The notes under the pieces are model-generated. The model saw nothing but the letters and a program-made list of their open reading frames with translations, had not been told where the DNA came from and did no database searches. Made by a program: the position numbers and the translations under genes. A stretch of 51,601 bases of DNA from Anaerolineaceae bacterium (GTDB taxonomy: Bacteria; Chloroflexota; Anaerolineae; Promineifilales; Promineifilaceae): positions 1 to 51,601 of the forward strand of contig PABI01000028.1 of the NCBI GenBank assembly GCA_002699125.1, in the 5' to 3' direction. Below, piece by piece: positions 1 through 51,601 of the stretch. Numbering within the stretch: position 1 is the first letter of the stretch; every line of letters begins with the position of its first letter.

Positions 1-1
1 C

Positions 2-229
2 GTCTTTTTGCGCCAGAAATTGTGGAACAGCAACCGGGAAACGTTTCGTGGGCAGTTTTTATCCAAAGATTCCTTATTTGTCTGGATTCACCGGACACAC
101 GGCCGTCGACGAAAAAAGTACACCACCCTCATGCAAGAAAACCCCTATCCTCATCTGACGTGGATTCACCACCAAACGCCCCGTAAAACAAGGCAGTGGC
201 TAAAGCAAATTTGTCAGAGACCTGGCTGA
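2..229 (+). CDS. Possible 3' end of an unrecognised gene (truncated by the window edge)
   Basis: One frame stays open from base 2 to a TGA at 227-229 (about 75 codons). The product would be very basic and rich in Trp, His and Arg, and I recognise no family. The other two forward frames close at about 160 and 185. The stretch carries one ACGGCCGT at 99-106. It lies directly upstream of a CdiI-like immunity gene in the same direction, so the end of a toxin-bearing protein would be the natural expectation. Nothing in the residues confirms that, and the stretch could be non-coding. Confidence 0.2.
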   Translation, partial: VFLRQKLWNSNRETFRGQFLSKDSLFVWIHRTHGRRRKKYTTLMQENPYPHLTWIHHQTPRKTRQWLKQICQRPG

Positions 230-256
230 ACCTTCCATCACATAAAGGCAAGAAAA

Positions 257-739
257 ATGGATGAAGCAAAATATTTCAAACACGCAAGTGCCTTTAAATA
301 TAACAAGCATTTTGTTATCACCAGCAACGCTAAAACAGAAAAAGCCATTTGGTATTTAAGCAAACCGATCAGACTTTTTACGGTTCATTCAAGTCCAGCA
401 GAAGTAGGAAATGTAGTCCTGACGAGTTTGGAAAGCAGCCAAACCCGCTTGCCAAACTCTCCTTCTCCAACAGATTTGAATCAGCTAATGAACGATCTCT
501 ACCAGATAGCTGGAGCGCCATCGCTTAACACGTTTTTGAAAGATGCGTTGCATTGTGGAATCGGCCGTTCGAATGAAGGAATTGAAATCTCACCAACACA
601 CAACTACGGTGTTGATCATGAGCCTGGTGGATTTGTGTTTAAATTTGAGAATCGAATATTAGTGGCAAATCCGACACCGGAGACATTAGGTCATGCTTTT
701 TTACAGGGATTCGCCGCGTGTACGTCAGTTTACCTGTGA
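257..739 (+). CDS. CdiI-like contact-dependent growth inhibition immunity protein (DUF1436 family)
   Basis: This 160-residue protein resembles the CdiI/DUF1436 immunity family, whose members bind and neutralise the C-terminal toxin of CdiA-type contact-dependent inhibition systems. Family-like features are an N-terminal beta-rich part with a 'SKPIRLFTVHSSPAEVGN' segment around residues 35-52, a central helical stretch, a conserved-looking 'EGIEISPTHN' around 107-116, and a closing 'NPTPETLGHAFLQGF' around 138-152. Length fits the family. The gene is clearly AT-richer than its neighbours and contains no ACGGCCGT, which suggests transfer. No complete toxin gene is visible; at most its 3' end could lie in bases 1-229. 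Assignment is by residue pattern only. Confidence 0.6.
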   Translation: MDEAKYFKHASAFKYNKHFVITSNAKTEKAIWYLSKPIRLFTVHSSPAEVGNVVLTSLESSQTRLPNSPSPTDLNQLMNDLYQIAGAPSLNTFLKDALHCGIGRSNEGIEISPTHNYGVDHEPGGFVFKFENRILVANPTPETLGHAFLQGFAACTSVYL

Positions 740-775
740 AATGCGCATCACCTCAATATTTCAGGATAGTGGTAG

Positions 776-1717
776 TTACTGGAGCAGCAACTTTTGGATG
801 TGGTTGCGGCACCAGTCGCGCCAATCATAATCGTTTTTGCTGTAGGCAACGGCCGTTAACGCCTTGATCATCTCAAACATTTCCAGTCGCTGCTTATCAA
901 CCACCCTGACATAACCCTCACAGAACGCCTCCCATCCCCCAGGCAATACCCGCAAATACCATGACAACAAGGCCAGATCATCTTCCGGCAGCCAGCCGCG
1001 GGCCAGCTCAAAGTCGAAGATGGCCAGGAATTGGATACGGCCGTCTCGCACACAAAAACGCACATTCCCGGCATGTAGATCAAAATGGGTTAATGTGGCT
1101 GGCTCCGTCTCGCCAATCAGCGGCAGGCGCTCTTCCAACCAGACAGTGATGTGCTTTGCCTCTACATCTGAGACATAGCCCAACGCCCCAACACGACTCA
1201 ACATATGCCGCGCTTCTTGCTGTGTGTACAAACGGGCATTATGCAGATGCGGGTTCGGGTGAGCACCGTCTAGAAGACAAAAACGAGGCAAGTCGATCTC
1301 ATGCAAACGTCGCACGGCTTTCCCGGCATTCACCAATGACCCCAACAAACCGGCTTCGGTCTCCGGCTGACTTCGTTGGTAGGCAAGCGGCATCGTAGGA
1401 ATGTCTGCCCCAACAGGAATAAAATCCGCCAAATTTAGCCCTGGCAAATAGCTCACGACGAGCAAGCCATCACCAACCTCCGGCAGCGACAGCAACAACT
1501 GGGGAACTGGTGCTGTGCCCAACTTTTGATGGATCAACCTCAGTGCCGCTTCTTCATTAGCAAAGCGAGACGGTTTACGCGCAAATCGCAAATACGCTTG
1601 TTGGGGTTCTCCCTCTTGAGGAAATAGTGTCACCAGACTGGGTTCCGAAGGGTCACGCACCAGGTCTCGATAACCCTGCGCACAAACAAGCGCCTTTAAC
1701 TCAGCTTCATCAACCAC
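776..1717 (-). CDS. Aminoglycoside phosphotransferase-family kinase (APH/choline kinase fold)
   Basis: A 313-residue cytoplasmic kinase of the APH superfamily (PF01636). The catalytic loop 'THFDLHAGNV' near residue 210 matches the H-x-D-x-H-x-x-N Brenner motif, and 'IFDFELARG' near 233 supplies the metal-binding Asp. The substrate cannot be read from sequence; the family includes aminoglycoside, homoserine, choline and macrolide kinases. The start is GTG at 1717-1715, preceded on the minus strand by GAGGA at suitable distance; an ATG just upstream is out of frame. It is the last gene of a minus-strand set with an ABC exporter and a 72-residue protein, with only about 41 bases between it and the preceding gene. 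Export plus kinase could suggest self-protection against a small molecule, but that is inference. Confidence 0.85.
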   Translation of the reverse strand: MVDEAELKALVCAQGYRDLVRDPSEPSLVTLFPQEGEPQQAYLRFARKPSRFANEEAALRLIHQKLGTAPVPQLLLSLPEVGDGLLVVSYLPGLNLADFIPVGADIPTMPLAYQRSQPETEAGLLGSLVNAGKAVRRLHEIDLPRFCLLDGAHPNPHLHNARLYTQQEARHMLSRVGALGYVSDVEAKHITVWLEERLPLIGETEPATLTHFDLHAGNVRFCVRDGRIQFLAIFDFELARGWLPEDDLALLSWYLRVLPGGWEAFCEGYVRVVDKQRLEMFEMIKALTAVAYSKNDYDWRDWCRNHIQKLLLQ

Positions 1718-1758
1718 ATCACATTTTCCTCACGAATCCGGTCTATAAATTGCCCTAA

Positions 1759-1977
1759 CTATTGAACCGTGCCCATCTCATCGAGCTGAAGCGTTTCCTC
1801 GCCGTCCGTTGTTTGCAGGGTGAGCCGCCACGTTTTGAGTTCAAAGCGAAATTCTTGGAGCTCTTCCTGTTCGGTTTTAGCATTGTAGACAAGGTGACCC
1901 CAAACGGCCGTTTCATCTCGCCCTCTCAATCGCAAACTCGCCTCATGCCAGCGACAATAATAAACCAGTGGCTTCAT
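1759..1977 (-). CDS. Small unknown protein, translationally coupled to the ABC exporter
   Basis: A 72-residue protein I do not recognise. It has no membrane segment; it starts with '[19 protein letters not shown]' and looks like a small beta-rich domain with alternating hydrophobic and charged residues ('[17 protein letters not shown]'). Its ATG overlaps the stop codon of the ABC transporter gene as ATGA (1974-1977), a classic sign of translational coupling and the main reason to accept it as real. It contains one ACGGCCGT read as 'ETAV'. It lies between an exporter and an APH-like kinase, so it may be an accessory part of that unit. Confidence 0.65.
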
Positions 1978-3737
1978 GCTTCGATCGCCTCGTACTGCTC
2001 AAAGATGCGTCGATAGGCCAACGAACGGGTCATCAGCTCCTCATGCGTGCCGACGGCTTCCATCTGCCCCTTGCGCATTACCACCACCTTATCTGCCCAG
2101 CGAATCTGGGACAGCCGGTGGGTGATCAAAATGGTGGTCTGGTTGGCGGCGGCGCGTACAATCGCCTGCTGAATCTGGTCTTCCGTGGCGCTGTCTACCG
2201 CGCTGGTGGAATCATCCAAAATGAGGATGCGTGGTCGGGTGAGAAAAGCACGCGCCAGCGCCAGCCGCTGCCGCTGCCCGCCGGAAAGCGTCACGCCGCG
2301 CTCGCCAATCACCGTTTCATAGCCGTCCTTAAAGTTCAGGATGAAGTCGTGAGCCTGGGCTGCTTTGGCCGCCTCTTCGATCATCTCCTGCGTCGCGCCG
2401 GGGCAGCCAAAAGCAATGTTCTCCCCGACAGTGCGCGAAAAGAGGAAGACGTCTTGCTCAATAATAGAGATTTGCTGCCGCAAGGCCGCCAGGTTCCAGT
2501 CACGCACGTCGATGCCATCTAGGAGGAGACGGCCGTTTGTCACATCGTACGTCCGGTTAATCAGCTTGGCCAAGGTGCTTTTGCCCGATCCCGTCTGGCC
2601 CACAATGGCCACCGTCTGCCCTGGCTCAATGCTAAAATCAATGTCTTGCAGCACCGGCGACTCGGCTACATAGCCAAACGTCACGTTGTCAAATCGTACG
2701 GCGCCCTTAATTTGTGCCTGATGGCCCGCCACGTTTTCATCAAGCAGCGTTTCCCTATTCATCAATTCCAAAATGCGGCGCGCTCCGGCCAGGCCCAGCG
2801 AAACGCGCGAATAGGCCAGCAAGGAAATAAACGTGGGAAAACCAAACAGGGCCATCAGCCCCATGTAGCCCACCACGTCCCCCACGGCAATTTCGCCCAA
2901 CTGGAACAGATAGAGCGCGTGCATAAAGCCAATTCCCTGGGTAATGCCCAGCAGCAGCAGGGGCAAAAAGCGGGCTTCAATCTTGCCCTGCTCTACGGCC
3001 GCATCCCGGTAATCAGCGGCATTGTTGTTAAACAGGCCAATTTCCTGCACTTCCTGGGCCGTGCTTTTAACCAGCTCAATGCCGTCGATGGCTTCAGCGA
3101 GACGGCCGTTCATACTGCCAAACGCCTGCCTTACCCGGTCGGCCACCCCTTGCAGCACCTTCAAATAGCGGATCACCGCCAACACATACGTCACAATAAA
3201 AAACAATGGGGCTACTGCCAACTGTGGATGATAACTCGGGGCAACCAGCAGCGGCATAATCATAAAATTGGCCGAGCCAGCCACCAGATTCACCCCAGGA
3301 TTCATGAGCAAATTGACCTCATGGACATCATTTGTGGCGCGGGCCATCGTGTCACCCACAGGCTGCGAATCGTGGAAAGCCGTACTTTTGCCCAACAAAC
3401 TCACGTACAGTTCGTCCCGCATATCCCGCTCCAGCCGCTCGCCCATCACCGCGCTGGAAAAATTGCGCCCCAGCTGCAACACGGCCCGCACCGATTGGCT
3501 GATCACAACGCCAATGGCCATCCAGCCGATGGTGCCCAAATTGGCTGGCGTTTCTAAAGCCGCATCAAATGCCCTGCCGATGAGCACCGGCACCACCGCT
3601 GCCAGCGCGGCATTACCAAATGCCCCGATGAACATGCTTGCAATTAATAATTTATGATGAGAAAGATGGGATAAAACCCAGCGAGTAGTGGTACTTTTGT
3701 CAGTGTGGTGTGATCTATTAACGTCAAATTCACTCAA
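1974..3737 (-). CDS. ABC transporter, fused permease and ATP-binding protein (MsbA/MDR-type exporter half)
   Basis: This 587-residue protein has an N-terminal six-helix exporter domain (about residues 25-320) followed by a nucleotide-binding domain. Walker A is 'GQTGSGKST' near 377, the signature is '[15 protein letters not shown]' near 482, and Walker B is '[12 protein letters not shown]' near 505, followed by the switch His in 'ITHRLSQ'. It should act as a homo- or heterodimer in the cytoplasmic membrane exporting lipids, drugs or peptides; the substrate is unknown. The start appears to be TTG at 3737-3735, as no in-frame ATG lies near; an ATG a few bases upstream is out of frame. Its stop overlaps the next gene (ATGA). 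It is divergent from the adenylate-kinase-like gene. Confidence 0.9.
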
Positions 3738-3996
3738 AATTTCATCTCTTTGCTTTAGGATGAAACCAACAAAATTTGTCTGATCTGTTGTCTAAAAGAA
3801 CAATTTTTATTGGGTTCCAGGCAACAATCAAATTGTTCATATACTGGTAGTTTCTATGAGCATTCAAAACTCTTTATTAAATGAAAGTAGCTGGCCATCA
3901 TCCTTGATTTCCATTCCAACGGAAATCCATTATCGCACACAGCAAACTTTTAAGCATCCAGATAAATTGATTCGCCCTTGGGAGGGCACAATCAAC

Positions 3997-4590
3997 ATGA
4001 AACGTGTACTTATCATTGGCTCAAGTGGTTCTGGTAAATCCACACTTGCCCGTCAACTCGGAGCCAGATTAGAACTACCAGTAATCCACTTAGATCGCCA
4101 CTATTGGCATCCTGGTTGGGTTGGCACCCCCAATGTCGAATGGCAAAAAACCGTGGCCCAACTGGTTCAGCGGGAAAGCTGGATCATGGACGGCAATTAC
4201 CGCAATACTTTGCAAATGCGTTTAAACGCTGCCGATACGGTTGTGTTTTTGGATTTACCCCCATGGATTTGCGCCGTGCGCGCCATTAAGCGCCGCATTC
4301 AGTACCGCAACCGGCCACGCCCCGATATTGCCGATGGCTGCAAAGAACCGCTCTTCGATCCCCAACTTTTCCAGTTTATTCGCCACGTTTTGAATTATCC
4401 CGACAGAGCGAAACCGTATGTGATGAATCAGTTGGCCGGGATTGCCAATGAGAAGCACGTTGTGCTTTTGCAATCGACAAAAGATGTCAATAATTTTCTG
4501 AGTGCTCCCCTGGATTTCCCTTCTCTGAACTTGATCCGCAGCAGCAACCTGGCCCAGATGCCCCAAATAGCCCGTATCCCCCTGGACTAA
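3997..4590 (+). CDS. Topology-modulation / adenylate-kinase-like P-loop protein
   Basis: A 197-residue P-loop protein of the FlaR/topology-modulation group of adenylate-kinase-like proteins. The N-terminus is '[18 protein letters not shown]' with the Walker A motif. It is followed by 'HLDRHYWHPGW' and 'ESWIMDGNYRNTLQMRL', both typical of this group, and a lid-like Arg-rich stretch 'RRIQYRNRPRP'. Family function is poorly defined, probably nucleotide or small-molecule phosphorylation. The reading frame is open from an ATG at 3856, but I take ATG 3997: it has GGAGGG at 3981-3986 and begins exactly where family members begin, whereas the 47 extra residues look non-coding. No ACGGCCGT copy is present. 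It converges on thpR with only 9 bases between the stops. Confidence 0.8.
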   Translation: MKRVLIIGSSGSGKSTLARQLGARLELPVIHLDRHYWHPGWVGTPNVEWQKTVAQLVQRESWIMDGNYRNTLQMRLNAADTVVFLDLPPWICAVRAIKRRIQYRNRPRPDIADGCKEPLFDPQLFQFIRHVLNYPDRAKPYVMNQLAGIANEKHVVLLQSTKDVNNFLSAPLDFPSLNLIRSSNLAQMPQIARIPLD

Positions 4591-4599
4591 TGCGGAACA

Positions 4600-5163
4600 C
4601 TAAATAAGCTGAGCCGAGTAACGCACAGTGTAAACAGCCCCAGACGGCCGTAACTCGCTCTGCACCAACTGAACGGCCGTTACCCCAAAATCCAGCTCCG
4701 CCAATACAACATCCCAATTGAGCGCCTGAACCTGCCGCGAATCCTTTACCCGCCCTAGCGTGACATGTGGACTAAACGGCCGTTTCTCCCGCGCCCAACC
4801 CAACTCAACGATACGATCTTCCAGCTCCACCTGCATCGCCTGCAACACGGCTAAATCCCCGTCCAGTCCGGCCCACACCACACGCGGCCGTTTGCGGCTG
4901 GGGAACGCCCCCACACCGTTCAAATGCAAACGAAAGGCTGAATGCTGGCTCGTAAGCTGGGCTAGTTGGTCTTGTAGGTCGGGGAGTTGGGCAACGGCCG
5001 TATCCCCCAAAAAGCGCAGCGTCAGGTGCAATTGTTCCGGTTTCACCCAGCGCACCGCTTTATGGGGCAGCCGCTGCCCCATTTTTGCTGCCGTCTCCAG
5101 CAGCACTTTCTTCACCGCTTCCGGTAAATCGATGGCAATGAACAAACGAATCTTTTCGTTCAT
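4600..5163 (-). CDS. thpR: RNA 2',3'-cyclic phosphodiesterase (2'-5' RNA ligase family)
   Basis: A 187-residue member of the 2H phosphoesterase superfamily. Both catalytic H-x-T motifs are present: 'LHLTLRF' with His46/Thr48 and 'PHVTLGR' with His133/Thr135. The spacing and length match bacterial ThpR/LigT, which opens 2',3'-cyclic phosphates on RNA and in vitro also ligates tRNA halves with a 2'-5' bond. The protein is soluble. The gene is dense in the ACGGCCGT octamer (four copies), so it belongs to the long-resident part of the genome. It is followed on the same strand by nothing close; the UbiA-like gene lies 47 bases upstream of it and may be cotranscribed. Confidence 0.88.
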   Translation of the reverse strand: MNEKIRLFIAIDLPEAVKKVLLETAAKMGQRLPHKAVRWVKPEQLHLTLRFLGDTAVAQLPDLQDQLAQLTSQHSAFRLHLNGVGAFPSRKRPRVVWAGLDGDLAVLQAMQVELEDRIVELGWAREKRPFSPHVTLGRVKDSRQVQALNWDVVLAELDFGVTAVQLVQSELRPSGAVYTVRYSAQLI

Positions 5164-5210
5164 GGTCCCATTTTACCTGATTCATTTAGGACGGGCAGTC
5201 CTGTCTCTGG

Positions 5211-6230
5211 TTATGATTTGCTCGGCTTGCTGGCGGACTGCCACTCCTGTTCAGCAAGCGAGTCAGCGGTGAAGAGCGGAAGCGCAAAGGCAAGAAGGAT
5301 AGTCCAGCGACTGAGGGGATCGATTTGGGGGAGAACGGCCGTAAACAGCAACAACAGCATTAAAATATTGTGCGCCATCAACCACGGCGTCATTTGCGCC
5401 AGGGGAATTTTAAACCGGGTCACTTGCCACAGATAGACAAAACAGACAATCGACAATAGTTGCAGCACAATATTTAAAACGACCGGATCTTCACCCGGAC
5501 CAAGCGGAAACTTGTCAATCACAGGCAAAATCAACGCCAAAGCGTTTAGGACAAGCTGCCAGAAGAGGGCGTATATTTGCAGGCGGGCAGGAATGTAGAA
5601 ACGGCCGTCTGGCAACGGCCGGGCCCTCAGCCAAATCGCCGTCGTTTGCGCCCCAAACGCGTAATCATTGGCCAAATCACGCAGGCTGCCGTTGATGCCG
5701 TTCACCAGCAAAATGTAGACAATGATAAATCCGGCCGCCACCCAGGTCTGCTCAGTTGGCTGCCCCACCACAGCAGCGCCAAACAGCAGCAGAGCCGCCC
5801 AGCTGGAACCCTGTACCAAATCGGTGAGCGGCGGCAGCGGGCTGCGCTTTCCCCCAAAATTGTAAATGGCCATTGCCACCACCGCCCAGCACAACCAGAG
5901 CAGGGAACGGCCGTTTCCACCCAATGCCCACCACAAAAGCAGCAAAATGGGCAGCTGCCCCACCACCCAGAACCTCACCTGCCGCACCGTCACCAGCTCT
6001 CGCACCAACGGATAATCGGCCCGCGATGGCTGAGTTTGGTCCAGCGGCAAATCAATGAGATCGTTGAGCAGATAAGCAAACAGGTGGAAGGAAACGGCCG
6101 TTGCCAGCAGCCCCCAAATTTGCCACCCTGTCACCACCCCGGCTGCTATTCCGGCACCAATGAGAGGCAGAACGGCCGTGTAGCCAAAAATCGCCGTATG
6201 CCCCAACCGAAACCAATCCCGCGCTTTCAT
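5211..6230 (-). CDS. UbiA-type prenyltransferase
   Basis: A 339-residue integral membrane protein with about eight to nine hydrophobic helices. The first Asp-rich motif is 'NDLIDLPLD' (Asn56, Asp57, Asp60, Asp64), followed by 'PSRADYPLVRE'. The second Asp-rich region is 'LRDLANDYAFGAQTT'. These are hallmarks of UbiA-superfamily enzymes, which transfer an isoprenoid diphosphate onto an aromatic or other acceptor. The acceptor cannot be told; menaquinone-, chlorophyll- or lipid-type roles are all possible. I choose ATG 6230-6228, because the upstream 19-codon extension would run through the rho-independent terminator of the preceding gene. TATAAT lies only 7 bases before this ATG on the minus strand, so a very short or leaderless transcript is conceivable. 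Confidence 0.8.
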   Translation of the reverse strand: MKARDWFRLGHTAIFGYTAVLPLIGAGIAAGVVTGWQIWGLLATAVSFHLFAYLLNDLIDLPLDQTQPSRADYPLVRELVTVRQVRFWVVGQLPILLLLWWALGGNGRSLLWLCWAVVAMAIYNFGGKRSPLPPLTDLVQGSSWAALLLFGAAVVGQPTEQTWVAAGFIIVYILLVNGINGSLRDLANDYAFGAQTTAIWLRARPLPDGRFYIPARLQIYALFWQLVLNALALILPVIDKFPLGPGEDPVVLNIVLQLLSIVCFVYLWQVTRFKIPLAQMTPWLMAHNILMLLLLFTAVLPQIDPLSRWTILLAFALPLFTADSLAEQEWQSASKPSKS

Positions 6231-6248
6231 CCGGCAAATTATAGCAAC

Positions 6249-6283
6249 AAAAAAGCCCGCACCGGTTACCCAATGCGGACTTT
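6249..6283 (-). terminator. Rho-independent terminator after the site-2 protease gene
   Basis: On the minus strand AAAGTCCGCA (6283-6274) pairs with TGCGGGCTTT (6261-6252) over ten base pairs, one of them G-T, with a 12-base loop and a run of six T. It sits between the protease gene and the UbiA-like gene, both minus strand, and so separates two transcripts. Confidence 0.8.
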
Positions 6284-6302
6284 CCAATTTTCACTGATTA
6301 CC

Positions 6303-6364
6303 GGGCGAGGCAGGTGGAGATAAGGTGTTTTGTTGAGCAAAAGCTCTATCCACCTGCCTTGCCC
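6303..6364. repeat. Long inverted repeat, 16-bp stem
   Basis: Bases 6303-6318 (GGGCGAGGCAGGTGGA) pair with 6349-6364 over 16 base pairs, with one G-T. An inner GAGC-AAAA-GCTC hairpin lies within the 30-base loop. It starts 17 bases past the stop of the site-2 protease gene and has no T-run, so it is not a standard terminator; the real terminator follows it. It may be a dispersed palindromic unit or an RNA-stabilising 3' element. Confidence 0.7.
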
Positions 6365-6380
6365 CTACTGCTCATCACGA

Positions 6381-7493
6381 TCAGGCCGACTGTACTCTGG
6401 GGAACAATTCCGGTCGCATGGCCGCCATGCGCAGCATCTGCCGAATGTGCCGGTTTGAGATGACGCCAACGATACGGCCGTATTCCACCACTGGCAGCGC
6501 GCTCAAGCCTTCATGGCTCATCCGCTGCTGCACGTCATATAAATCGGCCGTGGGCGAAACTGGCTCCACATCCTGAGCCATCGTCGCCGCCACCGTCTGG
6601 TTTGAACTGCCCTGCTGCAACGCCGCCATTAAGCGCTCGTTATCTAAAAAGCCCACGTAGCTATCAAACTGGGCAACCGGAAAGTCCGTTACGCCCCGCG
6701 CCATCCAGTTGGCCACATCGTGCAAGCTGTCATCCGGTCGCAAAATTGGTACCCGGTTGGAATAAGCTTGCTGCACCGTGTAGCCGCGCAGGCGCTGGCG
6801 AAACTTCACCATCTGCCCTTCCTGGGTCGCCCCGGAGAAGATAAAAATGGCGATGAGTACGCTAAAGAATTGGCCATTAAATAAACCATACAGACCAAAC
6901 AACACCGCCAAACCTCGCCCCAACGACACGGCGATGCTGGTCGCCCTACCATAATCCAGCTTCATAGCCAACGCCGAGCGCAAGACACGCCCCCCGTCCA
7001 TGGGAAAAGCCGGAATCATATTAAAGACGGCCAAAATGACGTTGTAGAAAAAGATATAAGAGAAAAGTGCGCCAAGCGTCAGCGAAATGCCGCTGGTGAG
7101 TGGATTGGTGAGGGATAGGCCAAACAGTACGGCCGTTCCGCCCATCAAAATAGCCAGGGCCACGTTCACTGCCGGTCCTGCCAGAGCAATGACAAATTCC
7201 TGTATCGGCTTGTCCGGCATGTTGCGCAGCTGAGCTACGCCACCAATCGGCAGCAAGACAATGCGCTCAACCGGCACGCCATAGTGCAGGGCGGCAAAGC
7301 TATGCCCTAGTTCATGCAGCGTTACCAGCACAAAAAGCAGCGAAATGGCAATGACACCAAACAGCGCCCCGGCCAGACCCCCACCGCCCAATACGCCAAA
7401 CTGAAACGCTGCCCAAACCAAAATCAAAGGGAATGTCAGGTGCAAACGAATATCAATTCCGCGTACAGAAAACAGTTTCAACGAGCTGTTCAT
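6381..7493 (-). CDS. Site-2 protease family (M50) membrane metalloprotease with C-terminal CBS pair
   Basis: A 370-residue intramembrane zinc protease of the SpoIVFB-like group. Zinc ligands are in 'TLHELGHSFAALHYG' (His60, Glu61, His64) and 'IPAFPMDGGRVLRS' (Asp166). The first 220 residues hold about six membrane helices. The C-terminal about 130 residues form two CBS repeats ('LRPDDSLHDVANWM...', 'VSPTADLYDVQQRM...'), which in this family bind adenine nucleotides and regulate proteolysis. The substrate is unknown; members cleave membrane-bound anti-sigma factors or precursor proteins. AAAGGAAG precedes the ATG at about 8 bases. It is followed by a long inverted repeat and a rho-independent terminator. 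Confidence 0.9.
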   Translation of the reverse strand: MNSSLKLFSVRGIDIRLHLTFPLILVWAAFQFGVLGGGGLAGALFGVIAISLLFVLVTLHELGHSFAALHYGVPVERIVLLPIGGVAQLRNMPDKPIQEFVIALAGPAVNVALAILMGGTAVLFGLSLTNPLTSGISLTLGALFSYIFFYNVILAVFNMIPAFPMDGGRVLRSALAMKLDYGRATSIAVSLGRGLAVLFGLYGLFNGQFFSVLIAIFIFSGATQEGQMVKFRQRLRGYTVQQAYSNRVPILRPDDSLHDVANWMARGVTDFPVAQFDSYVGFLDNERLMAALQQGSSNQTVAATMAQDVEPVSPTADLYDVQQRMSHEGLSALPVVEYGRIVGVISNRHIRQMLRMAAMRPELFPRVQSA

Positions 7494-7652
7494 GTTCTAC
7501 TTCCTTTAAGTTTGCGAGAAACCCAATCCTTTTCCAGTGATGTCAATGAGTTTCTCAAAAACAGAGAGGTTTCTCTCTGGTAATTTTTGTCAAGTTATTG
7601 TCTAGTTTAGTAAGAAATTGTTTAAATGGTGTTAACAACGGATTAAGGCAAC

Positions 7653-7733
7653 ATGAATGCGCTGTCTGTTGCTGCTCGTCAGGCCGTTCAGACCACCTTC
7701 ACTCCTGTGCACCCCAAATCCATCGCCGTGTGA
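7653..7733 (+). CDS. Possible 26-residue small ORF or leader peptide
   Basis: In the 365-base gap between two divergently arranged genes, ATG 7653 is preceded by AAGG at a short distance and opens a 26-codon frame (MNALSVAARQAVQ, then TTFTPVHPKSIAV) ending in TGA 7731-7733. Its stop lies inside the CRP-type palindrome. The rest of the gap (7494-7652, AT-rich) shows nothing else I can name. There is no homology support; the frame could be chance. Confidence 0.25.
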   Translation: MNALSVAARQAVQTTFTPVHPKSIAV

Positions 7734-7744
7734 AATATCTCACA
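7729..7744. promoter_or_regulatory. CRP-type binding site TGTGA-N6-TCACA
   Basis: Bases 7729-7733 TGTGA and 7740-7744 TCACA form a perfect ten-of-ten match to the CRP consensus palindrome with the canonical 6-base spacer (AATATC). Its centre is about 122 bases before the DUF3307 start. A Crp/Fnr regulator that keeps the cAMP-pocket-like 'FGELAVIDGLPRSATA' is encoded 1 kb downstream, so it is the obvious candidate to bind. I could not place a convincing -10/-35 pair. Confidence 0.6.
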
Positions 7745-7858
7745 GCGGGTCAATGAATCATCTTGTATTGTGTTAGTAGATGCCAAAACAGACCAGTGTC
7801 AGCACAAAAAAAGCTGCTTGGCAAATGCTTTATTGACCATCGTATCGGGAGGTAGCAC

Positions 7859-8548
7859 ATGATTATCGCCATGTTTTTAGCACACTTAGTCGGGGATTAT
7901 ATTCTGCAATGGAACAGCCTGGCGGCCTGGAAAAGCCGGGATATGAAAGGAGTGATCGTGCATTGCCTGGTTGTTTTAGTTGTCACCTGGCTTTTTATTT
8001 TGCCCTTCAATGCCAGTTGGTGGCCCTGGGTCGTTTTCATCGGCATCATGCACTTCTTGATCGATGCCGTCCAGCTGCGCATTAAGCTGCCTATTCCAGA
8101 GTTGGCCCGCTTCGGGCTGGATCAGTTGGCCCACTTCATTGTAATTACTATAGCATTGGCTGGCGGTGGTTACTTAGACCTGGCTGCCCTGCTGCAAAGC
8201 AGCCAGACCATACTGCAAAGCGACCTGCTGCTGATTTACCTGCTGGGTTACGCTTTTGTCACCATGCCGGCCTGGGTGCTGGTTAAATTCACCGCGTACG
8301 GGCTGGTGCAAGGCGCTGCCCCTCAGTTTGGGGACTCCAGCAAATATCTGGGCATCATGGAACGCTTGCTGATGACGACATTCGTCGCTCTGGGGGAATA
8401 TCTCCTGGTTCCCATCGTCATTTTGCCCAGGCTGCTCATGGAGTGGCCCCAGGTAGCCGACGATGAGCGTGCCCCCGTTTACCTGGCGGAGCTGCTAACC
8501 AGCGTAATCCTGGCCGTTGTTGTGGGCGTTTTGTTCAGACTTGTTTAA
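7859..8548 (+). CDS. DUF3307 membrane protein
   Basis: A 229-residue protein matching the DUF3307 family by its N-terminus 'FLAHLVGDYILQWNSLAAWK', where the conserved H-x3-D-x3-Q pattern is seen, and by 'HFLIDAVQLRI'. It has about six hydrophobic segments and should sit in the cytoplasmic membrane. The family function is unknown; members are often found beside SatD-like or regulatory genes. GGGAGGT lies at the right distance before ATG 7859. A perfect CRP-type site lies 115-130 bases upstream, and the Crp/Fnr gene follows in the same direction 186 bases downstream. The two could form a regulatory unit, which is inference. Confidence 0.8.
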   Translation: MIIAMFLAHLVGDYILQWNSLAAWKSRDMKGVIVHCLVVLVVTWLFILPFNASWWPWVVFIGIMHFLIDAVQLRIKLPIPELARFGLDQLAHFIVITIALAGGGYLDLAALLQSSQTILQSDLLLIYLLGYAFVTMPAWVLVKFTAYGLVQGAAPQFGDSSKYLGIMERLLMTTFVALGEYLLVPIVILPRLLMEWPQVADDERAPVYLAELLTSVILAVVVGVLFRLV

Positions 8549-8561
8549 AGACAAATGGCGG

Positions 8562-8577
8562 GCCATCAGCTGATGGC
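8562..8577. promoter_or_regulatory. Perfect 16-bp palindrome between the DUF3307 and crp genes
   Basis: GCCATCAG followed directly by CTGATGGC gives a loop-free 16-bp palindrome starting 14 bases after the DUF3307 stop. With no loop and no T-run it is a poor terminator. An operator for a dimeric regulator or a simple stem are both possible. Confidence 0.4.
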
Positions 8578-8734
8578 TCGTCTAATCATTGAGAAAATCT
8601 GTAATTGGAAATGAAACCGGTTTGTCTTAAGCTTAACTGCCTGACAAGCTGCTCAAACTCTTTTCGGAAGGTATAAAATGAGCTATCAACCAATTTATCA
8701 GCCAGTTGTATCGACCCGAAGGGAGGCCAAAACC

Positions 8735-9421
8735 ATGAATATGATCCGTTTTTTACAGGATATCCCGCTCTTTCAAGACCTCTCTGACCAGCAGCTGGCA
8801 TCAATTTCCCGGGATGTGCAGCCGCGCAAATTTGGCCAGGGAGAAATTATTTTCCGCGAAGGCGATCCGGGGCAGGTTGTGTACCTGGTGCAGTCTGGCC
8901 AGGTGCGGATTTACGTGAATGGATTGGATGGCAGCGAAACATCAGTGATTTTGTTTGGGCGGCCAGGCGATATGTTTGGCGAACTGGCGGTGATTGATGG
9001 CTTGCCCCGGTCGGCAACGGCCGTTGCCCTGGACGAAACCTTACTCTACACCATCAGCCGGGAAAGCTTCCGCCAGCACATGCAGCGCTTCCCCCAACTG
9101 GCGCTCAACTTTATGAAGGAGCTAACGCACCGGGTACGCTATAACACGCGGCAAATGGACAGTCTGGCTTCGCTGCCTGTGTCGCAGCGACTGGCACGCA
9201 AACTGCTGGAGCTGGCTCAGGATTACGGCCGTATCGAAGCCGACAACGTCATCATCGACATGACGCTCACCCAGACCAATCTGGCCAGCCTCATCGGCGC
9301 CACGAGAGAAAGCACCAATAAGATTTTACGCGACTTCCGTGAACGAACGTTGATTTGGTTTGAAAACGGCCGTATCACTATCCTGGATGCCGATGCCTTG
9401 CGTGCCGAAGTAACAGCATAA
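8735..9421 (+). CDS. Crp/Fnr family transcriptional regulator
   Basis: A 228-residue cytoplasmic regulator. Residues about 10-120 form a cyclic-nucleotide-binding domain ('GEIIFREGDPGQVVYLVQSG', then 'FGELAVIDGLPRSATAVAL'). The G-E-L ... R-S-A pattern is what cAMP-binding CRP proteins use to hold the phosphate. A dimerisation helix follows, then a C-terminal winged helix-turn-helix ('TLTQTNLASLIGATRESTNK'). No Cys cluster for an FNR iron-sulfur centre is present. I choose ATG 8735 with GGGAGG at 8721-8726; an in-frame ATG at 8678 would add 19 residues unlike the family. A TGTGA-N6-TCACA site lies upstream of the preceding gene. Confidence 0.9.
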   Translation: MNMIRFLQDIPLFQDLSDQQLASISRDVQPRKFGQGEIIFREGDPGQVVYLVQSGQVRIYVNGLDGSETSVILFGRPGDMFGELAVIDGLPRSATAVALDETLLYTISRESFRQHMQRFPQLALNFMKELTHRVRYNTRQMDSLASLPVSQRLARKLLELAQDYGRIEADNVIIDMTLTQTNLASLIGATRESTNKILRDFRERTLIWFENGRITILDADALRAEVTA

Positions 9422-9457
9422 AAAAGCCGCTGACTTGTAAACATTCAAGTCAGCGGC
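9421..9457 (-). terminator. Bidirectional rho-independent terminator between convergent genes
   Basis: GCCGCTGACTTG (9426-9437) pairs perfectly with CAAGTCAGCGGC (9446-9457) over 12 bp around an 8-base loop. On the minus strand it is followed by a T-run (A-run at 9421-9425 on plus), so it ends the D-Ala-D-Ala-ligase-like transcript. It can also act in the plus direction after the crp gene, where AATTTCATTT follows. Confidence 0.85.
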
Positions 9458-9471
9458 AATTTCATTTAGAT

Positions 9472-10530
9472 TTAGTTCCCTAACCCATACCGCTCGGCGG
9501 CTTCATCCAAAATCTGGTTGACCAGCTCTTCATATGTCCACCCACCAGCTTTGGCTTCAATGCACAAATCAGAATAGTCTGGGTTCAGGCCCGGCAACGG
9601 GTTGATCTCCAAAATGTATGGCTTATTATTGTCATGTGCATCCAGGCGAAAATCTACCCGGGCCACATCTAAACAACCGGTCACGCGGAATGTAGCGGCC
9701 GTAAGCCAGTTAAGCTCCTCCAACATTTCCTCACTGATTGGAGCCGGACATAAATAATGGAATTCATGCGCCAGTTCCGTTTTGATACGGCTGGTGTAAA
9801 CTCCCGCTTCTTCTTCTGGATAACGGCTCATGTCCACTTCTAGCGGCGGCAAAAAGTGCAATCCGCGGGAAAGCCGGGGGGCTTCCTCATCATCAGGCAA
9901 ACGCCAGGCCACAGGAGAGGTTAGGTTTCCCACTACCCCCACTGTAATTTCCCGGCCATCAATAAACTGTTCGGCCAGCACCGGCTGGTCGTAGCGGTCA
10001 AACAAGCGGCGCAGCTGTGTGCGAAGCTGAGACTCATCCTGCACGATCGACTCACTGCTAACACCCATCCCGGTGCCTTCGCGGCTAGGCTTCACAAAAA
10101 TTGGGAAACGCATCTGCGGATCCAGCAGCTCATTGACCCGTTCAAACACCTGAAAAGCGGGGGTGGGTAAATCATGGTAAGTGAGCACCCGTTTGGTCAT
10201 CGGCTTATCCAACGTGAGGGCCAACGTAAGCACCTGGGAACCGGTGTAAGGCAAACGCAACATCTCCAGAATGGCGGGGACATGCGACTCACGTGAATCG
10301 CCAACGTGCCCCTCACAAATGTTAAAACAGATGTCTGGTTTTAATCTGGTCAGTTCGCTAACCAACCGGGTATCCCCTTCAATAAAGCTAACCTCATGAC
10401 CCTTTGTGCGCAAAGCAGCCATGATCCCTTCGATCGTGGCTTCGCTGTCGAGATCGTCCCAATGGTCGGGTGAAATGCCGGGCCAGTGGGGTGCATTCTT
10501 TTTTAAATTGGCTAATAACGCAACACGCAT
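9472..10530 (-). CDS. D-alanine--D-alanine ligase-like ATP-grasp enzyme
   Basis: A 352-residue ATP-grasp protein of the D-Ala-D-Ala ligase family. The N-terminal domain holds 'DICFNICEGHVGDSRESHVPAI', where Glu of 'CEG' corresponds to the N-terminal substrate contact. Then come 'YTGSQVLTLALTLDKPMTKR', the ATP-binding 'FPIFVKPSREGTGMGVS', and the metal-binding 'DFRLD...PYILEINPLPGLNP'. These are the expected Ddl elements, though the divergent spacing and lone context leave open a peptide or amino-acid ligase of other specificity. The start is taken at ATG 10530-10528, with GAGGAAAG on the minus strand; the 12 extra upstream codons are unlikely. It ends at a strong bidirectional terminator. Confidence 0.82.
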   Translation of the reverse strand: MRVALLANLKKNAPHWPGISPDHWDDLDSEATIEGIMAALRTKGHEVSFIEGDTRLVSELTRLKPDICFNICEGHVGDSRESHVPAILEMLRLPYTGSQVLTLALTLDKPMTKRVLTYHDLPTPAFQVFERVNELLDPQMRFPIFVKPSREGTGMGVSSESIVQDESQLRTQLRRLFDRYDQPVLAEQFIDGREITVGVVGNLTSPVAWRLPDDEEAPRLSRGLHFLPPLEVDMSRYPEEEAGVYTSRIKTELAHEFHYLCPAPISEEMLEELNWLTAATFRVTGCLDVARVDFRLDAHDNNKPYILEINPLPGLNPDYSDLCIEAKAGGWTYEELVNQILDEAAERYGLGN

Positions 10531-10911
10531 TTGTTTTCTTTCCTCGTTCAAAATAATTTGTTTCACCCATTATTGTAAAAGCGGGACAGTTCTTAAACAC
10601 GAATGCTTGATTCGCCCGCTTTTACGTAGGTAATCGGCCCAATCGCCTTTTGGGTTTTACAAGAAGCTTTTTGCCGATTACGATAAAACCCCATTTTCGG
10701 CATGAAGCTGAAAATGGGGTTGAGACAGTCCATTTGTCAATTTTGGGCAAGTATAAAATAAAAAAATCGCGCTGTCTATACAATGGAGGACGAATCTTTG
10801 ATGATTTTATTGGAGAAACGGCCGTTTCTTCCCCACACATTCCAGCTTGAATGCGCCAGCCAAACTGCCTAAAATAACCTTCCAGCTTTTGCAAAAAGGA
10901 AACATACCTGA
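10531..10911. other. Intergenic region between divergent genes with a 12-bp hairpin
   Basis: This 381-base gap should hold the promoters of the ligase-like gene (minus) and the YceI gene (plus). AACCCCATTTTC (10687-10698) pairs perfectly with GAAAATGGGGTT (10710-10721) over 12 bp with an 11-base loop. On the minus strand the stem is followed by four T, but no minus-strand gene lies upstream for it to end. TATAAAAT at 10752-10759 is a -10-like element, but the only -35-like TTGTCA (10734-10739) is too close. One ACGGCCGT is present near 10820. I see no gene. Confidence 0.5.
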
Positions 10912-11613
10912 ATGAAAGATAAAACTTTAGTTGGCGGTATTGTTGTAATGGTGGTGGGCGCTGTACTCATAGGCGTCGTGTGGGTTTTCTTCCTCCAACC
11001 TGCCCAAACACCAACCACGCCTCTTACATCAATCCCTATTGCCGTTGAGGATGACGGCCGTAACTTGATTATCTTTGAAATCGTTTCGGCGGAATCTGAA
11101 GTGACGTTTACGCTAAGCGAAACGCTGCGTGGTCTACCAACAACAGTGATTGGCAGCAGTCGGCAAGTTGCCGGACAAATTGCTGTTGACTTTGCCAATC
11201 CGGCCAACAGCCAAATTGGCCCTATTCTCATCAATGCCCGAACATTGCTAACAGACAATGAGTTTCGCAACAATGCCATCCAAAATTTTATCCTGGGTAC
11301 CGAACAGTATGAATTCATCACATTTACCCCCAACAAAATTAGCGGCCTGCCCGATGAGTTTGTGCCAGATGAAACCATTTCGATCCAAATTGAGGGGGAT
11401 TTGAAAATTCGGGAAATTATGCGGCCTGTTACTTTTGTGGGGACCATTGCGCCAAACGGCCGTACCCAGCTAACCGGTTCCGCAACCACACAGATAATGC
11501 GAGAAAACTTTGACCTGCAAATTCCTAACGCACCTGGCGTTGCCAATGTAAGTGAAAACGTAACGTTAACCATCGATTTTGTAGCAAGAGAGAAAGAAAA
11601 TAGTACTAATTAG
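10912..11613 (+). CDS. YceI-family lipocalin-like protein with N-terminal membrane anchor
   Basis: A 233-residue protein. Residues about 6-28 form a single hydrophobic helix ('LVGGIVVMVVGAVLIGVVWV'), an uncleaved anchor or signal. The remainder fits the YceI beta-barrel family (PF04264): 'FEIVSAESEVTFTLSETLRG', 'VAGQIAVDFANP', 'LLTDNEFRNNAIQNFILGTEQY', 'GDLKIREIMRPVTFVGTI' and 'MRENFDLQIPN'. YceI proteins bind isoprenoid or amide-type lipids outside the cytoplasm. The anchored domain should face the outside. It stands alone, with divergent and long intergenic flanks. Confidence 0.88.
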   Translation: MKDKTLVGGIVVMVVGAVLIGVVWVFFLQPAQTPTTPLTSIPIAVEDDGRNLIIFEIVSAESEVTFTLSETLRGLPTTVIGSSRQVAGQIAVDFANPANSQIGPILINARTLLTDNEFRNNAIQNFILGTEQYEFITFTPNKISGLPDEFVPDETISIQIEGDLKIREIMRPVTFVGTIAPNGRTQLTGSATTQIMRENFDLQIPNAPGVANVSENVTLTIDFVAREKENSTN

Positions 11614-11731
11614 ATACATTTGAGGATATATTTTCTCTGGAGACCGCTTAAATTAACCTTAAATATATTAAATAGGCAATGAGTAAGGCGTGACAGATGG
11701 CAAAAAATCGTGTAGACTACTAGTAGGTTCG

Positions 11732-11944
11732 GTCAGTTTAGGCCTAAGGAAAGAACTCCTCCCCCAAACTGGCACGAGAGAAACGCGACTGGAACAAGCT
11801 GATCGAGCTTACAGTTATGCCGTCGGCGAAAGCCACCCTCCTCCTTAGGTCTTTGGCACAAACTGGACTGCTCGATGCACACCCCTCCTGGTGCATGAGC
11901 AAACAATGAGAACCGCTCTCTTCTCACGAAGGGGGCGGTTTTTT
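11732..11944 (+). ncRNA. Unidentified structured RNA (sRNA or riboswitch-like leader)
   Basis: Complementary segments imply a branched fold. P1 pairs 11732-11739 with 11860-11868 (one bulge) and P2 pairs 11741-11750 (GGCCTAAGGA) with 11842-11851 (TCCTTAGGTC). Inside lie GGCA/TGCC (11771/11818), ACTG/CAGT plus AAGCT/AGCTT closing a GATCG loop (11788-11815), and a GGC-GAAA-GCC tetraloop hairpin (11825-11834). Downstream is an 11-bp hairpin (11869-11901, one bulge), then the terminator. 'ACTGGCAC' and 'GGCACAAACTGG' recur at 11768 and 11855. I compared it by memory with SAM, TPP, FMN, cobalamin, lysine, c-di-AMP, c-di-GMP, guanidine, Mn, Mg and ZTP riboswitches and with SRP, RNase P, tmRNA and 6S RNA, and matched none. 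It could be an independent sRNA or a leader of the mrp operon. Confidence 0.55.
11911..11944 (+). terminator. Very strong rho-independent terminator
   Basis: AACCGCTCTCTTC (11911-11923) pairs with GAAGGGGGCGGTT (11928-11940) over 13 base pairs (two G-T) around the 4-base loop TCAC. It runs into six T (11939-11944). It closes the structured RNA and lies about 275 bases before the antiporter start. Confidence 0.9.
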
Positions 11945-12043
11945 CTTTGCCCTGATTATTCAGATTAACGAACTCTCTTCCCCATCTTCCGGCAATTTTT
12001 TGCCCCACAAAATTCATTTTAATTTTGCATTAATTCAGCTAGG

Positions 12044-12072
12044 TTGACTTTTTATCATAATGTTGATAAAAA
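12044..12072 (+). promoter_or_regulatory. Candidate mrp promoter overlapping a 9-6-9 inverted repeat
   Basis: TTGACT (12044-12049) and TAAAAA (12067-12072) are 17 bases apart. TTTTTATCA (12049-12057) and TGATAAAAA (12064-12072) form a perfect inverted repeat with a 6-base spacer across the same interval. A dimeric repressor bound there would block the promoter. The regulator is unknown. Confidence 0.5.
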
Positions 12073-12156
12073 CTAATTTATCGCACAAACTGCTGTGCAA
12101 GTCCTGTAATTATCAATTTGTTTTTTAGCTGTTTTCATTTAAGGTAAGCTGATATT

Positions 12157-12180
12157 CATTCCCGAAATCTGCCGGGAATG
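12157..12180 (+). repeat. Inverted repeat just upstream of the antiporter gene
   Basis: CATTCCCG (12157-12164) pairs with CGGGAATG (12173-12180). An ATG at 12182 follows directly, and a T-run starts 8 bases later. It may mask initiation or act as a weak attenuator, and it argues that translation starts at the later ATG 12221. Confidence 0.45.
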
Positions 12181-12220
12181 CATGTCAGTTTTTTATTGCA
12201 GCCAACTTTACGGTCATTTC

Positions 12221-15142
12221 ATGTATGATAACTCAGTTTTTATTCCTTTTGTGGCAATATTGGCAGCTGCTTTAGCCGCTGCTCTCATTGGTCAAACGAA
12301 CTGGCTGCAAAAACAAAACGGCTGTATCAACCTCACCACCCTTGCCTGGCTTCTCGCCAGTGCCCCGCTTTTCTCCTTCTTTCTGCTGTTACAAAAAGTA
12401 CCCCTCATCAACAGTGACGCTACTGTTCAGGCCAGCATCAGCTGGCTGCCCAGCGCCGGCCTCAATTTTAGTTTTTATCTGGATGGGTTGAGCCTGCTTT
12501 TTGCCCTGCTCATTACCGGCATCGGCACATTGATCATCATTTACAGTGGCTACTATTTCCAAATAGAACCCTCGGCCTGGCGTTTTTTGAGCTACCTCTT
12601 TTTATTCATGGCTGCCATGTTAGGGCTGGTGTTGGCAGACGACATCCTCACCCTCTTTATCCTTTGGGAAGGCACCAGCATTACCTCTTTTTTGCTGGTA
12701 GCCTATAAATATAATTATCCCGAGGCCCGGCAGGGTGCGTTTAAAGCCTTGTTCATAACCGGCGGTGGCGGCATTGCGCTACTTGTCGGCTTACTACTCG
12801 TAGCCAACATCACTGGTGAAACTAGCCTGTCCGCTATTTTGCAAAGTGGGGAACTGCTGCGCGACAGTGCACTGTACCCGTTTGCCTTGGGCCTTCTTGC
12901 CCTGGCGAGTTTGACCAAAAGCGCCCAGTTTCCATTCCATATTTGGCTGCCGCGTGCCATGAGTGCCCCCACCCCGGCCAGCGCCTACCTGCATTCCGCC
13001 ACAATGGTAAAAGCTGGCATTTACTTGATGGCTCGCTTCAACCCGGTTTTGGGAGAAACAGAGTTGTGGTTTTGGCTGTTCAGTGTTGTTGGGCTGATCA
13101 CGATGGTTTTGGGGGCCTACCTGGGGCTAAAACAGAACGACCTTAAGGCATTGCTGGCTTATTCTACAATTAGCCAACTCGGCGTGATGATGATGCTTAT
13201 TGGGCAAGACACAGACATCGCTTTTAAGGCGCTGGTAGTAGGGATATTGGCACACGCTCTGTATAAGAGCTCACTGTTCCTGGTAGCGGGCACCGTGGAC
13301 CATAAAAGCGGCACGCGGGACCTACGGTTGCTGGGTGGCTTGCGCCAGACGATGCCGATTACGGCCGTTCTCGCCATCGTCGCCGGGTTATCTATGGCCG
13401 GCCTCCCGCCCATGTTTGGCTTTTTGGCTAAAGAGACCTTACTGGCAACGGCCGTTCACCCCACCCTACCCCAAATAATCAGTTGGATACTGGCAGGGGC
13501 ATCGGTAATTGCAGGCGCGCTCTTGCTGGCCCAGTCCGGCCTGCTGGTGGCCGGCACGTTTTGGGGCCAGCCAAAACAAGCTGCGGAGAGGGCATCTGAA
13601 GCGCCCAAGTTGATGCTGCTGGCTCCGGCAGTTCCAGCACTGCTCTCCCTGGCCATCGGCCTTCTGCCGGAGCCGGAACTGTTAGCCAAGCTGCTGGCCA
13701 AAGCTGCCGCAGCTGCCTTTGGCGGTGAGGTGAAAGTGTCGCTGGCCTTGTGGACAGGACTGAATGTGCCGCTGCTGTTATCAATTGTGGCCATCAGCCT
13801 GGGGGGCATACTGTTTTACTTCCGGCACCCTGTTCGGCAGTGGCAAAATCAGTTCATGCCCACCCTTGATTTAAACCGTGGTTTTGCCGCCACACTGAAC
13901 GGAATTGATTGGCTGGCTGACAAGGTAACGCGGCTGCAAAACGGCCGTCTCCGTTTTTATCTCTCAGTGATCATCGTCAGCATGGTGGGCCTGGTAATTT
14001 TGTTCACCCGGGGCCAGTTCAACCAGCTGCTGCTCACTATGCAAAACAACGTCAATTTTACCTGGACAGGCAGCCAGGATTTCTTGCGGCTGGTGGCTAT
14101 CTTGGTAGCCGTGGGGGCCGCCCTCGCCAGCGTGCTGCTGAAGCGGGATTTTGCGGCCATTGTGGCGTTGGGAGCTTCCGGGCTTAGCATCGCCGTACTG
14201 ATGGTGCTGGAACCGGCACCCGACGTTGCCCTGGTGCAAATTGTGGTCGATATTTTGTCTGTGGTCATTCTGGTTTTGGCGCTGCGGCTGCTGCCGCGCA
14301 AGGAACGGCAAAAGGCGCTGGCATTGAATGTGGAAGTCGATCGCCTCAACAGAGTCCGTAACTTTATCGTGGCGGTCATGAGTGGGCTGGTCGTGACAAC
14401 AATTACGCTGTTTGCCCTGACCAGCAGGGAACGAGACAGCGTCGTGACACCCTTTTTTGCCGAGAACGCCAAACCGCTGACGGCCGCCAAGGACATTGTT
14501 GGGGCTATCATTGTGGATTTCCGGGCGTTGGACACAATGATTGAGATCGCCGTCTTCAGCATGGCAGGGTTAGGAATGTTTACCTTGCTCCGGGTAGCCG
14601 CCAAAGCTTTGGGCGATTCAGTGGGTGAAGACGAGATACGGCCGTATCCCATCGATCTGCCCTCTTTTAACATTTTCGGCCAGCGCACCTCCGCTTTCAT
14701 TCAGGCCCTGGCATACCTTTCCCTGCCGCTGGCAATCATTATAGGTGCCACCCACATGATGTACGGTCATGATCAGCCCGGCGATGGCTTTACCGCGGGT
14801 GTTATCATTGGCCTGGCCGTTGCCTTTGTTTACGTTGTGTTTGGCTATACAGAAACACGCCAACGCTACAAATGGCTGAGCGCCCCCCTGATTGCTTCTG
14901 GAATTTTTCTACTGCTGTTTGTGGGAATATCTGGCTGGCTGATTAACGGCATCTTTTTATCCACTGTGGATTACGGGGCAATGCTCAATTTACCCCTGCC
15001 CACCGGCTTCAATTTGAGCAGCTCCTTTTTATTCGAGGTCGGCATCTGTCTGAGTGTTTTGGGCAGCGTTATTTTCATGCTCGGCACGCTGGGCCATCCC
15101 GAAATAGGGCTGGCCACAGGACAAAAAGAGGGAGAAGTTTAA
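12221..15142 (+). CDS. mrpA: Mrp-type Na+/H+ antiporter, fused MrpA-MrpB subunit
   Basis: A membrane protein of about 973 residues. The N-terminal two-thirds is the NuoL-like MrpA: 'LFILWEGTSITSFLLVAYKY', 'KSAQFPFHIWLPRAMSAPTPASAYLHSATMVKAG' in pieces, and 'SHSSLF'-type helices with the buried Lys and Glu used in proton and sodium movement. It is followed by an MrpA C-terminal MbhD/E-like part and then an MrpB domain (from about 'ALAYLSLPLAIIIGATHMM'), which many species encode separately. It works in the cytoplasmic membrane as the largest subunit of the Mrp complex. An in-frame ATG at 12182 exists, but it abuts an inverted repeat; neither start has a clear ribosome site. Its TAA overlaps the ATG of mrpC (TAATG, 15140-15144). 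Confidence 0.9.
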   Translation: MYDNSVFIPFVAILAAALAAALIGQTNWLQKQNGCINLTTLAWLLASAPLFSFFLLLQKVPLINSDATVQASISWLPSAGLNFSFYLDGLSLLFALLITGIGTLIIIYSGYYFQIEPSAWRFLSYLFLFMAAMLGLVLADDILTLFILWEGTSITSFLLVAYKYNYPEARQGAFKALFITGGGGIALLVGLLLVANITGETSLSAILQSGELLRDSALYPFALGLLALASLTKSAQFPFHIWLPRAMSAPTPASAYLHSATMVKAGIYLMARFNPVLGETELWFWLFSVVGLITMVLGAYLGLKQNDLKALLAYSTISQLGVMMMLIGQDTDIAFKALVVGILAHALYKSSLFLVAGTVDHKSGTRDLRLLGGLRQTMPITAVLAIVAGLSMAGLPPMFGFLAKETLLATAVHPTLPQIISWILAGASVIAGALLLAQSGLLVAGTFWGQPKQAAERASEAPKLMLLAPAVPALLSLAIGLLPEPELLAKLLAKAAAAAFGGEVKVSLALWTGLNVPLLLSIVAISLGGILFYFRHPVRQWQNQFMPTLDLNRGFAATLNGIDWLADKVTRLQNGRLRFYLSVIIVSMVGLVILFTRGQFNQLLLTMQNNVNFTWTGSQDFLRLVAILVAVGAALASVLLKRDFAAIVALGASGLSIAVLMVLEPAPDVALVQIVVDILSVVILVLALRLLPRKERQKALALNVEVDRLNRVRNFIVAVMSGLVVTTITLFALTSRERDSVVTPFFAENAKPLTAAKDIVGAIIVDFRALDTMIEIAVFSMAGLGMFTLLRVAAKALGDSVGEDEIRPYPIDLPSFNIFGQRTSAFIQALAYLSLPLAIIIGATHMMYGHDQPGDGFTAGVIIGLAVAFVYVVFGYTETRQRYKWLSAPLIASGIFLLLFVGISGWLINGIFLSTVDYGAMLNLPLPTGFNLSSSFLFEVGICLSVLGSVIFMLGTLGHPEIGLATGQKEGEV

Positions 15143-15471
15143 TGGAACTTTTAACCGCAATTGCCATTGGCACGCTCTTCGCCGTGGGCATTTACCAGAT
15201 GCTGCGGCGCAACGTCATTCGCTCGGCCATTGGCCTGATTATTTTGTCGAGTGCCATCAACCTGTTTTTGCTCAGCACCGGTGCTTTTCTGGGCACAGAA
15301 CCAGCTTATGACGGCGCAGCTAATCCCAGCGACGCTCTGCCCCAGGCACTGATTTTGACCGCCATTGTTATTAGCATGGGTGGTTTGGCCTTTGTGCTGT
15401 CGCTGCTGGCTGTCATTTCGGCCCGCTACCAAACCAGCAACATAGATGAAATTGACAGGCTAAAGCAATGA
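15142..15471 (+). CDS. mrpC: Mrp Na+/H+ antiporter subunit C
   Basis: A 109-residue NuoK-like protein with three membrane helices. It has the family's 'GIYQMLRRNVIRSAIGLIIL' opening with 'SAINLFLLSTG', and a final helix 'ALILTAIVISMGGLAFVLSL', where the 'PQALILTAIVI' stretch is diagnostic of MrpC. It is translationally coupled at both ends: its ATG overlaps the mrpA stop, and its stop overlaps the mrpD start (ATGA). It is a structural subunit of the antiporter membrane complex. Confidence 0.93.
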   Translation: MELLTAIAIGTLFAVGIYQMLRRNVIRSAIGLIILSSAINLFLLSTGAFLGTEPAYDGAANPSDALPQALILTAIVISMGGLAFVLSLLAVISARYQTSNIDEIDRLKQ

Positions 15472-16955
15472 ACCATCTTGTATTGTTACCGATTCTGATT
15501 CCGTTTTTCGGGGCAGTCATTGCCCTGTTTTTGATGCGCGCGCCGCGCTGGCAAGGGTATTGGACGCTGGCGGTGCTGGGCACGGCCGTTTTCAGCAGCA
15601 GCTACCTCTTGTGGACGGTCCACAACGCAGGCGAAGCAATCGTCTTTGATGGTGGCGGCTGGCCCGCACCATTTGGCATTGCCATCGTGGGGGATTTGCT
15701 CGGCGCGCTCATGGCCCTGATGAGCCAGGTAGTGCTCCTGCTCGGCACCGTCTACACGCTGGGCGCAAAAGATAAAAACGTGCGTTATCCCGGCTTCTAC
15801 CCCCTCTTTCTCATGCTCACCACCGGCCTGACGGGCACGTTCCTGACCGGTGACCTGTTTAATCTGTTCGTTTTTACCGAACTGCTGGTCATCTCTGGTA
15901 CGGTGCTCACCGCCATTTCTGATGACAAATTGGGGGCCGAAGCGGCCTACAAATATTTCTACATCAGCCTGCTGGCCGCGACCTTTTTGCTGCTGGCCAA
16001 CGGCACGCTGTACGTCTCTTACGGCACGCTGAACCTGGCCGACCTGGCCGAGCGCATCGCCCAAAATCCAGACGCTCCGCTGCTAACCACCAGCATTGCC
16101 TTGTTGATGGCCACGTTCATGATCAAGAGTGCCGTCTTTCCTTTCCACTTCTGGCAGCCAGATTTTCATACGGCCGCACCAACGGCCGTTTCTGCCATGC
16201 TCTCTTCAGTGGTAGTGAAGCTGGGCGTGTATGGCTTTTTGCGCATGACCACGCTGCTGTTTGTTGAACAGGCAGCGCTCATCCAGACGCTGCTGATTGT
16301 CTTCGGCGTGATTGGTATCTTTTTTGGCGGCCTGTCGGCCATCGGTACACATAACGTTAAGCGAATGCTGGCCTATTCCACCCTGGCCCAGATTGGTTTT
16401 ATTTTGGTGGGCATCGGCTGGGGCACGCCGCTTTCCATTGCCGCAGCGTTGGTGTTCACCGTCAACCACAGCCTCATCAAGGCCGCCATGCTGATGCTGG
16501 CCGGGTTTGTTGCCAGCCGCGCTTCAGTAAAGTCGGCGGCCTTTGCTGTAGTAACCGGACTGGGCCAGCAGCTGCCGCTGGCAGGGATTCTCTTTTTTGT
16601 CGGCGCGCTGGCGCTGGCCGGGATTCCCCCAACCAACGGCTTTGTCAGCAAGCTGCTGCTGTTTAGCAGCGGCGTGGCAGACGCCCAGCTGCTTGTGCTC
16701 AGCCTGATGGCGCTGGGCAGCCTGGCCACACTCATCTACACGATGCGCGCCTTTCAGCGAATTTGGTGGGAGCCGCAATTGGATACGGCCGTCACCCTCA
16801 AACCTGCCGGGGATAAATTAATCGCCCCGGCGCTGCTCATTGGGTTGGTGATTGTGTTGGGCTTGTGGGCCGAACCGCTGATTCAGTTAACAAATGCCAC
16901 GACGCTTTGGCTGGCACAACCGGAACTTTATATTACGGCCGTTTTAGGTAATTAA
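15468..16955 (+). CDS. mrpD: Mrp Na+/H+ antiporter subunit D
   Basis: A 495-residue NuoN/M-like proton-translocating subunit with about 14 membrane helices. Recognisable stretches are 'GDLFNLFVFTELLVISGTVL' with the conserved Glu, 'FMIKSAVFPFHFWQPDFHTA' with the key Lys, 'PTAVSAMLSSVVVKLGVYG' and 'LAYSTLAQIGFILVGIG'. Together with MrpA it forms the ion path. It overlaps mrpC by four bases and is followed after 16 bases by mrpE. Five ACGGCCGT copies fall in or at the end of the gene, including one spanning its last codons. Confidence 0.93.
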   Translation: MNHLVLLPILIPFFGAVIALFLMRAPRWQGYWTLAVLGTAVFSSSYLLWTVHNAGEAIVFDGGGWPAPFGIAIVGDLLGALMALMSQVVLLLGTVYTLGAKDKNVRYPGFYPLFLMLTTGLTGTFLTGDLFNLFVFTELLVISGTVLTAISDDKLGAEAAYKYFYISLLAATFLLLANGTLYVSYGTLNLADLAERIAQNPDAPLLTTSIALLMATFMIKSAVFPFHFWQPDFHTAAPTAVSAMLSSVVVKLGVYGFLRMTTLLFVEQAALIQTLLIVFGVIGIFFGGLSAIGTHNVKRMLAYSTLAQIGFILVGIGWGTPLSIAAALVFTVNHSLIKAAMLMLAGFVASRASVKSAAFAVVTGLGQQLPLAGILFFVGALALAGIPPTNGFVSKLLLFSSGVADAQLLVLSLMALGSLATLIYTMRAFQRIWWEPQLDTAVTLKPAGDKLIAPALLIGLVIVLGLWAEPLIQLTNATTLWLAQPELYITAVLGN

Positions 16956-16971
16956 CGGACGGGAGAAGAAA

Positions 16972-17451
16972 ATGCACTACCTCACATTCATCATACCGGT
17001 ATGGTTGCTCTACCTACTGTTGACGGGCAACTGGGCAGTTAACAATTTAGTGACGGGATTGATCCTGGCGGGGTTGGTGGTCTTGTTGGTGCGTCCGGCA
17101 AAACGGCCGTTCACCTGGAAACGCCTACCCGATGCCCTGCTGGCCAGCGGCATCTATCTCCTGCGGCTTCTGTGGGACTTATTGGTGAGCGGCATTCAAG
17201 TTGCCCGCATCGTCCTGAACCCGTCGCTGCCCATTAACCCAGGCATTGTAGCCATTCCGTCACAATGTGTAACTGATCTGGGCGTCGCGCTGAGTGCCCA
17301 CGCCATCACCCTGACGCCAGGGGAACTGGTTGTTGAGATCGACGAGGCCGGCATCATGTACACCCACATGCTGGACGCCAGCAATCCAGATGAAATGGTG
17401 GCCGAAGCCCAGCAGATGCGCCGCGACTTGCTTAGCCGGATTTTTGCTTAA
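16972..17451 (+). CDS. mrpE: Mrp Na+/H+ antiporter subunit E
   Basis: A 159-residue MrpE protein. It has two N-terminal membrane helices, then 'YLLRLLWDLLVSGIQVARIVL' and the conserved soluble part 'INPGIVAIPSQCVTDLGVAL', 'HAITLTPGELVVEID' and 'YTHMLD'. These give the family pattern of threonine/glycine-rich beta strands. It has GGGAGAAGAAAATG at the start. It is needed for Mrp assembly rather than transport itself. Confidence 0.92.
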   Translation: MHYLTFIIPVWLLYLLLTGNWAVNNLVTGLILAGLVVLLVRPAKRPFTWKRLPDALLASGIYLLRLLWDLLVSGIQVARIVLNPSLPINPGIVAIPSQCVTDLGVALSAHAITLTPGELVVEIDEAGIMYTHMLDASNPDEMVAEAQQMRRDLLSRIFA

Positions 17452-17475
17452 ACCAACCTGGAGAGTGAGCTAATC

Positions 17476-17751
17476 ATGGAACAAATTCTAAACACTATTT
17501 TACAGGCAGCCCTGATTATCCATACCGTGCTGCTGGCCTTTGTCGTCTACAAAGTTTGGCGGGGCAAAGAAATCATGGAGCGCCTGGTGGGGGCAGATAT
17601 TGTGGCCACCCTCACCATTGGCATCCTTGTGCTCACGGCACTAATTCAGTCCAATGGCATTTATATTGATGTGGCCCTTGGATTGGCGGCCTTGGGCTTT
17701 GTTAGCACCATTGCTCTGGCCAAATATGCAGCCGACGAGCAGATGTTTTAA
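17476..17751 (+). CDS. mrpF: Mrp Na+/H+ antiporter subunit F
   Basis: A 91-residue three-helix membrane protein with the MrpF hallmark 'ERLVGADIVATLTIGILVL' (Asp in the helix) and 'DVALGLAALGFVSTIALAKY'. It is 24 bases after mrpE and 9 bases before mrpG, with GGAGAG before the ATG. It is a small structural subunit of the complex. Confidence 0.92.
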   Translation: MEQILNTILQAALIIHTVLLAFVVYKVWRGKEIMERLVGADIVATLTIGILVLTALIQSNGIYIDVALGLAALGFVSTIALAKYAADEQMF

Positions 17752-17760
17752 GGAAATTCG

Positions 17761-18093
17761 ATGTCTACTATTATTGAAATTAGCGTCATCATTACCGTTC
17801 TCATCGGCACCTTTTTTTCCATCGTCGGTGTGCTAGGCTACTTCAGGTTGCCTGATGTCTATACCAAGCTCCACGCCTCTGGCAAGGTGGGCGTTTTTGG
17901 CGTTGTGCTCCTGCTCATCGCCACTATCATCTGGTCACCCAACAACTTTAGTACCGGACGCGTGCTTGTTCTCATCGCACTTCTATTAATCACAGGGCCA
18001 GTTACGTCTCACGCCATTAGCTCCGCCGCATATCGGCTGGGCATTCGCCTGGAGAAATCTATCAGGGACGATCTGGCCAACAAAACACCATAA
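17761..18093 (+). CDS. mrpG: Mrp Na+/H+ antiporter subunit G
   Basis: A 110-residue MrpG protein with three membrane helices and the family pattern 'GVLGYFRLPDVYTKLHASGK', followed by 'HAISSAAYRLGI'. AAGGAAA precedes the ATG. It completes the canonical A-B-C-D-E-F-G gene order. The next gene, a Ca2+/Na+ exchanger, begins 16 bases later and probably belongs to the same transcript. Confidence 0.92.
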   Translation: MSTIIEISVIITVLIGTFFSIVGVLGYFRLPDVYTKLHASGKVGVFGVVLLLIATIIWSPNNFSTGRVLVLIALLLITGPVTSHAISSAAYRLGIRLEKSIRDDLANKTP

Positions 18094-18109
18094 CTGGAGG
18101 ACTATCTTC

Positions 18110-19033
18110 GTGGCCATTTTGCTTGACATTTTCATCATCGTTGCCTGTATTGTTGGTTTGTGGCGTGGCGCGGAACTAGTGGTTAATTCCGCCACCCATA
18201 TCGCTCGCAAAATTGGCATGTCTGATCTGGTCATTGGCCTGACTGTTGTGGCTATCGGCACATCGGCACCTGAATTTGCCGTCACTGTTGTGGCTGCGCT
18301 GGAGGGACAGTCAGACATCTCTGTGGGCAATGTCGTGGGGTCCAACATCTTCAACCTCGGCTTCATTTTGGGTGGGCTGGCGCTGCTGCGCGGGATTGCT
18401 ACCACCAAAACCATGGTGTATCGTGATGGCGGCATGCTCATCGGCACGACCATCCTGCTCATCATCTTCCTTTGGGATCTCACCCTGAGCCGTTTTGAAG
18501 GTGCGGTCCTGTTGATTATTTTGGTTACTTACCTCGGGTTATTGATCTATCGCCGTTCAGAAAGTGATGAACATATTCCTGAAGGAAATTTTAGCTGGCT
18601 AGACGTTCCGAAGTTTATTGTGGGAATCGCCATTATTGTCGTCAGCGGGCATTTTTTCGTGGAAGCCGCTTCTGATCTGGCGCGCCTGATTGGCATTTCT
18701 GAATGGGTCATTGGCGTCACGATTGTGGCTGTTGGTACCTCCGCCCCGGAAATTGCCACGTCGCTGGTGGCTTTGCTGCGCGGCCAATCCGGCATGTCGG
18801 CCGGAAACTTGGTAGGGAGTGACTTGTTTAACTTGCTTGGGGTTTTGGGACTGGCCGGTTTGCTTGTTCCGTTGACAGTCAATCCGGCAGCCCAGAGCAG
18901 CATCTTTTTGCTGGGTGGCATGGTCATTCTGGTTGTGGTTATGATGCGCACCGGCTGGCGTTTGTCCCGTTGGGAGGGTGGCTTGCTCATCACCATAAAC
19001 CTGGCGCGCTGGGCGATGGATTTCACGCGCTAA
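18110..19033 (+). CDS. CaCA-family calcium/sodium antiporter
   Basis: A 307-residue membrane exchanger of the YrbG/CaxA type with about ten helices in two inverted repeats. Each alpha repeat carries the family signature: 'VAIGTSAPEFAVTVVA' with 'GNVVGSNIFNLGFIL' in the first, and 'VAVGTSAPEIATSLVA' with 'GNLVGSDLFNLLGVLG' in the second. The acidic residues coordinate Ca2+. The start is GTG 18110, with GGAGG at 18096-18100. It is 16 bases after mrpG, so an Na+ gradient managed by Mrp could drive Ca2+ export here (inference). Confidence 0.9.
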   Translation: MAILLDIFIIVACIVGLWRGAELVVNSATHIARKIGMSDLVIGLTVVAIGTSAPEFAVTVVAALEGQSDISVGNVVGSNIFNLGFILGGLALLRGIATTKTMVYRDGGMLIGTTILLIIFLWDLTLSRFEGAVLLIILVTYLGLLIYRRSESDEHIPEGNFSWLDVPKFIVGIAIIVVSGHFFVEAASDLARLIGISEWVIGVTIVAVGTSAPEIATSLVALLRGQSGMSAGNLVGSDLFNLLGVLGLAGLLVPLTVNPAAQSSIFLLGGMVILVVVMMRTGWRLSRWEGGLLITINLARWAMDFTR

Positions 19034-19062
19034 TGCGGTAACTCAAATACAAATAGCTTTTT

Positions 19063-20850
19063 ATGACTTTTGACCACATTCTGGTATTGGGCATCCTGAC
19101 GGCCGCAATCGCACTATTTGTTAGTGACCGGCTGCGTGTTGATCTGGTTGCCCTGCTCGTTCTCATTGCGCTTATCCTTACTGGCTTACTCACCCCTGAG
19201 GAAGCTTTTGCCGGTTTTGCCAGCCCGGCGGTGATTACGGTTTGGGCTGTCTTTATCATCAGTGGAGCCATGTTTCATAGCGGCGTGGCCGACATGCTGG
19301 CCCGGCAGATGCTGCGGCTGGCAGGCAATAATCCCACACGCCTGCTTATTGTGATCATGATTACCGCCGGCATCATGTCTGCTTTTATGAACAACATCGG
19401 TGCAGTGGCCATTTTGCTGCCGGCGGTAGTCGCCATTGGGCGCAGCCAGCAGATTGCGCCGTCTAAATTGCTGATGCCGCTGGCTTTTGCGGCGCTGTTA
19501 GGGGGTAACATGACCCTCATCGGCACGCCACCTAACATTTTGGCTACCACTATTTTGCAGGATTACGGTGGCGTGGAACCGTTTGAATTTTTTGACTTTT
19601 TACCCATGGGCATCATCGTGCTGGCGGCGGGCATTTTGTATATGGTGCTGTTTGGGCGGCACCTTTTGCCAGAAAGGCAAAGCGGTGATGAGCTGGTGGA
19701 TGCCTATCCAGTGCGGGAATATGTGACCGAAGTGCGGGTGAGTGAAAAGTCGCCCCTGGTGGGGCAAACCGTGAAGCAATCTCGCTTTGGTGAGCAGTTT
19801 GGCTTGAATATTTTGCGCGTGCGGCATGAAGTGGATGAGATGGAGTCGCCGATGGTGGAACGGCCGTTACAAGCCGGCGACGTGTTGCTGGTCGAAGGAC
19901 CGGTGCCGCAAATCTTAACAGTCTGTCGCACGCATGAACTGCAACTGGTCAAAGAGTGGCAGTCACAGGCGTGGCATCCCAGTCTGGAGACAGAGGGGAT
20001 GCAGCTCATTGAACTGACCCTTTCGCCCCAGTCGAATCTCACCGGACAAACGTTAAAAGAGATGGGCTTCCGGGCCCGCTTTGGCCTATCTGTGCTAGCG
20101 ATCCGGCACAGCGGCAAGTCGATTATCGATCATTTAGGGGATGTGCCGATTGAGTTTGGCGATGCGCTGCTGGTTCAAGGCATTCCCAGTAAATTTGGCC
20201 TGCTGCGCACCAATCCCAATTTCCTCGTTTTGGACGCACCGCCGGTGGAATTGAGACGCACGGAAAAAGCGGCCGTGGCCCTCATCATCCTCTTTGCAGT
20301 CTTGCTGACCGCCACCGTTGGCTGGCTCGATATCGCCACCACGATGGTGCTGGGTGCCGTGATAATGATCATCACCGGCGTCTTAACCATGGAAGAAGCG
20401 TACCTGGCCATCGACTGGCAGTCGGTCTTTTTGATTGCCGGCATGCTGCCGCTGGGGATTGCCATGGAGGAAACGGGGACGGCACGCCTGCTGGCCGATC
20501 AGTTGGTCAATCTTGTGGGCAGTTTGGGACCGGTAGTGGTGCTGGCCGGGGTCTTCTTGCTTACGGCGCTGCTCACTGAAGTCATTTCCAATGCAGCAGC
20601 AACGGTGCTCATGGTGCCCATTGCCATCGATGCTGCCCTTGGCCTGGGGGCAGCCCCAGAACCGTTTGTGATGGCCACGGTTTTGGCAGCGTCTACCTCC
20701 TTTCTTATGCCCGTGGGGCACCAGGTAAACGTGATTATTTACGGACCCGGCGGCTACCGTTTTTCTGATTACGCCCGCGTGGGCATCTGGCTCAATTTGA
20801 TTATTCTAGGGCTGGTGGTAACGGTTTTGCCGCTAATCTGGCCGTTTTAG
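19063..20850 (+). CDS. SLC13-family permease with two central TrkA_C (RCK_C) domains
   Basis: A 595-residue membrane transporter. Residues 1-210 and 400-595 hold hydrophobic helices with 'MSAFMNNIGAVAILLP' and 'GGNMTLIGTPPNILA', a divalent-anion-symporter/ArsB-NhaD-like pattern, plus a matching C-terminal 'TEVISNAAATVLMVPIAI'. Between them, about residues 215-380, are two TrkA_C domains ('EVRVSEKSPLVGQTVKQSRF', 'ELTLSPQSNLTGQTLKEM'), which bind nucleotides or other small regulators. The substrate could be sulfate, dicarboxylate or Na+; it is not decidable from sequence. It starts 29 bases after the Ca2+ exchanger with no strong ribosome site. Confidence 0.87.
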   Translation: MTFDHILVLGILTAAIALFVSDRLRVDLVALLVLIALILTGLLTPEEAFAGFASPAVITVWAVFIISGAMFHSGVADMLARQMLRLAGNNPTRLLIVIMITAGIMSAFMNNIGAVAILLPAVVAIGRSQQIAPSKLLMPLAFAALLGGNMTLIGTPPNILATTILQDYGGVEPFEFFDFLPMGIIVLAAGILYMVLFGRHLLPERQSGDELVDAYPVREYVTEVRVSEKSPLVGQTVKQSRFGEQFGLNILRVRHEVDEMESPMVERPLQAGDVLLVEGPVPQILTVCRTHELQLVKEWQSQAWHPSLETEGMQLIELTLSPQSNLTGQTLKEMGFRARFGLSVLAIRHSGKSIIDHLGDVPIEFGDALLVQGIPSKFGLLRTNPNFLVLDAPPVELRRTEKAAVALIILFAVLLTATVGWLDIATTMVLGAVIMIITGVLTMEEAYLAIDWQSVFLIAGMLPLGIAMEETGTARLLADQLVNLVGSLGPVVVLAGVFLLTALLTEVISNAAATVLMVPIAIDAALGLGAAPEPFVMATVLAASTSFLMPVGHQVNVIIYGPGGYRFSDYARVGIWLNLIILGLVVTVLPLIWPF

Positions 20851-20853
20851 AAG

Positions 20854-20877
20854 AGTGACCTTTTTAATATGGTCACT
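20854..20877. terminator. Weak hairpin between convergent genes
   Basis: AGTGACC (20854-20860) pairs with GGTCACT (20871-20877) around a 10-base AT loop just past the SLC13 stop. It has no T-run, so termination strength is doubtful. The following 70 bases hold CACAGAT...ATCTGTG and repeated ATCAGTGT words, typical of short dispersed repeats. Confidence 0.3.
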
Positions 20878-20952
20878 AATAAACACAGGTCTACACAGAT
20901 GAAATGATCAAATCAGTGTGTATCTGTGATAATCAGTGTCCCATTTTTTCTG

Positions 20953-21729
20953 CTACTGGAATAGCTGGCCAATCCAGTCAAAAATTCCCAACAAATTAGC
21001 TGCCGATACCGCCACCACGGCAATAAGCAGCCAACGAACAAAATTAGCGCCTCTTTCCACCGCCATCCGAGCCGCAGCCCATGCGCCCAATGAGTTACCC
21101 ACGGCCAGCAGCAGCCCTATCCCCCAGTTCACCTGATCGTTTAGCATAAAGACCACAAGTGCTGAAATAGTAAAGGCTAAAATGATAAGCACCTTAACAG
21201 CATTGGCACGTACTAGATCATAGCCGATGCCCAATACCAGTCCGGCCAGCAGGAAGATGCCGACGCCTGCCTGCAAAAAGCCACCGTACATGCCGATAAA
21301 GAAGAAGATGACAAGTTGGAGGATGGACGGCCGTTCCCCCATCTTCTCCAATTCGCCCTGTAACCACCGCTTAGGCCGCAGCAAAATAACCACCAGCATG
21401 ATCACCATCAGCACGCCAATCGCCTGCCTCATGCGTGCCTCATCCAGGTCCACGGCAATCTGGGCACCAATGATGGAACCGATGATGGCCGGTGCAGATA
21501 AAATCAGCCCGCCGCGGAAGTCCATCACCTTCTGGCGGCGAAAACTTTCAACCGAAACAATGTTTTGAAACAACACACCAACCCGGTTGGTACCGTTGGC
21601 CACGTTAGCCGGAATGCCCAAAAAGATGAGCAGCGGCAGCGTGATAAGTGAGCCGCTGCCCGCTAATGTATTAATAAATCCTGCACCAAAACCGGCGGCC
21701 AGTACCGCCAGATAAATGTACCATGCCAT
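20953..21729 (-). CDS. TauE/SafE-family exporter
   Basis: A 258-residue membrane protein with about eight helices of the TauE/SafE family. The first half has 'AGFGAGFINTLAGSGSLITLP' with 'GIPANVANGTNRVGVLFQ', and the second 'GMYGGFLQAGVGIFLLAGLV'. These are the two G-rich inverted repeats of the family. Members export sulfite, sulfonates or related organosulfur anions; the true substrate is unknown. AGGAG lies 8 bases before ATG 21729 on the minus strand. It is divergent from the dihydropyrimidinase gene across about 175 bases. Confidence 0.88.
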   Translation of the reverse strand: MAWYIYLAVLAAGFGAGFINTLAGSGSLITLPLLIFLGIPANVANGTNRVGVLFQNIVSVESFRRQKVMDFRGGLILSAPAIIGSIIGAQIAVDLDEARMRQAIGVLMVIMLVVILLRPKRWLQGELEKMGERPSILQLVIFFFIGMYGGFLQAGVGIFLLAGLVLGIGYDLVRANAVKVLIILAFTISALVVFMLNDQVNWGIGLLLAVGNSLGAWAAARMAVERGANFVRWLLIAVVAVSAANLLGIFDWIGQLFQ

Positions 21730-21905
21730 AAGCTAACTCCTGCGTTGCTAGATTCGTCCATCTCAGAGATTAGACCAATCTTGAGGTCTGCTGATTATAA
21801 ACAGTCTACCGAATGTGGCGATGAATTGGGCCGGTTGGATTCGTTAATTTGGGATGTTCATGATAAAAATCACGCTGAATTGAGCATAATGTCAGGAGGA
21901 TAGGC

Positions 21906-23270
21906 ATGTACGATTTAGTGATTAAGGGAGGGACGGTGGTAACGGCCGTTTCCACGTTTACAGCAGACATCGGCATCAACGGAGAGACAATTGCCGCCAT
22001 CGGGCAAAATCTGGAGGGGAGACAAATGCTCGACGCCACCGGCAAGCTTGTCACCCCCGGCGCGGTAGACATGCACGTCCATCTGCAAATGCCCATCGGC
22101 AGCTTTACCTCCACCGACAGCTTCTACAGCGGCACCCGCGCCGCCGCTTTTGGCGGCACCACCACGGTCATCGATTTTGTAGAAACCCAACCAGACGAAA
22201 CGATGGTCGAAGCGATTGCCGCCCGCCGCGCCCTGGCTGATCCCAACGTGGTGATTGATTACGGCCTGCACATGACCATCGGCCCCGGCGACATGGCCAA
22301 GCTGGACCAGGTGCCCGACGCGTTTGCCGCCGGCTGCACCAGCTTCAAGCTGTACATGGCCTACGGGCTGCGTTTGCGGGATGATGAGTTGTTAAGGGCG
22401 TTAACGGCCGTGCGCAACATCAGCGGCATTCCGGTAGTCCATGCCGAAAACTGGGACGTCATCACTGAGCTGATCAAGCAAAACCTGGCCGCAGGGCGCA
22501 CCAGCCCGCACTGGCACCCGCGCAGCCGCCCCGCCCTGCTGGAAGCCGAAGCCACGGGCCGGGTCATCGACATTGCAAGCTTTGTCGGCGTGCCGCTGCA
22601 CATTTTCCACGTCTCGTGCGGCGAGACGGTAACCCGCATCGCCAACGCCCGGCGGCAGGGGCTGCCCGTCACCGGCGAAACGTGCCCGCAATATTTGTTC
22701 CTCACCTGGGACGTGTACGATGCGCCCGGCGTGGACGGCACACTGCCCGTCTGCTCACCGCCCATCCGCGACAGCGCCGCCCAAACCGCGCTGTGGCAGG
22801 CGCTCAGCCGCAACGATCTGCAAATTGTCACCACCGACCACTGCCCGTTCACCTACGAAGAAAAAGCAGCCGGGCTGGAAAATTACAGCCAGATTCCCGG
22901 CGGCGTGCCCTCGATTGAAATGCGCTTTGCCGCGCTCTATTCGCAAGGGGTGCGCAAAGGCTGGCTCAGCCTGCCGCAGTGGGTGGCGCAGTGCTGCACC
23001 AATCCGGCCAAGTTGATGGGCCTAGCCAAAAAAGGGGAAATCACCGTGGGCTACGATGCCGACGTGGTGATTTTTGATCCGGAAGCGACCCAAACGCTCA
23101 CGCCGGAGACGCTGCACGAAACAGCGGGCTGGACGCCATATGCCGGGCTCACGCTGCAAGGCTGGCCGCAAACGACGCTCAGCCGGGGCAAAGTTGTGGT
23201 GCAGAATGGGGAGTTTTTAGGGGAGGCGGGAAACGGCCGTTTCCTCCACCGTACCCAAGCTAATTTATAA
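21906..23270 (+). CDS. Dihydropyrimidinase / hydantoinase
   Basis: A 454-residue amidohydrolase. The metal site is complete: 'DMHVHL' (His57, His59), the carbamylated lysine in 'TSFKLYMAYG' (Lys148), 'VHAEN', 'IFHVSC' and 'TTDHCPF'. Family enzymes hydrolyse dihydrouracil, hydantoins or allantoin-like rings in pyrimidine or purine breakdown. 'PQYLFLTWD' and 'KLMGLAKKGEITVGYDADVV' are also family-typical. CAGGAGGA lies 5-6 bases before the ATG. No partner reductase or beta-ureidopropionase is in the window, so the physiological substrate is open. The last codons contain an ACGGCCGT copy. Confidence 0.9.
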   Translation: MYDLVIKGGTVVTAVSTFTADIGINGETIAAIGQNLEGRQMLDATGKLVTPGAVDMHVHLQMPIGSFTSTDSFYSGTRAAAFGGTTTVIDFVETQPDETMVEAIAARRALADPNVVIDYGLHMTIGPGDMAKLDQVPDAFAAGCTSFKLYMAYGLRLRDDELLRALTAVRNISGIPVVHAENWDVITELIKQNLAAGRTSPHWHPRSRPALLEAEATGRVIDIASFVGVPLHIFHVSCGETVTRIANARRQGLPVTGETCPQYLFLTWDVYDAPGVDGTLPVCSPPIRDSAAQTALWQALSRNDLQIVTTDHCPFTYEEKAAGLENYSQIPGGVPSIEMRFAALYSQGVRKGWLSLPQWVAQCCTNPAKLMGLAKKGEITVGYDADVVIFDPEATQTLTPETLHETAGWTPYAGLTLQGWPQTTLSRGKVVVQNGEFLGEAGNGRFLHRTQANL

Positions 23271-23280
23271 TTCCTTCTTT

Positions 23281-24165
23281 TCAATTTTCATTAAGTCCAT
23301 ATGGTTTACGTGTGTGTAATCGTTGCTTCCAGGAGTTTTCAAGTTTAATAATCTCTGTTTGGTCCATATCCGGTGAAACACGTTGAAGAATTGTGAATCG
23401 AAAATAACGCGGATCACGCTGCCGGAGTAATCTATTTCCTCCATGTCCGGTTGTTGCATAATCTAACCACCGGCCAAAAATATTTTCCTTCCCGTACGCG
23501 GAACCAACATAACCTTTTTGACATGATGTATCAAAAATATAGTAAATTCCTCGCCATTCCGAGAGTTTGCTTTTCCACTTTCCAGGTATCAGTTGAAGTT
23601 CCTTCCAAGTAAGTACAATTTCATTCCATGGAGGCATCGCATTATCCAATGCACTTTCTTCAAGAATTGCTCTAATTGAAAATGTATTACGATGGGCTCG
23701 TCGAAACCAACTACGTTCCGACGATGGCCAATCAACTATTAATTTTCCCTTCCATTTCTTATAAAGATCGCTCAATAAAAGATTAAACCAAAGCACAGTT
23801 TTTCTATCAGTGTCTTTAGAAAAACCTCTCAAACCAAATTTTTTCAGTTCACGATGCGCTGGAATTTGCCAGAAATCTTCATATGTTAAAGGAGTCGAAT
23901 CTAAAATTGAGTACAATCCAATGAACAAGGCTTTACGAGGTTCATGTCCAATAAACGACGCAATATAACCTTTCTGCAAGAGTTTTTGCATAGAACTCTC
24001 TAATCTTTTGCTTTGGGTTTGTTGGTAAGCGTTAAATAAATCTGGTTTTTCAGCAGCTATCCATCGAATAACTTTATTGAGTTCTGGTTCATGGGGTCGA
24101 TGCCGGAGGACAATCACATTCTGAGGGTTGATATCTTGTTGAAGTAACAAATCATTCAAATTCAT
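23281..24165 (-). CDS. GIY-YIG nuclease family protein (AT-rich, probably acquired)
   Basis: A 294-residue protein with a C-terminal GIY-YIG domain: 'WRGIYYIFDTSCQKGYVGSAYG', given here as separate words GIYYIF and GYVGSAYG, then 'RWLDYATTGHGGN' and a final catalytic-Glu candidate in 'IIKLENSWKQRL'. The N-terminal 190 residues ('MNLNDLLLQQDINPQNVIVL', 'EKPDLFNAYQQTQSKRLES') recur in a group of stand-alone GIY-YIG proteins of unknown role. I choose ATG 24165-24163 with AGGAAG upstream; the longer frame adds 18 residues taken from the phosphopantetheinyl transferase region. The gene is visibly AT-richer than both neighbours and has no ACGGCCGT copy, so it looks like an insertion at the edge of the biosynthetic cluster. 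Confidence 0.82.
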   Translation of the reverse strand: MNLNDLLLQQDINPQNVIVLRHRPHEPELNKVIRWIAAEKPDLFNAYQQTQSKRLESSMQKLLQKGYIASFIGHEPRKALFIGLYSILDSTPLTYEDFWQIPAHRELKKFGLRGFSKDTDRKTVLWFNLLLSDLYKKWKGKLIVDWPSSERSWFRRAHRNTFSIRAILEESALDNAMPPWNEIVLTWKELQLIPGKWKSKLSEWRGIYYIFDTSCQKGYVGSAYGKENIFGRWLDYATTGHGGNRLLRQRDPRYFRFTILQRVSPDMDQTEIIKLENSWKQRLHTRKPYGLNEN

Positions 24166-24185
24166 TTCTATGCTTCCTATACTTT

Positions 24186-24935
24186 CTAAATCGGCCACTG
24201 CCATGTCTGCAACTGCCACTCCCGCCCCTCGGCGATGACGGCCCCAGCGTAGCCTGTGGCCGGTTCCAGGTTTTCCAACTTCCAGCGGGCGGCGGCCTCC
24301 CGGCTGCCCTTCACTTGCAGCAGTTCGGCCGGCTCGCCCGGCTTCAGCGTCACATCAAATGAGTCCAGCGGGCAGGAAAGCCCTTCGCCAATCACCTTGA
24401 TGAACGCCTCTTTGCGCGTCCAGCAGTTGAAAAACGCCTGGGGTTTTTGCACGGCGGGAACGGCCGTAAACACCGCCACCTCATTCGCTGAGAAAAACCG
24501 CTCGGCAATTTGCTCACCGTCGTCTAACGGCCGTACCTGCTCAATATCCACCCCCACTTCGCGCTGCCGGGCAAAGGCCAGAAGCGCTACCCCCTGCGCG
24601 TGCGAGATGTTGAAGCGCACGCCGGACTGCGCCTGTTCAGCCGCCAGTTCCGGCTTGCCGTGGTCGCCGTAGACAAAAGCGATTTGGTGGGCAGGCAAAT
24701 TCAAATAACTGCCTAACAACTGGCGCAGCAAGCCCCGCGCGACGATGTAATGGTTCCGGTCGCGATCAAAATAAAAGCGCTTGGCCCGTGCCTGTTCATC
24801 CGGGGCCAGGTGCTGCCAGAATTGGTTAAGCTGTGTTTGCGGCCGGTTGAGGGAGGCAACCCAAACATGGAGTTCAGCCTGGGGTAAGGTTGGTTTGGCT
24901 GGCGGCAAGGGCCAGGTGGAACGAAACGAGGTCAT
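24186..24935 (-). CDS. 4'-Phosphopantetheinyl transferase (Sfp type)
   Basis: A 249-residue Sfp-type enzyme that transfers 4'-phosphopantetheine from CoA to the Ser of carrier domains, activating the PCP/ACP domains of this cluster. Signature motifs are 'RFNISHAQG', 'VGVDIEQVRPL' (metal-binding Asp/Glu) and 'FFNCWTRKEAFIKVIGEGLS' (the W-x-x-K-E-A motif). Its ATG overlaps the stop of the terminal NRPS gene as ATGA (24932-24935), so the two are translationally coupled. It is the last dedicated gene of the minus-strand biosynthetic operon. Confidence 0.92.
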   Translation of the reverse strand: MTSFRSTWPLPPAKPTLPQAELHVWVASLNRPQTQLNQFWQHLAPDEQARAKRFYFDRDRNHYIVARGLLRQLLGSYLNLPAHQIAFVYGDHGKPELAAEQAQSGVRFNISHAQGVALLAFARQREVGVDIEQVRPLDDGEQIAERFFSANEVAVFTAVPAVQKPQAFFNCWTRKEAFIKVIGEGLSCPLDSFDVTLKPGEPAELLQVKGSREAAARWKLENLEPATGYAGAVIAEGREWQLQTWQWPI

Positions 24936-27900
24936 GCAAAGGGTTCCAGATGTTGTTTGAGCTCGGCGGCAACCTGATCGATGTACGGCCGTTTCAAAAT
25001 GCCCAGATGGGTCGATTCTACCGCGTACATTTTTAGCCCTTCTTCAGGCAGATCAGACCAGCCCAACGATTTGTCACCACCGTTTTCTAGAGTGGAATAA
25101 AACAGCACAGCCGCACCCGGATAGTGCTGCGGCCAGTAGCTTTGGGTCGCCTGTGTGGAAACAACGTGCATAAAATAAAAGTCGTGGAAGCGGGACGGCA
25201 CCACCTGCCGCCAGTTGATATATTGTTGAACTAGGCTGGCGCGACTTCTGCGCCAGATACGTACCCAGGCACGATAAAAACTGTACCAGTAGGCAGTCAA
25301 TCGATTCTTGCTGCTGTTCAAAATGTACCCCAGCCGGGCCCATCGGCCAAGTTGGGCCATATTGTTTTTGTGGCGGGCCAACCGGGCCGCGATTTCTTCG
25401 GGAGAATCATCCTGCACTGCGTTTGGCTTGTTCTGTGGTGTCGAGGGATCGATAAACACCAGCAAGCCGACCTCATCCCCGGCCCGCTGCAGCTGTTGGG
25501 CCATCTCATACACCACAATGCCGCCAAAACAGAAGCCGCTCAACAAATACGGCCCCTCTGGCTGCACCATCTTGATCTCCTGAATGTAATGAGCGGCCAT
25601 CTCTTCAACATCGGTGAAAACCGATTGGTGCGTTGTTTCATCTAACACCGGCTGCAAACCGTAAAACGGCCGTTCTGTCCCCAACACGCGCGCCAGATCA
25701 TGATAATGAAAGACGTGCCCCGCCCCGCCATGCACACAAAAGAACGGCGTTTTACTCCCCAGCGGCTGAATGGGCACTAATGAGGACCATTGGGCAGCCT
25801 GCCCGCGCTGACGAATAGCATCAGCCAGTTGAGCAACGGTAGGCGCTTCAAACAGCAGCGAGACGGGCAGGCGCACCTTGAGCCGCTTTTCAATGGCCGC
25901 AAACAGCGTCACTGCCTGCAGCGAATGGCCGCCGATCTCAAAATAGTTGGCGTCGGTGCTGATGGCGGACAGCTTGAGAACGTCCTGCCAGACCTGAAGC
26001 AGTTGAGATTCCAGCGCGTCCTGCGGTGCCACAAACGCTTCATCCATAGCGGCAGATGCACCGTCCGGCACGGGCAGCGCCTTGCGGTCGATTTTGCCAT
26101 TGGGTGTCTGCGGGAACTTTGCCAACACCACAAACGCAGCGGGCACCATGTAAGGCGGAAGGGTTTGGCGGAGGAACGGCCGTAAATCTCCCATTTCTTC
26201 ACTATCCCCCACCACGTAAGCCACCAACTGCATGCCGCTGTCAGCCATACGCGCCAGCACCAATGCATCCTGCACGGCCGTATGCTGCCGCAGCGCCGCC
26301 TCGATCTCCCCAAGCTCTATGCGAAAACCGCGGATTTTCACCTGGTGATCGATACGGCCCAGGAACTCGATACGGCCGTCGGGCAAATACCGCGCTAAAT
26401 CCCCGGTTTTATACAATCGCTCCCCAGCGACCGCGCCAAACGGATTGGGGATAAATTTTTCGGCCGTCAGATCGGGCCGGTTCAGGTAACCGCGGGCCAG
26501 ACCGCGCCCGGCAATGTGAATCTCGCCCGCCACGCCCACCGGCACCGACTGAAGCTGCGGATTGAGCAAATAAATCTGCGTATTGGGCAGAGGCTGGCCA
26601 ATAACAGGTGTGGGATCGTCGGCGCAGAGAACGGCCGTGATCGCCCCCACCGTCCCTTCTGTTGGCCCATAGCCATTGACAAATTGCCGCCCCGGTGCCC
26701 ATTTAGCCACGATCTCCGCCGAACATGCTTCGCCCGCCGAAATAATGGTGCGCAAAGTAGGAAAATCGGCCGGGTTGAGCAGCGCCAAGGCCGAGGGAGG
26801 CAGCGTCACCACGCTGACCGCCTGCTGCTGCATCAACCGCACGAAGTCTGCGCCCATCAGCAAATCTTCTTTGTCGGCCAACACCAGTGCGGCACCGTTG
26901 AGCAGCGCCAGCAAAAAATCGGCCACGGAGGCATCAAAGCTGAACGAAGCAAATTGCAAGATACGGCTCTGGGCATCGATTTGGCAGCGCTGCCCCATCG
27001 CCAAACCAAAGTTCACCAGCCCGCGATGCGTCACCCCCACCCCTTTGGGACGCCCGGTGGAGCCAGATGTGTAAATGACGTAAGCGAGGTTGTCCAAGGT
27101 GACGCCTCTGGTGGGATTGTGGGTTGGTTGATGGGCAATCTGATCATTCCAATCTCGGTCGAGGCAAACGGCCGTCACCAGCCCATCATCCAGGTTGTCG
27201 TGCAGCGCCGCCGTTGTCAAAACCAGGGTCAGGTCGGCGTCATCTATCATGTAGCGCAGCCGGTCAGTGGGATAAGCCGGGTCCAGCGGCACGTAAGCCG
27301 CGCCCGCCTTCCACACCGCCAGGACGGCAATCACCATCTCAAACGAACGATTGGCAAAAATGCCCACTTTGCTTTCCGGGCCGATGCCGCGTGCTTGCAG
27401 GGCGTGGGCCAACTGGTTGGCTCTGGCGTTCAGCGCCGCGTAGCTCATCTGCTGTCGGCCGTAAATCAGCGCTGGTGCGTCTGGGGTTTGTTCAGCCAGG
27501 TGGATGAACAGTTCATGGGCGAAGGGGATTTCTGGGAGGGAAACGGCCGTATCATTCCAATCCACCAACAGTTGCCGCCGCTCTACCGGCGTGAGCATAT
27601 TTAGCTGGCCAATCGGGCTGTCAGGCTGTTGCAGCAGGCCGGTGAGCAGCGTTTGCCAATGGACCAACATGCGCTGGATGGTTTCTGGCGAAAACAAATC
27701 GGTATTGTAATTGAGGCTGCATCGGAACTGCTCCCCTTCCCTGCCTACGGAAAGCGTCAGATCAAATTGGGCTATGCCGTTGTCCAGGTCGATGGGCGTG
27801 ATGGTGAGGTTGGGTAACGGCCGTTCCGTTAATCCCCCTTCCCGATAGGTAAACATCACCTGGAACAGCGGATCGGTGCTCAGGTTGCGCTCCGGCTGGA

Positions 27901-29017
27901 GCAGCTCCACCAGCTTTTCAAAAGGCACGTCAGGATGGTCGTAGGCGGTGGTGGCGGTGTGACGCACCTGGGCCAGAAGCTGCCGGAACGTCTGCCAACC
28001 ATTCACCTGGCTGCGCAGCACCAGCGTGTTGACAAAAAAGCCAACCAGACCTTCCAACTCCGCCTGCTGCCGGTTGGCTATGGGCGTGCCCACCAAAATG
28101 TCTTCCTGTGCCGTGTAGCGATGCAGCAGCACCTTAAACGCCGCCAACAGCAGCATAAACGGCGTGCTGCCGGTTTGCTGGCATAAAGCCATTACCCGGC
28201 TGGTGAGCGAGGACGGAAGCAGCATGGCAGCAAACGCACCGTCGTGGGTTTTTACGGCCGGGCGCGGCTTGTCGGTAGGCAGCTGCAAAATGGGCAGCTC
28301 GCCCGCCAACTGCGTTTGCCAATAATCAAGCTGAGCTTGCAGCGTCTCGCCCGCCAGCCAGTTGCGCTGCCATAAAGCATAGTCGGCGTACTGGATAGGC
28401 AATTCAGGCAGGTGCGGCTGCTGCTTACGGCTGATGGCCCCGTACAGCGCCACCAGCTCATCCACCACAATGCCCGCCGACCAACCATCAAACACAATGT
28501 GGTGAAAGACAAGCAGCAAAATGTGTTCGTTTTCACCTGACTGCAACAGATGGAAGCGCAGGAGCGGACCTTTTTCTAAATCGAAAGGGTGTTGCACGGC
28601 CGTTCGCAAAACAGCATCCAGTTCATCGGTCGATACACTTATTTTGTCCAGCGTCACCGGCCAGTTTTCGTGGATGATTTGCTGGGGAGTGCCGGAAACG
28701 GCCGTAAACGTGGTGCGCAAACTTTCGTGCCGCTGTACCAATGCCTGGCACGCCTGAGCCAAGGCCGCTTCATCCAATGTACCCGTGAGTCGCAAAGCCA
28801 GCGGCGTATTAAACAGCGAGCTGTCCGGCGTGAGCGCCTGCAAAAACCAGAGGCGCTGTTGCGCAAATGAAAGCGGCAGCGGCTCGTCTGCCTGGGGGCG
28901 TGGCGGGATTGCAGGCGTGACGGCCGTTTCCGCCAGACCTTCATCGGCCAATAAAAGATCGAGGAGATCTAACTTGTCCCCGGAAAAGTTGAAAGTGCTG
29001 TTGGGCAAGTCAGTCAT
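24932..29017 (-). CDS. NRPS terminal module, C-A-PCP-TE with cysteine thioesterase
   Basis: A 1361-residue termination module. The condensation domain opens with 'LSFAQQRLWFLQAL' (an LCL-type opening) and has 'HHIVFDGWS' near residue 173. The adenylation domain has 'YTSGSTGRPKGV' near 652 and 'NGKIDRKALP' near 975. Reading specificity positions by GrsA numbering gives D-A-A-T-I-A-G-V-G-K, closest to Phe/Tyr-type codes but not an exact textbook match. The carrier is 'EIGGHSLQ' near 1029. The thioesterase, about 1110-1350, has 'SGFCFGGIVV' with Cys1163 where most have Ser. TE domains with a G-x-C-x-G nucleophile are known in NRPSs. The gene starts 8 bases after the preceding NRPS gene ends and overlaps the PPTase gene. 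Confidence 0.93.
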   Translation of the reverse strand: MTDLPNSTFNFSGDKLDLLDLLLADEGLAETAVTPAIPPRPQADEPLPLSFAQQRLWFLQALTPDSSLFNTPLALRLTGTLDEAALAQACQALVQRHESLRTTFTAVSGTPQQIIHENWPVTLDKISVSTDELDAVLRTAVQHPFDLEKGPLLRFHLLQSGENEHILLLVFHHIVFDGWSAGIVVDELVALYGAISRKQQPHLPELPIQYADYALWQRNWLAGETLQAQLDYWQTQLAGELPILQLPTDKPRPAVKTHDGAFAAMLLPSSLTSRVMALCQQTGSTPFMLLLAAFKVLLHRYTAQEDILVGTPIANRQQAELEGLVGFFVNTLVLRSQVNGWQTFRQLLAQVRHTATTAYDHPDVPFEKLVELLQPERNLSTDPLFQVMFTYREGGLTERPLPNLTITPIDLDNGIAQFDLTLSVGREGEQFRCSLNYNTDLFSPETIQRMLVHWQTLLTGLLQQPDSPIGQLNMLTPVERRQLLVDWNDTAVSLPEIPFAHELFIHLAEQTPDAPALIYGRQQMSYAALNARANQLAHALQARGIGPESKVGIFANRSFEMVIAVLAVWKAGAAYVPLDPAYPTDRLRYMIDDADLTLVLTTAALHDNLDDGLVTAVCLDRDWNDQIAHQPTHNPTRGVTLDNLAYVIYTSGSTGRPKGVGVTHRGLVNFGLAMGQRCQIDAQSRILQFASFSFDASVADFLLALLNGAALVLADKEDLLMGADFVRLMQQQAVSVVTLPPSALALLNPADFPTLRTIISAGEACSAEIVAKWAPGRQFVNGYGPTEGTVGAITAVLCADDPTPVIGQPLPNTQIYLLNPQLQSVPVGVAGEIHIAGRGLARGYLNRPDLTAEKFIPNPFGAVAGERLYKTGDLARYLPDGRIEFLGRIDHQVKIRGFRIELGEIEAALRQHTAVQDALVLARMADSGMQLVAYVVGDSEEMGDLRPFLRQTLPPYMVPAAFVVLAKFPQTPNGKIDRKALPVPDGASAAMDEAFVAPQDALESQLLQVWQDVLKLSAISTDANYFEIGGHSLQAVTLFAAIEKRLKVRLPVSLLFEAPTVAQLADAIRQRGQAAQWSSLVPIQPLGSKTPFFCVHGGAGHVFHYHDLARVLGTERPFYGLQPVLDETTHQSVFTDVEEMAAHYIQEIKMVQPEGPYLLSGFCFGGIVVYEMAQQLQRAGDEVGLLVFIDPSTPQNKPNAVQDDSPEEIAARLARHKNNMAQLGRWARLGYILNSSKNRLTAYWYSFYRAWVRIWRRSRASLVQQYINWRQVVPSRFHDFYFMHVVSTQATQSYWPQHYPGAAVLFYSTLENGGDKSLGWSDLPEEGLKMYAVESTHLGILKRPYIDQVAAELKQHLEPFA

Positions 29018-29024
29018 GGTGATG

Positions 29025-32000
29025 TTAACGCTTTTGGCTCAACAATTGCGCGGCTTCCTCATCAGACAGCTGCGACAATTTGATGAGAAGCTGGGCTACC
29101 TTCATAACCTGCGCCTGATTATTGGGTGGCTGCTGTATCACCTCGGCCAACTCAGCCACGGTAGGCGCATCAAACAAAGCCCGCAGCGGCAGCGCAATGC
29201 GCAGCATTTGCCGCAGGCGCGTCACCAGCTGGGTGGCCAGCAGGGAGTGTCCGCCCAGCTCAAAAAAGTTGTCGTTGATGCCAACACGATCCAGCTTGAG
29301 TATTTCGGCCCACACGTTGGCGATAACCGTTTCCACATCATCACGCGGCGGGACGTATTCGGTAGCGGCCGTTACCGTGGGCGCGGGCAAGGCCTTACGG
29401 TCAATTTTCCCATTGGGCGTCAGCGGAAAGGCATCTAGCAACACAAACGTTGCCGGGACCATGTAAGTCGGCAGCCGCTGGCCCAACGTGGCGCGCAAGT
29501 CAGCGACGTCCAGAGTGTGCCCCACTACGTAAGCCACCAACTGCGGCCCGGTTCCAGCATCATCTCTGGCCAGTACAAGCGCATCGCGAACGGCCGCTTG
29601 CCGCCGCAGCACCGTCTCAATTTCGCCCAGCTCAATACGATAACCGCGAATCTTCACCTGGTGGTCCAACCGGCCTAGAAACTCGATGTTGCCATCGGGT
29701 AGGTAGCGGACGAGATCGCCGGTTCGGTAAACAGTAGTCGGTGGTCGGTAATCGGTAATCCGTGAACCGTTAACCGATAACGGATTACCGATTACGGATA
29801 ACGGGATAAAGCGTTCCGCCGTCAGCTCCGGCCGGTTCAAGTAGCCGCGGGCCACGCCAATACCGCCGATGTACAGTTCGCCCGGCGTGCCAACGGGAAC
29901 GGGCTGTTGGGCCTCGTTGAGGATGAACAGCTGCACATTGTCGATGGGGCGGCCAATGTGGGGTTTAGCGTCGTCTGGGGTGAGAACGGCTGTTGTGGCA
30001 CAAACAGTCGCTTCGGTGGGGCCATACCCGTTGACAAACCGTCGTCCCGCCGACCAGCGGGCCATCACAGCGACGGAACACGCCTCACCAGCAGCCACGA
30101 CGGTTTGCAAAGTGGGGAAATCGTCCGGGTTAAGAATAGCTAAAGCGGAGGGTGGCAGGGTAACGGCCGTAATCTCCTGTTCTTTCACCAAAGCTACCAA
30201 ATCCGGGCCAGGCAGCATTGCTTCGGCGTCAGCCAAAACCAGCGTTGCGCCCGCCGTCAGCGTGACAAACATTTCCGAGACCGACGCATCAAAGCCAAAG
30301 GCAGCAAATTGCAGCATGCGGCTCTCGGGCACAATGGCAAACGCTTTATGCTGCGCCTGTGCCAGGTTGGGCAGGCCACGATGGGGTACCACCACACCTT
30401 TCGGCTGGCCCGTCGAACCAGACGTGTAGATGATGTAGGCGGCGTTTTCGGCCGTTGCTCCACTGGCAGGATTTTCATCGCTGCAAGAATCGATTTTGGG
30501 CCAGTCGGAATCCAATCTAATTGTGAATTCTGAATGATTAATTATGAATTGTGAATAAGCATCATCTGCTACCAATTTTTCTTGTGTCAGCAGCACTTTT
30601 GGCTTTGCGTCAGTCAGCATGAATTGAATGCGCTCTGCCGGATAGCTGGGATCGAGCGGCAGGTAGGCGCCACCAGCTTTGAGCACAGCCAGGGCAGCAA
30701 TGACCATCTCTGGCGAGCGATGAAGGTACACGGCCACGATGGTTTCCGGGCCAACGCCTCGTGCCTGCAAGAAGTGAGCCAGCTGGTTGGCTTTGGCATT
30801 GAGCTGGGCGTAGGTAAGCTGCTGATTCTGGTAGGAGACGGCCGTTTGCCCGCCCATCTCTACCACAATCTGTGCCACCCACTCATGGATCAGAGAATGG
30901 GGAACGGCCGTTTGCGTTGCGTTCCAATCGCTCAGCAATTGCTGCAACTCAGCCTTGCTTAGCGGCGAGAACGTTTGGTGCGAGGCATCTGGCTGTGCGG
31001 CCAAGGCGGCCAGCGCACGCTCAAAATAATCGGCCAGCCGCTCAATTTGGGGCAGGCCAAACTCAGCCGGATTGTATTCCAGCCGCAGCTCCAGCGTGCC
31101 ATCAACCGAATTCAGCTCTGCCTCGACTGCCAGATCAAAGTTGGCATGGCCATAAAATCGCTCATCCATAATTTTGATCTGGTCATCGTTGGCCAATTCA
31201 TCAAAAACGTGAAAATGAAGATAGTTAAACGGCACTTCAAACAGCGGCTGCCCGCCCAGCATCTGCTGCATTTCCGCCAGCGGAAAGCGGCGATGGGGCA
31301 GCAGCACCTTCTCTGTGGCAAAGGTTTGCCGAATGAGATCAAGCCAGCTGCCATCGGTCAATTTTTGGCGGAAGGGCACGGTGTTGAGGAACAGTCCCAG
31401 GGCCCGCTCACTGCCGCTTTGTTCAGGACGGCCGTTCATCACCAGACCACTCAGCACCTCATCCTGCCCGCAGACAAAACCCAAAATCTTTAGATGCACC
31501 GCCAGCAAGACGCTCTTGAGCGGCACACCTGCCTGCTGGGCTGCCTGATGCAGCTGGTTCACCTGTTTAGCCGGAATGATGGTGCGGTGCACGGCCGTTT
31601 CCGGCATTTCATCTTTCACTTCCGGCAGCGGCAGGCGCGGCATCGTACTGACACTGCTGTCGGCTAAATGCTCCTGCCAAAACGTCCGCGACACGTCTGA
31701 AGTGAGAATCGCTTGCTCCGCCGCCACAAATTTACGGTAGGGCACACCTGGCCCTGAGGCGATGAAGTTCCCCGCGAGCAAAGCCTGGTACGCCTGGAAC
31801 AGCTCGGTTACCAGCGAAGCCACGCTCCAACCATCCATAATGGCATGATGTTCGGCCATGATCATCTGGAAACGGGTGGCGCTGCGCTGGAAGAAATGAA
31901 AGCGCAGCAGCGGTGGCTGCGTCCAATCAAACTTTTCAGCAACCGTCTGCTGCACCCAGCAGCTAATTTCTGCTGCCTGTGCGTCAGGCTCAAGCGGGCG

Positions 32001-35000
32001 CAAATCGTGCAGCGTTACCGGGATTGTCACCTGAGGCCAGACCAGCTGCAATGGCTCGCTGTAAGTGACCAGGTCAAAGCTGGTGCGCAGGATGGTGTGT
32101 TTCTGTGCCAGCTGCTGCACGGCCGTTTGCAGTAATCTGCCATCAAACACCCCTTCAATCTGCCAGCTGGTGACGTTGTGGTAGACGGCCGTTTCCGCCG
32201 CCAACTCCGAGTGGAACAACATGCCCGCCTGTAATTTGCTCAGCGGATACGCATCTTCAACCTCAGGCGGCAGCTGGCTGCGGTCCGTCTGGCTGATGAG
32301 GTCAAATGGCGCGGTTTCTATCGCCGCCACGCCGGCTTCCACCAGCTCAATGCGAGCAATCTGCTCCGACAGGCGGCCAATGGTTTGCAGGTTAAACAAA
32401 TCGGCCAGGGAAAAGTTCAGCCCGGCCTGCCGGGCCTGGGCCAGCACCTGAATGCTGCGGATGGAGTCACCGCCCAGCTCAAAATAGTTATCGTCAATGC
32501 CCACGCGAGGTACCTTGAGCACCCGGCGCCAAATGTCGGCCAGGATTTCTTCGGCGCGGGTGCGCGGGGGCGTGTACGGCCGTTCCAAATCCAGGCGCGC
32601 TTCATCTGGGCGAGGCAGCGCACGCCGGTCAATTTTGCCATTGGTGGTCAGCGGGAAGGCATCTAGCAGCACAAACGCGGCGGGAATCATGTAAGCTGGC
32701 AGCCGCGTCTGCAAGAAGCTGCGCAAATCGGCTACACTTACCGAATGGCCTTCCTCGGTGTTCGGCACCAGGTAAGCCACCAGCTGCTTGTCGGCACCGT
32801 CGCCTACAGCCAACACCAACACCTGGCGAACGGCCGTGTGGCTGCCCAATGCAGCCTCAATCTCCCCCAGCTCAATACGAAAACCGCGAATCTTCACCTG
32901 ATGATCAATGCGGCCCAGATACTCGATATCACCATCGGGCAGCCAGCGGGCAAGATCGCCGGTTCGGTAGACAGTGTTCAGTCGGTCAATATCCAGTGAC
33001 TGATTACTGAATACTGGTAACTGGACGAATCGCTCTGCTGTGAGCTCCGGCCGGTTCAAATACCCCGCCGCTACACCCGCGCCGCCGACGTAAATTTCGC
33101 CGGGCACGCCAATGGGCACGGGCTGCCGCTGCGGGTCCAGGATGAAAAGCTGCAAATCGGGGATGGGCTGGCCGATGACGCTGCCAGGAGCTTGAACCAC
33201 GTCGTTGCTGTAAATGGGACGATAAGTGACGTGCACGGTGGTTTCGGTGATGCCGTACATGTTGATCAGCTGCGGCTTTTGGTCACCGTGGCGGTCGAAC
33301 CAGGGCTGCAGCGTGTTTAGCTCCAGCGCCTCACCGCCAAAGATGACGTACCGCAAGGCCAGATTTTCATCTGGCCCAACTTCAGCCTCCGCCTGAATAA
33401 GTTGGCGGAAAGCAGAGGGCGTCTGATTCAAAACAGTCACCCCTTCTTGCGCCAGTAGACGATAAAAGTCATGGGGTGAGCGGCTGGTGAGGTAAGGAAC
33501 CACCACCAAACGGCCTCCGTACAGCAGCGCACCCCAAATCTCCCACACAGAAAAATCAAAAGCGTAGGAATGGAACAGCGTCCAGACATCATTTTGTTCA
33601 AAATGGTACCAATCGTCGGTGGCCTGCATTAAACGCATGACGTTGTAATGGGTCACCAACACGCCCTTGGGCTTGCCCGTCGAGCCAGAAGTGTAAATGA
33701 CATAGGCGCGGTTATGCGGCCGTACGGCGCTGGTGGGGTTTGTGGTGGGATGCGTGGCAATTTGAGGCCAGTCGGTATCAAGTTTAATTGTGAATTGTGA
33801 ATCGTGAATTGTGAATTGTGAATTATCACCAGCAACCAGGCTTTCCTGCGTCAGCAGCGCGACTGGCTTTGCATCCTCCAGCATAAAGGCAAGGCGATCC
33901 TCGGGATAGGCCGTGTCCATTGGCAGGTAAGCCCCACCCGCTTTGAGGACGCCCAAAATGGCGATGACCATTTCTAATGAGCGTTCCAGATAGAGCGCCA
34001 CCAGATCGTCAGGCTGTACACCTTGCTGCTGCAAGAAGTGAGCCAGCTGATTGGCCCGCTCGTTTAGCTGTTGATAGGTGAGCGTCTGCTCTTCAAAGGT
34101 AAGCGCCGGGGCATGAGGCGTTTGCGCCGCCTGCCGCGCCACCTGTTCATGAATGCACTCCTGTGGCTCGAAATTCAGATCAGACCGGTTCCAGGCGACC
34201 AACAGTTGTTCCCGTTCGGTGGGGGTGAGCATGGGTAGTTGAGCAACGGCCGTATCCGGCTGCGCCACCATTCCCGTTAGCAAGGTTTGCCAGTGGCCAA
34301 ACAGTCGCTCAATGGCAGCCGCGTCAAACCGCTCATCGTCGTAAATAAAGAAGAAGTGAACCGTGGCCGCTTCGGGCAAAATGCGGATTGTCAGCGGATA
34401 GTTGGTGCGCTCTACGGTAGGATGTCGCTGCACCCGCAAGCCGGTTCCCTGCCCCAGCCCATCGCTCTGCGGATAGTTTTCAAAAGCAAGCAGCGCAGCA
34501 AAGAGAGATTGATCCTTGGGAAGTTCGCTCCACCCCTGGATTTTGACCAACGGCGTGTGCTCATGCTGCTGCACGCGAAGCTGATTTTGTTGGAACGTTT
34601 GCAGCCAGTCCAGTGCGCTCTGGTTGGCGGCTACCTGGGCACGCACCGGCAGGGAGTTGATAAACACGCCGGCCATGTGTTCAACGCCCGGCAGCGGAAC
34701 CGAACGGCCGGAAACGGTGGTGCCGTAGAGCACGTCTGGTTCGCCACTGTAACGGCTGAGCAGCAAGGCCCAGGCTGCCTGGATAACGTTGCTCAGCGTC
34801 AGGCGATGCTCGCGGGCAAAGGCTTGCAAGTTGGTTACCAACTCCGGTGGCAGTGCCAGGCGCAGTTCATCATACCGGGCGGATTGGTGGGGCAACCGCT
34901 CAGTTTTGCGGTCGATGTTGAGCGGTGTAGGGGCGGCAAAACCGCGCAGATAATCGCGCCAGAACGGCTCATCAGTTGGCTGCTTGTTTAACCAGGTGAT

Positions 35001-35579
35001 GAAGGTTTGAAACGGCCGTACCGGTGGCAAGTCGACTGTCTCACCGCGCACCAGCCCATCATACAGCTGAAACAGCTCTTTGAAGAGCAAGTTCGTCGTC
35101 CAGCCATCCTGCAAAATGTGGTGATAGCTCCAGACAAAACGGTAACTTTCCTGGTCCAGACGCACCAGCGTCACACGCGCAATCGGTGTTTTGTTAAGAT
35201 GAAAGCCTTCAGCCCGGTCGGTCGCCAGCAGCGATTGCCATCGGGCCGACTGTTCCGCTTCAGGTACGTCGCGCCAATCCAGGCAGGTTACGGGAATTTG
35301 CGCCTGGCGGCGCACCACCTGAATGGGCTGCTTTTGCTTTTCCCACAAAAACAATGTGCGCAGGATGGCATGTCGCTGCGCCAGAAGCTGCCATGCTTGC
35401 TGAAACGCGTCTTCATTTAACGGACCCTGTAAATCGGCTATTTGCTGCTGAAAATACAGTTCCGAGTCCGGCGCATATAGCGCATGGAACAGCATCCCTT
35501 CCTGCATGGAAGAAAGCGGGTAAATGGCTTCGATTTCTTGTCTAACGTTGGCTTCTTTTGTCTGATTACTCATAAGCAT
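29025..35579 (-). CDS. NRPS, C-A(Thr)-PCP-C-A(Tyr)-PCP
   Basis: A 2184-residue two-module elongation protein. Module 1: C domain 'YPLSSMQEGMLFHAL' with 'HHILQDGW' near 153 (the opening fits DCL type); A domain with code D-F-W-N-I-G-M-V-H-K, the canonical Thr code; PCP '[10 protein letters not shown]' near 1035. Module 2: C domain 'YPLSKLQAGMLFHSE' with 'HHAIMDGW' near 1246; A domain with code D-A-S-T-V-A-G-V-C-K, a Tyr code; PCP 'ELGGHSLLAT' near 2111. It has no TE, so the chain passes to the next gene. Each A domain contains two heptanucleotide-repeat tracts (see repeat entries). The start could be ATG 35579 or ATG 35573 ('MSNQTK', like the PKS 'MSNQDI'); no strong ribosome site decides. Confidence 0.94.
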   Translation of the reverse strand: MLMSNQTKEANVRQEIEAIYPLSSMQEGMLFHALYAPDSELYFQQQIADLQGPLNEDAFQQAWQLLAQRHAILRTLFLWEKQKQPIQVVRRQAQIPVTCLDWRDVPEAEQSARWQSLLATDRAEGFHLNKTPIARVTLVRLDQESYRFVWSYHHILQDGWTTNLLFKELFQLYDGLVRGETVDLPPVRPFQTFITWLNKQPTDEPFWRDYLRGFAAPTPLNIDRKTERLPHQSARYDELRLALPPELVTNLQAFAREHRLTLSNVIQAAWALLLSRYSGEPDVLYGTTVSGRSVPLPGVEHMAGVFINSLPVRAQVAANQSALDWLQTFQQNQLRVQQHEHTPLVKIQGWSELPKDQSLFAALLAFENYPQSDGLGQGTGLRVQRHPTVERTNYPLTIRILPEAATVHFFFIYDDERFDAAAIERLFGHWQTLLTGMVAQPDTAVAQLPMLTPTEREQLLVAWNRSDLNFEPQECIHEQVARQAAQTPHAPALTFEEQTLTYQQLNERANQLAHFLQQQGVQPDDLVALYLERSLEMVIAILGVLKAGGAYLPMDTAYPEDRLAFMLEDAKPVALLTQESLVAGDNSQFTIHDSQFTIKLDTDWPQIATHPTTNPTSAVRPHNRAYVIYTSGSTGKPKGVLVTHYNVMRLMQATDDWYHFEQNDVWTLFHSYAFDFSVWEIWGALLYGGRLVVVPYLTSRSPHDFYRLLAQEGVTVLNQTPSAFRQLIQAEAEVGPDENLALRYVIFGGEALELNTLQPWFDRHGDQKPQLINMYGITETTVHVTYRPIYSNDVVQAPGSVIGQPIPDLQLFILDPQRQPVPIGVPGEIYVGGAGVAAGYLNRPELTAERFVQLPVFSNQSLDIDRLNTVYRTGDLARWLPDGDIEYLGRIDHQVKIRGFRIELGEIEAALGSHTAVRQVLVLAVGDGADKQLVAYLVPNTEEGHSVSVADLRSFLQTRLPAYMIPAAFVLLDAFPLTTNGKIDRRALPRPDEARLDLERPYTPPRTRAEEILADIWRRVLKVPRVGIDDNYFELGGDSIRSIQVLAQARQAGLNFSLADLFNLQTIGRLSEQIARIELVEAGVAAIETAPFDLISQTDRSQLPPEVEDAYPLSKLQAGMLFHSELAAETAVYHNVTSWQIEGVFDGRLLQTAVQQLAQKHTILRTSFDLVTYSEPLQLVWPQVTIPVTLHDLRPLEPDAQAAEISCWVQQTVAEKFDWTQPPLLRFHFFQRSATRFQMIMAEHHAIMDGWSVASLVTELFQAYQALLAGNFIASGPGVPYRKFVAAEQAILTSDVSRTFWQEHLADSSVSTMPRLPLPEVKDEMPETAVHRTIIPAKQVNQLHQAAQQAGVPLKSVLLAVHLKILGFVCGQDEVLSGLVMNGRPEQSGSERALGLFLNTVPFRQKLTDGSWLDLIRQTFATEKVLLPHRRFPLAEMQQMLGGQPLFEVPFNYLHFHVFDELANDDQIKIMDERFYGHANFDLAVEAELNSVDGTLELRLEYNPAEFGLPQIERLADYFERALAALAAQPDASHQTFSPLSKAELQQLLSDWNATQTAVPHSLIHEWVAQIVVEMGGQTAVSYQNQQLTYAQLNAKANQLAHFLQARGVGPETIVAVYLHRSPEMVIAALAVLKAGGAYLPLDPSYPAERIQFMLTDAKPKVLLTQEKLVADDAYSQFIINHSEFTIRLDSDWPKIDSCSDENPASGATAENAAYIIYTSGSTGQPKGVVVPHRGLPNLAQAQHKAFAIVPESRMLQFAAFGFDASVSEMFVTLTAGATLVLADAEAMLPGPDLVALVKEQEITAVTLPPSALAILNPDDFPTLQTVVAAGEACSVAVMARWSAGRRFVNGYGPTEATVCATTAVLTPDDAKPHIGRPIDNVQLFILNEAQQPVPVGTPGELYIGGIGVARGYLNRPELTAERFIPLSVIGNPLSVNGSRITDYRPPTTVYRTGDLVRYLPDGNIEFLGRLDHQVKIRGYRIELGEIETVLRRQAAVRDALVLARDDAGTGPQLVAYVVGHTLDVADLRATLGQRLPTYMVPATFVLLDAFPLTPNGKIDRKALPAPTVTAATEYVPPRDDVETVIANVWAEILKLDRVGINDNFFELGGHSLLATQLVTRLRQMLRIALPLRALFDAPTVAELAEVIQQPPNNQAQVMKVAQLLIKLSQLSDEEAAQLLSQKR
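29739..29808. repeat. Heptanucleotide tandem repeat tract inside the Tyr A domain (A7 side)
   Basis: Ten consecutive 7-base units of the form C-S-G-N-N-N-N follow one another: cggtggt, cggtaat, cggtaat, ccgtgaa, ccgttaa, ccgataa, cggatta, ccgatta, cggataa, cgggata. They encode a stretch at about residues 1924-1947 just before 'TVYRTGDL', where other A domains have a short linker. The reading frame stays open. Resembles short tandemly repeated repetitive (STRR) sequences of cyanobacteria. Confidence 0.85.
30519..30560. repeat. Heptanucleotide tandem repeat tract inside the Tyr A domain (A3-A4 linker)
   Basis: Six 7-base units: aattgtg, aattctg, aatgatt, aattatg, aattgtg, aataagc. On the coding strand they give 'SQFIINHSEFTIRLD' near residues 1673-1687. 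They lie exactly where the Thr A domain has its own tract of the same unit. Confidence 0.8.
32972..33027. repeat. Degenerate heptanucleotide repeat tract inside the Thr A domain (A7 side)
   Basis: Eight 7-base units: cagtgtt, cagtcgg, tcaatat, ccagtga, ctgatta, ctgaata, ctggtaa, ctggacg. The tract encodes about residues 851-869, just before 'TVYRTGDL', the position of the CGG-type tract in the second A domain, but with a different unit. Confidence 0.65.
33786..33827. repeat. Heptanucleotide tandem repeat tract inside the Thr A domain (A3-A4 linker)
   Basis: Six units: aattgtg, aattgtg, aatcgtg, aattgtg, aattgtg, aattatc. They are read on the coding strand as 'NSQFTIHDSQFTIK' at about residues 585-598, so 21 bases (three units) give one heptapeptide. 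The tract lies in the variable linker after 'LLTQESLVAGD'. Confidence 0.9.
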
Positions 35580-35651
35580 TTGCTTGGGCTACGGAAAAAG
35601 TTGCTGCCACCTCTACAGTTACACTGTTTGCTTTCTTGCCATCTTAATTTT

Positions 35652-38600
35652 TTACTCGAATAACAAATCCCCCAGATCATCCAGTAAATTGTCCAGCTCA
35701 TCTTGATCCAGATCGAGTTCAGGAAAGTCAGAAGGGGTAAAACCTCCGGCTTCCGGATTTTGGCAATGGGTGATGATGGTGCGCAGGGCGGCAGCAAAAT
35801 TGTCGGCCAACGCTTGAATAGTGGCGGCGGTGTGTAGTGCGCGGCTGTAAGTCCAATCAAACCGCATCTGTCCCTGGCTCACGATGCCGCTGATTTCCAG
35901 CAGGTACCGTCGCCTGCCGGCCGGACTGCGGCGGGGTTCGGCCGTTTCCGGGGCAGGGCGGAACAGGGCAGTGTCGCTCAAAAGTTGGTCAAACTGACCC
36001 AGGTAGTTGAAGTTAATGGGTGGATTAACAGTCTGGAGCTGTTGGGCAACAGCTCGCGCTGAGCGGTTCAACGAAGTTGAACGAGTCGAAGCGGCCGTTT
36101 CTCCAGACAGGTAACGCAACAGGCCAAAGCCAATGCCTTTATGCGGAATCCGGCGCAGCTGCTCCTTCACGCTCATCAGGCGCGTACGGACATCTGTGGC
36201 TGCCTGAAGATTGAGCAAAACGGGCGATACGGCCGTAAACCAACCCACCGTCCGCGAAATATCCACTTCGTCCAAAATGGGTTCCCGGCCATGCCCTTCC
36301 AAATCCAGCAGCAGGCAAGACGAACCCGTCCAATCTGTAAAGGTTTGCGCCAGTGCTGCCAGCAGGGCATCATTGATTTGCGTGTTGTAAACGGGCGGTA
36401 CAGCCCGGAGCAGTGCCTGAGTTTCGCCGGCGGTTAGCGCCACCGAGACGGTGTCCGTGCTGCCTACCGTATTGCGGCTCATGCCGTCGGGGAAATCGAG
36501 CGGCAAAGAATGAACCGTGTTGGCCTCTGCGGCCAGCTCCAGCCAAAACGGATGCTCATCGGCCACGCCGCCATCTTGCACATACTGTTCCAGCCGCGCC
36601 GCCCACGCCTGGAACGAGGTGGTTTTGGGCGGCAGCGCAATGGGATCGCCTTGCGCCAGCTGGTTGTATGCCGTCTGCCAATCTTCCAGCAAAATGCGCC
36701 AGGAAATACCGTCGATGGCGATATGGTGAATGGAAATAAAGAGGCGATCCGGCTGGATACCGCCGCAGGTAAAATAAGCCACCTGGACGATAGGTCCGTC
36801 TGTTAAATTGTGCTGGGCATGCAGGGAAACGGCCGTTGCTTGCACCATTTTTTGCTGTTCGGCCACGGATTTACCGGCAAGGTCAAATCGTTGAATCCGG
36901 ACGGGGTCGCCAGGTGCAGTTTGGTATTGGTGGAAACGGCCGTCATCTTCTTGGGTAAGCCGCAAGCGCAGCGCGTCGTGATGCGCCAGCAGCGCCGCCA
37001 ACGCCTCTGCCAGCAGCGCTACGTCCAGCACGTGGGGCAACGCCAGCAGTTGGTACATATTCCAATAATGCAGCTCATCCGGATTAAGCTCCAGCAGCCA
37101 GCGATGAACCGGCGTCAGCGTGACTGACCCGGTTACCGGCCCCTGTTCGGCCGCAATTGCCGGCGCGTCACTGACCACCTGCGCCAGTTCCGCCACTGTT
37201 TGATGCTGGAAAAGCTGCTGCGGTGTCAGGAACAGCCCCGCCTGCCCGGCTCGGGCCACAATCTGAATGTTCAAAATAGAATCGCCACCCAGCTCAAAAA
37301 AATTGTCGTGGCGTCCCACCCGGTCCAGCCGCAGGACATCGGCAAAGATGTTGGCCAGACGGTTCTCGATGTCTGTGGTGGGTGGAGCAAAGGGCGCAGC
37401 CAATTCGGGCCGGGTGTTCTCCGGTGGCGGCAGCGCCTGCCGGTCAATTTTACCGTTGGCATTAAGGGGCAGCGCCGCCAAAAAGACGAAGGCTGCGGGA
37501 ACCATGTAATCAGGCAGGCCAGCCAGCACGTGGCGGCGCAGCGCGGCAGTGGTAAGCCCGGCGCCGGATTGGGCCACCACATAGGCTACCAACCGTTTGA
37601 CACCTGGTGTATCTTCCCGCGCCAGCACCACGGCCTCGCGTACCTGGGGGTGTGCCGACAGGCAAGCCTGCACCTCGCCCAGCTCCACGCGAAAGCCGCG
37701 AATCTTTACCTGGTCGTCAATGCGCCCCAAAAATTCAATGTCGCCAGAGGGCAGCCGCCGCGCCAGATCACCGGTGCGATAGATCCGCGCCCCCGGCGCA
37801 TTGCTGAAGAGATCGGGCAGATATTTTTCGGCCGTCAGACCGGGACGGTTCAGGTAGCCGCGCGTTACATTGCACCCGCCAATAAGCAGTTCGCCCACTT
37901 CACCATCGGTTACCGGCTGCAACTGGTCATCAACGATGATCGCCTGAGTGTGATCGATAGGCCGTCCCAGGGGCAGGGCCGCTGCCGTGCCCAGCCGCTT
38001 TTGCGGCACAGGGTACGTTAAGACGCCCACCGTAGTTTCGGTGGGGCCGTAGTGGTTATAAAGCTGGCAGTCCTCGGCTTTGAGCATTTGCAGCGTTTCG
38101 ATCAGCTCCCAGCTGGAGGCTTCACCACCGAGCACAAGCCGCTGCCGGGGCAGCACGTCAGCGGGATTGCGGGCAGTGAGCAAGGCGTGCAGATGGGAGG
38201 GCACAATTTTGAGAAAATCGATCTGGTGCTGCCGAAAGTAATCGGCAAAGGCATCGGGATTGGCAATGCGAGACTCAGAAATGACGTGCAGTTCGCCACC
38301 AAAACAGAGCGGAGGGAAAACGGCCGTATTTCCCAAATCTGCTGCAAAGGTAGAAACCGTAGCAAAGCGAATGCCCACCGGTATTTGCAGCCGCTGCTGA
38401 ATGCTAAACAGATAGTTAAGCAGCTGCCGGTGCTCTACCACCACCCCTTTCGGCATGCCCGTAGAACCAGAGGTGAACAGCACGTAGACGGCGTTTTCCG
38501 GTTCGGCCAACCGGGTAGGGTTCTCGGTGGATTCGGCGGCAATGGTGGGCCAGTCGGTGTCCAGGGAAACGGCCGTTGCCGTCTCATCCGGCAATTTCCC

Positions 38601-38942
38601 CGCCAGTGATGCCTGGGTCAGCACAACCTGCATATTGGTGTCGGCGATCATAAACGCCAGGCGTTCTGAGGGCGCGTGGGGATCCAGAGAAACGTAGGCC
38701 CCACCTGCCTTGAGGATGCCCAGCAGCGCCCCCACCATCTCCCAGGAGCGTTCCAGGTAGATACCGACAAACGTTTCTGGCCCCACGCCGTGGCGGCGCA
38801 AAAAGTGGGCCAGCTGGTTGGCACGGTCGTTTAGTTCGGTAAAGGTTAGCACTACGTCTTCAAATACCAGCGCGGTAGCCTGAGGCGTTTTAGCTGCTTG
38901 ATCAGCAAATAAATCGTGCAGGCAGGAAGACGGCCGTTTCAA
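35652..38942 (-). CDS. NRPS module A(Asp)-PCP-E without condensation domain
   Basis: A 1096-residue module. It starts directly in an A domain ('[14 protein letters not shown]'); '[12 protein letters not shown]' is near 161 and '[10 protein letters not shown]' near 497. With the 'FAADLGNT' region aligned so that its Asp is position 235, the code is D-L-T-K-V-G-H-V-G-K, one change from the textbook Asp code. The carrier is '[10 protein letters not shown]' near 552. An epimerisation domain follows ('[12 protein letters not shown]' near 739, '[12 protein letters not shown]'), giving D-Asp. I choose TTG 38942-38940: GGAG precedes it, it overlaps the mbtH stop as TTGA, and upstream in-frame ATGs lie deep inside mbtH. 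Lacking a C domain, it can only start a chain or rely on a partner. Confidence 0.92.
36057..36093. repeat. Palindromic element embedded in the E domain reading frame
   Basis: CGCTGAGCGG, then TTCAACGAAGTTGAA, then CGAGTCGAAGCG. The arms CGCT...AGCG and TTCAAC/GTTGAA make it foldable. It is read as a Ser/Arg-rich insertion ('[14 protein letters not shown]') in the epimerisation domain. It resembles the widespread CTGAGCG...GTCGAAG class of dispersed bacterial repeats. Confidence 0.6.
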
Positions 38943-39148
38943 GCCGCTTCTCCTTTTTGCCTCTGCCGCAGGCTCAACGGTCTCATGTCTGTCCATGCCT
39001 GATTGATAAAGGCCAGACATGATGCCTTGGACCCCACCTGACCCACAGTGCGCCACCCGTTTGGGACTGACTGCCCCGCCGGCCAGATTGAATATTGTTC
39101 TTCATGGTTAACGACCACGGTATATTGATGCTCAGCCTGATTTTCCAT
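38939..39148 (-). CDS. mbtH: MbtH-like protein
   Basis: A 69-residue MbtH-family protein, a chaperone-like partner that binds and activates NRPS adenylation domains. Conserved features are '[17 protein letters not shown]' and 'VPNGWRTVG', ending in '[20 protein letters not shown]' (the W-T-D-x-R-P-x-S-L motif). I choose ATG 39148-39146 (MENQ); an ATG five codons earlier exists. It overlaps the end of the PKS gene by about 17 bases, and its stop overlaps the start of the Asp module gene, so all three are translationally linked. It probably serves several A domains of this cluster. Confidence 0.94.
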
Positions 39149-42100
39149 TTGTAGCCTTATCAATACTCATTTTCAATAATTGGGCCAATTCTGCCACATA
39201 TGGCTCCTTCACAATATTGTGCGTGCCGTGAATGACGTGAATTTCCAGTCCGCCCTGGGCCAATGGTGCCCAACCAATGCCTTCACCACTTGGATTACCC
39301 GCTTCTGTCTCGCTGGCGCGGAACAGCGTGACGCGGCCAGAATAAGGTTTTGGCTGATGCTTGTTCACCAAATCAATGTGCGATTTCCACAGGAAAGGTG
39401 AAATGAGTGACTGCGGCAATGTTTCTCCCGCACGCAACAGGCGGCGCACGCGCCAGAACAGCTTATATTTTTGCAAATCCATGCGGGCCAGCTTGTAGCG
39501 CAAAATTGCCCATCGTTTTAACAAACGCAGCTTGTTCAGCAAGCCTTCACTAAATTCAGGTGCTTCCTCGCTGGAAACGGCCGTTTCATCTTCCTGACCT
39601 TCTGCCATAGCCAACACATTGTTACGCCGACGGGCAAACTCGGGATTGTGCGTATCCAGCAGCGCCACCAGGGCCACTTCTTGTCCCTGAGCATGCAGCT
39701 GCTGAGCAATCTCAAAGGCCACCTCACCACCCATGGAAAAGCCGCCAACCATGAAAGGGCCTTCCGGCTGCACGGCACGCATTTGCTTCACGTATTCGGC
39801 GGCCATCTCGGTTAAAGAGGCAAAAGGCGGCTGCTTGCCATCCACACCACGCGCCTGCAAACCGTAAAATGGCTGATCCTTACCCAAATAGCGGGTGAGA
39901 TCGTAGAAGTTCAGCACGTTGCCAAAGCCGCCATGCACACAGAAGAACGGTATCTTGTTACCCTTGGGCTGAATGGGCACCAGCGGCGTCCATTCGCCAG
40001 ATTTGCGGCGGCGTTTTTCAGTTTTGGGTTGTGCAGCTTCCTGCGCTGCTTCCACCGGGACGTCATACTCCGTTTGCAGCAGCTCGGCGCATTGGGCGAT
40101 GGTCGGCGCTTCGAACAGCGTTGCCAGGGAGAGATCCACCGCGTACGCTTTCTTGATTCTGGCAAAAAGCCGCACGGCAATCAGTGAATGACCGCCCAGC
40201 TCGAAGAAATCGTCGTGAATGCCAATGTCGGTGATGCCCAGCAGCTCTTCCCAGAATTTGACCAGGGTTTTCTCCAGCTCGTTGCGCGGCGCTTCGTAGC
40301 TGCTTTGCAACTCTGGCCGGGAAAGCTTGAGGCCGCCGTCATCACCATCGTCGTGTTCGCTGCCGGCCTGGTCTACCAGCGCCTGCAAATCGAGCGAGCT
40401 CACAATCATTTGCGGCGGCACCGGGTTGCTGAGAATGCGGCGCAGCGCCTCCATGCCTTCAGCCGGCGCAATGCCGTCAGTCAGAGCCAATTGCAGCAGC
40501 GTGGGTTCGGCGTCAGCGGCCACGGCCGTTCCGCCATTCCCACCATTTTGCTTCTTGCCATTCACCATCGATTCGTAGCTGACCCGCTTGAGCATAAATT
40601 CATTGATTTCCACCAAGGAACGGCCGTTTTCATCCATGATCGTCACGTCGAACGCGGGCACTTCCTGGTGATTACGGCCGTCTTTGTTGTGGCGCACGTG
40701 GCTGTAAATGCGGCGCGGCAAACGACCGTGTACCTGCACCTTCTTGTAAGACAGCGGCACGTAAAAATCGTCGCTCGTCTCATAGCCATCGACCAGGGGC
40801 AAACCGGCACTCGTGGCCAGGTCCATTAGCGCAGGATGCAGCGTAAAGCTGTCCAGATCACTGTTGAACTCTTCCGGCAGCTCCAGCATGGCCAGCACTT
40901 CATTTTCCCCGTAGCACACCTGTCGTAGATTTTTCCAACGCGGGCCAAAGTTGAGGAACGTTTCCTGCTTGGTCTCCTGCTCCATGGGGCCAAAACGGAC
41001 TTCGCGCAGGGTGCAGCGGGCGGCAATTTCCTGGATGTTTTGCGTAATTTGCTGCGGGGAACGGCCGTTGCCCACCTTGCCCCGTACGTGTTCCTGCCAG
41101 GTATGCTCCGGCGTGCGGCTGGTAATGGTGAAACCATAACCGCTGCCGTTCTTTTCTAAAGAAACGCGCACTTCGCGGGTTTCATCTTCGGGCACTTCCA
41201 GCGGCGCGAGGAAGAACAAATCTTGAATCTCTATCGGGCCATTAGGCGTGCCTTTTTCCAGGGCGGCCTTGGCAATTTCCAGGTAGCCGGTGCCGGGAAT
41301 CAACGCCTCGCCGCTTTTCAGGCGATGCTGGTCCAAAATCCAGTGGGTACTGGTGCGGTAGTTGGTGGCATAGACAATCTCATCTTCGGTTTCCACGATG
41401 ATTTTGTCCAGCAGCGGATGGGGTACGTCAGTGCCGACCGATTGAATTTCATCGGCCAGTCCCAGGCGAACGGCCGCATCCACCGCCATACCCACTTCTT
41501 GCCACACACCCCAGTTCACGGCCACGGTAAAAATGTTGGAAGCGGCCCCTTCGGCTGGCGACCCCGGTCGCCGCTCAGGGCTGGCTATTTTGCTCTCGGC
41601 AAAGGCGTTGAGGAAGGCATTGGCCGCCACGTAATCTACCTGCCCCGCTGCACCAATTTCCGTACTGGTTGAGGAAAACAGCACAAAAAAGTCAAGTGGC
41701 TCGTTGGCCAGATATTCATCCAGCAGCAGCGTACCGCGCGCTTTGGGTGCCAGCACCCGGCCTGCTTCCTGCGCTGTCTTGAGTTGGATCAGATTGTCAT
41801 CCAGTACGCCAGCCGCGTGAATGACGCCGTTGATCGCGCCAAAGCGCTGTTTGGCCTGGGCGACAGCCCGCTTCACCTGCTCGCGATTGGTCACATCGGC
41901 GTCTACCACCAGCACTTCGGCCCCGGCAGCTTCCAGCGCCTGGATTTTTTGGATGCGGCGGCTGGTCTTGTCGCTGACGCTGTGGCTTTTAATCCAGTCG
42001 GCCCACATTTCCGGCTTGGGCAAGCCGGAGCGGCTCAGCAGCACCAGCTTGGCCTGAGCCGTCTCGGCCAGATGTTCGGCCATGACCAGGCCAATACCGC

Positions 42101-45100
42101 CCATACCGCCGGTAATAAGGTAGACGCCACCCTGCTTGATGCGGGAATCGGCCAGACTGCCTTCCGCCTGGGGAGCCGCCTCAAACTGCTGCTGCCAACG
42201 ACGGCCGTTGCGATAAGCAAACAAGCCATTCTGTGGCTCGGCCAACAAATCCGCTTTGATCAGCGTGGCCAATCCTTCGATTTGGTCGGCCATCAGGCTG
42301 GCAGGTAAAGCCAGATCCACCAGTCGCGCCGTCACGCCAGGGAATTCACGGGGCATCACTTTAACCGGACCGAGCAAGGTGGCTTTGTCCGGGTAGGGCA
42401 CCTGTTCATCATCGACGCGCTGGCTGCCGTTGGTAACGGCCGTTACATCCAGCGTCCCCGGCAAGCCTTCTTCACCCAACGCCTGCGCCAGGAAAAAGAG
42501 GCTGTAAAAACCCAAATCCTGATTCTGGTAATAAACGCGCATCCGATCTGGATTGTTTGGCTGGTTGAGCGTCCAAAAATGAGCCACGCGCTGGGGCAGC
42601 AGGGAACGCCCCGCCAGTTCCTCTACCAGCGTGTCGTAATCGATCCGGGCACGAGGATTGACCTCGTAAGCAAATTCACTCAATTGGCGGAACTGCTCAC
42701 CCACCGACACGGTGACGACACTGTGCCCGGCACTTTGCAGCTGCGTCTGCACCTGCTCGCCCACGCCTAGCTTATCCTTGAACAGCAGCCAGGTGAGCGG
42801 CTCAACAACGGCCGTTGCCGGCTTGTCGGTAAGCTGCCAGGTGCGCTTGTAGAACCAATCTTCCAGCTCCGGCATCTTGGCCAGAACGGTTTTAGTCACC
42901 TCCGCGCCGCTAAACAGCGTTGTGCCCGGCTCGATCCAGTGGCGCTGCCGCTCAAAGGGATAAGTAGGCAGCGGCACGCGGTAGCGCAGTTCATCGGCAT
43001 AAAAAGCAGTCCAGTCGGGCATCACTCCTACCAGCCAGAGGCGGCCCAGGCTGGTGAGGGCAAATTGCAGGTCAGCCAGCTCTTCTTTGCGGTGGCGCAA
43101 GGAAGAAACGGCCGTATGCGACTTATCCTTTTCCGGATGCATGCGCACCAGCGAGCTGAGCGTCTGGCCCGGACCCACTTCCAAAAAGACCCGGTTGGGC
43201 TCTTGTAGCAGCGTCGACAGGCCATCGGCAAAGCGCACCGTGTGTCGCAGGTGGCGCACCCAATATTGCGGGTCCGTTGCTTCTTCCGGTTTAATCCAGG
43301 CCCCGGTCAGGTTAGAAATAAAGGGCATCGTTGGCGGATTGAACTGGATTTTAGCCAGTTCACGGCCAAATTCATCCAGGATCGGTTCCAACATGGGCGA
43401 ATGGGCAGCCACGTTGATGCGCACCCGGCGGCACTCCACCTCTTTTTCGGCCAGCGCTGCTTCCAATTTTTCCAATGCGGCTACGTCACCGGACACCACA
43501 CACAGTTCCGGGTTGTTGATGACGGCGATGGAGAGGCCTTCACTGAGGTAAGGCTGCAACGCCTCCTCAGTCAACGGCACGCTGACCATGCCACCTTCGG
43601 GCAGCGTCTCAAACAGCTTGCCGCGCAGGGTGACGATGAAGAGCGCATCCTTCAGCGACAGCACGCCAGCCAGGCAGGCGGCGGTATATTCGCCCATGCT
43701 GTGCCCGGTCATGGCCGCCGGTTCTATGCCCCAGGAACGCCACAGTTGGGCCAGGGCGTATTCGGTCATGAAAATGGCGGGCAGGTTGCGCGACGGCCGT
43801 TTCAATTCCTCGGCCGCATTCTCCAAAGTTTCGTCTGTAGGGAACATGAGTTGGCGCAGATCGGTATTGAGATACGGCCGTACCAAATCCAGGCACTCAT
43901 CAATTACCTCGCGGTAAACGGGTTCCGCTTCGTACAGCCCCAGCCCCATGTTGGGGTACTGCGCCCCTCCGCCGGGGAACATAAACACAACCGACGGCTC
44001 AGCATCACTCGCCTGCTGGCTGATGACCCGCTGGCGATTGCCGCTGGTCAAGGCTTCGGCGGCATCGGCGGCATCTTGCACCGCCACGATGCGGCGGTAG
44101 GGCATCGGCTGGCGGCCGACTTGCAGCGTGTAAGCAACGTCAGCCAGCGACACGTCCGGATTTTCTTGCAGGAAGGTAGCCAAATTTTGGCTGGCCGCAT
44201 CCAGCGCCGAACTGGTCTTGGCTGAAAGCTGCAACAACTGCCAGTCGCGGGAGTCGCTCGATGGCTCCAGCTCTGGCGCTTCTTCGACAACAACGTGAGC
44301 GTTCGTACCCCCCACCCCTAGCGAGCTAATGCCCGCCCGGCGCGGCGACTCATCCTGCGGCCACTCCCGCAGTTCGTGGTTGACAAAAAACGGGCTGTCC
44401 TCCAGGTTGAGCATCGGGTTGGGCGCTTTGTAATTCAAACTCGCTGGAATTTGCTTGTGCTTTAGGGATTGGACTACTTTGATGAAGGCAGCGACGCCTG
44501 CGGCCGTATCCAAATGGCCAATGTTTGTTTTCACCGACCCCAGGCCACTAAACTGCTTCTTGTCCGTCGTTTGGCGAAACGCCTGCGTCAGCGCCGTCAC
44601 TTCGATGGGGTCGCCGATGCGGGTGCCGGTGCCGTGGGCTTCTACGTAATCAATCGTGTCGGCGTCGATATTTGCCAGGGCGATTGCCTCGGCAATGGCG
44701 CTGGCCTGACCATCCACGCTGGGCGCCAGATAGTTGACCTTGCCGGAGCCGTCGTTGTTAACGGCCGAACCGCGAATGATGGCATGAATGGTGTCGCCAT
44801 CCTCAATCGCATCCGCCAGGCGGCGCAGCGTCACGACGCCCACGCCGCTGCCAAAAATGGTGCCGTCAGAATCAGCATCAAAACTGCGGCAGTGGCCATC
44901 GGAGGAGAGAATTTCGCCATCCTGGAACAAGTAACCCTGCCGGTGCGGCATTTCAATCGTAACACCACCGGCCAGCGCCATGTCACATTCGCCGCTGAGC
45001 AAGCTTTGTGAAGCCATGTGGATGGCCACCAAGGAAGTAGAACACGCCGTTTGCACATTCACGCTGGGGCCGCGCAGGTTCATCAAGTAAGAGACGCGGG

Positions 45101-45599
45101 TGGTAAGGAAATCTTTGTCGTTGCCTGTGTGGCGCAGGAGGAAAAAGCCAACCGAGGCTACCAATTCTGGATTGGTAAGCAAGTTGTACGGCATGTAGGC
45201 ATTGTGACCGGAGCCACCAAACACGCCAATTGCCCCATCAAACCGTTCGGGGTCGTATCCGGCGTGTTCCAGGGCGGTCCAAGCCACTTCCAGAAAATTG
45301 CGGTGCTGCGGGTCCATGATGGCCGCATCTCGCGGGCCGAAGCCAAAGAAGCTGGCGTCGAATTTGTCCATGTCGTCCAGCGGCGCGCCGGACTTTACGT
45401 AGTTGGGATGGCGCAGTAGTGCTTCGGGGACGCCCGCTTCACGCAGTTCCTCATCGGTATAGAATGTGATAGATTCAACGCCATCGCGCAGGTTGCGCCA
45501 ATACGTTTCAATATCTTGCGCTCCGGGAAAACGACCTGCCATCCCCACGACGGCAATCTCCGTGCCTTCCAGAGCGTCCAAAATGTCCTGATTACTCAT
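39132..45599 (-). CDS. Type I PKS module KS-AT-KR-DH-ACP-TE
   Basis: A 2155-residue module. KS 1-440: 'QTACSTSL' (Cys186), 'EAHGTGT' (His322), 'NIGH' (His362). AT 535-850: 'GHSMGEY' (Ser634), with 'NVAAHS' (His733) where malonyl ATs show HAFH, so malonyl is likely but unproven. KR 1155-1370: 'TGGMGGIG', Ser/Tyr1323/Asn1327, and 'GVLDD', the LDD mark of B-type KRs. DH about 1395-1680 follows: His1425 in '[16 protein letters not shown]' (one residue longer than the usual H-x3-G-x4-P) and Asp1593 in 'HPALMD'. ACP 'LGGHSLI' (Ser1805). TE 'GGFSMGG' (Ser1955). No ER. KR before DH is unusual for a modular cis-AT PKS. It should extend a starter by one unit and leave a 2,3-alkene acid. Confidence 0.93.
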
Positions 45600-45800
45600 A
45601 TCGGTTATTGGTCCTGACTTTATTTATTTAACAGCTCGCCCTCTAGAATGCATGGCATATCTAACAGCGATGATTACGCTGGGTAAACGGTTAGCCAACT
45701 TTCACAAAACGATTTACCAGCAGCGGTTTGGGAATCATTTATCAGCCATACATATAAAATTGGTGACGAACTGTTCTGTTTTTAGTTTGGTGCAGCGATG

Positions 45801-45838
45801 TCCCCGGAAGCCAGAGGGGACAGTTTGGCTTCCGGGGA
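45801..45838. repeat. 13-bp inverted repeat between the FT-NRPS and PKS genes
   Basis: Bases 45801-45813 (TCCCCGGAAGCCA) pair perfectly with 45826-45838, leaving a 12-base loop. The element lies about 30 bases past the stop of the FT-NRPS gene in the 267-base gap before the PKS gene. No T-run follows on either strand. It may be a dispersed palindromic unit, an mRNA-processing stem or an attenuator. Nothing else is recognisable in the gap. Confidence 0.7.
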
Positions 45839-45866
45839 AGATTGTCAATGTTGGTATTTTTGTGCG

Positions 45867-48800
45867 TTAACGAACCCGCTGCCGTCTTTGGCGACGCTGC
45901 ATCATCGCTTCACGTCGATTTGCGGCGCGGTCTACGCTTTGTTCTACGGCCGTTTGCGTTCCGTTTTCGCTGTCTTCGTTCAGGTAATCAGCCAGCGAGC
46001 GAATGGTGGGGAAACGGAACATGTCGGTAATCGAGATTTCCTTGTCCACCACCTCTTTAAGCTGGCGATGGGCCTGCACCGTCAGCAGCGAATGGCCGCC
46101 CAGGTCGAAGAAGTTATCGTTGAGGCCAACCTGGGGTATGTTGAGCAGCCGCTGCCAGATTTCAGCAATGGTTTGTTCCAGATCGTTGGTCGGGGCCACG
46201 TAAGCGGTTTGCGACTCGACGAGGACCTGGTCCGGTGCGGGCAGCGCCTTGCGGTCGGTCTTTTTGTTGGGCGTCAGCGGGAAGCTGGTCATGGGCACGT
46301 AGGTAGCGGGCACCATGAATTCTGGCAGGTCGGCGCGCAGGGCTTCCTTGAGTGCCGCCGCATCCAGCTTCTGCCCCGACTGCGTGATGACGTAAGCCAC
46401 CAGCCGCTTGTCACCGGGTGTGTCTTCGCGGGCCACAACCACGGCTTCGCGTACAGATTCTTGCGCGTTGAGCAGCGCTTCAATCTCACCCAGCTCGATA
46501 CGGTAGCCGCGCAGCTTCACCTGGAAGTCAGCCCGACCCAGGAAGTCAATGTTGCCATCGGCACGATAGCGGGCCAGATCGCCCGTAGCGTACATGCGCG
46601 CTTTTGGCTCGTTACGGAATGGGTCCCGCACAAAGCGCTCAGCAGTCAATTCTGGGCGGTTGTGGTAACCACGCACCACGCCATCGCCACCGATGTAGAG
46701 ATCACCAGCCACGCCAACGGGAACGGGCTGCATTTGGGCATCCAAGATGTAGATTTGGGTGTTGGCGATGGGTGTGCCGATGGGTACGGCCGTTTCCGCT
46801 CCCGTCACCGCATAAGTGGAAGACCAGATGGTGGTTTCCGTGGGACCATACATGTTGATCACCCGGCCCGGCACAATTTGCTTGAGCTGCTGCGCCAGGG
46901 CAGCGGGCAGCGCCTCACCACCGACCATCACGGTTGGCACCTGGCCCAGGGCGGCGGCATTACGCTCGTCCATGAGCAGCATGCTGGCCATGGAAGGTGT
47001 GCATTGGAAATGGGTTACGCTGTGCCGCTCGATCTGGGCCGGAATCGAGAAATCTTCGGTGGCCAGCTTCGGTTCAGCCAGCCGCTTTAACTCGCTCAGG
47101 TGCTCCAGATGGGTCAGTGCCAGCGCCGACGGGACGCCAAAGTCAATCAGACAGGCGATGTCGTCTACGTCAGTTTCTTTCAGCTTGTTAACCATGTGCA
47201 GCGCCGAGCGCGGCGTACCGAACAGACCACTGGTCTCGAAGTAGCGTTCGAAGGCAAAGTTGAGCAGTGCATCTACGTCTTCTGGCGTCAAATCCTCTTC
47301 ATCGAAGATTTCAAACGGGCTTTTACCGGTTTCTTCAGCCTTTTGTTTGAACGTGGGGAAGTGCCAGGCAGCGGCACGCACCAGACTCATAGAGCTGCTG
47401 AGGTATTGCTTCATTGGTTCGCGGACAATTTCGCGTACTTCGTCCACATCGTCGCCGATGAAGGTGTGCAGCATGAGCGAGACAATTCCCTTGCCGGGGT
47501 GGCCGGCCGCTTCGTATGCTTCGCGATAAACACGGATTTTTTCCGACAGCTCTTCAACGCTTTGGCCCAGCAGATGGGTGAGGATGTTGTAGCCATTGGC
47601 CCCGGCTTCGCGGAACGTTTCCGGGTTACCGGCGGCCGTTACCCAAATGGGCAACTCTTTTTGCACCGGATGGGGCAATGTTTTGACCTCTACATCCTTG
47701 CCCAAATCATTTTTCATGGTGATGGAACCACCGCGCCATAGTTCTTTCACAACCTCAATGTCGCGGAACATGATTTCTTTGCGGTCGGCGTAGACGCCGG
47801 GGCGCAGGACAAAGTCGTTGGGCTGCCAGCCGGAGGCAATAGAAAGGCCAACACGGCCGTTGGAAATATTGTCCACCACCGACCATTCTTCGGCCACGCG
47901 GATGGGGCTGTGCAGGGGCAGCACGCAGCTGCCGGAGCGAATCTGCACGTTTTCGGTGATGGCCGCGATGGCCGCACCGGTTACGGATGGATTGGGGTAC
48001 AGGCCGCCAAAGGCGTGGAAGTGGCGCTCGGGCGTCCACACGGCCGAAAAGCCATGCTTGTCGCCAAATTTGGCCCCTTCCAGCAGCAGGTGATATTTGT
48101 TGGTCACTCCCTCTTCGCTTTCATCACTGGAGAAATAGAAGAGGCTGAAGTCGATCTGTTTGTCATTTTTGGGCGGTTCGGGAACGGCCGTTACATCCTC
48201 GCGCGTCTTGTCATCAAAAATCACGACCTTGAAGCCCCGCGCCAGCGTCCAGAACAGTTCCAAAACGGAAATATCAAAGGAAGTGCTGGTAACGGCCAGC
48301 CAGGTGCCAGGTGGATCGTGTGAAATTCTTTCGTCCATACCCACGAAGAAGTTGACCACGTTGCCGTGCTGCACCATGACGCCCTTGGGCTTGCCGGTGG
48401 AGCCGGACGTGTAAATGACGTAGGCCAGATTGTGCGGTTCAACGCCGCTGAAGACGTTCTCGCCGCTCTGCTCGGCAATCTGCTCCCAATCGGCATCGAC
48501 GCGGACCACCTGCGCCTGGTGCGGCGGCAGGCTGGCAACGAGATGCTTTTGCGTCAGCAGCACCGGCGTGGCGGTATCTTCCACCATAAAAGCCAGACGG
48601 TCTTTGGGATAGGTCGGGTCCAGCGGCAGATACGCTCCGCCCGCTTTGTGGATGCCTACCAGGGCGACCATCATCTCGATGGAGCGATCCATAAAAACGC
48701 CCACGATCGTTTCCGGGCCGACGCCCAAATGGCGCAGATGGCGGGCCATCTGGTTGGCGCGGTGGTTAAGCTGGCGGTAGGTGAGCTGTTGGTCTTCGTA

Positions 48801-50570
48801 AACCACAGCCACCTCATGCGGCCGTTCATCGGCCTGGGCTTCGATGAGCTGGTGGATGCAAACGGCCGTATCGTAAGCAACGGCCGTATCGTTCCAATCA
48901 ACCAGCAGTTTCTGAATCTCTGTTTCGCTGAGGAAGGCAGTTTCTGCCAGGGCACGCTCGCCATTTTGGGCAGCGTTTTGCAGGAAGGTGGCAAACTGGG
49001 TTTGCATGGCGGCGATGATGTCTGGGGTGTAAACGGCCGTGTCGTACACCCAGGTCACGCGCGATTGATCCGGCGTGAGCAGCAGCGCCAACTCCGTTCC
49101 GGCTAGCGGCGTAAAGTTGCTGGCGGAAGCAGCCGACTGCACCAGGACCGGCAGCAAAGCGCCATCCAGTTTGGGGCGTAAGGCTTCCAAATCGGGCTGG
49201 CGCAGGAAGATGTCGCGGTTGAACGTTTGGCGCTTGCTTTGCAGCGTTTCTAAATCGGCTTGCAGCGCGGCGAGCGTGTCGGCTACGCTGGCGCTGCCGT
49301 CGGTGTTGACCTGGAAGGGCACCTGGGTGGCAAAGTAGTTGGTGAAACGGCCAACCTCATCGGCCAGGGAAGGCAGGCTGAGAGCGATGTCGAAGCTGCT
49401 GCTGCCGCTGAGGCGGGCCAGGTAAGCAGTGAAAGCGGCCGTCAGCGCGTGGGCCTCGCCAGAAACGCCGGCGGGCAGCGGCATGGTGGCCGTTTCATAA
49501 TTTTGGCCAATGGTGGTGCTGCTGTGGTCAGCGTAGGGCAGCTCCACGGCGCGCATCTGGCTCAGGCGGCGCAGCCAGTAGCCTTCCTGCCGCACGATGG
49601 TGTCGTTGAGGGCAGTAAGGTCGGCAATGGTGGCGGCGTCCAGGCTGGGCAGCTGCTGGTTGACGCTGAATTCTGTGGGGGAAACGGCCGTGCCGTCCAG
49701 CGTTTGCAAGCCAGAAAGCACAATCGAGCCGTTGGCGGTGGCGACGGTGAGTGATTCTTCGTCTACTGAAATGATTGTGCCGGGAGCAGCCTGCCCTGAG
49801 CTTGCCGAAGGGGCTGTCGTGGCGTCGCCTTGCTTTGCTGCGTTGATGGTGAGGAGACGGCCGTTTACGTTCAATTTGGGCAGCGCCAGTGGATTGGCAT
49901 AGCCACCAAATTGCAGGGCATTCACAAGAGCGACCAACTTGTCTGCCGGCTGCGTCCAATCCAGCGTGGCGGCAGCGGCGGGACGGTCATATTTGCCAAA
50001 GTAGGTTTGCTCCGCCAAATTTTGCGAACGGGGCTGCAAGCTGTTGTTCTCAATGCCTGCCACCAGCTCGGTGAAGGTGGCGATGCCTGCTTCGTACGCT
50101 TTCACATTCAGCGTGAAGGCAGTTTCACCCTCAGCAATGTCGAACAGCTGCTGCACAAGGATATCGCCTTTATCGACACCGCTGCGCATCTCATGCCAGG
50201 TCACACCGTGCTGGGCTGCCTGGTGCAGCAGCGCCCAAGAAGTAGCGTACAGGCCGGCAAATTTGGGCAGCGGGCCATCATGGAAATTGATCGCGCCACG
50301 CTGCGGCAACGCTAAAATGGCATCGGGGATAATTCTGAGATTGGTGATGCTCAGGAAATAGTCGAAGGGTGGCTGCTGGGCCAGCGTTTCAGACAAGCTT
50401 TTGCCCGGGGCCAAAATGGACAGTTCTTTCTGGGCCGCCCAGTTGGTGATGGCCGGTGATTGGGTAATCACACCACGCACATCGTGTCCTCGTTCAAGCA
50501 ATATTTCGGTGCATTGAATGAGTAAAGATTCTTCTCCCATCACATAACAACTAAACAAAGTGCCGCTCAT
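45867..50570 (-). CDS. NRPS loading module: formyltransferase - partial C - A (Gly-like) with inserted luciferase-like monooxygenase - PCP
   Basis: A 1567-residue protein. Residues 1-205 are a formyltransferase ('INFHDGPLPKFAG' with Asn95 and His97; 'GVDKGDIL' with Asp133), followed by an FMT C-terminal-like part to about 295. Residues 320-560 resemble the C-terminal lobe of a condensation domain with no HHxxxDG. The A domain (565-795 and 1180-1445) has 'YTSGSTGKPKGV' and code D-I-L-Q-M-G-M-I-W-K, near the Gly code D-I-L-Q-L-G-L-I-W-K. Between its A4 and A5 motifs sits a flavin-dependent luciferase-like monooxygenase (803-1165; 'FSAVWTPERHFHAFGG', 'GRVGLSIASGWQPNDF'), the type seen in MupA and Atu3671. 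The PCP has Ser1494 ('DLGGHSLL'). The Arg-rich tail may dock to the PKS. Formyl-glycine is the likely starter; the oxidation product is unknown. Confidence 0.92.
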   Translation of the reverse strand: MSGTLFSCYVMGEESLLIQCTEILLERGHDVRGVITQSPAITNWAAQKELSILAPGKSLSETLAQQPPFDYFLSITNLRIIPDAILALPQRGAINFHDGPLPKFAGLYATSWALLHQAAQHGVTWHEMRSGVDKGDILVQQLFDIAEGETAFTLNVKAYEAGIATFTELVAGIENNSLQPRSQNLAEQTYFGKYDRPAAAATLDWTQPADKLVALVNALQFGGYANPLALPKLNVNGRLLTINAAKQGDATTAPSASSGQAAPGTIISVDEESLTVATANGSIVLSGLQTLDGTAVSPTEFSVNQQLPSLDAATIADLTALNDTIVRQEGYWLRRLSQMRAVELPYADHSSTTIGQNYETATMPLPAGVSGEAHALTAAFTAYLARLSGSSSFDIALSLPSLADEVGRFTNYFATQVPFQVNTDGSASVADTLAALQADLETLQSKRQTFNRDIFLRQPDLEALRPKLDGALLPVLVQSAASASNFTPLAGTELALLLTPDQSRVTWVYDTAVYTPDIIAAMQTQFATFLQNAAQNGERALAETAFLSETEIQKLLVDWNDTAVAYDTAVCIHQLIEAQADERPHEVAVVYEDQQLTYRQLNHRANQMARHLRHLGVGPETIVGVFMDRSIEMMVALVGIHKAGGAYLPLDPTYPKDRLAFMVEDTATPVLLTQKHLVASLPPHQAQVVRVDADWEQIAEQSGENVFSGVEPHNLAYVIYTSGSTGKPKGVMVQHGNVVNFFVGMDERISHDPPGTWLAVTSTSFDISVLELFWTLARGFKVVIFDDKTREDVTAVPEPPKNDKQIDFSLFYFSSDESEEGVTNKYHLLLEGAKFGDKHGFSAVWTPERHFHAFGGLYPNPSVTGAAIAAITENVQIRSGSCVLPLHSPIRVAEEWSVVDNISNGRVGLSIASGWQPNDFVLRPGVYADRKEIMFRDIEVVKELWRGGSITMKNDLGKDVEVKTLPHPVQKELPIWVTAAGNPETFREAGANGYNILTHLLGQSVEELSEKIRVYREAYEAAGHPGKGIVSLMLHTFIGDDVDEVREIVREPMKQYLSSSMSLVRAAAWHFPTFKQKAEETGKSPFEIFDEEDLTPEDVDALLNFAFERYFETSGLFGTPRSALHMVNKLKETDVDDIACLIDFGVPSALALTHLEHLSELKRLAEPKLATEDFSIPAQIERHSVTHFQCTPSMASMLLMDERNAAALGQVPTVMVGGEALPAALAQQLKQIVPGRVINMYGPTETTIWSSTYAVTGAETAVPIGTPIANTQIYILDAQMQPVPVGVAGDLYIGGDGVVRGYHNRPELTAERFVRDPFRNEPKARMYATGDLARYRADGNIDFLGRADFQVKLRGYRIELGEIEALLNAQESVREAVVVAREDTPGDKRLVAYVITQSGQKLDAAALKEALRADLPEFMVPATYVPMTSFPLTPNKKTDRKALPAPDQVLVESQTAYVAPTNDLEQTIAEIWQRLLNIPQVGLNDNFFDLGGHSLLTVQAHRQLKEVVDKEISITDMFRFPTIRSLADYLNEDSENGTQTAVEQSVDRAANRREAMMQRRQRRQRVR
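49791..49815. repeat. Dispersed palindromic repeat in the formyltransferase linker
   Basis: CTGCCCTGAG followed by CTTGCCGAAGGGGCTG matches the common bacterial dispersed repeat with CCCTGAG...CGAAGGG arms. It is read in frame as 'PSASSGQAA' near residues 254-262, in the linker after the formyltransferase-like C-terminal part, where it does not disturb the fold. Confidence 0.7.
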
Positions 50571-50625
50571 AAAAAATACCTACCTACGTTAATTGGTTTG
50601 TGTCAATAAACACAGCCTGACACCT
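50571..50625 (-). promoter_or_regulatory. Candidate promoter and inverted repeat of the biosynthetic operon
   Basis: On the minus strand TTGACA (50606-50601) lies upstream of the FT-NRPS start; the best -10 at 17-18 bases is poor (TAGGTA). GTGTCA and TGACAC form an inverted repeat around 12 bases (about 50599-50622), overlapping the -35. A second AGG-rich stretch before the ATG may serve as ribosome site. This is the only gap over 400 bases upstream of the cluster, so the main promoter should lie here. Confidence 0.35.
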
Positions 50626-51052
50626 TTTTGCTTGGTTACAAAAAGCTCGTGCAGGCCACAAATCTTTTTTCTAAACTAGTTGGCGAGGTTCACAATCATC
50701 AGGGGAATAGTGGCAAGAATGGTCATCTGGCTGAGTTTGAATGATCTCTTGCCAGTTGGCAACGATGTGTTTTTAAGGGTGCGTCTTCCTGATGTTAACC
50801 ATTGCATTACCTGGGCAAAAAATCTTTGAATTCTACCCACTTTTTTAGCTGAGCATTCTTACGATTAGCCTTTCACGAGGACAGGGGATGGGGGTTGCCT
50901 TACGCTGGATTTTTTTTGGGGGGAGTGGGGCACGGCCGTTTACAATAACATAAAGAAACGGCCGTCTCACATATTTTTGGTGGACGGCCGTTTTCCCACA
51001 ATTGTCATGCGAACCGGTGAAAAACAGTCAAAGGGCCTGACACATTAGCACT
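50626..51052. other. Intergenic region with three octamer copies
   Basis: The stretch between the biosynthetic operon and the next minus-strand gene holds no gene I can support. Its left two-thirds has no recognisable structure apart from a T8G7-type run near 50910. The right third carries three ACGGCCGT copies within 60 bases (50932-50939, 50957-50964, 50984-50991). TGACAC-type words recur near 51040. Confidence 0.6.
50956..50993 (-). terminator. Terminator-like hairpin built from two ACGGCCGT copies
   Basis: On the minus strand AAACGGCCGTC (50993-50983) pairs perfectly with GACGGCCGTTT (50966-50956) over 11 bp around a 16-base loop, followed by CTTTATGTT. It is about 60 bases downstream of the stop of the 133-residue membrane protein gene and could end its transcript. 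Confidence 0.5.
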
Positions 51053-51454
51053 TTACTTTGGTCGATGCCGCCATACCTGGATGATAATGTAGGTCAAAGA
51101 CAAATAAAACCAGCCCAAAAGGACTCCCATAAGCATGTTACGAAAGCCATTCCCAAGAAAACTGGCGATGATATTTCCTACTAAAACACCAAGAGGTGGT
51201 CCCCAGACCCAAGAAATACTTTTCTTTGAGCCATCTTCCTTTTTTTTCATAGCTAATAATTTTGGATCCCAAGCACTGGCAAGGTATATGCAAGTCCCTA
51301 CTCCAAACAACATACCAGCTAGAAGGCTTGGGTAGAATACCCATATCAGGTCGTTACTCACTAAATTTAGTATGATTCCGATAGTAAACACAATCATTAT
51401 TCCCATTGCCAATAAAATCATGCTTTTACGAAATCTTCTTTCTTCTTTAACCAT
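51053..51454 (-). CDS. Unknown four-helix membrane protein
   Basis: A 133-residue protein I do not recognise. It has four hydrophobic segments: about residues 10-31 ('SMILLAMGIMIVFTIGIILN'), 37-58, 84-100 ('WVWGPPLGVLVGNIIASFLG') and 106-126 ('MLMGVLLGWFYLSLTYIII'), with a lysine-rich loop 'MKKKEDGSKK' between the second and third. Both ends are positively charged. It is AT-rich and lacks the octamer, unlike the cluster beside it, so it may be part of a mobile or recently gained segment next to the transposase. No partner gene is visible. Confidence 0.65.
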   Translation of the reverse strand: MVKEERRFRKSMILLAMGIMIVFTIGIILNLVSNDLIWVFYPSLLAGMLFGVGTCIYLASAWDPKLLAMKKKEDGSKKSISWVWGPPLGVLVGNIIASFLGNGFRNMLMGVLLGWFYLSLTYIIIQVWRHRPK

Positions 51455-51558
51455 TTCAACCAGCCCTTTCCGTTGCCAAATTTATACTATCCTGCTTTAC
51501 AGCTTGTCTTTCGACAATAAACTCACCTTAAAAACAGAATACGGCTAAACTTCTGTGC

Positions 51559-51601
51559 ATGGCAGAAGTAGAAGTACAAAACGAACGGGTCGACGACATT
51601 C
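51559..51601 (+). CDS. Start of an IS1634/DUF4277-type transposase (cut by the window edge)
   Basis: ATG 51559 opens a frame reading 'MAEVEVQNERVDDI' to the last base. 'NERVDDI' at this place is typical of the N-terminal DUF4277 region of IS1634-group transposases. Only 14 residues are visible, so the call rests on that short motif. The upstream 100 bases (51455-51558) probably hold the left end of the element; I could not define a terminal inverted repeat. Confidence 0.5.
   Translation, partial: MAEVEVQNERVDDI

What the first reader, a model, noticed from the sequence alone, without database searches (positions are those of the whole stretch)
99..50991. Massively over-represented palindrome ACGGCCGT, a HIP1-like octamer outside cyanobacteria
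About 90 copies by manual count in 51.6 kb, against about one expected from composition, spread through genes of unrelated function and all frames. Flanks often extend the palindrome (AAACGGCCGTTT). HIP1 in cyanobacteria is the known parallel, but with GCGATCGC. A biased word at this density implies a genome-wide process such as a methyltransferase target, repair bias or segregation signal. It also stamps proteins with ETAV, NGR and KRP words that could confuse motif searches.
Basis: partly seen in the sequence, partly recalled or inferred. Interest (0 to 1): 0.85.

Follow-up and report, generated by a model that had tools for sequence, protein, structure and literature searches.

The report
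Genome-wide maintained palindrome in Chloroflexota bacteria
An eight-letter palindrome, ACGGCCGT, recurs about 12,000 times in this bacterium's genome, and in the stretches compared it stays at the same places in related species while the DNA around it changes, so it likely serves as a reading or marking site for a protein that has yet to be identified.

Summary
Confirmed and larger than claimed. ACGGCCGT occurs 91 times in the window (0.9-3.6 expected, Markov order 1-3; 85 coding copies against 10 after synonymous codon shuffling) and 11,907 times in the 8.05 Mb genome (403 for the reversed word). The host is an uncultured Chloroflexota of class Anaerolineae. The word reaches 0.4 per kb in 30 of 52 genomes of its family; four sampled relatives favour TCGGCCGA, GCGGCCGC or TGCCGGCA, and six the bare CGGCCG.

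The main new result is positional. Between two genomes at 83% identity, 58 of 62 aligned copies are intact at the same place, against 26% of same-composition octamers; at 74% identity 31 of 47 against 10%. Synonymous codons inside copies are nearly frozen. Composition and protein constraint therefore fail; site-by-site selection or an equally specific restoring process is needed.

The proposed orphan methyltransferase is not established. None of the enzyme families searched is present throughout the octamer genomes; the two PF02086 members read are Dam (GATC); a Zn-ribbon methylase is a lead only. It works like cyanobacterial HIP1, with a different core and phylum and no proven cognate enzyme. 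The reader protein is unknown.

The parts
99..106 (.). ACGGCCGT copy 1
849..856 (.). ACGGCCGT copy 2
1037..1044 (.). ACGGCCGT copy 3
1904..1911 (.). ACGGCCGT copy 4
2529..2536 (.). ACGGCCGT copy 5
3102..3109 (.). ACGGCCGT copy 6
4644..4651 (.). ACGGCCGT copy 7
4673..4680 (.). ACGGCCGT copy 8
4776..4783 (.). ACGGCCGT copy 9
4994..5001 (.). ACGGCCGT copy 10
5335..5342 (.). ACGGCCGT copy 11
5601..5608 (.). ACGGCCGT copy 12
5907..5914 (.). ACGGCCGT copy 13
6094..6101 (.). ACGGCCGT copy 14
6172..6179 (.). ACGGCCGT copy 15
6474..6481 (.). ACGGCCGT copy 16
7129..7136 (.). ACGGCCGT copy 17
9017..9024 (.). ACGGCCGT copy 18
9225..9232 (.). ACGGCCGT copy 19
9366..9373 (.). ACGGCCGT copy 20
10818..10825 (.). 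ACGGCCGT copy 21
11054..11061 (.). ACGGCCGT copy 22
11456..11463 (.). ACGGCCGT copy 23
13361..13368 (.). ACGGCCGT copy 24
13448..13455 (.). ACGGCCGT copy 25
13941..13948 (.). ACGGCCGT copy 26
14638..14645 (.). ACGGCCGT copy 27
15582..15589 (.). ACGGCCGT copy 28
16182..16189 (.). ACGGCCGT copy 29
16785..16792 (.). ACGGCCGT copy 30
16935..16942 (.). ACGGCCGT copy 31
17103..17110 (.). ACGGCCGT copy 32
19860..19867 (.). ACGGCCGT copy 33
21327..21334 (.). ACGGCCGT copy 34
21942..21949 (.). ACGGCCGT copy 35
22404..22411 (.). ACGGCCGT copy 36
23233..23240 (.). ACGGCCGT copy 37
24460..24467 (.). ACGGCCGT copy 38
24527..24534 (.). ACGGCCGT copy 39
24985..24992 (.). ACGGCCGT copy 40
25666..25673 (.). 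ACGGCCGT copy 41
26176..26183 (.). ACGGCCGT copy 42
26274..26281 (.). ACGGCCGT copy 43
26372..26379 (.). ACGGCCGT copy 44
26631..26638 (.). ACGGCCGT copy 45
27168..27175 (.). ACGGCCGT copy 46
27543..27550 (.). ACGGCCGT copy 47
27817..27824 (.). ACGGCCGT copy 48
28596..28603 (.). ACGGCCGT copy 49
28698..28705 (.). ACGGCCGT copy 50
28920..28927 (.). ACGGCCGT copy 51
30163..30170 (.). ACGGCCGT copy 52
30838..30845 (.). ACGGCCGT copy 53
30904..30911 (.). ACGGCCGT copy 54
31428..31435 (.). ACGGCCGT copy 55
31591..31598 (.). ACGGCCGT copy 56
32119..32126 (.). ACGGCCGT copy 57
32185..32192 (.). ACGGCCGT copy 58
32576..32583 (.). ACGGCCGT copy 59
32830..32837 (.). ACGGCCGT copy 60
34246..34253 (.). 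ACGGCCGT copy 61
35012..35019 (.). ACGGCCGT copy 62
36229..36236 (.). ACGGCCGT copy 63
36829..36836 (.). ACGGCCGT copy 64
36936..36943 (.). ACGGCCGT copy 65
38320..38327 (.). ACGGCCGT copy 66
38569..38576 (.). ACGGCCGT copy 67
38930..38937 (.). ACGGCCGT copy 68
39577..39584 (.). ACGGCCGT copy 69
40522..40529 (.). ACGGCCGT copy 70
40620..40627 (.). ACGGCCGT copy 71
40674..40681 (.). ACGGCCGT copy 72
41061..41068 (.). ACGGCCGT copy 73
42201..42208 (.). ACGGCCGT copy 74
42436..42443 (.). ACGGCCGT copy 75
42808..42815 (.). ACGGCCGT copy 76
43108..43115 (.). ACGGCCGT copy 77
43793..43800 (.). ACGGCCGT copy 78
43874..43881 (.). ACGGCCGT copy 79
45946..45953 (.). ACGGCCGT copy 80
46786..46793 (.). 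ACGGCCGT copy 81
47853..47860 (.). ACGGCCGT copy 82
48184..48191 (.). ACGGCCGT copy 83
48862..48869 (.). ACGGCCGT copy 84
48880..48887 (.). ACGGCCGT copy 85
49033..49040 (.). ACGGCCGT copy 86
49684..49691 (.). ACGGCCGT copy 87
49857..49864 (.). ACGGCCGT copy 88
50932..50939 (.). ACGGCCGT copy 89
50958..50965 (.). ACGGCCGT copy 90
50984..50991 (.). ACGGCCGT copy 91

Best explanation
ACGGCCGT is a highly iterated palindrome of one Chloroflexota family that is kept at fixed genome positions, likely because an unidentified protein that reads its CGGCCG core needs these sites and mutants that lose them are selected against. Shown: family-wide excess, a guarded CGGCCG core, site-by-site conservation far beyond the flanks, nearly frozen synonymous codons, similar density in genes and between genes, and different outer base pairs in some relatives. 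Inferred: that one trans-acting factor reads the core on both strands and that its contact with the outer base pair differs between lineages. Untested guess at the job: a distributed chromosome mark with a mean spacing of about 630 bp, such as a strand or 'self' mark used in repair, replication or DNA protection, possibly methylated.
For: Excess not explained by composition or codons. One-mismatch copies in G000: two of three outer-base variants are enriched 3- to 6-fold (GCGGCCGT 109 against 22.3 at order 1 and 36.0 at order 2; TCGGCCGT 78 against 13.7 and 23.2; CCGGCCGT 27 against 17.4 and 34.7), while 7 of 9 core-breaking variants fall below order-1 expectation. Position: G000 to G003, 58 of 62 copies intact at 83% identity against 0.256 for 1146 same-composition octamers, Fisher p about 4e-28 (overlapping octamers are not independent); G000 to G002, 39 of 42; within genus g22, 31 of 47 at 74% identity against 0.10. 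The 15 bases on each side are no better conserved than average: 0.827 against 0.831. ACGGCCGT was the best conserved of the 21, 19, 45 and 16 sufficiently frequent octamers in four comparisons, the last two sharing data. Codons wholly inside copies: same codon given same residue 95.7% (116 codons) against 63.6% (13,286). rpoB, at the four columns where most genomes share the octamer (chosen for that reason): columns 1015, 1084, 125 and 3164 have it in 18 of 19, 16 of 19, 10 of 13 and 15 of 18 aligned ACGGCCGT-type genomes against 3 of 10, 0 of 10, 0 of 3 and 0 of 10 others; at the first three the residues are the same in all or all but 3 rows (Fisher p 5e-4 and 1e-5 for the first two). Intergenic density 1.02 per kb against 1.32 in genes. 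G009 and G033 (TCGGCCGA) and G016 (GCGGCCGC) keep the same core.
Against: No reader protein has been identified, and no family searched is present throughout the octamer genomes. Conservation alone cannot tell purifying selection from a site-specific restoring or repair process. About 12,000 separately selected sites is a heavy demand. Spacing is not regular (CV 1.19), so no simple ruler. Two core-breaking variants, ATGGCCGT (1.09) and ACGACCGT (1.67), are above order-1 expectation. Across different octamers the positions are mostly not shared: at 65% identity or more, 17 of 67 distinct ACGGCCGT sites keep the core and 0 of 67 carry the other lineage's octamer; at 50-65%, 11 of 158 distinct sites do, facing only 3 target sites, all at Zn-ribbon methylase loci. 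The cell type can live without the sites: genera g9, g20, G023 and g4 of the same family have few or none. Six of 23 G000 stretches are nearly free of them.
Confidence: 0.55

Rival explanations
1. Methylation-linked biased mutation or repair (Elhai's ratchet): a methyltransferase marks the core, and mismatch repair directed by the methylated base creates and protects the octamer without any selection for it.
For: Same signature as HIP1: deviations mostly at positions 1 and 8 (Elhai 2015 section 2.6), alternate palindromes in relatives. Protection from change would also give positional conservation.
Against: Elhai's model needs a G before the methylated C to explain the outer base; here the outer base is A, T, G or free in different lineages. 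Candidate methyltransferase families are not present throughout; G007 (94% complete) has CGGCCG at 3.46 per kb with no match at E <= 0.001 to PF00145, PF01555, PF02086 or the Zn-ribbon methylase. The whole octamer is kept, outer A:T pair included, more than a deamination repair would do.
Confidence: 0.2
2. The reader is a 660-residue Zn-ribbon, DUF1156-like methylase that modifies CGGCCG and specifies the outer base pair.
For: Found in 40 of 52 family genomes. One neighbour was scanned in each of five loci: P450, MFS, AlaX-like, MoxR and an Ig-domain protein, no restriction enzyme. In G003 PF00145 is absent and this protein is the best PF01555 hit. Post hoc: 29 of 31 genomes with a defined CGGCCG-core octamer have it, 0 of 6 hexamer-only genomes do. 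CcrM, a DNA methylase, is among Foldseek's weak matches (E 0.003).
Confidence: 0.13
3. Self-recognition or defence mark: copies protect DNA from a host nuclease, so chromosomes and mobile elements that live in these cells accumulate them.
For: IMG/VR loci reach 2.98 to 3.72 copies per kb, above the 2.10 per kb of the densest family genome (L351, L359, L397, L363); some carry replication, partition or FtsK-like genes.
Against: No nuclease was identified. L363 looks plasmid-like (ParA, FtsK, RadC). A low-GC part of G000 contig C51 persists with 0.25-0.30 per kb in the two stretches read.
Confidence: 0.1
4. Codon, dinucleotide or protein-level bias.
For: Coding frames are uneven (241, 152, 72 of 465).
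Against: Codon shuffles give 47.1 against 465; intergenic copies at similar density; identical rpoB peptides are spelled without the octamer in most HIP-poor genomes.
Confidence: 0.01

Closest known systems
HIP1 (GCGATCGC) and alternate HIPs of cyanobacteria (Elhai 2015, PMC4390886)
   Same: Most over-represented octamer, palindromic, GC-rich, 1000-2000 per Mb, deviations concentrated at positions 1 and 8, replaced by another palindrome in some relatives.
   Different: Core CGGCCG, not CGATCG; phylum Chloroflexota; outer base A, T or G, or none; no cognate methyltransferase shown. GCGATCGC is absent from the window.
GGCC methylation by M.Ssp6803II in Synechocystis (PMC6560206, passages only)
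   Same: A frequent site sharing the GGCC centre; the paper ties its methylation to replication, repair and DNA stability.
   Different: GGCC is not enriched as a class here: GGGCCC is depleted in G000 and several relatives, TGGCCA in several relatives. No orthologue was identified.
Dam and GATC
   Same: A Dam-type enzyme is present in G000 and G014 (TIGR00571).
   Different: GATC is not contained in ACGGCCGT, so Dam is not the cognate enzyme.
DNA uptake sequences of Neisseriaceae and Pasteurellaceae (recalled)
   Same: A short word at roughly 1 per kb (recalled).
   Different: Those words are not palindromic (recalled); this one is.

Membership tests
HIP class (as described for cyanobacteria) | A palindromic octamer is the most over-represented octamer genome-wide | tested here: met
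   Top octamer in the window and in a 397-kb sample; 11,907 copies genome-wide
HIP class (as described for cyanobacteria) | About 500-2500 copies per Mb | tested here: met
   1,480 per Mb in G000, up to 2,100 in G004; range from Elhai section 2.3
HIP class (as described for cyanobacteria) | One-off copies deviate mostly at positions 1 and 8 | tested here: met
   Elhai section 2.6
HIP class (as described for cyanobacteria) | Replaced by another palindrome in some relatives | tested here: met
   TCGGCCGA in G009 and G033, GCGGCCGC in G016, TGCCGGCA in G013
HIP class (as described for cyanobacteria) | A methyltransferase recognising part of the word is present | tested here: inconclusive
   No family searched is present throughout; target specificity could not be read from sequence here
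HIP1 proper | Sequence GCGATCGC | tested here: not met
   0 copies in the window
Vsr (very short patch) repair target | Vsr endonuclease present | tested here: not met
   8 of 52 family genomes, not G000
DUF1156 / Zn-ribbon DNA methylase (candidate reader) | PF06634 over its cut-off | tested here: not met
   15.4 bits against cut-off 24
DUF1156 / Zn-ribbon DNA methylase (candidate reader) | SAM-binding and (D)PPY motifs in a class I methylase fold | tested here: met
DUF1156 / Zn-ribbon DNA methylase (candidate reader) | Modifies DNA at CGGCCG | not testable with these tools
   needs methylation data

The most novel reading that the evidence does not exclude
A family of Chloroflexota evolved its own genome-wide address code: about 12,000 CGGCCG-centred sites per genome, each under direct purifying selection strong enough to freeze codons and residues, read by an unknown protein whose outer-base preference (A, T, G or none) differs between genera, so that whole genomes carry different versions of the code.
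Probability: 0.45. Interest if true: 0.9.

Novelty: new variant of a known kind. Interest (0 to 1): 0.77.

Why it matters
The function of HIP1 in cyanobacteria has, as far as I know, stayed open. The positional conservation says that the sites are maintained one by one, so an epiphenomenon of composition is ruled out. It also warns that codon usage, motif searches and selection tests on these genomes are distorted by a DNA-level signal.

Tried and rejected
Codon, dinucleotide and Markov explanations: rejected. Vsr: rejected. PF00145 5mC methyltransferase as the general cause: rejected; in the survey of 59 relatives, G003, G004, G012, G020, G021, G025 and G031 among others have the octamer without a match. 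PF01555: no consistent candidate; G003, G005, G021 and G032 have only weak or partial matches, some of them the Zn-ribbon protein. PF02086: I first set it aside as adenine-specific, then tested it after Elhai's methods passage noted a GGCC enzyme in that Pfam; 42 of 52 have a match, but G061 (15,176 copies, rated 100% complete) has only weak ones (best 2.7e-4), and the two members read are Dam; the other PF02086 members were not read, so a GGCC type among them is not excluded. PF00145 and PF01555 were not searched in the 17 family genomes G059-G075. Many genomes are incomplete (62-100%), so single absences are weak. Helical phasing of copies: none seen (0.042, about 0.059 expected by chance). 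Ten-base palindrome: flanks independent.

In-place change of the outer base: the first look and one search counted sites in several pairs. One search counted distinct sites: 0 of 67 at 65% identity or more, 11 of 158 at 50-65%, facing three target sites at Zn-ribbon methylase loci. In that gene, at one column, nine g1 and g22 genomes have ACGGCCGT (residues NGR) where G016 has GCGGCCGC (RGR), but the ACGGCCGT-type genome G025 has GCGGCCGC there too, so this is an anecdote, not proof. In one search the bin above 75% identity was dropped because L208 is the record behind G024, and NRPS paralogues and repeated pairs inflate its counts. By coordinates L251 is G033's and L216 is G016's own record, so they are not extra cases.

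Fold search of the Zn-ribbon model points to tRNA methylases, which lowers the DNA-methylase reading.

Literature: searches listed no paper on ACGGCCGT as a genomic word (one unrelated data-encryption paper holds the string) and none that I recognised from the listings as treating HIPs in Chloroflexota; the library lacks most subscription papers. Of Elhai 2015 I saw the abstract, sections 2.3, 2.5.3, 2.6, part 1 of 3.4 and search passages; of PMC6560206 the start of the abstract in a listing and search passages. One search was a script that failed and was rerun; one search was a malformed request; one search was this report with fields in the wrong form.
Full report
The observation. ACGGCCGT occurs 91 times in the 51,601-base window. 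A null that keeps every protein and the codon usage gives 10.1 coding copies (maximum 19 of 200 shuffles) against 85 observed; in a 397-kb sample of the same genome it gives 47.1 against 465. The whole genome, 8.05 Mb in 188 contigs, holds 11,907 copies and 403 of the same letters reversed. Of 23 fetched G000 stretches, 17 have 1.17-2.07 copies per kb and 6 have 0.30 or less. Four of the six (L108, L109, L119, L120) also lack a CGGCCG excess and may be foreign contigs in the bin, which is rated 8.39% contaminated; the other two are in a low-GC part of contig C51.

Where it comes from. A scan of named genomes with the Zn-ribbon protein of its genus-mate G002 found G002's own record ('Anaerolineae bacterium isolate SJ142', 100%) and G003's (an uncultured Anaerolineae, 83%); further octamer-rich records are titled Chloroflexi, Chloroflexota, Anaerolineae, Anaerolinea sp. 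CH6 and Ardenticatenaceae. So the host is a Chloroflexota of class Anaerolineae; I did not settle the family name. Of 24 genomes outside the family in the relatives survey, none has more than 287 copies.

The family pattern. All 52 held family genomes were counted (tabulated). ACGGCCGT reaches 0.4 per kb or more in 30 of 52, up to 2.1 per kb. Stretches fetched from low-count relatives show other words: TCGGCCGA in G009 (99 in 80 kb, 5.3 expected) and G033 (96 in 80 kb, 3.5 expected), GCGGCCGC in G016 (126 in 80 kb, 6.7 expected) and TGCCGGCA in G013 (34 in 33 kb, 2.6 expected); short samples of G011, G022, G023 and G029 showed no clear octamer. G019 and genus g5 have a hexamer excess with nearly free flanks: CGGCCG at 5.1 per kb in G019 and 3.0-3.5 in g5, with 3-15% of copies in the A...T octamer. 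Three sister-family genomes show a milder CCGGCCGG excess. G011, G013, G023 and G029 have no CGGCCG excess over GCCGGC. On an rpoB tree of 30 genomes, the 19 ACGGCCGT genomes fall with G023 and one g4 genome in a group of 21 (support 93/97, below the tool's star) and the other forms lie outside it; the ancestral form is not known.

The core is guarded. Among near misses in G000 two of three outer-base variants are enriched at both background orders, and CCGGCCGT only at order 1. Of nine core-breaking variants, two are above order-1 expectation: ATGGCCGT (1.09) and ACGACCGT (1.67, a transition at the centre). The single-mismatch differences listed between relatives are likewise outer-base changes and C-to-T or G-to-A transitions; other lost copies differ at two to five bases.

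Sites are kept in place. This is the result that changes the picture. G000 against G003, 43.8 kb aligned at 83.1% identity: 58 of 62 copies identical (94%), against 25.6% of 1146 same-composition octamers and 25.7% of all octamers; in the other direction 58 of 64. G000 against G002 at 78.9%: 39 of 42; G002 against G003 at 78.6%: 37 of 47, reverse 37 of 43. In genus g22, 30 ordered pairs of six genomes: 81-98% kept at 84-94% identity (controls 34-69%), 56-86% kept at 73-76% identity (controls 10-15%) (pairs share genomes and are not independent). Flanking bases behave as the average. Across genera the excess persists: at a mean 73% identity 443 of 672 kept against 13% for controls, at 67% 67 of 174 against 9%, at 62% 91 of 655 against 5%, at 58% 37 of 420 against 2% (copies counted in several pairs). 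Codons inside copies are nearly frozen: CGT 20 of 20 against 47 of 128 elsewhere, CCG 13 of 13 against 110 of 264, ACG 22 of 25 against 115 of 221, GCC 22 of 25 against 346 of 566. In rpoB, at two places where the protein mostly reads YGR, ACGGCCGT-type genomes keep the GGC-CGT spelling (18 of 19 and 16 of 19), while other genomes mostly do not (3 of 10 and 0 of 10); the columns were picked because many genomes share the octamer there. This is what a DNA-level constraint tied to the system should look like. The p-values ignore relatedness.

What reads it. No answer yet. 5mC methyltransferases (PF00145) match in 22 of 59 relatives and are missing from many octamer genomes. PF01555 matches 56 of 59 but with no consistent member; G003, G005, G021 and G032 have only weak or partial matches. 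PF02086 matches 42 of 52; the two members read, in G000 and G014, are Dam, whose GATC is not in the word. A Zn-ribbon methylase of about 660 residues came out of the PF01555 search. It is present, whole or in part, in 40 of 52, split over two contig ends in G000. It does not track high ACGGCCGT (26 of 30 against 14 of 22, p 0.09) or core excess (p 0.37). It is in 29 of 31 genomes with a defined CGGCCG-core octamer and 0 of 6 hexamer-only genomes, a comparison made after seeing the data and resting on two genera; G013, with another core, also lacks it but is 62% complete. Distant carriers show no CGGCCG excess. Its model (mean pLDDT 86.6, pTM 0.89) resembles tRNA m2G methylases most, by a narrow margin. 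I therefore keep it as a lead only. Vsr is in 8 of 52.

Mobile elements. IMG/VR loci found by a paired-copy pattern reach 3.72 copies per kb. Some carry phage or plasmid genes.

Mechanism. Shown: genome-wide excess, a guarded core, positional maintenance, DNA-level constraint. Inferred: a trans-acting reader of CGGCCG whose outer-base preference differs by lineage, and selection as the keeper. Purifying selection and site-specific restoration cannot be told apart with between-species data; read polymorphism would do it. Elhai's G-methyl-C repair model does not carry over as it stands, since the outer base here may be A, T, G or free.

Comparison. It works like HIP1 in four tested respects and fails the literal HIP1 sequence. 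The cognate-enzyme feature, which Elhai reports for every genome with HIP sequences (passage; section 2.5.3), is unresolved here. I call it a new variant of a known kind.

Noticed in passing
window 24932-50570, - strand: NRPS cluster: condensation, AMP-binding, PP-binding and thioesterase domains in the ORFs scanned, and a Bac_luciferase domain inside the 1567-residue ORF. It carries the palindrome no less densely than the rest (54 copies in 24001-51601 against 37 in 1-24000).
   Followed up: partly
window 12182-16955, + strand: Mrp/Mnh-type antiporter genes with MbhD, MbhE and MnhB domains fused in one 986-residue ORF.
   Followed up: no
G000 C181:10353-11063 (L471), G014 C257 (L472): A Dam-type adenine methylase (TIGR00571; the G014 one matches DNA adenine methylase structures at E about 1e-88). 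PF02086 matches are widespread in the family but weak or missing in G061, G012 and most of genus g5.
   Followed up: partly
G000 contig C51, 1-20000 and 40001-60000 (L101, L102): A low-GC part (0.40-0.46) with 0.25-0.30 ACGGCCGT per kb next to a normal part (1.35-1.55 per kb, L103, L104): probably acquired DNA; the genome's only PF00145 match lies at C51:21701-22774.
   Followed up: partly
G000 C20, C40, C150, C160 (L108, L109, L119, L120): 49 kb in four stretches with 0-1 copies and no CGGCCG excess, perhaps contaminating contigs; the octamer could serve to clean such bins.
   Followed up: no
L363 and L415 (one 100-kb IMG/VR contig), L397, L351, L393: Mobile-element loci with up to 3.7 ACGGCCGT per kb; L393 (1.6 per kb) carries a PF00145 methylase of 604 residues.
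   Followed up: partly
G000 sample, 397 kb: Strong depletion of GGCGCC (56 against 238), CTGCAG (29 against 164), GGGCCC (25 against 146) and GCATGC (39 against 151); relatives avoid partly different hexamers.
   Followed up: no
G000 sample, 397 kb: Copies closer than 50 bp are about half as frequent as a random spacing predicts (3.5% against 7.6%).
   Followed up: no
L236, L238, L248 (uncultured Dehalococcoidia and Anaerolineae): GCCGGC and CGCCGGCG excess (for example GCCGGC 117 against 43 in L248), possibly another iterated word in Chloroflexota.
   Followed up: no
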